Shown: positions 1 to 64,000 of the stretch, piece after piece
Layout of the letters: each line of letters begins with the position of its first letter
Position numbering within the stretch: the stretch's first letter is position 1
Assembly: GCA_019400425.1 (NCBI GenBank)
Contig: JAFREE010000117.1
Span: 1-64,000, forward strand
DNA length: 64,000 nt
Origin: Hymenochaete sp. R1
Lineage: Eukaryota > Basidiomycota > Agaricomycetes > Hymenochaetales > Hymenochaetaceae
Direction: 5' to 3'
The notes under the pieces: model-generated
Seen by the model: only the letters and a program-made list of their open reading frames with translations
Databases searched by the model: none
Told to the model about the DNA's origin: nothing
Position numbers and translations under genes: made by a program

Positions 1-26
1 CATCCAGCGGCATACATCCAGCGACA

Positions 27-119
27 CTCTAGTGACAGTGACCCTCTAGTGACCCGCCAGTGACCCTCTAGTGACCCTCTAGTGACCCTCTAGTGACCCG
101 CCAGTGACCCGCTAGTGAC
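27..119. repeat. 11-bp minisatellite
   Basis: About eight head-to-tail units alternate between two variants, ctagtgaccct and ccagtgacccg, with a few degenerate units at the left edge. The array may extend beyond the window start. No coding role is seen. Confidence 0.85.
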
Positions 120-454
120 TGAAATAAAAAATTCCCCTTTATTCCGAAAATTGCTTGGCACTGGTTTTGAATATGTAAGGCTCGGTTATGTGTGGAAAAA
201 TGCAATAAATTATTCAAATTTTCTTGTCTAATAAATAGTGTTATACTATTGAGAAAAATAGTTTCAAATGTGATTCTCGATAGAATTTAAATATCATTTA
301 ATGAAAGGTTATGAAAAATCAGAAAAGGTTATGACTGCCGGATATGGGGAAAGAAATAACGAATATAAAAGAGAATTTTTGACAAATAAATCTCAACAAA
401 AGATTCTCCTTTGTCTGCTGTGTTCGCTATTGATCTTCCAATGATTTCTTTTTC

Positions 455-1257
455 CAGTGTCACTGGTGGACGGGTTTGATCTCCCCATACGAGTTGATAA
501 CAACATGGGCTGTCCCGTCGCCGACTGCTCAGTTGATTTGAATCCGACGTGTACGTCCCTGAATAAACACAAACCTTCAATTTACCTCGGAGATTGAAAC
601 TAGATTGCTTCCGAAGGTCCTGAATCTCTCAAGGGTGCGACAGACTCCAATGGAAATGTGCTTGGATGCAAGAGCGCGTGCTTCGCGGACCTTGATGGGA
701 TATAAGGTAAGAACAAATGTTTTGATTTTTGCCCCTTCCTGAATCTCAAAAGCGTTCGTTCTCCTGACTAGCAAACTCCCCCAACTGCTGTTCCGGTCAA
801 TTTGCTTCCGCTGCCAACTGCCCTTCATCAGGCGTGCAGTTTTATTCGTATTTCAAAGTGCGTTTCAAGTTTCATTTCAGAGCAGAAGCCGTTGGTATGA
901 TACTTGTTTTCAGTCCAACTGCCCCGATAGCTACGCGTACGCTTTCGATGAGAGTAGCAATACCGCGCTTTGGACATGCGATTCGTCAAAGAAAGCAGAC
1001 TACACTTTAACCTTCTGCCCGTGAGTAATATTTATGTTTAAATATTTCACTCAAACTCACAAGTAAATCAAAGCCCCGGAAGTGCAAGTGCGTCTCCAGT
1101 ATCAGGTTCTGGATCTGAAACGAGTTCAGGTAGCACGGATGCTACCGGGTCTCCATCCATGTCTGGGGCATTAAGTCGCTCGATCAATTATGACACGGTC
1201 TTTTCGATGGTAATGCCTTTGATGACTCTGATACAATGGGCAAACTCCCTCGTTTGA
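455..1257 (+). pseudogene. Thaumatin-like protein, 5'-truncated and nonsense-interrupted
   Basis: This is the C-terminal half of a fungal thaumatin-like (PR-5 family) secreted protein. The conserved blocks follow in order: VSLVDGFDLPIRVDNNMGCP, then GCKSACFADLDG, NSPNCCSGQ, and SNCPDSYAYAFDE with ALWTCDSS and YTLTFCP. They are followed by a Ser/Gly-rich stretch and a short hydrophobic tail that looks like a GPI signal. Introns with matching phase lie at 551-616, 707-771, 858-913 and 1021-1073. Two faults are visible. No exon encoding the signal peptide and first half of the domain is found upstream of about 455. An in-frame TAA (703-705) sits one base before the donor at 707, where relatives continue through the exon. 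The cysteines after the stop are conserved, so the loss is recent or the stop is a sequence error. The gene converges on the F-box gene with a gap of about 22 bp. Confidence 0.8.
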
Positions 1258-1279
1258 GAGTACGAGTAAAGTACATAAA

Positions 1280-3064
1280 TCAACTGGGTACGTTGCGGGT
1301 TTCAATGGACGTTCCTTTCCAGTACCACCTGCAATCCACCGGCGGTTATACATCTCTAAATGCTCATGTTTGATCAGTTATGCGTTGCGTCAGAGAGCGG
1401 GGAGACTCACCCTCCATACTCGACGCTCACGGGGGACGAAGACAGTCCGAAGGCAATTGCATGTAGCCATCAAGAGTATGACATTTTCCCTTCTAAGAGA
1501 TGGCTCGTGAGAGTAAGGCGAGCAATCGGTCAAAGTCTGCAGTGATTCTGATAGCGAAAGCATATTTCCGAAGACTGGCTGTGAAAAACCATCGTACTTA
1601 TATATTTTGAAGCCAAAAAGGGTTGGAAGAGCGGAGACACTCACGAGAGTAGCTACCGACACTGCTATGCCCAAGTGTTTCAGTCGAGTACACTTCCTCA
1701 GAAGGCGACGGAGTCCGGTCTCGACAATCCTATGTTTAACACTGCATCCATACAGTCCCAAGGATACGAGCCTTGACGCAAAATGATTATTTATGACTTC
1801 GAGTAGACTCTGTGTTAATACTGTTCCCTTCACATAAGAAAGATTAATTTTTTCGAGTGACGTTGCTGCGTTCGTCACAAGCAAAAGTCTCTGTATAAAT
1901 AAATCCGCGTAGAATTCCGGAGTAGAGTCACGGTCCATGAAAGATCCCAACTGTGGCCCAATGGATAACGATAGTGAGCGTAGATTAGGGAGTTGAAGGG
2001 AATTCTCATCCTGCGAGAAAGTGGTTTTGAGGGGCAGGGGCTACTTGCAGCGTCAGCAATATGCGATATCTAGTCATTCTTTTATGAACCTACAAATGAT
2101 GCAACGTGCAAAGAAGAGATGAGCGGGTTGCTAGACAGAAAGTACATTAATTGACCAAAATCAATCCGAGCACACGCCCGAATGTCTAGAACACGAAGGT
2201 TGGGTAGTTTCGCCAAGACAGTCTTCAAAGTTGATTCTTCGATCTCACAGGACTTCAATTAAGATTTAAGTTAGAATCTCATGTCTTGCCCGAATCAACA
2301 GACTCACATAAAGGCAGAGTTCGTTTAGCGTTTCGTTCATGGCGCCAACCCATCCCGTTAGCTCATTCAACACACGCCAGGACGGCATATGTAATTTCAA
2401 CGATCGTAAATTACGCATAGACACCAAACTCTTTGTGTCTTCTTCGTTCAGATATGCTTCCACGTCCAGCTCCTTTAGACGTGCTTTAGTTAATAACGCC
2501 GGTAAAAATCTTGACAAAACGTCGCTTGCTCCGTCAGGAGCTGCCAACACTCCTATACGGTTTCTCCGTCTGAAACTGATCAGGTTTGCGCATTGCTCTA
2601 CAAATGAGACTAAAAAGTTCTCAGGGAGGCCTAGTCTCCTTGAGGAGCCTTTTATGCGCGTTGTAGAGCTTAAGTCTTTACGATAGAAAGTTGAAGGTTT
2701 GATTAGATCGCTAGAGCTGAGAAAATGGGAGGGGAAACTTACCCAGTCTCTTCACAAATGCAAAGAGCGCTGGTCGCTCTCGCATTGCAAGCAGAATCGA
2801 AGACTAGAGTACTAGTAGACTCAAGTATAAGAGGAGATGCAGTTCCAGATCGCGTACCTGTGCGCGCTTTACCAATCCGGCAGTCGATATGAGAGGGTCA
2901 GGACTGTCGGGACCGCACGGTAGTGCTATGCTTTCATAAAGCTGTGGCGTGGCACATTCATAGCAGAGTTTGCTGACACATGCAAACAATGCCAGGTCCG
3001 ATCGAGCAAGAAATTGACAAACGAGACAAATAATGTCATACGGTATTTTGTTGAACGAAGCCAT
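1280..3064 (-). CDS. F-box / leucine-rich-repeat protein
   Basis: This is a probable SCF ubiquitin-ligase substrate adaptor of the large, fast-evolving F-box class of basidiomycetes. The chosen ATG (3064) opens MASFNKIPYDIICLVCQFL, an F-box start, followed by SDLALFACVSKLCYECATP. Downstream exons carry LRR-like segments: LKELDVEAYL, LRSLKLHMPSW, LPNLRVLDIRAC, LPNLRSLSLSIGPQ and LKHLGIAVSV. Introns are inferred after AGLVKRAQ (donor near 2857), near 2680-2740, near 2250-2310, between about 1950 and 2090, and at 1329-1410. The last one leads to a short terminal exon ending in RNVPS and a TGA at 1280-1282. The upstream in-frame ATG-less extension to 3229 was not used. No targeting signal is seen. 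The substrate is unknown. Confidence 0.65.
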
Positions 3065-3310
3065 TTGAGGTTGGCGTTTCAGTAGAAGATGGGCGTCGAG
3101 TCGAAGAAGGATGGCATCGCGCGACTCTGTCAACCCATTGTAGTATTCGTGGGAATCGATTATGTGACATTGCGTCCGTAGTCCGGACGTAAATTTGTAG
3201 AGAAAAAACAAGCAATTAATGCACTGCACATAACGACAGGGTATTATAATTATATTCTACTCGGGCAAAGGGAAAGACATAAGAGAAACGCGTATGTGAA
3301 AAGGGGACTG

Positions 3311-5016
3311 CTAGTTAAGAGGCTGCGGAGTCAAGGTAATCGATAGAAGAGCCTTTAAATCCCTCCATTCATCCTCATGAGGCCACTCGACAGATGCCTT
3401 CTCACAAAGGCTCATCAAGGTGACGAACTTTATTTCGTACTCTTTCTGATCCTTCCTGAAGCGGGGAAGGATCTCCCCTTTGATCCTTTTTTTCGTGAGT
3501 TGGAAATTGTACCACTTGAGATGCGCTGGAGCCCAAAGGCGGAAATGATACAATTCCCATCGCAATACTTCCTTCGATGTCGCTATACAAGCAGGGGGTT
3601 CGTCGTCATAGATGCTCGGGTAATCGAGAGAGACGTCTCTTAGCGACGTCGCTTTCAATCGAGCTTTGACTGCAAGTCTTCTGGCGGAGCGATCTCGGGC
3701 TGAATCAGCATCCAGTATTGCCGTCTTCGCTCCCTCATGAATGTTCAACAGTGACATATTGAGGGGGGACACGACCGGAGTTTGTCCCGTAATTATTCGA
3801 AGTATTTGATACTTCTCTTGTTCCCATTTGTTGTCGACATAAGCTTCGAAGTATTCCCTGCGTTTAGGTTCGTTTTCAGACACGGGGATAGCGAGATATC
3901 TCTGATTATTTACACAATTGTAAAGTTCGTTTACGTTGGATTCGAACTCGGCAAATAGTGTAGTGACTTGTTCGTTGGACGGAGCCAGACCTGGAAGAAG
4001 TTCTGGTTCTGGCACCCGTATCTCTGTCTCTATAGCATATACTCAATGAGCTTGAATCAGGCAAAACTAAATTTTGGCACGTACGTAGCAGCAAGGTCCT
4101 CTCGACCGGTCGTTGTCGATGCAACTGGTGCGAAGAAGATACCGTATAAGTATGCTAGGCGAATAGAAAAGAGAGTCACCATACTTTCATTGCCAAAAGT
4201 CCCTCCAACTCTGTCCATTTAGTGGCGCTGGACCAATGTTCTCCATCCTTGTAAAGCTCCTTAAGCCTTAAGTACCGAGACTCGTATTTCTTCTGTTCTT
4301 TGGCAAAATGCTTCCAACAATCAGGATTGTCTTTCTCCAGGGCCATGCGGTGCCACCACAGCAAGGCTGAAGGGGCTATTGTGCTGAAGCAATAGACCTC
4401 CCACTTCGCCACGGCATTGTTCTCCGACATTTGTCTGTTGAAATCGGAGTCGTAGATGCTCGGCGAGCTTGTTAGGGTGGTCTCACCAGCTTCCGTATGT
4501 TGCTTGCCCAAGTAAGTCACTTGCGAGCCCAAATTATCTCGGGCTGTGATGACTTGCTCCAGGACCCTCTTCAGCCCAGCGTGTTCTACCTTTGCTATAT
4601 CGATTATCGCTTGTTCCGAAGGGTCGAAACCTAGAATGGCCTTGAGCAAAGCAAGAGACTCCTTCTGCGCGTCGTACTTGACAAGCTTCTCGTTGTAGAG
4701 GTCGAAGAATATTGTCTTTTTCTCTGAGGGTATAGCATAAAGCCTCTGTTTGATTACTCCCGGGACGAGGTCCTTCACCTTGATTCGGAATTCCTCAAAC
4801 TTCTGACCGATTCCTGATGCGTCAGACTGGTGGGAAGGAACTATCAAAGAAGTATGACCAGGTGCATCCGGCTCCGAGGGCTTCCTCAATTTGTTGCTGC
4901 CACCTAATGCATCACCCATGAACGTCAAATATCATGTGCGCCGCGAACATCAACAAAACCATACCTGAGGAATCGCTTGGCCCAGCATTGGAGTCCAGTC
5001 GACGTTTCTGGGACAT
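3311..5016 (-). CDS. Unrecognised tandem-domain family protein, copy A
   Basis: I do not recognise this family. The first exon (5016-4965) encodes MSQKRRLDSNAGPSDSSG, a short basic leader. Intron 4964-4904 joins it to GSNKLRKPSEPD and a first domain (to about 4187) that ends in SPSIYDSDF, then AKWEVYCFSTIAPSALLWW. After one or two short introns, a second copy of the domain starts near PEPELLPGLAPSNEQV (about 4015). It contains YPSIYDDEPP, KEVLRWELYHFRLWAPAHLKW and the closing EWPHEDEWRDLKALL. Both domains share the pattern of an LY/LV-x-x-V helix, Y(Y/F)EA-(L/Y)VD-K, an ILG/ITG turn, then P-S-I-Y and the W-E-x-Y box. There is no signal peptide or membrane segment. Charged, helix-rich composition suggests a soluble nuclear or cytosolic protein. 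The region between the domains (4020-4190) is the least certain part of the model. Confidence 0.7.
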
Positions 5017-5444
5017 GATACTTCGTGGGTAAAGGAGAATGGCTAATTGAAGTCCACAAGTATGTGTTTCGTGCTTCGATAATTATACACCATACGTCCT
5101 TTGCCATAGACTTAAAGCAAAGAGCAGACATTGCTAGCGATCGGGTAGTAAAATTTCCGCTCGCACTTGCAATGAAGCTTTGCATCTATCCTAGCACGAA
5201 TCAAGAAGGTGCAAACAACCCAAGGGGGAACCACCCAAGTTTGAAAGCTCGCACTCTCGGAACCGTGGTCAGTTTGATGCATCCCGATCCGATGGTCGAG
5301 ACCATGGAATTTCTGACCAGGCTGAGATCGAGTAGCTTGAATTATTACGCAGAAACTATGATAGGTGGGATAAGGCGATTCGAATGTCAAACATACAGAT
5401 GGACTCAAAGGAGTTATTGTACGAAGACGTCGCACCTTGCCCTA
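5017..5444. other. Intergenic, promoter of copy A
   Basis: This gap lies between the start of copy A and the 3' end of the dehydratase gene, both on the minus strand. Reading frames in it are short and resemble nothing I know. Confidence 0.5.
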
Positions 5445-7099
5445 CTATTGCAGACTTTTTTCCCACCACTCTGCCGCCTCCTCCTTCCTCCTGTTCACCA
5501 AGGCAACAACGTCTTCACTCCACACGTCCTCAGGCCTCAAACCCTTCTCCAAACCCGCCTCGTGCTTTTTGTAATCTGGCCAATCAAACACCACACAATT
5601 CGTAACTGTCAGCGCTTCTGATGCATCCCAACGTGCGAGCGTAATTTTGTTAGGAACCGTGTGTGGCGGGATGACTGAACGACTTCGATGAAGGTCTTCC
5701 AGGATGAATGCAACGTCTGTCTCGTCAATTGGTAGTCGACTTTTCAGGGACAAGGATTCAGTAACAGGCAAAGTAGAAAGAAGAGAGAATGCGCACTCAA
5801 TGGATTCTCCAGCCTTCTTTTCTTCCCTTGCCTTCAGATCTCGAAGCAACTTGTCATACAACTTTCTTCTCCCCTTCGTCGGCAACGGGTTCGCAATTGG
5901 GCGCCCGGCCGCAGCACATAACACATACGCAGCGGCGTTCAATCCGAAAATGGATGGCAATGGGCCGAAGACAGGTAAAATCCGTACGCGGAAATCATCA
6001 AATGGTGTCAGTTCCTGTATGTTGCCTTTCTCACGTTCGTCCTCTGGTAATGGAAGAAGTTTAATGTCGCCGATGGGAGGCTCGGTTGAGTAGACAACAG
6101 GGATTCCGTTCGAAATTCCTGCTTTACGGAGCTGAACGCGAACCGCGCGGGAGAGGGAGTCTTCTGTTGTAAGGGAGATATCGGCGATTTGGATGCGAGA
6201 AGGGTCCATTTTTGAGCCAGCGCCCATGGAAGAAATAATCTTTGAGGAGAAAGATATGGAGACCCTGAAAGTCACACATTTCATAGACATACCTTAATCC
6301 CATTTTTATGACAATACTTAAGCAAGTCTACTTTTGTGCCGATATTGTCAATAGCATCTGGTGAATATGAATCAACAGCGAGGCCTCGGTCCTCAATCTT
6401 AGGCGTACCGATAACCCAGTCCGCACCGTCGAGCAGAGCCGGCGCATCGTTCAGAGTCCAAAGTTCTTCCCTAGCGTCCACTTCGACTTTCAACGACATT
6501 CTCAGAAGTGCCGACTTCATCGCGTGAACTTTCGATGACCCAACATCGCTAAGACTTGCTGTGGCATGCCTATTGAGTGACGACATTGTTACTCGGTCAA
6601 AGTCAATGAGTCTTATATCCGACACGCCTCTGCAACATCCAAGTGTCAACAAAAAAACTAAATCAAGCACAGAAAAGGATAGAACACACGAGCGTACAAG
6701 CATCACAGCAGCCCAGCTTCCTACTCCCCCACAACCCACGACTATTACTTTGGCATTACGAATACGTTCCATCCCATTATCCTTGAACAGAGCGTAGCAT
6801 CGCGCCAATTGTTCCCTAAACAACTCTTCCGGATCGGCCCCCCGCACAAGTCGTTCAGAGACGCATTCGACGCGTTCCTTGAGGAGCTTAGCTACCTCTG
6901 CTGGCAGGTCTCGAGAACTTGGAAGTTCGCCAGAATTGCCTATGTCGGATAGCGCACTTTGAACGTCGTCATTCAATTGCTTCCTGCGTTGTCTCCTTTC
7001 GATGGCATTAAGAGCAGATATGGCCGCTGTTGCTGCGACATAGCCTCCGAGAGCTGCTAAGAGCAGTTGAATGCGGTGAGAATGGATGCTGAAGTTCAT
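5445..7099 (-). CDS. tRNA threonylcarbamoyladenosine dehydratase (Tcd type)
   Basis: This E1-like, ThiF-fold enzyme converts t6A37 to cyclic t6A in ANN-decoding tRNAs. The yeast Tcd1/Tcd2 proteins sit on the mitochondrial outer membrane. The ATG at 7099 opens MNFSIHSHRIQ and a single hydrophobic helix (LLLAALGGYVAATAAISAL), fitting a membrane anchor. The longer frame upstream begins with GTG and was rejected. The Rossmann motif VVGCGGVGSWAA, the strand IRLIDFD and MSSLNRHA (ATP and adenylation site) follow. The family hallmark SSMGAGSKMDPSRI lies just after the second intron. Two introns fit exactly: 6630-6689 restores LVRSGVSDIR, and 6240-6292 joins NGIK to IISSMGAG. The rest of the protein, through FGLNAAAYVLC, ends in EEAAEWWEKSLQ. 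The length is normal and no damage is seen. Confidence 0.93.
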
Positions 7100-8049
7100 G
7101 GACGCCTCGTTTTTTGCGCATTCTCGAGTTGGTTTGTTTGCGGCACGTGATAACAATTGACAGCTATTTGTTCCGTCCGCGCCACGCGCCACATCCACTG
7201 ATCCACCACCTGTTTCTGAGATCCCCTTCTTCCTGAGATTTCGCTGGATATCTCACTGCAAATAGCAACATTTTTTTATCACTACAGCCACCTATTGTGA
7301 TCGCCCCATACTGGCATATTCTATGCTATTGAGCGTACAAGAAGCAGTTAAAGGCCAGTGACGTCGCTATATCAAATTAATCTTGACAAGACCATATAGC
7401 GACTCGAAGGCCTGTGCAATGATATAAAACGTTGCTGTGTACCCCTATGTAGGACTTTCATTGAGTAGTGAATGTACTTTCGAGACTATAATCATGAAGA
7501 TGGGTCAATGCTATGAAGCTATGAATATTACGAACCACACAGTACCGTAAAGGTGCTTATTGTCTATCACGGGGTGAAGGAGGCTCCGGAAAGGTAGGTC
7601 GGTACAAGTACGGTGTTAAGTCTAAAGATTACTGGAGAAAGTTTGAGAGGTGGATCTGATGCTTGAGTGGCTACATGGTGTTCAATGCAATGCGATGCAA
7701 TGCAGCGGCTGGTCATGAATAGACCTCTGGCCTCGCACGTGGCAGGCGCGCTCTCATTCATTGACGACGCGTCCAAACACGGCTTCTCTCTCTCCCATTG
7801 CCTCCGCCGCTTCCCCACAGAACGCCCGCTTGCAGCCCATCGTCCTCGGTCGTCGAGACGCTAACCGTCTTGAGGCTCACATTGTCGACGGCGTGACGGG
7901 AACTCTTGCTTGACGACGTCGGCCTTTTTCATCTCCGCGTGTCTTCTGTCGGACCTTTCTCGCTATATTTCCCTGTGTGGAGGGGTAAATTAAGCATCAG
8001 TGTCCGGAGAATCGGTCTTTGATCTGGGTCGCCGTCAGGCGAACTTGGG
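7100..8049. other. Intergenic between divergent genes; possible 5' exon
   Basis: This is the shared upstream region of the dehydratase (minus) and the PH-like gene (plus). A frame around 7770-7895 reads like protein (ending QPIVLGRRDANRLEAHIVDG) and could be an early exon of the PH-like gene. It has no clear ATG (a TTG stands where one would be expected) and its splice to 8050 is not resolved. Confidence 0.4.
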
Positions 8050-10630
8050 TTGGTCAAAGAGTGGGTTTCAGTCGTCGGGGAGAAAATGAACGAGTACATG
8101 TCTCTCACAAAGTTCCTGGCGGAGGACGGTCTCAGGAGAACGTTGCCAATCGCTTGCAGACTGGGTACGTATGTCAGTTTCACGTTGTCTTTTCAAAACT
8201 CAAACAACTGTGTTTCTGCCTTGCTCCAGTCCCTTTCGATCAATGGCTGGTCACTCACGTCGACACGTCCTGGAAAGTGAGCGATCTTTTCTTCTGCTCA
8301 TGATCGTCTTTGCCTAACTTCCCCTCGGAACTACATGATTGTAGGTGAAAGATATCAAGCATTGGATTCTTTCCAAGTGCAACGCGTGGGGATCCACGAC
8401 GGCGCCTCAAGCCCCCCGTTTTCGACCAGCATCACCTGTGACATTTTCCGCGCCTTCAAGGAGAAGTGCAAGCCCTTCAAGTTCCTGGGGCGGTACCGTA
8501 GAGGATGACGACGATGAATGGGAGAACTTTGCCGCTGCCGACCGAAAGGCGCTTGCATCGGAATCAGGGTTGGGTATGGATTTCTCGCAGAATACGTCTG
8601 GGCGAACACTGCCTGTGTCTGCGTCCTCGCCCTCGTTCTACCCCGCCCCTCGTCAGTCCAATGTAACGACTTACGATTCGGAGCAGACGGCCACCAGTGC
8701 ACGATATACTGTCGTTAGCTTCTCTAATGGGCTCATTTTGGACGATGAAGCCGTGTTTTCTTGGTACAAGCCCCGTTCTTTTGAGTTGCTTGAGATTCAT
8801 CGAGCTGGCACTGTCGTCTCTCTTCCTCGTCAAGGCAATACTTACGCAGAGCCGTACTTTGAATCGCCAGTGCGCGTATCGGAGCGGCCGAATCGCAGAA
8901 AGGCTCGACCAGACAACGAACATGCTCATTTTCAGGCTCAAGGGGCTGAGTGGAAGCCGCGTTGGGTTATCATCCGTGACGGTATCCTTCATTTATGCAA
9001 AGACGCTCAATCAGCTCCAACGCATAAATTCCCGACTTCCGCTCTATCAGGTTTATTTGGCCCAGAACGCTTGGGCTTGTCATTCTCATCGTCGCATGTT
9101 ATCTGCGCAAAGTTCAGCCGTGCGTCGGACTTTATTGGGAATGTCGCAGATTTGGACCCCGCCTCTTCAGCCCAGAGGAAACAAAAGAGTAAAAGCGGTT
9201 CTACTTGGGTGATCATCGATATGCCTGACCGAAGCTGTACGTTGTCCCCCTTTTGGAATAACGATCTGTCATGGATGCTAATGTCATGATGGGTTATCCT
9301 AGCTTATGAACACATCATTCGGGTCCTTCATCGACTGGCACCGCACCCACTCCATCTCTCGCACCCCAAAACGCCCCTCCCTTCTCCGGTTTCTCCATCA
9401 TCCCCACAACAAACGTCTTATTCATCAAATGCATTACCCTCCCCCTCCACTCACACGCTCGCTTCCTCTTCATCAAACACTTCTGCTCTTTTTGGAGTTC
9501 AGTACCCAGAATGGCGGCTCGCTCTCCTTGCAAAATCCCGGATGGCTGGCAGAGGGTGTACAAACTCGGCGGTCTCACTCGCTCATGCGAACTGCCTCGT
9601 AGGCCATTATGGGAGCAACGTGGATCCCGAGCTGATCCACCACCCGCTGCCGCGCGCGACAAGCATCTCGGAGGGCCTGCGTCGGAAGGCGGTGAAAGAG
9701 TCCGTATCAAGCTCAGAAGATGATGAAGCGGAGATTGGGGGCTCGAGCGCGAGCCCGTGGTTAGATGCGTTGTCTGAGGAAGAAGAAGAGGAAGAGGACG
9801 ATGCTGACGAGGATGTGGAGAGCGAGATCGAGTGGGACGGCTGGGTGCACGACATCCCTCGTAGAGCCGCGCGCCGAAGGGCCGCTAAGCTTGATAAATC
9901 ATCCCTGTACGATTCCAGCCGTATGTCGGGCGCCGTGAGCGCAGCCATGTCGCCTTCTTCGCCCTCGTCCTCGGATTACGACTACGATTACGGCACGGAA
10001 GCTTACAGCCCTGCACGAACTCGGACGATGTCGTACAGCACGGGTACAGGCTCGGTGGGTAGCGATCACACGACAACTCTCCAGCGGACACGATCGAGCA
10101 CGACATCTACCGCCGGAACGATGTTCGGCGTGCATCCATTCACGAGCACGACGACTACGGTGATTACCACGTATGTCGATCATGTACCTGACGTTCATCC
10201 TCTGCCTACTCTTCCGAGTGCTGGGGAGGGGTATTCAAAGGGAGGAACAAACGGGCGGACAATCCTGGCTTCTCCATCTGCTGCTACTTCGTCTTCTTCC
10301 ACTCCACCCTTAAGCACCCCTCGCGGCCATCGCGTCCGCTCCCCAAGCACCACCTCCCTCTCTCGTGCATCGGCCACCGGTGGCGCGTCCTCCATGCCAG
10401 CCCTCTCTCCCCCTTCACCTATATCCAAGCCCACCGACGGTAATAGTGGATTCGGATTTGGGAGCTCGTCGACAGGATCGGGATCAGGACGAGCTGGTCC
10501 GAGCGGAAACCGGAACGGGATCGGAGGAGTGAAGAGGATTGTGAGGGGCGTTAGTATACGTAACGCGTTTAGCTCCGAGAAGCTTGCGAGGGGATTTGAG
10601 GACGCTTTAGATTTCGTGGATGGGAGATGA
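8050..10630 (+). CDS. PH-like domain protein with Ser-rich acidic tail
   Basis: The deduced order is: a helical N-terminal region (KEWVSVVGEKMNEYMSLTKF, then LRRTLPIACRL, PFDQWLVTHVDTSWKVKD), a spacer with an acidic EDDDDEWENF box, and a PH-like fold. The fold reads SFELLEIHRAGTVVSLPR, WKPRWVIIRDGILHLCKD, then WVIIDMPDRS and a helix EHIIRVLHRL. It is followed by HPLPRATSISEGLRR, an acidic EEEEEEEDDADEDVESE run and a long Ser/Thr/Pro-rich tail. Introns at 8165-8229, 8277-8344 and 9237-9302 all keep phase. The WKPRWVIIRDG strand is typical of membrane-lipid-binding PH domains, so a signalling or membrane-scaffold role is inferred. No catalytic domain is seen. The true start may lie further upstream (7770-8050). 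Confidence 0.65.
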
Positions 10631-11923
10631 AAAGAGACTGAGACGCAGCCTGGCGAGCAGCTTGAGATTATTTCGTCGCCTGGCCCTTTGATGGGGATCC
10701 TTCTTTAGCCGAGCTCGGTGCTGAACCAGATACTACAGCGTACCAGTAAAAACACGCCCTATCTTAACTTATTGAAGTTGTTGTTCTGTTTCCGCTCTGT
10801 TCTTCTTCTTCCCTCACCTTTCTTCACTTCTCAAGTGGTTTTTTCTCTCCCTCATACTTATATTTAGCGCAATTAACATACCTAACCCGAATCTAATTAT
10901 ATATCGATAGCCGTAGGTGTAGTGATGTCCCGGTCGACGCCTCATGCATATGATGTGTGGGCTCTATTCTTGTAAGCTTAGGGATATCTAAGCTCAGTCA
11001 TCAAGTCTGATTTTGATCGTTTCCCTTGCTTCGCACATCGAACCTCGACACCTTAGAATATGTCGGAATCTCTCAACCCGAACACATTAAGTTATTGATA
11101 CACCCCAAACTTCGGAATCAATTTCCAGTCCCGGCTCTTTCATTCAAGAACCCTTTGTTGCTTTCGTATCTTCTTTTCTTTTCTTTTCCTACATAAATAA
11201 TACTTTTATATACATCCCAAGAAGAAATGTCACGGTGAGCATATGTATACTAGATAGATACAGAATATTACACAATATGATACACAAAACTCTGTGCACA
11301 CCTATCAAGTCCTTTCCTCGCTCCGTTCTCTTGCACCACACTCGGAAAGCGAGCAGAACGGAGGGAAGATCAGAAAGAGGGGTAATGGAGCAGAACAAGA
11401 AGAGCAAGAAACAAGAAAAGCGAGAGCACAGAGCAATGGGAACATTATAGTGTTTCCATGCTGGTCCAAGAAGAGGAAAGACTAACGGACAGAGCACATG
11501 TGTAGGTGTATATCGACTGATAAGAAAGACGAAGGAGAGTCACAAGATGAGAGGAGAGATAATTATATGGACGCGTTACTGTCTTCGGTCGAAAAAAAGA
11601 CTCGTGAACGCTGTAAGGTATGATAACAAGATGTCAAGAAACGCATCGGATATGAGACCAAGAAGAACAAGAAATATGGGACATAATGGAAAGGCGAAGC
11701 GGGAAGAAGTGAGTCGAGAGGGCAAAGATGGTGGTAAGTTTGGCAAGAAAGACGAAAGTGGGCAAAAACGACAAAGGTGAACTATGATGTGCAAGAATGA
11801 GCGAATATCAAGATGTTATAGTATGAATGGGATGCATGATGTAGAGAGTGGTGTCTACTGTAAGTTGACAAAATCGTCCTCACCGAACCGTGAAGAGAAA
11901 TCAATATAGGGAAAAAAATACTT
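10631..11923. other. Intergenic between convergent 3' ends
   Basis: The right part (11300-11780) is strongly purine-rich on the plus strand (AGAA/GAGA), which produces long accidental frames. No gene is supported. It probably holds the 3' UTRs of both neighbours. Confidence 0.6.
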
Positions 11924-13813
11924 TTAGGACCCGCGCGTCCTCTTCTTTCCCCGCGCAGCGCCCTCAAGATATCTTCTCGGGGCGTCAACGCCCCTCGGGA
12001 TACCATAGCTCGGGCTTTCATCCACCCGCTCGTGCTCATCTCCTCCAGCACTCGAGGATGCCGATGCCTGACTCCGTCCAGACGCCGCAGCTCCTTTGCC
12101 CTTTTTGTTCATCGGTGCACGCCTAGCTGTCGAGTCGCCTCCGACACCATCGTTGTCATCGTCATCACCGTCGCCTCCACCCGCCGCACCCGCTTTCGCG
12201 TTCCTGCGTTTCCTCTCCGTCTCGCGGATGTTCACGCGGATACCCCACCGACTTAAATGCTTCGTCAATGGTGTACTACGCTTCAGCCCTGGGAACTCTT
12301 TCGTGCTGTACACCGCGAAGCATCCACCAAAGCACTCGGCGAGGACCGGGACGTCCGGTTCATCCTCTAGTCTCGAGAAAAGATCGAAGAAGCGGTAGCG
12401 AGGGCGGAAGAGGCCTTCGAGTTTCACTGAGAGGTCGGCGAAGACAAAGAAGACGGAGGGCTTTCCGCTGAGGTCGAGTATGGAACACGCGTGTGCGTAT
12501 GACTCGCCGAATAGGACATGCGTTAGTTTATCCGACTCCGATGGTAGGGGAAGAGCATCAGGATCAATCGCAGTGCTTGCCCCGCTCGGTCCACCACCTC
12601 GACCGAAATCTTCGCGAGGTGGAGGAGGGTTGAAGGTATACGTTGACGTAGGGGACGTGGGTGAGGCAGACTGATCTAAGTGGCCGTGCCAACCACCTCT
12701 ACTTGACCCTCCAACAATCGTAGATGAGAGAGGACTCCTTGGACCGTCTTCCTCAGAGTGAAGTAAACCATTTCCAGCAGACGGACCCGCACGCGGTGGA
12801 TAGACGAACGAGTGTTGTTCGTATGGAGAGTATGGTTGCTGCTGCTGCATTTGAGGCGGTGGTGGATGAGAATAAGGTCCGGTCTGGTGCCCGTAATCAT
12901 TCTCTTGATGCGTGCGGTACCCCTGTTGGCCTACGGCCTGGCCCGCCGCCCAAGCCATCCCAGCAATCTCCCCTGGACTAGGTGGAATAGTTACCTTGAA
13001 GATATCCACCTGACAGATCAACCCTCCGATCTCAATATCATCTGCAGGAATTTCGCGCTCGCATTGATGAGGTGTGCCATACTGGAGGGACTCGAAAATG
13101 CGAAGGGCTACGACGGGTGGGGGATCTAGCGGTCTCCTATCCTTGCGAACGTTGCGGGTCTCTTCCTTATCTCCTTCACGGTCGCCATTCCCATTCCGGT
13201 CTCTATTTGCCCTCGACCCAGAGCTCGATGCTGCTGTGGGCGGATCCGCACATTTGCGTCCCAAATCCGCCTTCTGAATTTCGCTTATCTCTGCCCGAAT
13301 GGTGCGACCCATCATTGGCCCCGTCGCAAAGGTCGTGTACGAACCGATGTCAGCAGTAGAGTGACGTCGAGCACTCAAATTCGTAGGTGAAGGATGGGAG
13401 GGCAAACTCGGTGATGGCACATATCCTTCTCCAATATTAGTCGCACCATGGAGCAACGAAACGGGATGCTGCGGCCCGACGGGCTCGAAGTGAGAAGCGT
13501 TGAGCGGGACAGGATGGTACGCAATGGCACTTGGTCCGCGCACTTGCTCCTCGTGATGGCCAAAGTCCTGGCGTTCCTGTCCTTGATAGGTTGGAGTCGT
13601 GGGCGTAGCGCTATACTGGAAAGGCGCAAGCCGCGGCTCTGAAAAATTCGACGGGGGATAGTACATGCTTTGCCCCGCCGCCAGTTCTTCTGTTGGTGGA
13701 CAAAGCATGGGAGGTAGTCTTGTGTGTTGTTGGTACTGCGCTTGTGTTTGCGTAGGATGACTATGATGGGCAGGATTGTACCCATCTGGGCCGTCACTGT
13801 GGCCATGAATCAT
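11924..13813 (-). CDS. Velvet-domain regulator
   Basis: This is a velvet-family nuclear regulator that links development with secondary metabolism and sporulation. Its fold is an NF-kappaB-like DNA-binding domain. It is a single open frame of 629 codons from an ATG at 13813. The first 170 residues are Pro/Gln/His-rich. The domain begins at MMGRTIRAEISEIQKADLGR, continues with RKDRRPLDPPPVVALRIF and LICQVDIFKV, and resumes with THVLFGESYAHACSI, FFVFADLSVKLEG, ECFGGCFAVYSTKEFPG and SRWGIRVNIRETERKRR. A low-complexity insert of about 150 residues (Gln/Pro/Ser-rich) splits the two domain halves, and another sits between the first strand and RKDRRP. The basic tail (GKGAAASGRS and ARGKKRTRGS) suits nuclear import. 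Assignment to the VosA, VelB or VelC clade needs a tree. Confidence 0.88.
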   Translation of the reverse strand: MIHGHSDGPDGYNPAHHSHPTQTQAQYQQHTRLPPMLCPPTEELAAGQSMYYPPSNFSEPRLAPFQYSATPTTPTYQGQERQDFGHHEEQVRGPSAIAYHPVPLNASHFEPVGPQHPVSLLHGATNIGEGYVPSPSLPSHPSPTNLSARRHSTADIGSYTTFATGPMMGRTIRAEISEIQKADLGRKCADPPTAASSSGSRANRDRNGNGDREGDKEETRNVRKDRRPLDPPPVVALRIFESLQYGTPHQCEREIPADDIEIGGLICQVDIFKVTIPPSPGEIAGMAWAAGQAVGQQGYRTHQENDYGHQTGPYSHPPPPQMQQQQPYSPYEQHSFVYPPRAGPSAGNGLLHSEEDGPRSPLSSTIVGGSSRGGWHGHLDQSASPTSPTSTYTFNPPPPREDFGRGGGPSGASTAIDPDALPLPSESDKLTHVLFGESYAHACSILDLSGKPSVFFVFADLSVKLEGLFRPRYRFFDLFSRLEDEPDVPVLAECFGGCFAVYSTKEFPGLKRSTPLTKHLSRWGIRVNIRETERKRRNAKAGAAGGGDGDDDDNDGVGGDSTARRAPMNKKGKGAAASGRSQASASSSAGGDEHERVDESPSYGIPRGVDAPRRYLEGAARGKKRTRGS

Positions 13814-15907
13814 CGCGCTACTTCGTAGGGCACGGAAACCGTGCAGTTGGTGTTCTCCAAAGTCTCGAGTCGTCTTGTAGGATTTAAAAAGAAGATATTA
13901 TGCTCTCTGGTAAACGAAGAAATGTCACAAAGTGAGCGTCAGGCGACGCGAAGGAGATTGCAATCGAAAACAGACCGAGAATATCGGAAAGCGGATGCAG
14001 ATTGTCTTTACGAGAGTGATCCGTGTAAAATCCGAGGCGTGTCGATTGGAAGCCCTGGATGGCTGATCCGACAAGAGCAGAGACAAAAGGATGGAGACAG
14101 ACAACGTGAAGGTCGACCAGGGAGCTGGACGAGGAGATGGACTGATAGAGAGGACGAACAATGGTCAGCAGGAAGCCAGAGAGCCGTGACTGGCCGCTGG
14201 ATACGGGTTCAAGTACGTGAGCAGAGACGTAAGCGAGAGGAAAGGATATCGGAAGCTTAATATTACTTACTCACGCTTAGCGACCAATTGATAATTACAC
14301 TAGCCCAACCCGCACGCGATCGGGGGGTGCGAAAAGGAGGGCGTCGACTCGATAGGTCTTCGCAGAGCTCGCTCCGATTCCTCTGCTTTGCAATGGGTAT
14401 GTCTGTGAGATGAAAAATGAAATAGTAACATCAGCGCCAATCTCGAGAGGAGAGCCCAAGAGCCAAAACAGATGAGAAAAACGGCTGATTGGTGGGAGTA
14501 TGGGCGAGTAGAGCGACTGAAGAAGGCGAAACCGCCGGGAAGGCATGATTCTCGACCAGGCGGATGCATATTCGAGGGACCAACGACCAGGTCCATGGCA
14601 AACAGATCACCCCCTCATCACAGCCATGGTCCTGCTCTTCGACAAGCTTCATACTTCTTCTTGGCCATCTTCTCGAAAAACAAGCATAGATACGCAAGGA
14701 AACCATCACTGACTCTGGCTTTTATCCCGGTACTCAACCTCAGAAGACTGGGGGTAAATGGAGGTAAGCAGGCAAGGGCGAGGTGCGCCTCGAGCAGGCT
14801 GAGGTCCAGGAGATCGGCGCGCAAGATCGGCAAATCAATTACTTAATCATTCTCTTTCGCGCTTTCCCCGCCACCTCAGCTTTTTGCTTCCAGCTTCCCC
14901 GCTCCCTCGAGTCAAGCGACTACCTCGACTCTCCTTCAGAACGAAGGACTGTCTTACTCACCCGTCTTTTCGTTGCGTATTCAAATGTAGCAGTGAATCC
15001 GAGGTCATACGTGTCCGGTGCTTGTTGTCTGAAAACAGCCGAATTACGACCACAGGATAATCTTGCTCTACTGAAGGCGGAAGCTATTTTTTTTCTTTCT
15101 GGTCCCATGTCGCAAAAATAGTATGATTTGTCCGATGCACCATTCGAGAACAGATATGCTGGATCGACAAAGGACGAACTGATATTTATATCTCGACGAT
15201 TTCGTAACATATTCGCCAGTGCTCTGGGTCAACAAGCCATCACCACCACCATCAACGTCCCAGGTCGTTGGTGTCATGACGAACGTCTACTGCGTCAGTC
15301 CAACTACGATGAGTACTCCGAAAGCTGGCTACTTCTATTTTTACTTATGAACTGATCTATGCGGTCCGATAGGTTCTGAGGCTCACGTGAGATCTTTTTT
15401 ACAGAATAAGAACGGACGGAGTCGGATGGATAGTGCGAATACAATTGTATACGTCTTTCAGCACAGTGCCGTTGAAAAGCTCGAGAAGAATGAGCCGCGC
15501 TGTTGGGCTACAACTTCTTTCAGCGAGTGTCCATGAGAATGCCACTACCGTGAACCCATAAGCACGATATTGTAAACTTGTCTTCTGGATCTCATCTTCA
15601 TCTGATTATCCAAGGTCTACTGGATAAACTGGCACGTTCGTTCATGGCCTCGAACGTTCTGAACCTTGAAGTAGACTTGTCTGGGAATAACTTTTCGGAA
15701 GGATCTTCCTACTTCGAGCCTTCTTTAAAAGACAGAAACAGAGGGAGAACGAGCGTGCCCGGGCTACCCGTGCCGGACGATGATGGAGTCACGTGTGGAT
15801 TCGGGTGTGATGATGGATGATGCCATCGATAAAATGATATTGAAAAGGACGCATCCTGCACGCACTCCCAACTCCTTCTTCAACCACCACCACCATCGTC
15901 AGTAGCC
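13814..15907. other. Intergenic between divergent velvet and cyclophilin genes
   Basis: About 2.1 kb with short overlapping frames on both strands and no recognisable protein. A frame at 15578-15820 has a start and ordinary composition but no similarity known to me. A long promoter is expected for a developmental regulator such as velvet. Confidence 0.5.
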
Positions 15908-16870
15908 ATGTCCACTAGTACTATCTTTGTAAGTACCCATATTCTTTCCAACGTCGCTCATGCCGATGACCCTTCCACTCAAATGCTTCTTTCGTCCACG
16001 TTTTGGACGTCACTCTGGGTGCATATACTCACCCTGTGCGGCGGATATGATGAAATCGTAGTTCGATATCTCCATCAACGACCAGCCTGCGGGTCGCATT
16101 CCCTTCAAGCTCTACGATGATGTCGTCCCCAACACCGCGAAGAACTTCCGTGAGCTCGCGACCGGAGAGCATGGGTTTGGCTACAAGGGCTCCGGGTAAG
16201 GCACTTCCTCGGGCGCTTCCTCTTCAGACTCGTACTGATCTCTCTGTGGTCACAGATTCCACCGTGTCATCCCCGAGTTCATGCTCCAGGGTGGTGACTT
16301 CACCCGTGGCGACGGCACTGGCGGTCAGTCCATCTACGGCGCTAAGTTCAAGGGTGCGCAACCATTTTCCTTTCAGATGACTTCTCGACCCGGTGCGGGA
16401 AGCTGATGGAAGTGGATCCCGAATAATACAGACGAGAACTTCAAGCTGAAGCATGACCGCCCCTACCTTCTCTCCATGGCCAACGCCGGCCCCAACACGA
16501 ACGGCTCCCAGTTCTTCATCACGACCGTCGTCACTACCTGGCTCGACGGAAAGCACGTCGTCTTCGGTGGGTCCCCAGTTCCTCTCCTTCCCTCCCCCCA
16601 TTTCAATCAAATCAAATCATCCGATTCCCCACCCCACACCCCAAATCCAAATCTGGATGAGGCTATTCCTATGATGCTGCTTGGCCGTGCCTCATCGATA
16701 ATCGCGCACATCTCAATCTTTACATAATGCTGACTAATACATTTCCCTATTCAGGCGAGGTTGCCAGTGAGGAGGGAAAGAAGCTCGTGAAGCAGATCGA
16801 GTCGCTGGGCACACCTTCCGGCAAGCCCAAGTCAAAGATCGTCATTTCCAACTCTGGTACTTTTGAGTGA
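15908..16870 (+). CDS. Cyclophilin A (peptidyl-prolyl cis-trans isomerase)
   Basis: This is the cytosolic PPIase that catalyses proline isomerisation and is the cyclosporin A receptor. Five exons assemble without a gap: introns 15929-16061, 16196-16255, 16354-16431 and 16567-16754. The protein opens MSTSTIF, then [13 protein letters not shown]. It carries [20 protein letters not shown] (catalytic Arg and the Phe/Met/Gln pocket), [25 protein letters not shown] (the cyclosporin-binding Trp) and ends [13 protein letters not shown]. At about 160 residues with no leader it matches the single-domain cytosolic form. All active-site residues expected for the family are present. The first exon is only 21 nt, a common arrangement for fungal cyclophilins. 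Confidence 0.96.
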
Positions 16871-18026
16871 GAGATGCCCAGGTGAAAGGAACGATGCTGT
16901 AACTTTTTCTTGTAAACTGTACGGAGGTGCTTGATAGGTAGGCATGTGAAAAGAGAAAAAGAAAAGTGTATTAGTTAGCGCTTGAAATATGCGAATGTAG
17001 TTGTTGGTCGTGCATTCGTTGGGACCGAAGCTTCGAGAACGACGAACTTCTACTTGAACTCTGCTCATCAGGAGAAGCTTCGGATATTAGAGGAGGCTTG
17101 GTCCATGTCGCACAAGGCGGCAAGTGCACGCAAGTTGCTCTCGTTGGGTATTGTGGATGGCTACCATTACCAAGTTCGATTCTGTTGCGCAGGTTTCTTG
17201 ACGAACCTCGATCAAAAGTTGCTCGCCACGTTTGATACGCTTGCAAAATAGGGTACCGGAAAGGCTCACAGGTGGGTCGTCGTCGAGGAAGATGATTTAC
17301 GGAGAAACACATCTTCTGACATAGATACAAAAATACACAAAATGACGACGAGAAGTTGTAGTCGTAGCAGCACCCTATTGTCTTACTATCGATTCAATGT
17401 AAGTGTGTATCCGAACAAAAATAACAGATCTAGAGTCAGCACCGTTGTTGCACTTTGGCGATGGCCAATGTCCGATATTTGTCCTTGTTTGTTGCCACAC
17501 TCCGCCGGCCGGCCATTCCGTTTGCGTCCTCTTTGGCTGTGTTCCGTCGTGCTCCTTGACTCCGTCGTCGTCCACAGCACCGAGCGGTCTTCACGCGTTC
17601 ATCTCGCTCTCATCTCGCGTGTATCTCCGACCAGAAGTCAACAAGTCAGTCAAGATGATGGAGTCGACAAGAGCCAGGTGAAAGCCTCGTGTGGGCCTTG
17701 CAACACCACCAACGACACGTAAATTGCAAATGCAACGCGGTCAACACGCGTTCCGGGCCATGGCACTGGCGCACCCCTTCGACTCCTTGTTTCGGCGTGT
17801 TTCGCGAACGCACGCCCCGGATGCAAAATTGCTGGCAACTCTGCTTGCTCCCGAGTAGATAAACACTCATCAAAGAGGATTCTCTAGCGCCCTCTTGCTC
17901 GTGTGCCATTCATCTACCATCCTTCAAATTGCCTGCAATCGTCTTGACGACATCCCATCCTACTTTCCCATTCTCTCCATCATCGGCGCTCACCTGCCAT
18001 TGTAATCTAACTTATCTTAACGAGCA
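16871..18026. other. Intergenic between cyclophilin and the long Ser-rich gene
   Basis: Contains the cyclophilin 3' region and the promoter of the next gene. Several 60-130-codon frames overlap on both strands, and none resembles a known protein. Confidence 0.5.
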
Positions 18027-21000
18027 ATGAGCTCAAACTCTGTATCCTTTTCTCAAACTTCGCGCGGTGTGAATGACGGTCGAGACGAAGAGGGTCTCCT
18101 CCCGCAGTATGGGTTTGGCAAGACATACACCTTCGACACGCTCGTCTCACAGCATCGCTTCCTCTACCGTGTACACACGCCCAAGCGGCGTACTGGAACA
18201 GGCTCTCAACAGTCCCGGGCGACCTCACCACAGCCTGCCACGCGAGCAGCTTCCCCTTTCTCCACCCCAGCTCGTACTCCGGGGTTAACTCGTGCAAGGT
18301 CACCTTCCGCTTCTTTGTCTTCATCGGTCTCGTCTATTCGGTCAGGCAGGGAGGGCTCCGATTACTTTGGCTTGTTCACAAGCGCACCAGAGGGCATCGA
18401 CTTCGACCCTCGGTCGAAGGATGACGATGAAGAGGATGGGGCTCCGGGGGATCCGTATTTCCTCTCAAGACGTTTCAAAGACGATCTATCGTCTCCGGAT
18501 GCTCATCGCCGTCGACGGACCTTGAGTACGCTCAGTACTCTCAGTGCAGGTTCATCGTATATCGGCAGCGAGTATGGCGAGAACGAGCTGGAGTTTGGGA
18601 GGCAACTGCAAGATAATGGAAGGCCTGGATTCTCTAGGAGCGCTACTACCAGCGTAGGTCCTGGCCGGTCAAGGAAAGAGTCGTTGACTGGTCGACCTGG
18701 TAGCCGTCGCTCTCAATCGGTCGACCTAGGTATCCATCCCTCTTCCCAGACCGCCAACGTGGACCCCCAAAATCCGGATTCAGATCCGAGCATGACATAT
18801 GAAGACCTCGTGCGACATCTCGATTGGACGACACGCTCCTCATCGCCTTATGTCACAACCTCATTTTCGTTTTTCTGGTGCCTCTGGGAGGCAATTCGGC
18901 GTTACAAGATTGGTGTGAAACACGATGTTGAGATTGCCGTCATTGATGCTCGGAGCGTCATTGGACGGGCAAGGACGGCTCTTGAAGTCCTTAGGGGCGT
19001 TGACGGTGGAAAGTGAGTGTTTATTTCTGAGAGTACCGTCGTGACTGCGATTTGCTGACTGTTGGCAACGTTTTAGGCAGGACAAAGCGTATTGGAAATG
19101 GTACCGCTTCGCTCTCGAGTCGCAGGACGTTCTTGTGTTCGGTGCGATACCTGGCGAAGCAATCTACGCATCTGTCCCTCTCACGCAAATACTACCCCGG
19201 CTTCCTTCTTATTTCTTTGTACCCGAGCCTCAAATGAATCTACCGGCGCCTCAAGCCGACCCCCGCGAACCTCTAGGCACTGCATCGACGGAGTCCGAAG
19301 ACCCTCGCTCACCTACATCTCGTACTCCAAGCACTTCGCAGCTGGTTTTCTTTCCAACTACCCCTGGCAAATCATCTTTGCCCGCTACCCCGGGGAGAGG
19401 CTTTACTCCTCGTTCGGACCTATCGTCAAGTTTTGACTTGGGCAGCGATGAGGGCGAAGAGAGGAAACGAACAGCTCTATTACTTTCAAAGCTTTCCTGG
19501 GATGTCGGAAACAGCCTCAAGCCCCGTCGCAAACAATCAGTATCCAGTCCAGGAAAATCAGCTTCCACTTCTCGGCATACATCCCACTCCGACTTTTGCA
19601 AGGCCATCACGCGAGCATTCGAAGGCCACGACTCCACTAAGCCGGGCGAAATCAGGAAAGATGAAGAGAAACTCCGTGACGCAACTTCAGGCGCTGTGCG
19701 TCTTGCCGAAGTGCTCATCGAACCTTGGTTCCGAGCGCGCTGTGCAGAAGCTGCCGACCCTTTCCGATTCGACCTCTCAGACGACGAATCGGACGAGGAG
19801 AAAGAAGGCGAGTCGGAGGGTCTGTGTCTTGGTCTGGCTGGAGATGGATGCGCCCTCGAACATCGTCACGGTGAGGAAAAAGCCGAGTCCGACGGGGAGA
19901 CGGAGGATCCGCGTATGGAAGCTGCTGAGACACTCGCGGCGCTTTCGCTCGAGCTAGCGAGGTGGCCTGCAACGTGGTGGTTCAAGGAGCGCCGAGCGGG
20001 AATAGAATCTTTGGTCAAGGATATTGTGGGCATGTGCGTAAGGGAATGTGCTCGGGGAGTGGGGATGCGTGTGTGGTGGGGTGTACAGAGCGAGTATGAG
20101 AATCAGAGGCGAAGAAGCAGAGCAGCGAGTGAGGTTGGGAGTCCTGGCGCGAGGTCAGGCGTCTTTGGTGGTTGGGATGATGCAAACGCGAGGAATGGAC
20201 GAAGGAGGACGGAAAGTCTCGGGATGGGTCTTGGGAGTGGTAGGGAACTATTCAGGGAGAAAGACAGCGATGAAGCGAGGGGACGTCAGGAGGGAAGGTC
20301 GAGATCGAGGTCTCCTTTCGCAGATCGCAGACTTGCTCTTGCTCGCCGTGCGAGTGAGGGTTCACCATCGCCTTCCACATCACGAACGTATCCGTCTCCA
20401 GCATCGTTGCGCGATTCTCCCTATAAACCTCGTGCGCGCTCTCCACTTGGTGCTGTTCCGGCCCTTGGACCGGCTTTCAGACTCAAGTCTGATAGTCGCG
20501 ACCCTCAAGCCAACGATGTGGAGACCGGAGAGGGCGAGCTAGAATGGGCACCTTCGACACCTCCCCCAACTCCGCCGTTATCAGCTTCGCAACCCCTGAC
20601 ACTCGACGAATCGAGTCCGAACATGAGCTGGCGCAGTAGTACGCTCACGACATCGAGTACCAGTACAAAGGTAGACGACATACCTTCGGAAACTCCGAGC
20701 AAGCAGAAGCGAGCTGCCCCGCCACCTCCACCCCCAAGGTCATCGAAAAGAGAGAGGGAGCTTGTTGTGCATCGATCCGCTTCGTTCGCGAGTCTCGACT
20801 CGTCCATTGAATCTATGCGTACATCCCAGAGCTTTTCAAGGGATGAAACGAGCAAGGATGGGGATATGGATGTACCGGGAGGGTGGCCGGCTTCAGAGGA
20901 GGATACAAGCAAGGATGGAGGCGATAATCTATTAGGACCCCCATTCCAGCCCTCGGGTAATGTCCCTACATCTCAAGTTCCGCATACACCTCCGCCAAAG

Positions 21001-22779
21001 GCAACTCGCCGACCGTCTTCGTGGTCACCTGGAACTGGTAGCCTCAGCTTAGGCGCAGCCGCAGGAGCGGCATTCTCGGCCCACAATCGCACTGCTTCGG
21101 ATGAAGGATCTTTGGCAGGTTCGAGAAAGTCGTCCCAAGAGAGTTTACGGCCAGTCTCGAATTCTCAACCTTCGCCATCTCCCAAACCAGGTCTCAGCAG
21201 AGGCGGAAGCGCAAACTCTTCACCATCAGGTTCTCTTCGCCGTTCTCATAAGCCTCAGTCAAGTCGGGACGCTGAGAGCGATGGTGAAGCATTCCTAGCC
21301 GAAGTCGTCTCGTCGGCGCTAAATTTAGGGATGACTCCTTCAAATGTGTTGAATATGGGCTCGTCCCCTTTGAGACTGGATACGAGGCCCGTTTCGGGCT
21401 CTTCGCCTGGACGTGAGGCACATCACAGAAGACATGCAAGCGTTGGCGAGACGGAGCTGAGCCCTGTGACGGAGTTGGCGGGGGAGAAGGAGGCGGAGGA
21501 AGAAGATTTGAGAGCAAGGAGTGTTTTGCAGTTAGAGGAAGGTCCTAGAATCGTGGAGGAGCCTGCGGAGATCCAGCAGGGACATATCACACCGCCGGAG
21601 GTCGAGGAGAAAGAGGATCAGCATATGCAGGAAGACGACTCCGATGCTTCGCCGAACGCCAGTGGTGTATCTCGATATGTTCGTCAACGTACTCGTTCCA
21701 GCACGTTAGCATCCATCCCTGAAGCAGAGAAGGAAGAAGATTGGGAAGACTGGGCGATGATCGAGGTGCCGCATTCAGCTTCTGCGTCTGCGTCACTGAA
21801 ATCAAACTCGAGCTCTTCAGCAAGCATACATGAGGAAGAGGTGAAGGAAGTTGGTGAAGAGAAGGACGTAGTTGTCGGTGAAGAAGTAGCGGTGGAATTG
21901 GAGATGGAAGGCAGAAAGGAGGAAGAACACATCTTAAGAGCGATGGGGACTCCGTTGCCGCCTTCTCCGGTGCTTGCTCCTGTCGAGGTGCTAGAAGTCG
22001 AAGAGATTGAAGGACCAGAGTGTTCTAAGGAGCATCAGCGGAACTTGCACGATGAAGTGAGGAGGAAGCCATCGGTTCCGGAGATCACGCTTTCTGTACC
22101 ACAAGAGAGCATCCTCGAAGATGCGTCTCAAAATCAAATTGAGATACCGGACGCTGAGTTGCAGGCCACGGACGATGCCTCTGCGGCGTCCAATGAAAAC
22201 CTCGCCGTGTCAGAACGTCATTCAACTCGACCTCTCGACAGAAAGTCTTGGACAAAGTTTGGTCGTACGATCCTTCAAAGTCTTGGTCTCGGTGCTCTCA
22301 ATGCATCTCATACTGCGTCCAGGTCGACTGGCGCCTCGGGTATGGAGGCACCCTCTCCCGTCTTCGAGGACCAAGACGCAGCAGACTCTCTTCTCCGGTG
22401 GTCGCCCCTCTTCTCCATCCTTCGGCTGCGACTCGGCTCCTGGAATCCCTTCCGCCGATCCCGTTCACGCCCCACGACCCAAGGTACCTCTTCTTCCAGC
22501 ATCAAATCCCCATCCACGTCCACACCTGCTCCTTCCGCTTCTCATCTTATCCTAGGTTCTCGCCCAGCCTGGGACTCTCCCATTCTTGACTCATTGTCGT
22601 CCGAGCGTATGGACCTAGATGATGCCATGGACACGTACGGGCGTGGTGTGGGGTCCGCGGGGACGTCTTCCTCATGGGCAATGTCGTGTTTTGTGTGTGG
22701 AGTGATGGCGACGTTGGCTTTGGCGTCGGCGCAGAGGCAGAGGGAGATGCAGATGCTTGTTGGGAATCGGTATTATTGA
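18027..22779 (+). CDS. Very long Ser-rich protein with DUF7587-like N-terminal domain
   Basis: This is a large basidiomycete protein of about 1,560 residues in two exons. The intron 19013-19076 joins GVDGGK to QDKAYWKWYRF. The N-terminal domain is built from FLYRVHTPK near residue 50 and, after a 180-residue Ser/Arg-rich insert, YEDLVRHLDWTT, SPYVTTSFSFFWCLWEAIR, VEIAVIDARSVIGRA and VLVFGAIPGEAIYASVPL. I believe this corresponds to DUF7587, whose function is not established. The LYR...TTSFSFFWALWE order recalls the ADP-ribosyltransferase fold, but that is inference. The remainder is disordered: SPGKSAST, acidic DDESDEEKEGESE, many Ser/Pro repeats and a poly-Pro stretch. Near the C-terminus a hydrophobic segment (MSCFVCGVMATLALASA) could anchor the protein in a membrane. 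Confidence 0.8.
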
Positions 22780-23172
22780 TTTAGGTTCTTGGTTGTCTTT
22801 TTTTTCGTTTCATTTCGTTTGATTACTTGCTTTAATCATTTTTTTTCTTCGCGAACAGGCGAGTCAAGCTGTTGGCTGTTTTCGTTTACCCTTTTCTTTC
22901 TTCTTTGTGATACCAACTCTTCCCGTCGAGCCTTGATGGGTCTATATATGTATCGGAAGGAACACCGGAATGTTGCCACGATTATCACGAATCAACGTAG
23001 AACGCATCTCATGTACGAACTCATGTATACGCCCCGTTAATGTATTGGAAATGAAACAATGAAACAATTTGTAAACACATTGTTCGACACCGGGCACGGC
23101 GATAAAATTATCAGAAATAAATATGAAGCTCTCGATATCCACATGCCGCCTGTACAAGAGACGTATGGTTAC
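22780..23172. other. Convergent 3' intergenic region
   Basis: T-rich 3' sequence of the long gene and the 3' side of the phosphatase. No coding signal is seen. Confidence 0.6.
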
Positions 23173-25223
23173 TCATTCGTAAGAAACATCAAGTAGCACC
23201 CGTGCCCTAGTTTCTCCTTCCTCCAGTCTGATCCAGGTTTCAAGTGGTATCGTTGTGTTATACCTCGAGTCGGAGTCACTAGCAGAAGTCAAAAGACCGG
23301 CGGAAGGGAAAACGAGGTTTCGCACACCATGACCCCAGCCTGTTCCAGAATACCCACCATAGCTTTTGACAAAGATAATAAACGAATATTTCGCGATAGT
23401 CAGAGCCTGAAGCATGATTTGAAACGAGTTACTCACCCTGAATGCTTATCGAAGCAGAAGATGACGTTTTGCGTGGGCTCGCGGATGCACCATTCGTTAC
23501 CGTGATCTGGACCGTAACATCAAACGAGAGTCGACGTTGACTTGGTTCGATATGACCCACCATGCCCGGAGATTACAACCCTCAGGTTCTTCAGATACGT
23601 GTTGAGAGAGCTCCAGAAGGGTGCGTCTTTTCCTACGTCTTTGTTCGACTCGTCGGTTGTGCCCTGAGTGGATCCAGAGCCAAGGATATCCTCTTATGTG
23701 AGATATATGTAAATGTCGATACATGTAAAGAAGACGCTCATCAAATGGACTTACGATTCAATCCTGGATCGCGATTGCTATCCAGACCGTCCTGAAGCGC
23801 TTGAATGGTGTAGCTGCGTAAGATTCATCGTAAGCCCGGGTCCCGTTGTTTTCCGTATTCTTCTTCGCTTTCTGACTTACGGTGGAATATGCACAAACGC
23901 TACTGCACTCCTTTCACTCATATCTCCCCACGCTGCTTCCATCGCAGCAGTCTCGTTCTTGATCCAGCCCGCGACGGATGAGTCGACCCAGTCTGCGAGG
24001 TGCGTTGTTTCGCCGCCGTATTCCCATCCACCTGTTACCTCGATCAACGGACCTTCCTCATAAACAAAGGACGATGAATATCTCACTACGAGAGTCGAAG
24101 AACCACAGAATTACAACGGGAGTCGGGTCTGATGAGAAGCGTTAAGTTAAATATTCGTGTTCGCAAACGAGTTACCACACCCGAGTCTCGCGCATAAACC
24201 TAATATGAACATGTTTGATCAAAACTCGATGTAAAGAAGACCAGTGTGGCTTACTGGTACCCAGTAGTTCCCAAGTCCGTATATATCGGACCCACCAATT
24301 CCAGGAGGGGCCGGACGGGTGTAGCTATTTGGAGCCACGAGCTTCTCTCGTTCATACTCTGCCAAATGAGTGATGTTCGCGTCGTTGTCGTGATTCTATT
24401 ATTGATGAAAAAGAAATTACATGTAGAGGAGATAATATCAAAACTTTCCGCCCACGTGTAGTTAACATAACGGGACGTACACCATATGTCGAAGAGAATT
24501 TGACACCTGCTTCATTGATAGGTGCCATAATCTCATCAATGAGAAGAGTCGAATTGTCTTTAAACGTATCTAAGGCCCGGAGAAAGTAGATTAGAAAGCA
24601 AGCTCAATACCCCACATGCTCAAAAGGCTTACTCTCTCCAGTAATGAGATCGCCGTTGAGCACCCTATTCGTATATCAATCGAAGTCAACCGTTTTGTAC
24701 CTGCTCCCGGCACAAATGCTTTACGCACACGTAGTCTGGCTTCTCGTCCGCCAGCACAGTGCGCATGAGGCGAGTACTGTTGACATCCTGCTCTGGTCCC
24801 CAATCATCCCAAGGGTTCTCACCGAAATGCAAGTCAGAGAAAACAGTCTATCAAGGATGCATCAATATGCCTTGAGTAGGCAATTCCATGAACTTGGGGT
24901 CGACACACGATTTTGAATGAACCATCTTCGTTAAATGTCACCCGAGCTTTGCCTGGGTATGGGTCAAGGCTATTGGACCGGCTTTTTGTAAATTCTGAGG
25001 AGTCAAAAAGAGTCAAATTCGTGCAACGAAAAAAAATCGCCACAGGAGACGTACCGAGAGGCATAGCTCCCGCTCCCCAAGATAGATCAAGGAACGACTT
25101 CCCCAGTAACAAGGCCGACATAAGAACGAAGGAGAACGCCATGCCTCGCAAAGCAAATCGTCGAGAGACCCAACTTGATGAGGGCAAACAGAACAGACTG
25201 CTGCCGCTGCTGCTCTGAGCCAT
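23173..25223 (-). CDS. DCR2-like calcineurin-type metallophosphatase
   Basis: This is a secretory-pathway or membrane-anchored phosphoesterase related to yeast Dcr2/Sia1. The ATG at 25223 starts a short Ser-rich leader and a hydrophobic anchor ([14 protein letters not shown]). Exons scattered through many introns encode the dimetal-site motifs in order: [51 protein letters not shown] and, across an intron, VISGH-DHGNEWC followed by [10 protein letters not shown]. The final exon ends [14 protein letters not shown] with TGA at 23173-23175. Introns that can be placed by phase include one after KPDYV, one after GNYWVP, one between SGH and DHGNEW (acceptor near 23505) and one after DKHSG. All metal ligands expected for the family appear intact. 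Exact coordinates of several internal exons were not fixed. Confidence 0.85.
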
Positions 25224-26102
25224 CCATGCACTTATATAAAGTATTTCAAAGCTATAAATACCCGGATAGAAGCTGATATCCGTCCTTTGCCCGGGTCCGA
25301 TGATACGGCCTGCACGTTGGCCAAATTCGATTTCGTTAAATTTGGAGTATCGATGTCGAAGGTGATGGATAGAGTTAGAGACGCGATTGATGATGGTGTG
25401 CTTGTCATGTACTTATCGGAGTCTTTCTCGCTCTTTGACAATAGAGGTCGAGCAGGCAGTTTAGTGTTGCACTATTAAATTAATGCACCTATGCAACCAG
25501 TCGAATGGTTGGGCATGCATCGCTTGTAGCTTCCTAAGATGTTTGTCAAGTGAGTCGCAATGAAAGCCGCGACTTACATCAACTCTTCTCTGCGAACGGT
25601 CCCACCCGGGCCGACCAAGGCCGGGATGGACTTGAGTTCTCTTGGCTAAGTTCTATCCATCCGTTCTTTTGCTTTAGCTTGCTTGAGATTGAACCAGACC
25701 GACATTACCGCATACTCCATAACAGAGCCGGGCTGATACAAGGCCGAAATGTGCTTCGGCTCGATTTGATGAAGACACACATTCAACCTTCAAGTTGACC
25801 TTTTAGTCTTGCCTTAATGCTTGTTGTACAGTTCGACAAATGCGTCCAAGCTGTTGCATCAATGGCCAGCTTACAACCACTGTAAGCAATGTCTTTACAT
25901 TGCCTATCGAAAAGAACATTATCGGGCAGACTGTCTGGCTGAAACTTTGCAGGCGCACAAGTGGCAAAGTGGAAGAGAAACTGTAATTTGCAAGGTGCCT
26001 TCTTCTCTCTCGTTTCCTCCGCCTTCAAATATTTTTGTCTTTAAGTTTTAATCCCGTTTCACCAGGCTGATTCCACTCCGCCATTGTCTTTCAAAACGTG
26101 TC
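25224..26102. other. Intergenic between divergent genes
   Basis: Shared promoter region of the phosphatase (minus) and family copy B (plus). No recognisable gene is present. Confidence 0.5.
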
Positions 26103-27057
26103 ATGTCTTATCAGAAACGTCGCTTGGAAGGGGATGCCGAATCAGGTACGCACATTATAAGCTAACAATGCGATATGTAGCTGACTCTGTATTATGACTC
26201 TAAGCAGGAAGAGACAACCCTTACTCAAAGGAAGCCTCGGGTAAGATTTTGTATGGCCTCTCGACGACCCTCTCTGATCAAGTTCGAATGCAGCTGATAT
26301 CGGTCAAAGGATGGCCATTTTCTACAGTAATGTGGATGACCTGGTGGAAGATGTAGTAAAGCAAAGGTTCACTGTCATAACATCACGTCCCGAAGAACTA
26401 CAACCCACCAAGAAAGCATACTACGAAGCGCTCCTCAAGCATGCGACACAATATGAATCTGTCGAGGTGCTCAAAGCTATTATAAAGCTTAGCTCTCCAC
26501 CCAAGTCAAGTCGCCACAAGCCGTCGACGGAGCTTGAAGAGGCAAAAGAGTTCTTACAGACGATCACCGCCTCCAGAGACGCCTTGGCAAAAGAAGTTAA
26601 TAGTCTCAAATCGAAAGCCAAGAAGGAAGGGGGGCAAGTGCTAGATGAATCACCTAGCATCTACGTCGACAATCCTGACCCAGCGTTGACGGACCCAAAA
26701 AGCAAAGTGATGGAGTGGGAGCTATATTGCTTTTCGATAATCGCTCTTGCAGCTTTGAGGCATAGATATGAAGCTGTCCTAGATGCCTCGGAGCATATGC
26801 GAACGCATGTCTGGGTCAAGTTTAAAGACGAAAGAAAGAACTATGCTCCTGTGTACGACAAGCTTAAGAATTTGCAAGCGAAGAATGGAGCAGAGCTACC
26901 GGATGAGGATGACTGGAAGGCTCTTTCGACCATTTTTACAGTCGAGGTGTGTTGATACTCTGATTCGCATGTCAACTCAAATGTTACGGGCGTAACTGAC
27001 CTTCCTTTCATTGCTGTCCTTAGCATGAGGGATCAGCCAAACTTCCTCCTCTTCCAT
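26103..27057 (+). repeat. Duplicated block shared with copy C (B side)
   Basis: Exons 1-4 and their introns match 30900-31853 closely; the exon 3 proteins differ at about 17 of 214 positions. Exon 2 is the exception and has diverged. Similarity ends at the donor of the next intron and is absent upstream of the ATG. Confidence 0.8.
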
Positions 27058-27856
27058 GTACGTCAAACGTTAAATGATTTCCGTTGTTCAACGTGATTCA
27101 TTTGCTTATGACGCCTATATAGCGTTGCTCCCGAATTCCGCCAAGAGAGTAAGACGAAATGCTCCGGCTGAGAGCTCAGTCGATCTCTCCATCTATCCAG
27201 GCCCATCTCCGAACGACAAGCAGGTCACAAGTCTCTTTTCCGAATTTGAGGGAAAGAGGGACAGGCTCTATCATACTGTGCAAGAGAAACGGCTGCAAAT
27301 CCTTCTCCCAGACGATCAAGGTCGTGTCCGATACGAAGATTATTACAGAGCTTTAGTCGACGAGAAGGGCATGCAAGAGATTGTTCATCTGATTCGAGTC
27401 ATTTTAGGCCGTTCACCCAGAGACTTTATGGGCATCGATAAACATATGGAGAGTCACCCCGCAGATAAAGCACTTCGGAATGCACACACTGAGCTCGGAC
27501 GCATTAGGAGCACTGTCTCCTATATGGGAAAATATGTCGGGGAAGCAATAGCAAAGGAATTCCCAAGTGTCTATGATACCGATGCCCCCGCCTCCTTGAC
27601 CCGATGCAAAGAAGTTCTGCAATGGGAGCTATACTGCTTTCACCTCTGCGTACCTGCGGATCTGAAGTGGCGTAACAAGTTAGCATCCATCGGGGACGAA
27701 AGATACAACGCCTCGCATAAATTTAAAGAACAGCTGCAAATGCATCGCGGTCATTTCCACAGGCTGAAGTCCCTTTGCGAGGCTGCTGGTGTCGAATGGC
27801 CAGCTGAGGAAGAGTGGAAGGACCTGGAGAATTTGTTTTTGATTGCAGCTTCGTAA
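26103..27856 (+). CDS. Unrecognised tandem-domain family protein, copy B
   Basis: Five exons: 26103-26145 (MSYQKRRLEGDAES), 26208-26240, 26294-26946, 27024-27057 and 27123-27856. All junctions keep frame and give about 500 residues. Domain 1 runs from ADIGQRMAIFYSNVDDLVED to DDWKALSTIFTVE and includes ESPSIYVDNPDP and VMEWELYCFSIIALAALRHR. A mini-exon (HEGSAKLPPLP) links it to domain 2, which starts SLLPNSAKRVRRNAP. Domain 2 contains LFSEFEGKRDRLYHTVQEKR, YYRALVDEKGMQE, VILGRSPRDF, FPSVYDTDAP and KEVLQWELYCFHLCVPADLK, and closes with EWPAEEEWKDLENLF. No known fold or catalytic motif is recognised, and there is no leader or membrane segment. Domain 1 is nearly identical to that of copy C, but domain 2 is not. 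Confidence 0.8.
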
Positions 27857-30800
27857 TACGAGAAGTACAGTCTGATGACTGTGCTCGTGGTTCCATGTTG
27901 ACAATTTTTCTAATAGGAATAATGGACTTGAAGGTACTTTCAGATCGGCGATGAATGGAGAAAAGATACATTCTTCTATCAAGTAACCCTTGTAATCGGG
28001 TTGTAGTACTGGTCATGTATCATGTTTTAAATTCAAAGTTTTGGAATAAAATCGTGAGGGTGAAGTATCGCAAGGAAAACTTGAAATTACCGAGTGAAGT
28101 CTCGAGCACCATAAAAAGAGTCAAGTGCTATAGAGTGCCGGAATTCCAAGTACTCTGGCAAGTACTCTTAGTCAATGTTATCTAAGCATCGAACTTTTGT
28201 TCATCTTGCGAGATTTAAACACAAAGTCAACATTGTCCAATTAAAATATAAAATAGTAATAGAGTGAGTGGGATAGGTGAGGAGCGATAGACGATCAAGG
28301 ATATACATGACTAGGGATAGATGACTCGGAGACGGAAGAGGCGAACCTGATCACCTATATACTGGACAAAGCACTCGCCCGGTCCTACACTAACTCTGCA
28401 CTACCAGCCGTTTAATAGATAGCAAAGTGTGAAGAGAGAAGAAGTGGCGGAAGAAAAAGGAGCACAGAAAAGGAGAAGAAGCTGCAGAAACAGAAGGATC
28501 AAAATGTTGAGATACTTGGAGGCCATTGACACTACTGGGGCGTTGCATAGGTCATATCCAAGACCCCCACCTTGCCAGCACCACCGGTCAGCATGCCACC
28601 AATATGGCCACAAATGTCGGCAATGATTGAGCTTGGGTCATCAAGCTCGGGGAAGGCCCCAGACTTATAATTGATGATGCCCCATTCCATTGACGTTTGA
28701 TGGTCGGAGATGTCCAAGAAGTAGTCGCGGACAATGGAGAACACACCGTTGGCGTGGCCAATAGTGATACCCATAGCATTGTCGCTACCACGGCCAACAG
28801 GCAGAGCTATCCATCACCGCCAAACATGTCCATGCTGTGCATTAATTCTTTGAAAACGGAGCACGTATGTGGAAGGAAATAATGCTTGGGGAACTCGAAT
28901 TCCCAACCAGCGTCGCCTCGGGGGGGGGGGACACTTGAGAGTGAAATCTTCGGGCGACATCTTAGTTCCTAAACATAAGTAAAAATTGAGGTCAAAGCAG
29001 ACAGTCTAAATCTTAGTGAGATAGGTATAATGCACCATGATCTAGACAGCTGCTCTTAAAGCTGTTATCGAGCTTGAACCCGTCGATCTTGAAGAGACCA
29101 CAGTCTCCCACGAATTGTTGCTGCCCAACGCCAAGTCGGATGACTGGAGAGCGTACAAAGCTGCTAATAACGCAATTGGACTAATCGCTACGCGATGAAA
29201 CAACTTCGAAAGCTCCAGCGTTGTCATATTCACCTTGGCCAATGGCTCCTCGGTTTCAACTTGCTTCATTCTAGATTTCTCCGCACCGGTCATATCGGTG
29301 CCTTCCTCCCTCACCGCAAAGCCTTCAATCTGTTTTTGACAGCGATTTTACACAAGTATGTGCCTCGCGATTGTAAGCCTGATGTAGCCAACAACATTGC
29401 TGTATGCCCTCTTGCCAAGAAGGAGGACGTCTTTACGAGGCTCATGGTGACGACTAGAGCAACCGAGGTTTGTTCCTGTGGATCCAATGAGGACATAGCA
29501 GCACGAAAGGTCCGAGAGGTCTCGAATATCGCCACCCGAAGCGAGATAGTACCTTGAACATTGGGTCAAACTGCAGATAAAATATAAATATCAATAGCGG
29601 AAATTTAGGGACCGATAACGACTACGAGTGGGTCGAGGTCGTCGACGGCTGCTTAAAACGGTGAACCAACGCCGTGGGTGAAGTTGGACTCGCGCAAGTG
29701 GACGTGGATATTTATGGTCTCAAAGTCCTTGAGAAGGGCGAGAAGGATTGGAGAGACGCGTCGTGGGCGGTTCTAGCGGCGAGTCAGACCCGAGATGAAC
29801 ACAGACCCAAATCAAATCACAGTAGGACTGACATCCTCTCCATCGCCAACTTCTTTGATGCGAATGGGCTCGATTGTCGTGAAGTAGATCTACAAGACAT
29901 ATTGATAAATGCGATTAGTGGGATAAACTCTAAGATGAGATGAGACACTGTCAATCCTTGTGAAAGCCCATACCGTTAACAACCTTCCAGCCCAAGTCGT
30001 GATTTCAGATTTCGTTAATAGCATGGCCAAAATCGGGATGCAGCTCCTTCAGCCTGCGCTAGGACTTGGATCCTCTGAGTGGAGCCTATTTCTTCTCCAC
30101 ATCCGAATGATAGATTGACCTGGGCTCAGACGCCATGCCTGCGTAAAAGGAATCCGCCTCCACCCTGGAGACAGCGTATGAATCATCGGGGTGACAAGAC
30201 ACAGCATTCATATTGGTCTCGATAAAGACAGAATAGGTGGATTCGATACGGGTGGGAGAGAGGGTGTTTTTGGGAGCAGTGACCTGGGCATCTTGATAGG
30301 CCCTAGCCAAAGCGAGTGCATGGCTTGAGAAGTCCCTCAGAGATGTGCTCAGAGCTTACGAGACGGAGACATGAGAGAAAAATAAGGCAATAAGTATGAG
30401 AAGAGAGTGGAAAAGTAAAGAAGTTGCTCGTGAAACCAGAAAAATTGAGTTGAGACTCAATGAGAGCGTCGAGCGAGCATGGGTGATAGTGATAGAAACA
30501 AACGAGCGCGTCTTATGAAGACCGTTGGCGGACGTCGATGAAGACCCAACGTCGATTCTTATCCGAACACACACACCTTGTCATTATACCACCACGTCTC
30601 GCGCGGTACAGTCTCCGCACCACTTGTATGTCCAACAATTGGCAACCAAATACTGTCCACTTAAAGTCTTTCTTTACAACCGTTGAACCACTCGGACTTG
30701 CACGTCTAGGTGTATGCTATAGAGTGCACTGCGGAAGACGCGGAAGACAGATCGGGACTTTGCTGGAAAAAGTCGGTGCAAAATGGAAAGGTCTACGAGA

Positions 30801-30899
30801 GTCCCCCTTGCACCTCATTTTGTCACCCAACTTACTCTGTAAGCTCGATCATCGTTCTCCTTCCGACTCTGACAACACCGATACCTGACGCATCGCACC
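27857..30899. other. Three-kilobase gap with broken coding traces
   Basis: No complete gene is supported. Protein-like fragments on the minus strand occur at 28532-28810, 29042-29535 and 30086-30310 but are broken by stops and frame changes. An 11-nt G run lies at 28920-28930. The stretch may be the remains of one or more decayed genes between the two duplicated family copies. Confidence 0.5.
28532..28810 (-). pseudogene. Unidentified gene fragment
   Basis: An uninterrupted frame of about 90 codons reads GRGSDNAMGITIGHANGVF, DISDHQTSMEWGIINYKSG, ADICGHIGGMLTGGAGKVG and LDMTYATPQ. The Gly-rich, balanced composition looks like true protein. I do not recognise the family, and no flanking exons were found on either side. 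Confidence 0.35.
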
Positions 30900-31853
30900 A
30901 TGTCATCTCAGAAACGCCGATTGGAAGGGGATGCCGAATCAGGTACGCACTCTATAAGCTAACAATGCGACATGTAGCTGACTCCGTATTCTGACTCTAA
31001 GCAGGAGATATTGGTCCCAAATCAATGGAAACCTTGGGTAAGATTTTGTATGGCCTCTCGACGAACCTCACTGATCAAGTTCGAATGTAGCCGATATCGG
31101 TCAAAGGATGGCCATCTTCTACAGTAATGTGGGTGGCCTGGTGGAAGATGTAGTAAAGCAAAGGTTTACTGTCATAACATCACGTCCCGAAGAACTACAA
31201 CCCACCAAGAAAGCATACTACGAAGCGCTCCTCAAGCATGCGACACAATATGAATCTGTCGAAGTACTCAAAGCTATCATAAAGCTTAGCTCTCCACCCA
31301 AATCAAGTCGCCACAAGCCGTCGGCAGAGGTTGAAAAGGCAAAAGAGTTCCTACAGACAATCACCGCCTCCAGAGACGCCTTAGCAAAAGAAGTCAATAG
31401 TCTCAGACCGAAAGCCGAGAAGGAGGGTGGGCAGATGCTGGATGAGTCGCCTAGTATCTACATCGATAATCCTAACCCAGCGTTGACGGACCCAAAGGGC
31501 AAAGTGATGGAGTGGGAGTTATATTGCTTTTCGATAATCGCTCTTGCAGCTTTAAGGCACAGATATGAAGCTGTCCTAGATGCCTCGGAGCATACGCGAA
31601 CGCATGTTTGGGTCAAGTTTAAAGACGAAAGAAAGAACTATGCTCCTGTGTACGACAAGCTTAAGAATTTGCAAGCGAAGAATGGAGCAGAGCTACCGGA
31701 TGATGATGACTGGAAGGCTCTTGCGACTATTTTTATAGCTGAGGTGTGTTGATACTTTGACTCGCATTTCAACCCATTGTTACAGTCGTAACTGACCTTC
31801 TTTTCATTACTGTTTTTAGCATGAGGGATCTGCCAAACTTCCTCCTCTTCCAT
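30900..31853 (+). repeat. Duplicated block shared with copy B (C side)
   Basis: Counterpart of 26103-27057, conserved in exons and introns except the tiny exon 2. Beyond 31853 (gtaagtatag versus gtacgtcaaa in B) the sequences diverge at once. Confidence 0.8.
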
Positions 31854-32670
31854 GTAAGTATAGAATATCTTTCTGTTCATTGATGCCCGGGTTGCTCACA
31901 AAATTTGAGTAGCGCGGGCAGCGGATTATCGCAAGAAGCTTAGGGTTGGCAGTCAGAGCTCGACCCTCCATGACACCCCAGAGTCATTCATATATCCGGA
32001 TCCTCCTCCTCAAGTAGATCAAATCACAAGATCATTTGCGCTCTTCGAAGAGAAGATGAAAGACCTGTACGATACTGTTCGCGCGAGTCGACTCGCATGC
32101 CTTATCCCTGGTGCAGAACCCGAAAAGAATCTGAAAAGTTACTACACATGCTTGGTCGACGAGAAGTGCCAGCGAGAGAAACTCGAAATACTTCGAGCGA
32201 TCTTGGGCTACAAGCCCAACACCTGGACCTCTGCAAACGAGGAAAGTAAACCGGGTGCCAAACACGTTGAGGTGGCGTTCCGAGACGCGTCCGCCGAGTA
32301 CGAAAAAAGCTCTCACAATAGCAGAACCCGTAGGTCGCACATGGAAGACACCACAGAGGTCCCAACAATATATCAAGTCGATGCCCCTGAGACTTTGACT
32401 CAATCTAAAGAGATACTAGAGTGGGAGTTTTATCACTTACGTCTCTGTGCTCCGCACCGCCTAAAATGGCGCAGCAAGCAGCTAATTAACAATAGAAGGG
32501 ACGCAGTCCTGCCCAAACTCGAAAAGGAGCTGAAAAAGTATCACGAAGAGTTTCAGAAGTTGGAGACCCTTTGTAAAGGTGCTGGTGTCGAATGGTTTGT
32601 TGAGGAAGAGTGGAAGAATTTGGAGGCTTTTTTTGCGGCTCATACATCGTTGTACTTATCAACTCAATGA
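30900..32670 (+). CDS. Unrecognised tandem-domain family protein, copy C
   Basis: Same architecture as copy B: exon 1 at 30900-30942 encodes MSSQKRRLEGDAES. A 33-nt exon of different sequence follows, then domain 1 (ADIGQRMAIFYSNVGGLVED to ATIFIAE), the mini-exon HEGSAKLPPLP, and domain 2 opening SRAADYRKKLRVGSQSS (about 31913). Domain 2 shows LFEEKMKDLYDTVRASR, YYTCLVDEKCQREKLEILRA, ILGYKPNTW, VPTIYQVDAPETLTQSKEIL, EWEFYHLRLCAPHRLKWR and VEWFVEEEWKNLEAFF. It is clearly homologous to domain 2 of copies A, B and G but only distantly similar to B, whereas domain 1 is almost the same as in B. That contrast points to recombination or gene conversion limited to the 5' half. Confidence 0.8.
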
Positions 32671-32952
32671 ACCAATGTAAATTGGGCGCATTTACCAGTT
32701 ACTCGCCTCTCTGATCCTTGTTACAATTTCAGCCTCGGATTCAGACTTCCGCTTTTTTTAAGGATTTGGTGCTTGCTGATGGCCCAGAAAGGTAATTGAT
32801 CTGCAAAGGAACCAAGCTTGTGTCTTGATGGATGGGATGTTCTTCTTCAAGTTACCCATTCCTCCATTCCTCCTCACCCAACGACGACGACGATAACTCT
32901 TAGTCCAACTCAAGCCTCTCTTTGTGCCCAATAGATACAGTCCTTACATGCG

Positions 32953-35525
32953 ATGCATAGGAGAAAGTCATCCAAAGACAGCAATATAGAGCAGGAGAAC
33001 CTCGTAGTGCATCCTCCACACCATGACTTGCGCCCGGCTACCTCTTCTTCGAAGCCAGAGAAACCTGCCATTATACCTTTTCCAGAGAGCCAGCAAGCAT
33101 CTCGAGCAAGTGACAATGACGGCGACGTGTCAAGCTTGTCCATGCCATCGCAAGCCTCACCGCTAAGGTCGCGTGTTAACTCGGTCCCCGATGCGCCGAA
33201 TGAGCAAAGTGCACGTACACCCACTAGAGCTCAGCCCCCTTCTGCTGGTCCTTATAGGACAAGCTTTGGGGCACTCTCACAACTTCCTCCAAACAGTTTT
33301 AATAACCTGTCACCGTCACCACTGCGCAAGTCATTTTCACAAGGCCATAGTCGCGCTCTCTCCTCGTCAAGTTCTGCCAACTCTATGATAACACCACCCA
33401 TGTTGTCTCCGCCTTCCCATAGGACAGCTTTTGGCCACTCTACGTCCCGTTCGATAAGTATAACAGGAATGCCGTCTTCGTCTTCTCAAAATACAAACCT
33501 GTCTCCGCCGGAGGTCGTGAATGCGGGTCAATTACCCAATGGTTCACCGCCGACAACTCGTCGCCACCATCAACGTATCCACTCGCGAAATCTTTCCATC
33601 TACTTCCCCCGTCCAGGCTCTATACCCGTCTCTTCTATAGCAGAAGACGGCGACGCAAACGGTCAAGACGTTTCAATTCCTGCGGTCTCGCTCAACGACA
33701 CTTTGCCAAGCCAGGGCATCCTCCTGCAAGACCCGCCAGGACACCGACGTCTCGGCGAAGGCTTCTCCTTTGGTGGTCGCCCTGAGCGCACAATATCTGG
33801 TTCGAGCTCTGACAGCAATGAACAATCTACCATGCCTCAGGCATCACGACCGAAACGTAGAGGACATCACCACAAACATTCGCTCTCGCACAACTTCTTT
33901 TCGTTCCTTGAACCAGGGCAACACCTCCAGCCGCCCGTCTCTGCTTCACCGGAGTCGGCTTGGACACCTACGACAGGGCTCTCCTCTGCAGGTCCAACTA
34001 CGACGACCTTCGCTCAGTCTCAGAATGAGTCGGGGACTGCTGTCGGGTTGACCTCGCCCAATCCGGACCCTTTGACAAGCAGACCGCACTCCTTGCCCAA
34101 AGATACGGTGGCGCTATCAATATTACAATTCGTCCTCGGTGCGGCATTGTGGGTATCCGGTCAGCAAAACGGTTCGTTGGCTTGTACGGGCCTGGGGTAC
34201 TGGGTCGTTTTCGATTCGTTTGGAGTTGCCTTGAGGCATGTTTTACCGGTATATTTGTCAATGGAACGTACGCAGGCGAAAACGCGGAGGTCATATGGGT
34301 GAGATTGGCTAGTCTTGTACATTTGATTTACAGTCTGATCTGAAGCACTTCCAAATAGGAACGCACGAGTGGAAACACTTGCGCTTTTCGCCCAGGCAAT
34401 CTATCTCATTTTCTCGTCGGTATATGTCTGTAAGGAGGCCGTCGAACATCTTCTGCTGTCTGCAGGTGAGGGCCATCATCACCACCCTTACGATGATGAG
34501 TACGGACTTGAAGGGTAAGTGATTCACTTATAGCCAGCCTCTTCGTTTGAAAAAATAATTATTTTATTTTATTGGAAAGCATTCAAGCTCCACTGTTCCT
34601 CATTCTGCTCACTATTGTCTCACTCATCAGCACTTGTCTTTTCTATGATAACCATCAGAAGTTCCTCATGAGTAAGCATATGCCTTGCAATTTCGAGTGT
34701 GAAGTTTCCTAACATTACCAGCCTCTGGACACAAACTCCCATCGCTCTCTCGGCTTTTGAAGCGCTCGAGAGGTACTTTCACTCAGTCTCGAAGCTCGCC
34801 CGTTGATGTTATTATATCGAACCCATTCACTGTATCCCCCCTGATATTCTCACTGTTCTTGCTTGCAGGAGAAATCCTTCTCCCGACGTGAGTTACAACA
34901 TGCAATGACAAAGCTTTAGCCGATTCACTGACTTTTTTTAACCGTCCAGGCCTCAACAAGAGTCGTATGACCTCCTCTTAGCGCTATTTATCGCCGTCTT
35001 AACGTTCAAAGTGGCTTATCCTGCTGCAGAAGTCCAAGGTGCGGTACTACTGCAGACCGCTCCACCTAGAGGCATGCCCGGTGCACGAATGGAAGCGTTT
35101 TTAAGGGTCATGCGTGAGGTCTGTGTTTGTCAGAGTTCTAATTTGGTATCCAATAATTGATATATCCTTTTTTATCTTTCTCTTCGAAGATCGAGCGCCA
35201 TCCCCTCGTATTGCATCTCCCTGCCCCACATATGTGGCAACTCACACCATTCCCCACTTCCCATCATGCTCCAACCTCCACCCTCTTTTCCCCTTCTTTC
35301 ACCTCACCCTCTTTCAAAGACTTAAATTCTTCGTCACCAGAGTCACTTGTTGTCACACTAGAACTTCATGTGAGACGAGACACAGACGATGGCGAAGTTG
35401 TTGCATTGACGAAGTGGGCGAGTGAGCGGTGTCGACTGGCTCTGGGACTTGGGCTGGGGCGTAGTGAGAAGGGGAGGGATGGAGAGGATGGATCGGAGAT
35501 CACGATTGGGATTGTCAAAGGGTAA
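32953..35525 (+). CDS. ZRG17-like zinc transporter (CDF family)
   Basis: This is a cation-diffusion-facilitator homologue that in yeasts forms a heteromer with Msc2/Cis4 to carry zinc into the early secretory pathway. The first exon (32953-34298) codes a long Ser/Pro-rich cytosolic region. It ends in the fungal ZRG17 signature RRGHHHKHSLSHNFFSFLEP and the first membrane segments (VALSILQFVLGAALWVSG, YWVVFDSFGVALRHVLP). Intron 34299-34358 gives SYGNARVETLALFAQAIYLI, then KEAVEHLLLSAGEGHHHPYD, a His-rich loop. Later exons encode further helices (FLILLTIVSLISTCLFYD, PLIFSLFLLAGEILLP, SYDLLLALFIAVLTFKVAYP). A C-terminal cytosolic domain reads IERHPLVLHLPAPHMWQL and LVVTLELHVRRD. Exact internal junctions from 34514 to 35190 are approximate. 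Confidence 0.85.
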
Positions 35526-35832
35526 GGAAAATGGGTAAATGGAAATGAGATAAGGATCTTTTGGTGTTATGTTTACTGGCGTAATTTATGTGCCTTTTTA
35601 TCTTCTGAAAATAATTCTTCATTTCTTAATCTTACAAGCGCCTCTCTTGTCCCGTTTTTCGATTTTCACCTTTTGTACTCCACTGGCTCGTCACTTTAAT
35701 CTGTACCATCGTTGTACAAACCAAACACTCATTTATATACTTCGCCTCATACATTTCTTCTTCATCCGAGACCTATATCATCGCCCTTGTCATAATCTCT
35801 TTCTATCACTTCGAGTTCATTTAACAGACTGA

Positions 35833-37079
35833 TCAAGCATCCTTTGCATCAACAACGTCAATGCTCTGCCCACTGAGATGCACAATCTTCCCCGACTCTT
35901 CCACCGTCAAAGTATCAAGCAACGCGAGCTGTTCAGTCACGCTCTGTTCGACGCTGATGGCACCGCGGAACTCCGGGTTTGTTTTACGAAGCCATCTTTC
36001 GATGGAAGTTTGCATCGCTTTCACGACCTCTGGAGCTGGAAATGGACACAATCAGAAAGACAAGTCAAAACAGCAATCGAAAGAGAGGGCTGGGCTGGGA
36101 CTTACGTGCTTGACGCGTCATAACCAATCCAGGAGAAATAGCCATGAACGCTATCTTCTCACCTTCACCTCCGTTTTCCCTCCCTTTCCCTTCCCAATCG
36201 TTCTCAACCCCACCCTCGTCCTTTCCATGCCAACGAAGCCTCTCGGCAACAGCAAACTTGGTCAAAACCATATTGAGAGCCGCTTTCGAGATGGCATAGG
36301 GCACAACATTGTGACTTCCTGTACCGAGGGTGAATTGCGGTGACCCCATAGCAGTCGTGACAACTAAAACTCGTCTTGGGTAAGTCAGGTCTTTTGGTGA
36401 GGGGGCGCGGAGGAGGGGTAAGAAGGCGTTGATGGTGTGGGTTACTCCGATGACATTTGTTTGGAACTAAGAGAGTAAGAGTCAGTTGTCTTTCAGTCCT
36501 AGGGTTGAAGACACTGGGAAAGAGAAAGGAATGAAGTACTCACGTAAGTAAGCATGTCTTTTTCAAGAATCTCTTCATCCGGGCTACACAGATACGAGTC
36601 GCAAGTCAACAATATCGCTTACGCGGAATCAGAAGCACAATCTGACATACAACGCAGTAATACCCAACTCGAAGCGCTCCGTACCCATCAAAGCAGCGTT
36701 GTTGATAAGAATGTCAATTGAACCTCCGTTTAGCTTTGACACGGTCTCGGCTGCAGCCTATTATAGAGTAATGAGCTTTCTCGATTACTTCCGGTCAACT
36801 CAGCAAGGACGAACTTTGATTGATTTGTGGTCCGTGAGATCCATCCGAACGATATGCACCGTCTCTGACTTTGCGAGTTCTTGCAGCTCGGAGGAACCGG
36901 CAGGGTTCCTTACGAGAGCAAACACTACGTTGCGGGGGTCACCGCTTAGTTTGCGCACCCAACCAATCTAAATGATGAAAAGGATACGATCAAATACTAT
37001 TAGTTGCGAACAAAGCTGTAGAAGGGCAAGCACTCACTCCGATTCCACGAGAGGCGCCAATAATAACATAAGAGGGCAT
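35833..37079 (-). CDS. Short-chain dehydrogenase/reductase, array copy 1
   Basis: NAD(P)-dependent Rossmann-fold SDR of about 260-280 residues; the substrate is unknown. The ATG (37079) opens MPSYVIIGASRGIG, the cofactor-binding Gly motif. An intron then leads to IGWVRKLSGDPRNVVFALVR and the acidic position in VRMDLTDHKSIK. The NNA-like strand reads DILINNAA, followed by FQTNVIGVTHTINAFLPLLR, VLVVTTAMGSP (catalytic Ser region) and PYAISKAALNM (YxxxK catalytic pair). AISPGLV and a final exon ending SGQSIDVVDAKDA complete it. In copy 1 the position before the catalytic MG is Ala-Met (TTAMGS), where array copies 2 and 3 have Ser-Met; copy 4 also has Ala. This is the first of a tandem array with the same exon layout. 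Confidence 0.85.
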
Positions 37080-38664
37080 TTTTCAAGATTAAAGGCTGGT
37101 TTTGAAACTTTACAATAAAATATAAAGATTCGTTGAGGGGTTGAGTAGGCCTCTTTCAACCCAAGAAGTAAGCACTACTTCTTATACAAGCACGGGAAGG
37201 TATTCAATGCCGGTCCCAGCAATGCGTATCTCCGAGACCAATCGCAAACCAATGCCGAAGCCTGACGACGCACCACGGCATCCGAGTCAGCTAAGCCAAT
37301 AGAATGTCCGATTCCGAGCCCAGGAGCAATGCATTATACTTCTGTGTCCCTCGCTGTTACGATTCTCTTTGTAAGATGAAACGTTCGAGACCTGCCGAAG
37401 CCAGGAAATGACGACGCTCTGCGGCATCGGGACGTTGGGGGGGGGGGGGGGCTCGTGAGGAGGAGGAGGATGCCGCCGCAACGGGGGGAAAGATCAAAGC
37501 TCCCGACGTTTCCGTAGTCAAGTACTGGCAAGAGTGGCCAACTGGTACCCATTTCAAAGTCCATCTTTCGACGGATCCGTCGATGACTCGGTTACCAAGC
37601 CATGTAACGCGGACTGCCCCGGGCCATTGCCTTTCCATCGTGAAGGTTTTCTGAATTCAAAGAACTAATCAGGAAGAACCGACTTTTTCAGTATTACGCC
37701 GACTCACCTCTGTCGCAGACCGCTCAATACTATCCAAGTGCTTCGAGCATGTCCAGATGCCATTTCGTATACTACCATAGGGACTCGCATGCCGTTGATT
37801 TATTCGAGAATGGGACTTGGTGTTTACTGAATGACGTGCCAGTGGTCCAGAGCTTGGAAGTGGATCTGTTTATTTGATCTTGGGTGCGTATAAACCTTCG
37901 TTCGAGCCCCTTTGAAAGCCAGCAAAGTTATGACTCTTGACAGTGGTCACATCGAGTTACTTAAAGCTTGAGATTTGAAAGATGAAGTGCCTGCGACACA
38001 CGACCGTTAGCAACGGAAGACTCGGACTTGCCAATTGCTAATTGGAATGGGAGGAAGAGGAAAGCCAATCACTGACGTAAGCGGGCACTTCCGACCTTCT
38101 TTCTTAACTCGCCTTCAAATTTTTGCGATCGTTGTTGAATGTGAGCTATCAAGCAAATATTCACGAAGTCATTGTAAATGATCATCATAATGGTGAAATA
38201 TTCCTCATAGGACTTCAAATGTACTACGCCGTTTCCCGTAAGTACCTCAACGCACCACGGTCGTGCGATAGCAACGTTGACGTTCTGCCTTTTCTCAGGA
38301 CTACTCTACCACTGGCAGAAAAGTTTTCTGCCAATGGTAGAGTAGTCCATCTTCAAGTTAGCCAAACTCTCCAAATCAAGCACTCGATCGTGCACTCGTA
38401 GGCCGCTTTGATTCCGTTTTCTCTAACAACATTTCATTTATTAATCCACTCAAGCGCCCTAGGGCCTGTCTTCTTTGAGTGTCTCCTTTAGCTCGATCGA
38501 CCAGACTCAGACTCAACCTCGACCAACATCTCATTCTAAATTATCACCACATCATCAACACCACCATATTCAAGAGTTTTCATGAAATCGTTTTTTCTAC
38601 TACGACTCAGAGCAGAGTTACGGACAAAGCTATTTCAGATAGTCCACCCAATCAATCACTTGTC
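37080..38664. other. Intergenic, with a hairpin and weak coding trace
   Basis: Contains a 15-nt G run (37437-37451) and a near-perfect hairpin (38298-38348). A minus-strand frame at 37357-37840 reads protein-like across one possible intron (SKHLDSIERSATE, then KTFTMERQWPGAVRVTWLGN), but it has no start or identity. Confidence 0.5.
38298..38348. repeat. 25-bp inverted repeat with 1-nt centre
   Basis: Left arm starts ggactactctacc and right arm ends ggtagagtagtcc, meeting at CAGAAAA-G-TTTTCTG. Only one mismatch (C opposite A) is found in 25 pairs. It is non-coding and lies between SDR copies 1 and 2. Confidence 0.9.
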
Positions 38665-39954
38665 CTACTCAGCAACAGTGCCAAGGGGCTCCCCGTTAAG
38701 ATTCACGATCTTTCCCGAGTCCTGCAAGGTTAGTCCTTCAAGCAACGCAAGCTGTCCATTCACACTTTGCTCCACACTAATGGCACCACCAAAGTTCGGG
38801 CTGGTCTTGCGGATCCCTGCTACAATTTTGGCCTCCATGGTTTTCACAACCTCCGGAGCTGCAACGAGAGGTCATGCATCGTAAGATGGTTTTATGTAAG
38901 ACGAAAGGTAATTAAAAGACGAAGTGTAAGTATGAGGGTCTTTGGATAAGAAATATTGAATACTGAAACTTACGCGCTTGCATAGTCATGACCAACCCAG
39001 GCGAAACACCCATGAACGCCACCCTCTCACCGTCGTCTAGACTTCCCTTCCCTTCCCTTTCCCAATCACCATCATCCTTCTTTCCGATTTCGCCGCGCAG
39101 TTTCTCCGAAACAGCAAACTTGGTCAGAACCATATTCACAGCGGCTTTCGATATCGAATACGGAATGACGTTGCGGCTTCCCATGCGGAGGGCGTACTGC
39201 GTTGAGCCCATCCCGCTTGTGACAACTAGAACGCGCTTTAAAATTCCAGGCGAAGTGATGGAAGGGGTATGAAGGAGGGGAAGAAAGGCGTTGATGGTGT
39301 GCGTGACACCGATGACGTTCGTTTGGAACTGATAATATGAACGAGAAGCAGCAGTTTTAGGAACGGTTAGTTGCTGCAACATCTTGCATTGTTAATGAAA
39401 GTACTAACGTATGCCTTCATGTCATTCTCAAGGGTTTCTGCATCAGGACTGTGCAAGTATAAGCGGTTTATGTTGAAGAAATAGACGCTGCACAGTAATT
39501 GAACGTACAATTCAGAAATACCCAACTCGAAACGTGTCGCTTCCATCTTGGCACCATTGCAAATGAGAAAGTCTATGGACCCTCCGCTCAATCTTGACAC
39601 CGTTTCGGCTGCAGTCTAGAATCGTGAATGTAATAGTGACGGTGAGTAACTGGGTTCGACCAGACAGACTAAATAGAATATTAATGAGGACTAACCTTGA
39701 TAGACTTGTGATCGTCGAGATCCATCTGGACAGCATGGACCTTCTCTGACTTTGCGAGCTCTTGCAGCTCAGAAGAGCCTGCGGGGTTCCGCACAAGAGC
39801 GAACACCAGGTCATTAGGATTACTGCTCAACTTGCGTACCCAGCCGATCTGGGCAACGAGAGCGGCATGGTCAGATATCAATGCGTAGGAACTGAAAAGG
39901 TTATTTGCTCACTCCAATTCCGCGAGAAGCACCAACAACAACATAGGAAGGCAT
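38665..39954 (-). CDS. Short-chain dehydrogenase/reductase, array copy 2
   Basis: The paralogue closest to copy 1. The start MPSYVVVGASRGIG (ATG 39954) is followed by IGWVRKLSSNPNDLVFALVR, QMDLDDHKSIK and ETVSRLSGGSIDFLICNGAK, where the usual NNA is NGA. FQTNVIGVTHTINAFLPLL, VLVVTSGMGSTQYALRMGSR, the catalytic PYSISKAAVNMVLTK and MGVSPGLVMTMQA come next. The last exon ends DSGKIVNLNGEPLGTVAE. Exon borders lie at the same protein positions as in copies 1, 3 and 4. Both catalytic Tyr and Lys are kept and no stop interrupts the model. The substrate cannot be inferred. Confidence 0.85.
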
Positions 39955-41086
39955 TGTTAGGTTTGAAAATGACTTTTTCTGTGATTTCGAGGCTTGCTGA
40001 GAGGTAAAATTGCACGTTTCTTGTGCTTCATACGAATAATAGCACTCTTTTTATATAGGTTTGAGAGGTTCTCAAAGCTGTTCTCATGTTTTCCGGCGCT
40101 CATTCAAAATCACGTCTGTTGAGGCGCAAGCCGGTGCCGAAGGGTGACGGTTACTCTCGGCATGAGCAACGCAAATTTTACCGCGACGCATCCAAGTCAG
40201 CTTCAAGTTCGGCACGTCAGCGCAATTACTCAACCGGGTCAAATTGTAACGATGATAGGAATCATCTCCGACTTCCGTCCTGTCGTCATAGGGTAGGTCG
40301 GATTCTAATACGCAAAGTTTATAATCCAGTGCAAGTCAGACCAAAGGAGTGAGAGTTAGGCGGTTCGATGCCTGCAGCGGATTTCAGCGGATGGGGCTCC
40401 ACACAAATCCGAACCGCGAATCGGCTAACTAGCCCCTGTTCCAGACATCATTTTTCAAAGAGCTGTGAAGCAGGAAAAAAACAACAGTTTATAGTGCTGG
40501 AGTAGATGATGAAGTGAGCTCGGGTTCTGGGGATGTATGTAGAAGGCACAGAAGCGATCATCCTTACCTCAAAAAGAAAAGATACCAGACCGACCGAGTT
40601 GCTGATTGGCATTGTGTAACTCCAAGCAAATGACTACATGCTAATAAATATTAATGTACTAGTACTGTTTGACCGTCTTACAACTTGTGCAAGTCAGCGA
40701 CAAATTGGCTTCAGTACGTGGGCACAATCACTCATTCCGATTAAACTCTTGGGTCTCGTTTTTTGTCCAAATGTGAGACGTATTTTATTATTGGTTAAGG
40801 TCGGCTATGCTCAGGCTGCAGCAGCTGCAGCAGGTGTTATTTTAAAAAGAGAACACGACTAGCGTAGATTTGCAAGCACGATAGCCTTACCGGCGATTGG
40901 GAATCGTAGTGTAATTCTGCAGGAGCGCGCTAAAGGCCTCTACACGCAAGTGGTACAGCTCTCTGACACTTCGTTACAGAATGCGGTTATTGCAGGAATT
41001 TTGCATGTGTTATATCTTCGGTTCCTTAGAAATCATGTCAATGTGTATTAATTGATAATTCATGTTGGGCCGTTACAAATGATCAC
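39955..41086. other. Intergenic between SDR copies 2 and 3
   Basis: No supported gene. Frames are short and AT-rich, with nothing recognisable. Confidence 0.55.
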
Positions 41087-42287
41087 TTATGGCACTATGC
41101 TGTCAACGACGTCGATGCTTTCTCCATTGCAATGAACCAATTTGCCCGATTCTTCCAACGTCAATCTCTCAAGCAGAACGAATTGCTCATCCACGCTCTG
41201 CTCAACACTGAGAGCGCCTCGGAAGTTTGGGCTGACCTTGCGCGTATTCGCAATAATAGTTGCGTACGTCGATTCTACGATATCAGGGGCTGTGATGGAA
41301 GCAAAAGCGTGTAAACATATTACTAGTGCTTAGTTATAGTAAATGTGTTGCTTACAAGCCTGTAAAGTTTTCACCAGTCCTGGAGAGACGGCCATGAATG
41401 CCACTTTGTCGCCCTGCAAGTCGTTCTCCGATCGTTTTTGTTCAGTGAGAGCGAATTTGGTTACGGCCATATTCAAAGCAGCTTTTGATATTGAATATGC
41501 ACATCCTCTATCGTGAAAGGCGCCTCTCGCGTAGCCAGGAGAGCCCATTGAGCTCGTCACAACGAGGACGCGTTTTATAATATCAGAAGATGCGTTTGGC
41601 GATGGTGTACGAAGAAGAGGAAGGAAGTTGTTGACGGTGTGCACGACACCGACAACATTAGTTTGAAACTATGAATCAAAGCAAGATTGAGTGAGTGGAA
41701 GGAAGAGATCTCGAATGCAAACGGAGAAACGCTCAGTACATAGGCATGCAAGTCTTTTTGCAGAGTATCTCCATCTGGGCTGCGAAAAAAAAGGTTTATA
41801 AAGTTAAGGACGCCATTCGATGCGACTTGAATGAAACGCACAAGTCAGTTAAAGTCAGCATGGTCCGTTCATGGCGCATCATAGCTCCATTGACAATAAG
41901 CACGTCTATCGATCCTCCGCTAAGCTTTGAAATCGTCTCTGCTGCAGCCTGTAGTGAATAAAGTGAGAATCTTTGATTTCACCTTTTGTCTTCTGTAGAT
42001 ACAGAGACTTCAACGTACTTGAATTGATCTCAAGTCGTCGAGGTCCATCTGAATGATGTGCACAGCTGTGGATTGCTGCTGTGGCTTCGTATTTACGTAT
42101 TCTCGTAGCTCAGCAGACGAGGTAGGATTGCGCACGAGCGCGAATACTAGGTTTTGAGGATCAGAGCCCAGTTTCCGCACCCACCCTAGCTAAAATAATG
42201 ACTTCAGCTAAAGGACGATGCATAAAAGGGAAGAGGACAGCGTACCCCGAGACCACGGGACGCCCCAACAACGACGTAGGTTGGCAT
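41087..42287 (-). CDS. Short-chain dehydrogenase/reductase, array copy 3
   Basis: ATG 42287 opens MPTYVVVGASRGLG, then LGWVRKLGSDPQNLVFALVR and HIIQMDLDDLRSIQ. The strand SGGSIDVLIVNGAM follows, then FQTNVVGVVHTVNNFLPLLR, VLVVTSSMGSPGYARGAFHD and the catalytic AYSISKAALNMAVTKFAL. AVSPGLVKTLQA and a C-terminal exon with VSPNFRGALSVEQSVDEQ and SGKLVHCNGESIDVVD complete it; the TAA is at 41087-41089. It is shorter than copies 1 and 2 in the loop after the catalytic helix, like copy 4. Intact as far as can be seen. Confidence 0.85.
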
Positions 42288-42921
42288 TTTGAAGGCAATC
42301 CAACGAATCAAAGTATGAGACCGAAGAATGACAATTATGGGCCAACGGCTGCCTCTGGGAAAGTGCCAGTGGGACGTATAATGGAGAGGTTCTTAAATAA
42401 CGGACCAGATATTCCCCACCAGACCCGGCCACCGACGACTTGACATCATGCCGAGCGATGACGATATACTTCCGAGTCGGCATCTCGAAAGAAAAATTCC
42501 GGTGAAAAACGGTAGACTGCATACGAGGTTCTGAGACGCTCAAGCTTTTCAGTACACCCGTCCAAATAATAGTTCGCGGCTGACACATGAAGGCCCGATT
42601 TGACTCGGGATTGGTTCGTAAAATGTATCTCGTCAGTGCATGACTATGGATCACCAGCCAGATATCACCATGCATGTCAGCTCTTGCAGCAGTGTTTGTA
42701 ACTTGTCAATAAGGCTGCAAACACAAAGGGAAATCAGGTATGACTATCGTTTGGGGGTTTGAAATAGCGGACCGGCTGTCGTGTCGCTGTCGGCTTAACT
42801 GCTCTAGATGGGTCGGTCTAAGTGGACAAAACGTCGCACTATCTGAGAATGAAGATGGTTTAGCTAATTAACTTTGTATGATTCGACACTTCCGCGATAT
42901 TCAGACTCACAAAATCTTGCA

Positions 42922-43315
42922 TTAATCATGATCCTTCTCCTTCCACTCACATACGGCAACTTTCCTGAATTCGGAAAGACGTCCAGTTGCAGCCTGAAAT
43001 GAGAACCAGGCTCTTTGTCGCAAACGTTGGCGAGAAAGGGTGCCTTGATAGACTTCGCCTGGATCCAGATCCAATTGAAGGGTATGCATGATGTACGCTT
43101 TCTTATCTGTTCCCGACTTCACACAATTTTGTAGATCGCGCTAGCGAGGTCTCTGACGAGTGAGAATACCAGATGTTGCGAGTCACTACTTAATTTACGA
43201 ACCCATCCCAGCTAAGGTCGTGTAGATGATGAAGTCAGCTGAAGTCTCAAACAACAACGTTATCATAACTCACCCCGAGACCTCGAGAAGCGCTCGCAAG
43301 AATGCGGGAAAGCAT
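42922..43315 (-). pseudogene. SDR relic in the tandem array
   Basis: Only the 5' end of an array SDR remains. The ATG at 43315 gives MLSRILASASRGLG, in which the first Gly of the GASRGIG cofactor motif is Ser. After a normal intron the sequence reads LGWVRKLSSDSQHLVFSLVR, is soon interrupted by stops and frame changes, and fades near a degenerate version of the MDLDD segment (LQLDLDPGEVYQG). No catalytic Ser, Tyr or Lys region is present before copy 4 begins. Confidence 0.75.
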
Positions 43316-43563
43316 TGACTATCCTCAAGGGCACCTGATTAAAAGCACTGGGTTGAATGCAGAGTGAGGCGGTCACTCTACGTATCCATCCACCGGCACG
43401 AGTACAATCGCTGAATTGATTACTGACTATCAGACAGATCAATGTCTCGTTGTTCGTGAAGGTTTAAAATGAACGCAATATATCGCACGCGGAGCATTGC
43501 TACAGCTGTAGATATAATCATCGCACCTCAATTATAAGAAGAACATGATCAATGGCCTTTTCA

Positions 43564-44729
43564 TTACTCTGTGCCTTCTTCCATGACGTCAATGCTCTGC
43601 CCGCTCGAATGCAACAGCTTCCCCGAATCTTTCAGCGTTAGATTCTCGAGGAGCCCCAGTTGCTCAGATACGCTCTCCTCGACGCTAATTGCACCCCTGA
43701 AGTTTGGACTCTTCTTACGAATGTGGGAGGTGAAGTCTGCATAATACGCCTCTGCAACTTCAGGTGCTAAAGAGAAGAAATGCACGTTCATTGTTTGCAC
43801 CAAAAATGAGTTCATCAGAAATGCAAACTCACGCCCTGCCATCGTCTTCACGAGTCCTGGAGACACGCCCAAGAAAACAATCTTATTTGCACTTGCTTCA
43901 CTCGATCTGCGTTCCTTCTCCGCAAGCGCAAACTTGGTCACAGCCATGTTCAATGCTGCTTTCGAAATCGAGTATGCAGGTGCGTTGTAGCTACCCCCGG
44001 CTGTAGCGAAAGCTGGAGAGCCCATCGCGCTAGTTACGACTAGGATGCGTTTGAGTGGGGCAAGCGAAGGAGAACGAAGAAGAGGCAGAAAGGCGTTGAT
44101 GGTGTGAGTTACACCAATAACATTGGTCTTGAACTATAAATAAGTGTAAATAATTAGTATCCCACCGGACAATTCCTGTAAAAAATGATGAATAAGAATT
44201 ACTGACATATGCCAGCAAATCTTTTTCAAGTGTTTCTGCGTTCGGACTACGAAAAACGATAGTCGGAAGCATCCTTTGCATTAGAGAAAGTCCAAACTTA
44301 CTATTCGGACAAAGTCAGTTCGGTCCGTTCGTTTGAAACCATCGCGCCATTGATAATGAGCACATCTACCGATCCATTGCTCAAGTTCGCGACTCGTTCA
44401 ACTGCAACCTGCCGTAGACAGTATCATGCACGGCACAACTTGCTGCCAGTAGTGACTAAAAATCAAACCTTGATTGACTTGAAGTCGGTAAGGTCCATCT
44501 GAACGATATGAATGTTCCCATGCTCGCTCGACTTGACAAACTCTTGTAGGTCGAAGGATCCAGCAGGATTCCGAACCAACGCAGCCACTAGGTTTTCAGG
44601 TCGGGAGCTCAGTTGTCGTACAAAGCCTAACTAAAGGAGTGGGAGGCAATCAATGTCTATTCGTAACGAGAAGAAGCAGCTACTTACCCCGATCCCACGA
44701 GAGGCACCAACAATGACATACGAGGGCAT
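43564..44729 (-). CDS. Short-chain dehydrogenase/reductase, array copy 4
   Basis: ATG 44729 opens MPSYVIVGASRGIG, then LGFVRQLSSRPENLVAALVR, HIVQMDLTDFKSIK, NGSVDVLIINGAMVSNERTE and SPNAETLEKDLLAY. FKTNVIGVTHTINAFLPLLR, ILVVTSAMGSPAFATAGGS and the catalytic AYSISKAALNMAVTKFALAE follow. FLGVSPGLVKTMAG precedes the last exon, which carries PNFRGAISVEESVSEQ and ends SGQSIDVMEEGTE. The exon layout is the same as in the other copies, and the YxxxK pair is intact. It is separated from the next gene (BTN1) by a short non-coding gap. Confidence 0.85.
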
Positions 44730-45114
44730 TCTAGAAATGATAATGTGCCTCAGGGCTCAAGACGGCAGTCGTTAATGGCTAGATTCGGAGTCATATCGCA
44801 AATTTCTTTTATAGACAATGACTTTTTTAAAAAAAGCCGTGCTTGCCAATACATGCAAACTTAGTCATCCACGTAGAAGTGTCCCATCCTTTTGTGAACA
44901 TCCGAACTCCGAGTTAGCACCTAAAGTTGATGAAGGCGAATTCAGGCCGCAGAGACAGAGACAGAATGCATTATCATTAGCATCTTTGACTCATTATGAT
45001 TACGCACCGGATTATACCATCAAATAAAATACACATGAACAAAACGAGAGAAATTGCACGAAAATAAAAAAGATAAGTGGTATACCTCTATCGAAAATCC
45101 TCAATCACCCTCTT
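44730..45114. other. Intergenic between SDR copy 4 and BTN1
   Basis: A-rich non-coding sequence with no supported feature. Confidence 0.6.
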
Positions 45115-47244
45115 CTACAGGCTAGAGCACAGCGTCTTCCCCCGCCTGATTTGGGCCTTACAGAGACCAATTTCCGTCGGCATGGCGAGGATAGAGGCGA
45201 GGAGTATCCCTGAAGAGTCCGCAAAGCTGGAGGACAAATGAGTAAGCTTGTTCGAAGATAAAACACATTACTAATATACCCGATGGATCCAATTTGAAAC
45301 TCATGCTCTTGTCGAGCCCGTTCCACATTCATGGAATGTCCGTCTTCAGCCGGTTGATGACGATACTCTTGGTTGATTTGGTAAAAGACATTGACACTGT
45401 ATCGGAGACAACCTTATAGATGCTGCAAAAGGGAGGGTACGGAGGAAAGGACATACTAAGCCAAACCGCCACAAACGCCCTCAATGCTGATTAATAGGAA
45501 CACGAGGCCAAATGCTAGGCCTTCGGAGTCATCAGGAACAAGTCCTACTCCAGACTCAAGGGCTAGAACCAGAAGAATGATGCTCTGTACATAGGCTGGT
45601 ATTGAAAGCATTCGGGACGGTAAAGCCGGAAGTCCTAAGGAGATTGAAGACCGTGACAAAAAGACGGTAGCTTGATAAACAAGCTATCCACGTTCGATCG
45701 TAATAAAAAGTACCCGTTTTTAATGCACTTGTAAAACCAAAGAAAGTCGAAAGACGCACCTGCCACAGTGGGTAGTAATCCTTTATTGAGTGGATTATGA
45801 TACCCATTATTGGGTGGTCGGATGGGGAAGGAACAGGATATACGAGAGTCGGAGCGATTCCTTGGTTGATCGTGTATTCGAACTGTTCAATCGTAAATGT
45901 GCTGGCTGCCCTTTGTTAGGGGGCACTACTTACAGTATAAACGCAAACTGCATAAGTTCAGTTGGATGCCTTTTCACTTTCAGATGCACAATAACTTACA
46001 CAAGGGAAGCATAAACCTGATAAGCAATGGCTTCACTAATCGCCACTTGTCCTGAGCTGTCAGAGCGACTTTGTGCTTCTCTCGCAACGCAGCTTCTTCG
46101 CGAAGCAACCTTCCACCGGCAGTCTCATCCTCATCATCTTCGTCAAGATGTTCCTGTGTTAAAGGAGTATACTCTGTTGTGAGTCTCGAGGACAGGTCGT
46201 CATCTTCGAGAAGAATGACGGACAAGAATTGCTTTGGCTTAGGAAGGACGAAGAAGAACGTAAGAGGAGTGACGAGAGGGAAGATCTATTCATTTTCGTG
46301 AATAACACGCCAACGCTTTCGAAACACGATGAAGACTCGCCGAAGATACTCCAACACCCGTTCGAACACCGAAGCTTCGCATTTCCCACCAAACAAAAGC
46401 ACCAACCAGTCCAGCAGCTCCCGTACCTGAAGCGAAGTAACCCACGCTGCGACCCGCAATAGATGGTGGACGATATGTCGTGGATAGTTGCAAGAACGTT
46501 AGTTCACCCAAACCTAAGACGGAAGTCAAACGAATCCATAAATTGTGAGTCCGTGATAAAGGTGCATTTGTCATACCTGAAGAAAATGATGCTAAACCGA
46601 TGCCAAGGAGCCTGAATTCTAACGAGTTGAAAGCAGCCACGACCTAATGAAAATGAGCAGCTTCGAATGTCGCAAGTATCAAGTACGCACAATCATGCCC
46701 AGCGTACTTAACAACCAGCACCCAATTAGTCTCTTGACATATCTTATCTTTCCTTTTAGAATATATGGCCATGCGACCTTGGCGACCAAAGCGGGTGCAA
46801 TATTGCAGAATGCGATTATTCCTTTAGGGGTCGATGGAGGAACAAGGTCAAGCGCCGCCGAGAGAATGATAACATACAGCACTAGCAAGTGAAGCTCGTA
46901 AGTGAGTTCCAAAACAAGCGATATGAGAAAGAGTACCGTTGTTTATAAGGCCGAAGGTGAAAAATGATAGGCCTAGTTTGAACAGAAGCTTGTCGGGTCC
47001 TAGAAATCAGCTCAGAGACGATTGTATACCACTCAGATAAACATCTTGACTTACGCTTCTGACGACCTTTGTGCGCGTTCTGTGCGTCGTCGTTTCCGTG
47101 CTCCCTCACTTGCTCGCTTTCCATGACCTGAGCTAGACTGGGACTGCGATTCCTGTTCGTTGGTAGCGAAGAAGTTGATGTCACGCTAAGTTCAAACGAT
47201 TCCGTTTCTGGATTGGATAAATTCGCGCGAGAAACAGGTGTCAT
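45115..47244 (-). CDS. BTN1/CLN3 (battenin) membrane protein
   Basis: This is a vacuolar or Golgi multi-spanning protein of the CLN3 family, implicated in vacuolar pH and amino-acid homeostasis in yeast. The ATG at 47244 starts a polar N-terminus. After an intron it continues RPDKLLFKLGLSFFTFGLIN, then the family core VLYVIILSAALDLVPP, FCNIAPALVAKVAWPYIL, FRLLGIGLASFSSG, FLQLSTTYRPPSIAGRSVGY and FASGTGAAGLVGAFVWW. The acidic ESLI-like loop (LLEDDDLSSRLTTEYTPLTQ) follows, with more helices. The C-terminal exons give EFQIGSIGFADSSGILLAS, AMPTEIGLCKAQ and IRRGKTLCSSL with a TAG at 45115-45117. About nine introns are present. Those around 45250-45300 and 46990-47060 fit by phase, the rest are approximate. 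Confidence 0.88.
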
Positions 47245-47521
47245 ACAAGAGTTGCTAGCTACTGCATGTATACCTGATGGCCACAGCGAGGAAAAGGGAC
47301 GAATAGATGCGGTCGAAGAACGTGGTCAATGATCAGGACTCAGGATCTGCGGGTCGGAGCCCCCTGGACGAGATGAACTTGTCGATCGATTTGGAGATGA
47401 CGCTTTGCTGACATAAGACAAGAATTTTGGAACTCGGATCGTCTCTCTCCAGCCTGAGAATGCCGGAGAGCCGACCTCCCTCCCTCCCTTAGTCCTAATA
47501 TTTCTTCGGCATTCAAGTGTT

Positions 47522-50341
47522 ATGGCTGAAAGGACAAATGCTCAGGCGGGGCCTTCCAACTTCACCGAGCTGGCCCAAAAGAGCCAAACTGTCAGGAGAA
47601 AGAAGACTACTACGAGGAAATCAAGAGCCAAAAATGAAGCTGAAATAGTGAACGAGCTGGACAAGGAGGCCATGGCATATGTAAGTGATACACGGATCAT
47701 GCGAGAGATTCTATATGCTTATAGCACGAGCAGGATATATCTTCCGACGTATTGAACTTCGATGACTTACCTATATCTACAAATACCAAAAAGGGACTCA
47801 AAAAGTCTTTCTTCGTAAAAATGACCGACATTCAGGTCAAAAGCATACCCGTGTCGCTCAAAGGGAGAGATGTCCTTGGTTCGGCGCGAACAGGGAGCGG
47901 AAAGACTCTTGCTTTCCTAGTCCCAATGCTCGAAATGCTCTTCAGAAGGAAATGGGGTCCACAGGACGGTCTCGGCGCTTTGGTGATCTCTCCGACTAGA
48001 GAATTAGTACGTCTTTTCGGTTTGCGACTTGTTCGTGCACATTTCAACGCTGCGGTAGGCTGTTCAAATATTTGAAGTACTTCGATCAATTGGAGTATTC
48101 CATAGCTTCTCGGCCGGGCTGGTTATCGGTGGGAAGAACCTAAAAGACGAAAGAGAGAGATTGAGCCGTATGAATATCCTTATCGCGACACCAGGCCGGT
48201 TACTTCAGCATATGGATCAAACATTTGGTTTTGAGTGCGACAACTTGCAGATGCTTAGTAGGTTTACTCGTTGCATACCCAGACCTCAACTTACACTGTT
48301 TTGCAGTACTCGACGAGGCAGACAGAATCTTGGATATGGGCTTCCATCGAACCCTGAATGCGTTACTTGAGCACCTTCCTAAAGCCCGGCAGACCCTCTT
48401 GTTCTCAGCAACCCAGACCGACTCCGTCAAAGATCTGGCTCGTCTGCGTCTCACGGAACCGGTCTACGTCGGCGTAAAGGAGGAAGGTTTTGCGTCCGCC
48501 ACTCCTAAGTCACTCGAACAGCATTATGTCCTATGCGAACTAGACAAGAAGCTTGACATCTTATGGAGTTTCATCAAAAGTCATCTTCAAAGCAAGATCT
48601 TGGTTTTCCTCTCTAGCGGTAAACAGGTAAGCGAAAGTTGTTTTTAGGAGCCGAGCAGATTGTAACAGCATCCTCTGTAGGTCCGTTTCGTTTTCGAAAC
48701 GTTTTGCAAGCTACACCCGGGTATGCCTTTGATGCACCTCCACAGGAGGCTAAAGCAGGCTACCCGCCTCGGGACGTGCGCCAAATTCACATCTATGAAG
48801 CACGCTGTGCTATTCTCCACGGACCTGACAGCTCGAGGTTTGGACTTCCCGTCTGTTGACTGGGTCATTCAAGTCGACGCGCCCGAAGACGCAGATACGT
48901 ATATTCACCGAGTCGGACGCACAGCTCGGTACGAGAGCAATGGGAAAGGCCTATTGCTACTTTGCCCTAGCGAGGAAGAAGGGATGCTTGCAGCGCTCGG
49001 CAAGAAAAACATCGCTATCGAGAAGATCAAAATCAAGGGAAGCAAGACTCAAAGTATCGAGAAACATCTACAGAACCTAGCTTTCCAAGACCCAGAAATC
49101 AAATACCTTGGACAAGGGGTAAAGGACTTGGTACTTCCTAAACGAATCGGCTTATAACTAAAGCTTTGAATTCCGCAGGCATTTAAATCATACATGCGTT
49201 CGGTATTTCTTCATAAAGACAAGGATATTTTTAAAGTGGATGAGCTCCCAGCTGAACGCTTTGCTGCTTCACTCGGATTACCGGGCGCCCCTAAAATCAA
49301 GTTTCTCTCGAAAGACGCTGCGAAGAGAAAAAAGAATGCCTCGTACGCCGTTACGGCTGCTCAATCCAACGCTGATACGAGTTCTGAAAACGATGAAGCT
49401 GGGTCGGGAGAAGGGTCCTTAAACAAACCTGAGGTTGTAGACGAGGGTGAAAAGGATACTGAACCAATATCGAAGGACTTTGAAGATGTCAACAAGCTCC
49501 ATGCAAAGAAGGTTCGGTTGTGTTTCCTATATCACCATGCCATCTCTAATGAAAGTTGAAGAACGTTGTCCGTACAAAATATGACCGCATGTTCGAGCGC
49601 AAGAACCAAAGCATCCTATCGGAGCACTTCACAAAGCTCGTTGACCACGGAAACGAGGGTCCCGATGACAACGCGGAAGATTTCATCACGCTCAAACGTG
49701 GAGATCATGAACTTCCCGAGGAGCTCCCTGAGTCGAGCATGGAGCCGTCGAAGCGTAAGCAAAAGATGGGACAGTCAAAAAAGGCAATGCTCAAGTATAA
49801 GGGAATGCCTGAAAAGCTGATATTTGACGAAGAGGGGAAACCGCACAAGGTGTATGAAATGCGGGATGTTGAAGAGGAGTTTAAGGGGAAGAATGTGTTG
49901 GACGTGGGGAGAGAATTCGCGGAGGACGAGCGGGGAAAGCTCAAGGAGGCAGATGTCATGGACAGGGCTGAGGCGAGAGAGAAGAAGAAAGAAAGGAAAC
50001 GGAAGAGGAAGCAACGCGAGCAGGCGGTATGGTTTCATCCCGGACTTATTTTATCTCACATCTAACAATTGCATGTATAATTTTAGGAGCACGTTGGAGG
50101 GGCTGGCGTGCAGCTGAATAATACGAAGGAAGATGGCTACAAAACGCCGGAATTCGATTCTGATCCAGCCGAGTCCGAAAACGAGGACACGTCCTCAACA
50201 CGATACGCAAAAAAATCGAAGCGGGACGATGGGAGTGGGGAGTCCGGGTCTCGTCCGGGAGAAGAGCTGGACGAAGATGAAGAAATGGCTTTGCGCCTGC
50301 TCAGCCGGCACCAGGCAAGCCGGGTCCTACCTTTATATTGA
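47522..50341 (+). CDS. DBP4 DEAD-box RNA helicase
   Basis: This nucleolar ATP-dependent helicase frees the U14 snoRNA from pre-rRNA during 18S rRNA production. Motifs read in order: FDDLPIS and [10 protein letters not shown] (Q motif), [12 protein letters not shown] (Walker A), [39 protein letters not shown] (DEAD), [13 protein letters not shown] (SAT), [30 protein letters not shown] and [17 protein letters not shown]. The C-terminal extension has [20 protein letters not shown], typical of the DBP4/HCA4 group, and a long Lys/Glu-rich tail with coiled-coil character. Introns include one after DKEAMAY, one after SPTREL (48006-48054) and short ones near 48245-48305, 48625-48680 and 49110-49180. 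The end (ASRVLPLY) is the first stop in frame. Confidence 0.92.
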
Positions 50342-51066
50342 ATAGGCGCAATTTTTTATTATTCAAGGGGATGCGTAGGTCTTGCTGAAAACCTTGAATG
50401 AGTCAACCAGTTCTCCAAATGTCCTTAAGCTTATTTCTCGTAGAGCCAGTCTAACGTTCACGGGATAAACATACCCCTGAGCCGCGACATTCAGTGTCCT
50501 TTAAAGTAACCATCCGTGATCACCACGTTCTGCAAGAGTTACACTTTTTGACCCTTCGATTTTCTGCTCTCTCAAGTAACACGGCTTCTAAAGACCACCG
50601 AATCCGCATGACAACTAGAAAAGTGCTTTACGGCATGAAACCTTTTCTGTGGCCTATATTTGACTCCAGCCTCGCTCATTGCAGTCGGTCGAGTGACCGT
50701 ATTGGGATAATTGAGATCAGAGTGCCGTTTAAGTAGGCTCCGAGAAAAAAGGTACGTTCCGCTTGTCTTTGCCCCATTCCTCGGTTTGCTTGCACCCACT
50801 TACGTGGTTCAAGCATCACGATCCGTTTTCAAAGAGATTCGTGAACTTCCTTCACCCCTCTTTACCTTCTTTATTCCCCACGCTCTCATCGGCGATTTGA
50901 ATGAAGGTGATTACAATCCGTGGATTTATCCGCCAACCAAACGAGCGAATCAATAACGGAAGAAATGGATATAACATAAAGACTACTTGATACTATTCGC
51001 GACTTTCTCCTTCCTTGAACATTACAATCGTCAATCCATTTCAGATCCCTTCAGCCGTAGAACATC
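50342..51066. other. Intergenic
   Basis: An 80-codon frame at 50711-50956 (VPLVFAPFLGLLAPTYVV and SPLFTFFIPHALIGDL) has a hydrophobic, protein-like reading but no recognisable identity. It may be a fragment or chance. Confidence 0.35.
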
Positions 51067-51384
51067 ATGTCGAAGCGCAAGGATAAAACCGGGCAATCTT
51101 CAAGAGTATCGAGTAAGTGAATGTAGTGCATCTCACTGATTTGTATTCACCGGCGCTCCATAGGTTCTGGTTCTGGCGTCAAGCGCGCGCGCTCTTCAAC
51201 ATCCTCGATCAGAACTGTTGAGTCGTGGTACATGGTCGATTCTGAGGACCTTCCGTGTCAAGATTTCACCAAGAAGAGCTCTTCTTCAAATATGATGTTT
51301 TCCCCCTTAAGTCTGACATTCCTCTTTCCAAGTTACTTTATTGCTGAGTTTGCTACAATCTTTCCATGTCATTATCAATATTGA
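51067..51384 (+). pseudogene. Family relic H (N-terminal fragment)
   Basis: Exon 1 (51067-51112) encodes MSKRKDKTGQSSRVS. Intron 51113-51163 joins it to SGSGVKRARSSTSSIRTVES and WYMVDSEDLP, clearly matching the starts of copies D, E and F. After that point (about residue 52) similarity stops. The frame runs on through unrelated Ser/Phe-rich residues to a TGA at 51382-51384. The whole core domain is missing, so this is a truncated duplicate at the head of the tandem D-E-F group. It could still be transcribed, because start codon and splice sites are intact. Confidence 0.8.
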
Positions 51385-51920
51385 TCGGCGCAGACGCACA
51401 GGAACCCATATTAATTTTTTAAAGTATCGGCGCAAAGTATTTTCTAAGGTATCGCACTGGCGTCAAGGCCATCATCATCCGCTCTCACCATGTAAACGCC
51501 GAAATGTCAATCCGTGAAGTAAGGGCGCTTAATATCCGGGTGTCATGGAGTTACTATTTTAGGACGGGCAAACTAGCGAAAAGAGAGCGGAGAAATTTTC
51601 GCTCGACTCTTTCTCATGAATCGTGTGCCACGATCCACTTTCCTTTGCTTCCCAAGAGTAGGACAAAAGTTTAAGCCTTTCGCTTAGCCAATACCGATTA
51701 TCTTTTGTACTGTGAGTGTGCAATACGCCTCAAGTCTTGTAAATGAATTGACTCCTTGGCCAAATCTAATGTGCAAACAAATGATCGAGCCAATCCGAGT
51801 CAAAGAGAGGACACCATGTACAAAAGCAAAAGGGTGAAAGGTCCGAGTTGTGCCGTACCCTACACCCCCTATTATTGCACTCGTCTCATCCTACCCATAT
51901 TGCGATTTTGGAGGTAAGAC
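51385..51920. other. Intergenic, upstream of copy D
   Basis: No gene and no further trace of the family domain were found. Confidence 0.55.
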
Positions 51921-52781
51921 ATGCCGAAACGCAAGGTCGAGGATGAACACGGTTCTGAGCCGAGAGGGTCGGGTGAGTATCATATTATTCAACATGTCCA
52001 TAACTTACACCCCACAGCTTCCGGCTACGACGACAAACGCCCTCGCAGTGCGCCACCCAGAAACAGGTCCACTAAGTCCTGGTACATGTGCAAACCTGAG
52101 GACCTTCCTGTGCCAGAGGAAGTCAATGCTGGTTTCGAGATCTACAAACGTAACAGAGATTCTTTGGCTCCTGCTGTGAAGACAGAGAAGATGAGTCAAG
52201 TTTCCGATGACGATGAAGCCTTGAATGCACACATTGCACTTTATCACTCCGCTGCCCTGGATCTCGAAATATACGATCGGCAGGTGTCAGAACTGCATTG
52301 CATCCTTGGCCTTGTACCGGATGGAGCCTCTGACGACGCCGTGAGCAATCTCGCCGACAGTGAAGGTAAGGCAGAACTAGAAAGGATTCGCAGGGAGGTT
52401 TCGAGGAGGAATATAACACGCAGTGTTCAAGTTGCTCAGCGCAAACTCAAGGACAGATATGAAATGGTCCCAGAGCCACTTCCTAGCGTATTCGCCCCCG
52501 GGTACCCTGTCACCAAACAATATCTTGACTGGGAGTACTATCACATCATTCTCATCGCGCCCCCACTACTCGAGTGGAGAAAAAGCCTGATCTCCAAGAC
52601 ACGAAGTCGAAAATCTCGAGAAAATTTCAGCGATGAGCAACAGGTCTTTCACGAAAGATTTAATACTCTCCAGGCGCTCTACGCTAGTATTGGCATACCC
52701 GTCCCCGAGGACGTGCCAAATGCCACTAAGAAACTGCACGACCTTTTTACTTACCGGTTCGAGGGTGACAAAGAGGAGTAG
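51921..52781 (+). CDS. Unrecognised family protein, single-domain copy D
   Basis: Exon 1 encodes MPKRKVEDEHGSEPRGSG. The 45-nt intron 51973-52017 (gtgagt...ccccacag) leads to ASGYDDKRPRSAPPRNRSTK and SWYMCKPEDLPVPEEVNAG. The core has LAPAVKTEKMSQVSDDDEA, YHSAALDLEIYDRQVSELHC, ILGLVPDGASDDAVSNLADS, PLPSVFAPGYPVTKQYLDW and EYYHIILIAPPLLEWRKS. It closes with LHDLFTYRFEGDKEE. About 270 residues hold one domain only. The K-x-Y-L-D-W-E-Y-Y box corresponds to K-x-V-L-x-W-E-x-Y in copies A-C and G. The leader contains a KRK cluster suited to nuclear import. The intron is a multiple of three without a stop, so retention would add 15 residues in frame. Confidence 0.82.
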   Translation: MPKRKVEDEHGSEPRGSGEYHIIQHVHNLHPTASGYDDKRPRSAPPRNRSTKSWYMCKPEDLPVPEEVNAGFEIYKRNRDSLAPAVKTEKMSQVSDDDEALNAHIALYHSAALDLEIYDRQVSELHCILGLVPDGASDDAVSNLADSEGKAELERIRREVSRRNITRSVQVAQRKLKDRYEMVPEPLPSVFAPGYPVTKQYLDWEYYHIILIAPPLLEWRKSLISKTRSRKSRENFSDEQQVFHERFNTLQALYASIGIPVPEDVPNATKKLHDLFTYRFEGDKEE

Positions 52782-53602
52782 GATGAATATTAGACACGTG
52801 TAAAGCCTATAAGGTATTCCCCTATTCCTTCTCCTATCTTCCAAGCGCTGGACGCGATTTCCTCTCATATTCTATACGTCATTCGTCGCCGAGCGACGCA
52901 TTCTCGAGGCAAGTAATAGATCATGCATGTATGTTCTTTGCTTCTTTTTTGTTTGTTTTGAACTTTATAGAAGTGAAGGAATCAAGTTTATTATTTGTAC
53001 ACAAAATCGAACCCACGTTCCGTACACATTCTTTCAACTGAGATAGTATACCTTACAATTCAAGTCAACCCGCCTGTAAGACATAACCGCTACAAACTCA
53101 ATATGTCGCTCTTGAATTTTACGCACGCGTTTATTGCCTTTAGCGAGTCTTATATTCTCAAGGACCGTGTAACAGGCTATTTACCATCCTTTGGGCATCA
53201 TTTTATTGATTCTCTAGCCAAACGTTCTACAGTTCACCCAACGCTGCACGACTCGGAGCGCTCCAAAGCAAAACACACATTAGCTTGGGTTCCCGGTTAG
53301 AAAGGACGTGCAAGGTTCATCACCATACATTGTAAATCATGCTGCTTCTTTCCCGATTCCTTTTCAAGTTTGCGATGACCCCAGTTCTGCGTATATTATT
53401 CATGAATATGCAATACAGCTTCCTCTGATTTTGATAATGTGCCGCTAATTTCCGCTTCTTCCATTGTAATTTGACAGTAGACCGCAAACATATGGAACGG
53501 CTGGAGAGAATTGGTCTGGTATAAAGGATATTAACTACAGCTCTTGACTGTATTCTTTGTCTGTGATATCCATATTACCATTCAATCACTCGTTCCAACT
53601 TC
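52782..53602. other. Intergenic between copies D and E
   Basis: Holds the 3' region of D and the promoter of E. A 100-codon frame at 52995-53300 is not recognisable. Confidence 0.5.
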
Positions 53603-54464
53603 ATGTCGAAGCGGAAAGATGAAAAGGAGCACGATTCGAGGGGTTCCGGTAAGTAAAATGTCGCGTCAAGCATCATATGACTAACATTTAATAGGCCCTG
53701 GTTCCAGCTCCAAGCGCATCGACTCTTCAGTCTCCAGGAGCAGAACTGTTGAGTCGTGGTACATCTGTGCACCAAGTGACCTTCCGGGCGCAGAAGCAAT
53801 TGGCGCTGCGTTCAGAATTTATAAAAGGAACAGAGAACTGGATGCCGTCGTGAAAGCGGAGAAGCTTGAATATGTCTCTGATGACGACAAAGAACTGGAA
53901 GCCCTGTTTAAAACCTACCATTCAGCTTCTTTGGACCATGAAATGCATATTCGGCAAGGCAGAGAGCTTCACTGTATTTTGGGCCTCACGCCAGATGGGG
54001 CGTCTGACGACGCTGTGGAAAATCTTGTCGACAGCGAAGCGAGAACAGAGCTGCAAAGATTCCGCCGGGAAAAGAAGAGGGTCAAATTGTATCATCAGAG
54101 AGAAGATGCCTCGACTAAGCTCGAATTCTGGCACAGAGTAATCCCTCATCCACTTCCCAGCGTTCTCGAACCTGGGTACCCAGTCACTAAAGACCATCTC
54201 GATTGGGAGTACTACTACACAATCCTCACCGCGCCTTCTATTCTAGAATGGAGGATAAATGTGGCAAACAAGAAGCAAAGCACTGACTGTAGCCGTAAAT
54301 TTTACGGAGACCAGAAGACCTTCCGCGATACTTACAAGACTCTCCAAGCGCTGTACGCAAGCAACCATCTGTCGATCCCAAAAGACTTGCCAGAGGCAGT
54401 CAAGAAATTGGAGGACCTCTTTGCTTATAGGTTTGCAGCTGATCGGGAAGAGGAGGAAGATTAG
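53603..54464 (+). CDS. Unrecognised family protein, single-domain copy E
   Basis: Exon 1 (53603-53648) encodes MSKRKDEKEHDSRGS. Intron 53649-53694 (46 nt) joins it to GPGSSSKRIDSSVSRSRTVE and SWYICAPSDLPGAEAIGAAF. The domain contains VKAEKLEYVSDDDKELEAL, YHSASLDHEMHIRQGRELHC, ILGLTPDGASDDAVENLVDS, PLPSVLEPGYPVTKDHLDW, EYYYTILTAPSILEWRIN and LEDLFAYRFAADREEEED. It is a close paralogue of D and F with the same intron position. Differences include a shorter LAPAVK segment (ELDAVVKAEK). A soluble, acidic-tailed protein is predicted. No function is known to me. Confidence 0.83.
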
Positions 54465-55523
54465 ATCTGTGTAGATTTTTTTGGAAACTTTGACTCGAAC
54501 GCCGCACCATGCAGCGAATTTGTTTTGTTTGTTACGTTGTCCATCGCTGAGCGACACACCCAAGAATGAATGTATCGCGGTTCTTCTTCTTCTTTCAGAG
54601 AAAGCTGAGTGCGCTCGTTTACAACTGTTTGAAAAAAGATGACGAAAATGGCGGAGACGGTCTGAGTCGACTTCGGTTGGCCCAAATTACCTCGAACCGG
54701 GTACACCACCCGGATCGACGTTTCATTCCGGGTAGATCGACTCGCTGAGGCTGAGGACGGTCGCGTTCGCGAATCGCGACATCGGGGGGCTACTTCAAGT
54801 GCAACGCCTATCCCGTATTCACGGTATCATTCTCCACCATCCTGATTGCTCTTCGCTGCTTCAGCGTGAGAGTGACTGTCGCCTTCATTGAGAAGCCCTA
54901 GAAGCCCTGAGCCTCAGGCTGAGGATTCCATGAGACTGGCGGTGCTGGTCCCGCAGCTTCCTGGCGAACCTCCTTTGCCTACCAGCCATCAATACTGATT
55001 TCGATTCCACATAACAATATTTCTTCCAAACGGACCTTTAAAGGGCAATATAACCCTCAAATTAAACGTCCGATCAGAAAGGGCACGACGGGAAGGTCTG
55101 CGCGCATTGTGGCGTACGCTGACTCTCTTTTGGCGCATTTCTACTTCAACCCTCGTTCCGCCTATTTCGTTCACGCCCAGGTCAAGCGCATCGATCCGTC
55201 TCATTCGTAACCACTTTGCTTCCGGTACGATGTCAATATTCGCAATATTCACTTGTCCAGATGCATCCCTAAGCTTATTTTACTAGCACGGGCCTTTCGT
55301 AACTTTGCTCAAGGAGTGCAACTCCCCGGCCTTCGGTTTTGCGATCATCGAGCTGGATATTGACGAGAAAGCGGCGTACCACCAACTCCAGGCTCTAAGC
55401 GGTACTACTGCGCGAGGCATAAAAATGCTATAAATACCACTAGGTATTGTTCGATTTTATCCAGCAGCTTTACCCCTCAGGTTGCAGCTACCCATCTCAT
55501 CCATTCGGCCCATAATTAAGACC
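54465..55523. other. Intergenic between copies E and F
   Basis: About 1 kb. Weak coding-like fragments occur on the minus strand at 54989-55252 (AKWLRMRRIDALDLGVNEIG) and on the plus strand near 55307-55430, but no intact gene is supported. They may be residues of older insertions. Confidence 0.45.
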
Positions 55524-56410
55524 ATGGCGGACTTGAAACGTAAAGACGACACAGAGCACCAGATCTCGAGGGGATCTAGAGGATCGAGTAAGTCACACAT
55601 TTGTTTATAGCTCTCTTGACTTACTCTATTCAAGATAGTAGTACTGGAAGCAAGCGTATCCGTTCATTGGCCGCCACAGGTAGAACGAACAGATCTTACT
55701 ACATGGTCGACCCCGAGAATCTTCCGGGAACACAGGCCGTCGGCGCTGCTTACAAGGTTTATGAGAAGATAAGAGATATTTTGGCTCCCGCAGTGAAGGC
55801 GGAGAAGCTCAAGAATGTTTCTGACGTTGACAACGTCCTGGACGAACTTCTCACATCATATCATACCGTCACTTTGGACATCGAGATCTACGACAGGCTC
55901 GTCAAAGAGCTCCATTGTATCCTGGGTCTCACACCTGATAGGGCCTCTGACGACGCTGTGAAGTCATTGGGTGACAGCGAGGCAAAGACGGAACTGGAGA
56001 GGATTCGTCGTGAGAACCCGAAGAGGCAGTTGCTGCACAAGAAAGGCGTCGATAAAAAGACGCTTAAGGAAAAACATGCCGTAGAACCCTCCCCACTTCC
56101 CAACATTTTCGAGCCCAGCTATCATGCCACCAAAGAGTATCTCGATTGGGAGTACTATCATATCCTTCTCATCGCAGCCCCAATTCTCGAGTGGAGGAAG
56201 GCCACGGCGCTCACGAAGCGCGATAGCAAAATGTGGAAGAAGTTTCACGACGACCGGGGAGCTTTCTCTGACAAGGTCAAAAATCTCAGGACACTCTACG
56301 CCAGCAATGACTTGCCGGTCCCCAAGGACTTGCCAGACATCGTCGCGAAAATGGACGACCTGTTCGCGTACAACTTTAATGACACGGTTGAAGAGAGCTC
56401 GGCGGCTTGA
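55524..56410 (+). CDS. Unrecognised family protein, single-domain copy F
   Basis: Exon 1 (55524-55587) encodes MADLKRKDDTEHQISRGSRG with a KRK cluster. Intron 55588-55634 (47 nt) gives SNSSTGSKRIRSLAATGRTN and SYYMVDPENLPGTQAVGAAY. The domain then reads ILAPAVKAEKLKNVSDVDNV, YHTVTLDIEIYDRLVKELHC, ILGLTPDRASDDAVKSLGDS, PLPNIFEPSYHATKEYLDW, EYYHILLIAAPILEWRKA and MDDLFAYNFNDTVEESSAA. The conserved Ser of PxPS-[VI] is Asn here. It is the third functional-looking gene of the direct tandem after D and E, with spacers of 0.8-1.1 kb. Confidence 0.83.
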
Positions 56411-56897
56411 ATATGGTTCTCGCCATTTACTCTTTTTAATTTGAAGCACAGGTTGCTATTGATATTCTTTTATAACCTGTTTCCATCCGATTTCTCAGTC
56501 GCTGTGCAATGTCTCTTAGAATAAGGTGTCACGGGACTGCATATTTTATTTCCTGTTCTTCTTTCTAATTTCTGGGATACGTGAAGACGAACGGAAGCAA
56601 ACACCATTGGTAAGGCAAGTTGAGTGAACTAATGAACTTCAAATCGAGACACTATGTTCGAGTCGACCAGCCCGGAACGCCCGGGCCGGATAAGAGCACG
56701 CCGAGCCGGCTTAGGACTAGTACTCTGCCAGTACTAGTGCCGATGAGCCCTTCCGTTCCATACCCTACCCAATCGCTTCCATCCTACGCACCATAACAAC
56801 AAGTGAGCGATTTCGTTTGAAGAGCTGACCTCGGCGGCTTGGGTGCATACCTTGCTAGAAAAAAATCGTATGTCAGACTTCTGAAAGGGAAGATGTT
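56411..56897. other. Intergenic between copy F and RCE1
   Basis: Contains a small perfect hairpin at 56716-56738 (actagtact, 5-nt loop, agtactagt). No gene is seen. Confidence 0.6.
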
Positions 56898-58268
56898 ATG
56901 GACGACTCTCAGCACTCGCTCTCACGTCTCCCGGCCTTTTGCTTGGCCTTCACAATATCGAGCAGCTACGTCTTTGCAGTCTATGTCTCGCATATAATTG
57001 CTCCTCCGAAAGCACCTCTTTGGCGGGATGACCCGCGTGTGATCAAAGTGCGCTCTGCGTTGGCGTCGTTGAGCTCGGTCCTTTGTTGTGTATTGGTCGC
57101 GATTGTGGTTAGGAACGTGAACGTGCGTAACCCCCCCCCCCCCCCCCCATATCGCATCCTTCGTCCTCGGAAAGACGAAGTTGATTTAATACTTGCTTTT
57201 CGGCTTGTACAGGACTTAGGTGACAAGGAACGGACACTAGAGTTGCTAGGCCTCCCAACGAACGTCTCATTACCGACACTAAATGAGCTAAAGCCGCACC
57301 TTATCGTACCATTCCTCTTCCTGGGACCCATTTATGCGACGTATCTCGAAGGAAGACTGCCATTTCAAGCAGGACAAGATCCGTTACGTCTGGCTCTCAA
57401 AAAAGTAGATAATTGGGAAGGCTTCCGGAATTATTTGATGGTGCGTTGCGCACCCGCCTTTCATGTACCATGTAAGAAGCTGACAGCGATTCGATGTTCG
57501 TTATCTAGGGCCCTGTAACGGAGGAAATCACGTATCGCGCATGTCTGCTTTCAATATACAATATCGCGGGGGAGAGCAGAGCAGCTATGATATGGGTGGC
57601 CCCGTGTTGGTTTGGTCTGGGTGAGTGTCGTTCTTGCCCCGAGTTGTTCGACTCTCACAAATTCGCGCGTTCAACTTGTAGCGCACGTCCACCATGCACT
57701 CGAAACGTACAAAAGAATGAAAAGTACTCCGGAACCGAATCCTAACGCTTTGAAGATCACACTCATAAGAACAGGTAGGCATGGATACTGGCGTGTCTCC
57801 GAGCAGATATTGATCATGATGCTTGGAAGCCTTTCAATTCGCTTATACGACTTTATTTGGATGGTTGTGTAGTTTTCTTTTCTTACGCACAGGTCAGCCC
57901 TTTATCGGCTTTTTCTTCTCTCCGTTTTCTACTCGAGGGCTCGAAACTGACATGAACAACGATGTAGGCTCCCTTCTCGTTCCCACCACCGCACATATCT
58001 TCTGCAATGTCATGGGATTTCCAGCTCTGGTATGGGAGCTCCAGCAGTTTCCTCAGTATAAAACATGTGCGTCTTAAAAGCAATTGCGGTCGTACATTCC
58101 AATTCTTTGTCACTGACAAACCGTGCTCTTTCACCCGCTTCCTTCACCGGCCCTTCATCCACACTCTCAGCTCTTTTATTCTCATACATTGCGGGAGTTG
58201 TCCTCTTCTTTTATTTCCTATTCCCTTGGTCAGGTACTGGTGGAAGCCCGTACTGGCGTGACTCGTGA
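56898..58268 (+). CDS. RCE1 CAAX prenyl protease 2
   Basis: This ER-membrane intramembrane protease removes the AAX tripeptide from prenylated CAAX proteins (Ras, Rho, mating a-factor). The ATG at 56898 opens a helix-rich N-terminus (LAFTISSSYVFAVYVSHII). Intron 57123-57212 joins NVN to DLGDKERTLELLGLP and contains an 18-nt C run. Active-site motifs are all present: GPVTEEITYRACLLS (EExxxR), WFGLAHVHHALE (FxxxH) and TTAHIFCNVMG (HxxxN). Other segments are AFQFAYTTLFGWLCSFLFLR and, after an intron ending near 57967, GSLLVPTT. A last intron (about 58065-58170, acceptor ctctcag) gives SLLFSYIAGVVLFFYFLFPW, a terminal membrane helix, and YWRDS. The direct in-frame reading through the C run is the alternative but would insert PPPPPP. 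Confidence 0.9.
57131..57148. repeat. C18 homopolymer
   Basis: Eighteen C in a row inside the inferred first RCE1 intron. The length is likely to vary or be miscalled. Confidence 0.85.
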
Positions 58269-59495
58269 AAGGGAGAAGCTGTGTGTTCAATCTTTTTTCA
58301 ACGGATGATTACGAGATATAAGGTACTTCTCTCAGACACCCGGAGGCTTGGTGAGCGAATCAGAAGTAGCTACTGATATACCTTTTCTAATCCTTACTTT
58401 TTTCCCTGTCTCCGTGCCAGCGTACGTGGATTTTCCAATATCAAAAGGTCTTGCCTTGTACTAGCCAGGGCAAAAGTACCAACTGTTTATTTCTGTATTG
58501 GATCTACATCCATCTTCATCTAATAATCAATGAAAACTGATTTCGAATACCATGCTATATGAAACTTAACGAGTAGATGGCCCGCTCGTAAGGAAATGTA
58601 AGATTCAGTACCCGCCTGACACGAAGAATGAACATTTATTTGGCCACATCGTCAAACAATCGGGCTATGTGGTCGGCATGGTTGAAACGTCACCTTGTTC
58701 CAAGGGTAACGACGTCGAGTGCACGTACAACGAGAAGCGACTCAATGTGGGCCGGTCCGTATTTAGCCGCATCGCTCATTGTCTATGGCTTACGTCATTT
58801 GTTCACAATAGTGTCGCAGACGCAGACTTGCTTCAATTAAACGAAGCGTCAAAGCTTGCCAATTAAGCACAAATAGCAGCAAATAAAAATAAAAGCTCTT
58901 CTGGCTTGCATTGTCGAGACGTTCCTCCTTCATAGACGCACTATTGCTCTAGCTATAGCTATTTGGGCTTCTGGGGTAGCTTTCCGCTGGACTGCGTCTG
59001 TAAGAATGGACTAATGCTGAGGAAAAGGTTTAAAGAATGCTGTAGATTTCCACCGAGATTGCCATATGACTTGTGAGAATATCCAGACTCAGTAAAGCAC
59101 GGAGATGACTCTATAAATTCCACAATCCTGAATGTAATATTAAACTCCAGATAATCAACGGCCTAACTCTTGATTTTAATTGCAGCGTAGGTGTATAGAG
59201 GTCGAAGATGAAATCTAACAAGACGCGAGAGGTCAGACTAAACAAAGCCAAACAGAGAGAGAAACTTGCCATCTGTGGACTCGCTAGAAATTAGGCGCTG
59301 AAAAGTTGCAAAAACCAATCGAAACCAATCCACTCGAGTTTTGCATGAATCCTCCCTCCTCCCTATAAGTATTCCTCGCTTCAATTCAGTATGATGCCCG
59401 CCTTCTCACCTCCCTCTTCTCCTCTCGAGAACTCTCCGCTCCGTCGTCGTCGTTTCATCCATCCCAAACGCATTCGAACTCGCTGAGAACACAAG
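58269..59495. other. Intergenic
   Basis: A plus-strand frame at 58628-58866 (HIVKQSGYVVGMVETSPCS and SVFSRIAHCLWLTSFVHNS) reads protein-like but is short and unrecognised. The rest is AT-rich. The last 150 bp before 59496 are CT-rich, as usual for a fungal core promoter and 5' UTR. Confidence 0.4.
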
Positions 59496-60760
59496 ATGTT
59501 AGCGACGGCTAAGCCCACGTGCCCTCACAAGCTCCTCTCGAAAGCCTCCCCTTCCTATTCCGTGCGCAGGCGACGCGCTCTTCTCCTTAAGCCCACCACC
59601 ACCACCACTATCAATGGCTCACAACACCTCACCGTCTCGCCTTCTCTCCGATCCAAGGCCCGCAGGCTTGCACACGCATCAGGTTCAGGCTTCTCGACGC
59701 TTTCGAACGATCATGAATCCGTGTCTGCCTCGCGCGTCTTTGCACGAGTACAGACACGCCAACTTTCGCTCAATACCAGTGGTCGAAAGACCGTATGCAA
59801 GGGTCCCGGTGCAAACATCAGCATCGCGAGGCGCTTCCCCGAGAAGCTCAGACGTCCGTGTTTGAATGAAATGGAAGAGTGCAGCGTCCCGGGCCTTGAG
59901 GGTATTGGCTACAAGGACAGACTTGCTGAAATTGGTCTCCACGCCGTTCTAGATGAGATTCGATTGGATGGTACAAAGTGAGTGTCTAGCAATTTTTTTG
60001 TCTTTACGATTGCTTGATTCTGACCGCACTGTGGCTCTCTTGCAGCTTGTTCCGCGCTGTGACGGACACAACCGTCCCTCCTGTCCAAGCTGTATCCAAC
60101 AAACTCCCAGAGCAGATTACTATTTCTCTTCCCGCATCCGTTCGCCCAGAACATTACCCGACGCATATGCTTGCTGCACACACGCAAACTGCAGCACGCG
60201 TCCCCTCTAAGCACGATTCGCAGCAGTCGCGAGCTCCGCCCGTGCAGGCTCAACGGACAGTAACTATCTACCCCATCCACGCCCAAATGCTCGCTGCGCG
60301 CTGCCCACGTGTACCCGCTCTTCCCGTTCAGCCCTCTCCTTTCTCTCTCAAGACCGAAGACGTGGAAGACATTAAAGTTGACCTCTCTTCTTCTACCAAC
60401 GACGAACCCAAAGTCTCGCTAACGGTCCCCCTCATCCCATTTGCCATTCCCTCCCCACAACAATTTGGCCACCTTCTCCAACTTCTCTACACACACTCCA
60501 TCTCCGCCTTCCTCTCTCTCCTGATTCCCTTCGAGCCCGCCCGCTCCTACGCGGGTCTATACAAAGAACACGACCCAGTGTCACTCGCCGCGGCTATTGC
60601 TGGGTACCTTTCTGGCGAGGAAATCGTTGAAAGGATGAGGATCATTTATGGGATTTGGATGAACTGCGCTTCCCTCGGAGTGAGAGACGAGAGTGTATGG
60701 AGAGCGATTGAGGTCGCGTGGGCAGGGTATCGCGAGGGATTGATGATGGCAGACAGGTGA
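59496..60760 (+). CDS. Clp1-like regulator of clamp-cell development
   Basis: Clp1 (clampless1) is a basidiomycete-specific protein needed for clamp-connection formation downstream of the A mating-type genes in Coprinopsis and for dikaryotic growth in Ustilago. Two exons are joined by intron 59978-60045, giving EIRLDGTNLFRAVTDTTV. The N-terminal half is basic and Ser/Thr-rich. The C-terminal half holds the recognisable core: TVTIYPIHAQMLAARCPRVP, LTVPLIPFAIPSPQQFGHLL, LLYTHSISAFLSLLIP, VSLAAAIAGYLSGEEIVERM, IYGIWMNCASLGVRDESVW and AIEVAWAGYREGL. It has no known catalytic motif, and the length (about 400 residues) fits the family. The family assignment is from memory of Clp1-like sequences. 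Confidence 0.8.
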
Positions 60761-61546
60761 AGCAACCACTTCCTTCTCTTTTCTTCCCACTTTCTGGAAT
60801 GCGAAATCTTGGTATTTTTATTTCAAACCAAACCAAATCGTGTATCATTCCCCTACTGTATTCTCCCTCCACGCTTTCCTATGGTGCTGCTTTCAGGGCT
60901 TTTATGCCTTTATGCTCTCTACGTTTTCCCTTTCATATGCATTTTTCATATCATTTCTTGCTTTTCATTTCTTGCGGAACCCATCATTGCTCTTCATCTT
61001 GCTGTCGTATTGCTCTCCATCTTGCTATCGCATTGCTCTCCACCCTGCTTTCTCTGTCTATCACGCATATTTCATCGCATTTCAGTCACGCTTCACTCCC
61101 TTTTGCTTCATCATTCCGCACGTACGATACATTTCTCAACTTCTTTTGGAAACGGAAAGGATCAACTTAATTGTAATTCTTCGCATCTGTATAATCAACA
61201 TATCGATAACATAAAATACAAAAAAAGATGTTAAAAAGAAAAGGAGTCGTAGCAGCCTGTCTTTAGCTTTGTCTGAATTTTGGTCGTTGGATACTAGGCC
61301 GGTGGTGGACGAGGGTGTTCTACGATGATTACATAGCTAATTTAGGACTCAGACTCAGACCCGTCCTCGTTAAGTCAGCTCTCTCCTCGCACCCGTACAC
61401 AACACACACGCCTCAGGCTCTCTTGCACCAACAGTATAGCTACTCAAAGAACGTGCGATCGCCTTGAACACAGCTTCTCACAGCCGCAGCCAGCACCTTC
61501 ACGTCTCTTTCCTCGGCGAGAGACAGCGAAAGACCCCTCGGAGGTC
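60761..61546. other. Intergenic
   Basis: T-rich 3' sequence with overlapping hydrophobic frames on the plus strand that reflect CT/T bias, not a gene. Confidence 0.6.
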
Positions 61547-62549
61547 ATGACAAACGGCAACGTCAGTGCTCCGGTCAGCTCGACGTTCAATATCGACGAA
61601 CTGGACCCGTTCGCGGTATCCGAATCTGAAGAGGATGTAGAATGGGCTGGAGAGATGGATGGGATGGGTGGGGACGATAGGGTGGAGAGGGAGAGGGCTT
61701 GGGGGATCATGCAGGATCAGTTCGTGAATGTACGTTCTTTGAGTTCTGGACTTGTTCCTTCCTTCTTCCTTCTCTCTTTGGCTGTGTGCGGGGGCGTGCT
61801 ATGGGAAGGGATTTTTTTAGCACTGGTTGCTTGAGTTCTGGGCAATGACGATGACATCCTTCGACATCGTCTTTGCCATCTACAGATACACCGACATGGC
61901 GACCCGCATACACTCACCACCAGATGGGCGGGCCCCTTTTCTTACACAATTACAAGTTTTCTTCTCTGTTCACCTCTATCTCAAATTTGAATGAGGCTGA
62001 TGACGATGATATAAGGCTGGCTATCGCGAAGGCATCACGTCAGGCAAAGAACGTGAACTCCAACCTTCATTCGACAAAGGCTTCGCCGTATACGGCGCCC
62101 CATATGGACGTGAAATCGGGAAACTCAGGGGTATCCTTGCAGCACTTCTCTCGATCCTGGAACCATCTCCAGCGCATACAAAGATCAAATTAAATCGGGA
62201 CACTGAAACAGAGGATGCTCTACGCGAACTACGTGCCGTTTCTCGGTCCCTCGTATCTCTCAAACCCGAAGACCTCATCCCACCAGACGAAGAAACCCTA
62301 GCGCACGCGCGCGAACACACCGAAAGCTTACCTGACTCCGAAGACACGGCTGACAAGCTCGAGAAAGAGGAGAATGCGACAAGGGAGAGATATGAGCGTG
62401 GAAGAGCGATGCTTACGGATAATAAGAGGAGGCTGGGAGAGATATTAAAACGATTGGGCCAATCAGGTTCTTTTCGATCTAATCTTGGTGATATTACCGA
62501 GGGGCTCTTGACGCTGGTCTACGGTACTGGCGTTGAGAAACAATTATAA
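61547..62549 (+). CDS. YAE1 (Rli1/ABCE1 iron-sulfur adaptor)
   Basis: Yae1 with Lto1 recruits the ribosome-recycling ATPase Rli1 to the cytosolic iron-sulfur targeting complex. Exon 1 (61547-61729) reads FNIDELDPFAVSESEEDVEW, AGEMDGM, then ERERAWGIMQDQFVN. After an intron of 286 nt (61730-62015) the family core follows: AGYREGITSGKERELQPSFD, KGFAVYGAPYGREIGKLRGI and LAALLSILEPS. This is the deca-GX3 repeat of Yae1/Lto1 proteins. The C-terminal region is helical (LRELRAVSRSLVSLKPEDLI) and ends GVEKQL at a TAA (62547-62549). The intron is longer than its neighbours and may itself contain a skipped small exon. Confidence 0.88.
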
Positions 62550-63027
62550 AAGTTCTGGGCTCGGATGGGCAGATGGGCAATTGCGCCTGTTCGTTAAACT
62601 TCGTTTTATGGGGTCGAATCATACATGTGCGCTGGTTTTGCGGTTTCCCTTGGTGAGTAGCGATTTTGGTAAGAGGGTCAGTGCATTTATTGATGATAAC
62701 TATGATAACCTTCTTAGCTCTCCTTCGCCTCCTCTTACGAAGGCCCCGTCGGGAGAAGGACGATCCGCCGCAGTCACATCGACAAAATTCCTTTTTCGTA
62801 TGAAGCTCATTTAGTAGGAAGGTGATTGCGTCTTGTTTACATCTACTGCGATGCAGAATTGAAAAAAAAGGTATATTTGTAGGTGACTATGAGGACAGTA
62901 TCGACAGAGAACTGTCAATTTGGAGATGGACCACACGACTATTGACTTACGACTGGCCTGCCAGTTTAAGGTAAGTAGGATAAGTTCATGTACGCAGCGC
63001 GACCTAGGATAGTGTACCTTAGGTACT
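62550..63027. other. Convergent 3' intergenic region
   Basis: 3' regions of YAE1 and of family copy G. No gene is seen. Confidence 0.6.
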
Positions 63028-64000
63028 TCACTTGGGAGAAGTATCAATCACAAACAGTGCCTCCAAGACCGTCCTCTCCCTTTCAGTAAGCCAATCGAGA
63101 CCAGCAGTTTCGCAAAAACCTTTCAATGCGGCATATTGACTGTGATATTTGTCCTGTTCCTTCTGGAACTCGGGCCAAACCGCCTTTTTATAACCCAAGT
63201 TGTACTTTTTATTACGCCATTTCAGTCGTGCCGGCACCCAGAGACGGAAATAGTATAATTCCCATTGTAACACCTCTTTGGATTGTGTCAAAGCGGCGGG
63301 AGGGTCGATGTCATAGATACTCGGAACACCCTTCAAATTCTCGCCTCTGACGGTCGATCTTCGGTATGTGAGCGTCTTGGAGCTGCTATTACGGTTAGAA
63401 TACGCATTCTCAAACGCCGACTCTGCACGCTCGACCTCCGTCTTCTCCTCAGACAATTTAACATCGCCGGGTTTACGACCTGAGACGACTCGTATTATGT
63501 CGAGCTTTTCTTGGTTGCAGTGATTGTTAACCAAGTGTTCATAGTACACGCAACAGGGCAACCGGGGTTCTTCGTCGGAGACGAGACATTATAGCCGCTT
63601 TTCCCTAACGATATCGTGAAAGTCTTTCAGATTTTTCTCATATTCAGCAAGGAGCGCCGTGATGTGTTCCGTGTCAAGACGTGGACCCGGGTAAAGAGAG
63701 AACCCAGCGGTGTTAGGAAGTTGATGGTGATGATAACTCGTTTCCTGCTGGTCAGCCCTAGCTCTTCTGTTCGATTGCTCTTCGTGGGTTTCGTTCCCTG
63801 TGCGAGTTTTAAATATCCGGCGAACTGGTGCGAAAGGGACTTCAAACTTACGTGGGAGGGAAGAAGGATTGACCGACATCTCGCGCTATGGATGGCATTG
63901 AAGAGGAAAAAGGAAGCATCGTGTAAGTACCACTGACACGCTCATTGAATAGTCAATCGGAGCAAGGCTTAGACACACCTGAATAGCAAAAAGGTCCTTT
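63028..64000 (-). pseudogene. Family copy G, cut by window edge, in-frame stop
   Basis: The C-terminal part of a two-domain family member reads leftward from the window edge. At the edge an exon ends KDLFAIQ, matching the end of domain 1 in B and C. A linker exon follows (REMSVNPSSLP, in the place of HEGSAKLPPLP), and after a further intron domain 2 starts. Domain 2 runs LYPGPRLDTEHITALLAEYE, DFHDIVREKRL, then a TAA (63589-63591). The same frame continues CLVSDEEPRLPCCVYYEHLV and on through VPSIYDIDPPAALTQSKEVL, QWELYYFRLWVPARLKWRN and LDWLTERERTVLEALF. The rest of the domain is well kept, so the stop is recent, or a sequencing error. Domain 1 lies beyond position 64000. Confidence 0.75.

Follow-up and report, generated by a model that had tools for sequence, protein, structure and literature searches.

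The window, by which we mean the whole stretch of 64,000 bases analysed here (bases 1-64000 of contig C21, 78,325 bases long, in a genome of 27.8 Mb and 336 contigs), raises the question of what the repeated genes along it encode, how they came to resemble and to differ from one another, and what they might do.

Gene copies in the window and beyond it

An earlier note had counted eight copies of a protein family in this stretch, and tblastn searches of the window with ten domain exons bore the count out, each copy being linked to others. The window contains seven gene loci and a short relic of one helical-domain family, the relic matching D, E and F only (2e-5 to 2e-4). Copies I, J and K lie outside the window.

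3311-5016, reverse strand: A, tandem-domain gene, intact, 509 aa, 4 exons (5016-4965, 4903-4185, 4124-4085, 4029-3311)
26103-27856, forward strand: B, tandem-domain gene, intact, 498 aa, 5 exons (26103-26145, 26208-26240, 26294-26946, 27024-27057, 27123-27856)
30900-32670, forward strand: C, tandem-domain gene, intact, 506 aa, 5 exons
51067-51258, forward strand: relic of a single-domain copy, exon 1 and the start of exon 2, after which the likeness stops
51921-52781, forward strand: D, single-domain gene, 271 aa, 2 exons
53603-54464, forward strand: E, single-domain gene, 271 aa, 2 exons
55524-56410, forward strand: F, single-domain gene, 279 aa, 2 exons
63028-64000, reverse strand: G, tandem-domain gene, broken, the 3' part in the window; the whole copy occupies about 64809-63028 of the contig
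67578-65816 of the same 78,325-base contig, beyond the window, reverse strand: I
69995-70869 of the same 78,325-base contig, beyond the window, forward strand: J
Contig C294: K, its start at C294:97892 reckoned by hand

The gene model of A was built by hand; those of the other eight intact genes came from enumeration, which left a single open model for D, two each for E and F, three for J, four for K and six for each of B, C and I. Open spliced models with GT..AG introns were obtained for all six intact genes of the window. The tandem plan consists of a basic exon 1, a domain-1 exon, a micro-exon of 34-40 bases and a domain-2 exon, with intron phases 1, 0, 1 in A and, by the same reckoning as its start, in K; B, C and I carry an additional 33-base exon and therefore have phases 1, 1, 0, 1. 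The single-domain genes D, E and F have a lone phase-1 intron, right after the basic exon. These shared phases agree with the earlier description of a basic first exon spliced at the same point, and the relics mentioned there are represented by the one relic at 51067-51258 and by the broken copy G, in which a single stop codon per domain exon is compatible with both a real break and an assembly error. A velvet-factor frame at about 12-14 kb of the window (PF11754, E 2.4e-42) marks the DNA as fungal, and the richness of the genes in short introns suggests a basidiomycete.

A genome-wide superfamily in three groups

The earlier note had described a locally expanded family. The expansion is real and extends genome-wide, beyond the window: ten single-protein queries against the genome returned at least 29 gene loci and two fragmentary ones, all counts being lower bounds, and these fell into three groups (alpha, beta and gamma), with the distant kin on ten contigs besides C21 and C294. 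The final four queries (two gamma, one alpha and one beta) yielded zero new loci.

Alpha: nine genes on C21 (A-G, I and J), K on C294, and one relic
Beta, 4 loci: two on C296 and two on C310; fragments on C168
Gamma, 15 loci: four on C101, four on C285, two on C287, two on C68, and one each on C56, C38 and C29

The match at C285:68960-69670 contains two stops and may be broken or spliced. Profile comparisons linked the alpha group with beta at 99.3% (E 3.4e-20 over 209 columns) and with gamma at 98.3% (E 1.6e-14 over 198 columns); the direct comparison of gamma with beta was weak (59.9%, E 8.7e-5), and 12 decoys, reversed or column-shuffled, gave E values of 0.048-0.84. On these sequence profiles, the three groups are shown to be homologous. 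Chance likeness of the copies was ruled out by the tblastn links and the decoy profile comparisons. An unrooted tree was built from 34 rows, comprising 16 alpha domains, 4 beta members and 14 of the 15 gamma members. Each of five sets (the single-domain genes, the first domains, the second domains, beta and gamma) was set apart on one side of a branch with a bootstrap value of 98-100, a topology that fits a single origin of the tandem form.

Domain signature, fold and database searches

The domain carries a signature, P-x-[IVT]-[YFLN] followed by W-E-x-Y-x(9)-L in a single long helix, which is real but looser than the pattern first given for it (P-S-[IV]-[YF], followed by a longer W-E-x-Y box). 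Seven positions are invariant across the 16-domain alignment (Y75, P155, W171, E172, Y174, L184 and L217 in the numbering of D), and in the AlphaFold model of D the W-E-x-Y-x(9)-L part sits in the helix of residues 166-194. Six-helix models were obtained for D (pLDDT 87.6, pTM 0.83) and for domain 1 of B (pLDDT 90.3, pTM 0.87), both built with the same 16 sequences; the long helices follow in the same order, helix 3 being split in D. The single- and tandem-domain forms thus share one helix layout in these two models, as anticipated.

The domain had also been called unrecognised, and it remained so in the members tested, with no significant match in Pfam-A, PDB sequences or PDB folds. The Pfam-A scan covered 25 distinct members or exons (9 alpha exons, 2 beta and 14 gamma members), with domain 1 of C, domain 1 of G, I, J, K, two beta members and one gamma member outside it. 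None of the nine alpha exons reached a curated cut-off (best E 0.017), nor did the four distant members (2 beta and 2 gamma), and no match below E 0.01 was obtained for the 14 gamma members (best 0.011, THOC7, in one member). Within these 25 members or exons there was no match to HET, NACHT or WD-repeat domains and no significant match to an enzyme, DNA-binding or chromatin domain or to a mobile-element family, a Ydc2 resolvase match (E 0.061) being below its cut-off. The best PDB sequence matches had E values of 0.96 (alpha) and 0.51 (gamma), the best Foldseek matches to PDB folds were not significant (E 0.35 and 0.74), and D gave no significant match to viral structure models.

The alpha alignment matched four proteins in a collection of 5.8 billion, one of which (P0003) is the window's own C domain 2 (204/204) and the remaining three of which come from JGI contigs of 6,003 bases. 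The gamma alignment found no relatives among 7,997 candidates scored in the same collection, and an 8-residue gamma pattern matched one stretch of viral_contigs and 16 of genome_contigs, non-fungal collections, none of them relatives. We do not read the few matches as clade restriction, because a control search of the collection with the neighbouring Yae1 exon also found no relatives, among 492 candidates. The collection seems to hold hardly any kin of this fungus, so the novelty of the family rests on Pfam, PDB and the literature rather than on fungal proteomes, and uncharacterised homologues are likely in other fungi. None of the titles and abstracts listed in a literature search concerned the six-helix family.

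Mosaic structure of B, C and I

The earlier note had spoken of recent duplicates, and for B, C and I this holds in a first-domain block, the second domains being divergent. In blastn comparisons, B 26102-27063 matched C 30899-31859 with 91% identity, in a block that opens one base ahead of the start codon and closes shortly after the micro-exon, B 26067-27063 and I 67614-66612 were 85% identical, beginning 35 bases before the start codon, with the likeness dropping in intron 3 and exon 4, and the C-I block was 87% identical. Outside the block, only short domain 2 stretches aligned (70-74%). The block is defined in B as follows, and the identity of each piece is given for the pairs B-C, B-I and C-I, to be read against 50 random 60-mers (mean identity 0.56, highest 0.77).

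26103-27057, forward strand: homogenised block of B, by blastn, per-piece identity and site scan

Exon 1: 0.91, 0.91, 0.93
Intron 1: 0.92, 0.85, 0.79
Exon 2: 0.66, 0.69, 0.94
Intron 2: 0.94, 0.91, 0.96
Domain-1 exon: 0.93, 0.89, 0.91
Intron 3: 0.86, 0.67, 0.66
Micro-exon: 0.97, 0.76, 0.76
Intron 4: 0.61, 0.69, 0.55
Domain-2 exon: 0.64, 0.66, 0.64

The first-domain dS was 0.21 (B-C), 0.27 (B-I) and 0.19 (C-I), against 2.39, 1.48 and 2.07, respectively, for the second domain, and the proteins are 85-92% identical in their first domains and 37-42% in their second domains. The 150-base flanks of the three genes are 61-66% alike, inside the random range, except for the 35 pre-start bases common to B and I.

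C resembles I in exon 2 and B in intron 3 and the micro-exon. Between B-coordinates 26210 and 26722, C sided with I at 42 of the 59 sites that distinguish B-C from C-I, whereas elsewhere it sided with B at 70 of 77, a partner switch matched by 0 of 300 permutations. The contrast of C-I with B-I sites was likewise matched by 0 of 300, and that of B-C with B-I sites was not significant (28 of 300). Because informative sites change partner along the block, B, C and I are mosaics, in which the first copying was followed by at least one exchange. They most likely already possessed their second domains when the first were overwritten, since A, G and K have both domains and each type groups together. 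The mosaic copies are best explained, from their sequences, by ectopic gene conversion homogenising one part and leaving the rest divergent in some copies of the same contig. That selection alone held the first domain constant, with no gene conversion, is scarcely credible, since the low first-domain dN/dS (0.16-0.34) would fit but the likeness extends to introns 1 and 2 and to synonymous sites, informative sites switch partner along the block, and the prediction that introns 1-2 should be as divergent as the domain-2 exon was checked and not seen.

The split into a constant and a variable half is clear in three tandem genes only (B, C and I). A, G and K lack it, their first domains being 37-51% alike and their second domains 37-48%. 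Nor is the B/C/I block even throughout, B departing from the other two in exon 2 (0.66-0.69) and I in intron 3 (0.66-0.67).

Blocks of codon identity in other pairs

Same-amino-acid codons of 11 further pairs were scanned for blocks of excess codon identity. In the C68 pair, 106 of 112 such codons were identical in N-terminal residues 4-124, against 53 of 104 outside, and blastn found a 973-base block (90%) whose start lies about 520 bases 5' of the open frame. A block was also seen at residues 231-292 of the C296 pair (46/50 identical against 57/121 outside) and at residues 305-355 of the C287 pair (34/43 against 54/138). Each of these three blocks was matched by 0 of 200 permutations, in tests that are post hoc, because the blocks had been noticed by eye before the scan. 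A D/J block was weak (6 of 200 permutations), and seven of the 11 pairs had no block of synonymous identity. The constant half is not a fixed one, because the exchanged part is N-terminal in the C68 pair and C-terminal in the C296 and C287 pairs. Gene conversion may follow from proximity alone, without function.

Selection and a second strain

The earlier note had proposed a test for positive selection. The dN/dS was 0.16-0.34 in domain 1 for the three B/C/I pairs, where dS is usable, and 0.21-0.38 in domain 2 for 8 of 10 pairs, where dS is near-saturated, the other two pairs being beyond estimate. These low pairwise values indicate constraint, in domain 2 on a near-saturated dS. Positive selection over whole domains thus finds no support in these pairwise values.

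The three JGI contigs are probably one contig, because they are of equal size. They carry near copies of D (279/286 residues identical), E (202/204) and F (264/269), or 98-99% identity. This second (metagenome) strain, in a comparison that covers the single-domain genes D, E and F in one strain, keeps the three little changed, which argues against extreme polymorphism for D, E and F.

The N-terminus and a proposed function

A basic pair lies within the first 18 residues in all nine intact alpha genes, as compared with 13 of the 50 ORFs taken from the window as controls. In the other two groups, where the methionine was freely chosen and the paralogues are non-independent, such a pair lies no more than 18 residues from a methionine in 13 of 14 frames (gamma) and 3 of 4 (beta). 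In many members another KR cluster follows some 12-25 residues later; the basic start and this cluster together form what we take, by inspection of the basic residues, to be an NLS-like layout. No second basic cluster is present in exon 2 of B, C or I; in these genes the next one comes at the start of domain 2. In all nine intact alpha genes the start is, by inspection, charged and hydrophilic, with no hydrophobic leader. With net charges between -7 and +7, the helical domains are close to neutral, and DNA binding by charge was ruled out on these values.

Because there was no enzyme match in the members scanned and no leader was seen by eye, we tentatively propose that members of this putative fungal six-helix superfamily are nuclear, non-enzymatic binding or adaptor proteins; we infer both nuclear entry and binding, and consider the proposal quite possible, if short of probable. 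The basic NLS-like start would bring the proteins into the nucleus, where they would act as binding or adaptor partners. In the tandem genes, docking to a shared partner would be the task of the homogenised first domain, and each protein would owe its specificity to the divergent second domain.

It is possible, with considerable doubt, that these are ordinary lineage-specific nuclear regulators or chromatin cofactors, which underwent a birth-and-death expansion with incidental gene conversion and have no recognition role. The low dN/dS, the basic start common to the three groups, the stability of D, E and F in the second strain and the single copies on C29, C38 and C56 would all fit, but at least 29 divergent copies in 27.8 Mb are many for a plain cofactor, and the members scanned have no DNA-binding or chromatin domain.

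The allorecognition, defence or effector role suggested earlier finds little in its favour in the low dN/dS, the 98-99% identity of D, E and F in the second strain and the absence of HET and NACHT matches among the members scanned. It is unlikely that the genes are allorecognition or nuclear-compatibility determinants, in which variable second domains would tell self from non-self after hyphal fusion, like hnwd of Podospora. A cluster of paralogues that includes a relic and a broken copy speaks for such a role, as does exchange between members with one part homogenised and another divergent, and the hnwd family likewise exchanges between loci (PMC1805685). However, the members scanned gave no match to HET, NACHT or WD-repeat domains, the pairwise dN/dS lies well under 1, the second strain differs from D, E and F at just 7/286, 2/204 and 5/269 residues, and the exchanged part, polymorphic in hnwd, is uniform in B, C and I.

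Genes of a mobile element, or domesticated from one, are a very improbable source of the family: it is multicopy and dispersed, with a relic, but no mobile-element family was found among the members scanned, the introns are kept in phase, and the likeness of B, C and I over 150 bases of flank stays inside the random range, bar the 35 bases shared by B and I. Secreted or host-directed effectors are hardly plausible, since the expansion, clustering and relic that recall them are set against nine intact alpha genes with no hydrophobic leader (by inspection) and a low dN/dS.

Returning to the nuclear binding or adaptor proteins proposed above, a further step, which we put forward as speculation and consider distinctly unlikely, is that they would constitute a previously undescribed fungal repertoire system, in which gene conversion would keep one half of nuclear helical proteins common and the other half would diverge, giving many specificities on a shared platform, for example in nuclear compatibility or against genomic parasites. 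To our knowledge, many expanded genes in fungal genomes are unexplained by any database, and the six-helix family offers a usable profile and a confident fold model with no clear solved counterpart. With B, C and I, it also provides a clean natural example of gene conversion that is only partial, so that each gene allows its exchanged part to be set against its unexchanged one. If the proteins are nuclear recognition factors, they would open a way into the study of compatibility or genome defence in this fungus; if they are not, the family would still be a good model of gene conversion shaping paralogues.

Comparison with known systems

PF11001 (AFUB_07903_YDR124W_hel, YDR124W-like helical bundle), going by its name a helical-bundle family, matched residues 46-81 of B domain 1 weakly and below its cut-off (E 0.035, 14.6 bits against 31.3, over 36 residues, in one of nine proteins). 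Fold matches to helical bundles of the PDB, ferritin-like ones included, stayed within the level reached by unrelated bundles, with 4-13% sequence identity, and neither of the two best Foldseek matches is a ferritin.

The hnwd/NWD genes of Podospora anserina are a fungal NLR allorecognition multigene family with exchange between loci and pseudogenes among the copies, in which the exchanged WD repeats carry the recognition surface, which is polymorphic and includes positively selected residues (PMC1805685). The family described here resembles hnwd/NWD in being a multigene fungal family with exchange between loci, one part of the protein evolving in concert, and pseudogenes among its copies (PMC1805685). 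It differs in having no HET, NACHT or WD match in the members scanned, in the uniformity of the exchanged B/C/I block and in its low dN/dS.

Family members on other contigs

Two genes of the gamma group, one of the three groups of the helical-domain family, are located 20 kb apart on contig C68 of the same genome:

Contig C68, locus L064 (781-1750), gamma-group gene
Contig C68, locus L067 (776-1747), gamma-group gene

These loci have in common a block of 973 bases (90% identity), which covers about 149 codons and some 520 bases of sequence preceding the open frame, and outside the best codon block their proteins are 43% identical (106/245). On contig C168, two neighbouring short open frames (194263-194929) gave matches to beta-group proteins, and they probably correspond to a broken copy or to a copy split by an intron.

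Cluster flanks and other features of the window

Both ends of the family cluster on contig C21, which extends beyond the window, carry F-box/leucine-rich-repeat-like reading frames:

Window 1390-3256, - strand, F-box match at 2804-3256 (Pfam, E 2.9e-4), the rest assigned by eye
Contig C21 71236-73424, - strand, assigned by eye

A second local expansion was observed at 35847-44730 of the window, where several short-chain-dehydrogenase-like copies are present as pieces that share the stretch NVIGVTHTINAFLPLL and are 65-85% identical to one another in DNA; one frame of this region gave a weak Pfam match to adh_short (E 8e-4, under its cut-off). The 51 bases at 38298-38348 match their own reverse complement at 94%. 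The reading frame at 18021-19016 has a match to DUF7587 (Pfam, E 1.8e-10), and after it comes a long frame rich in serine and proline.
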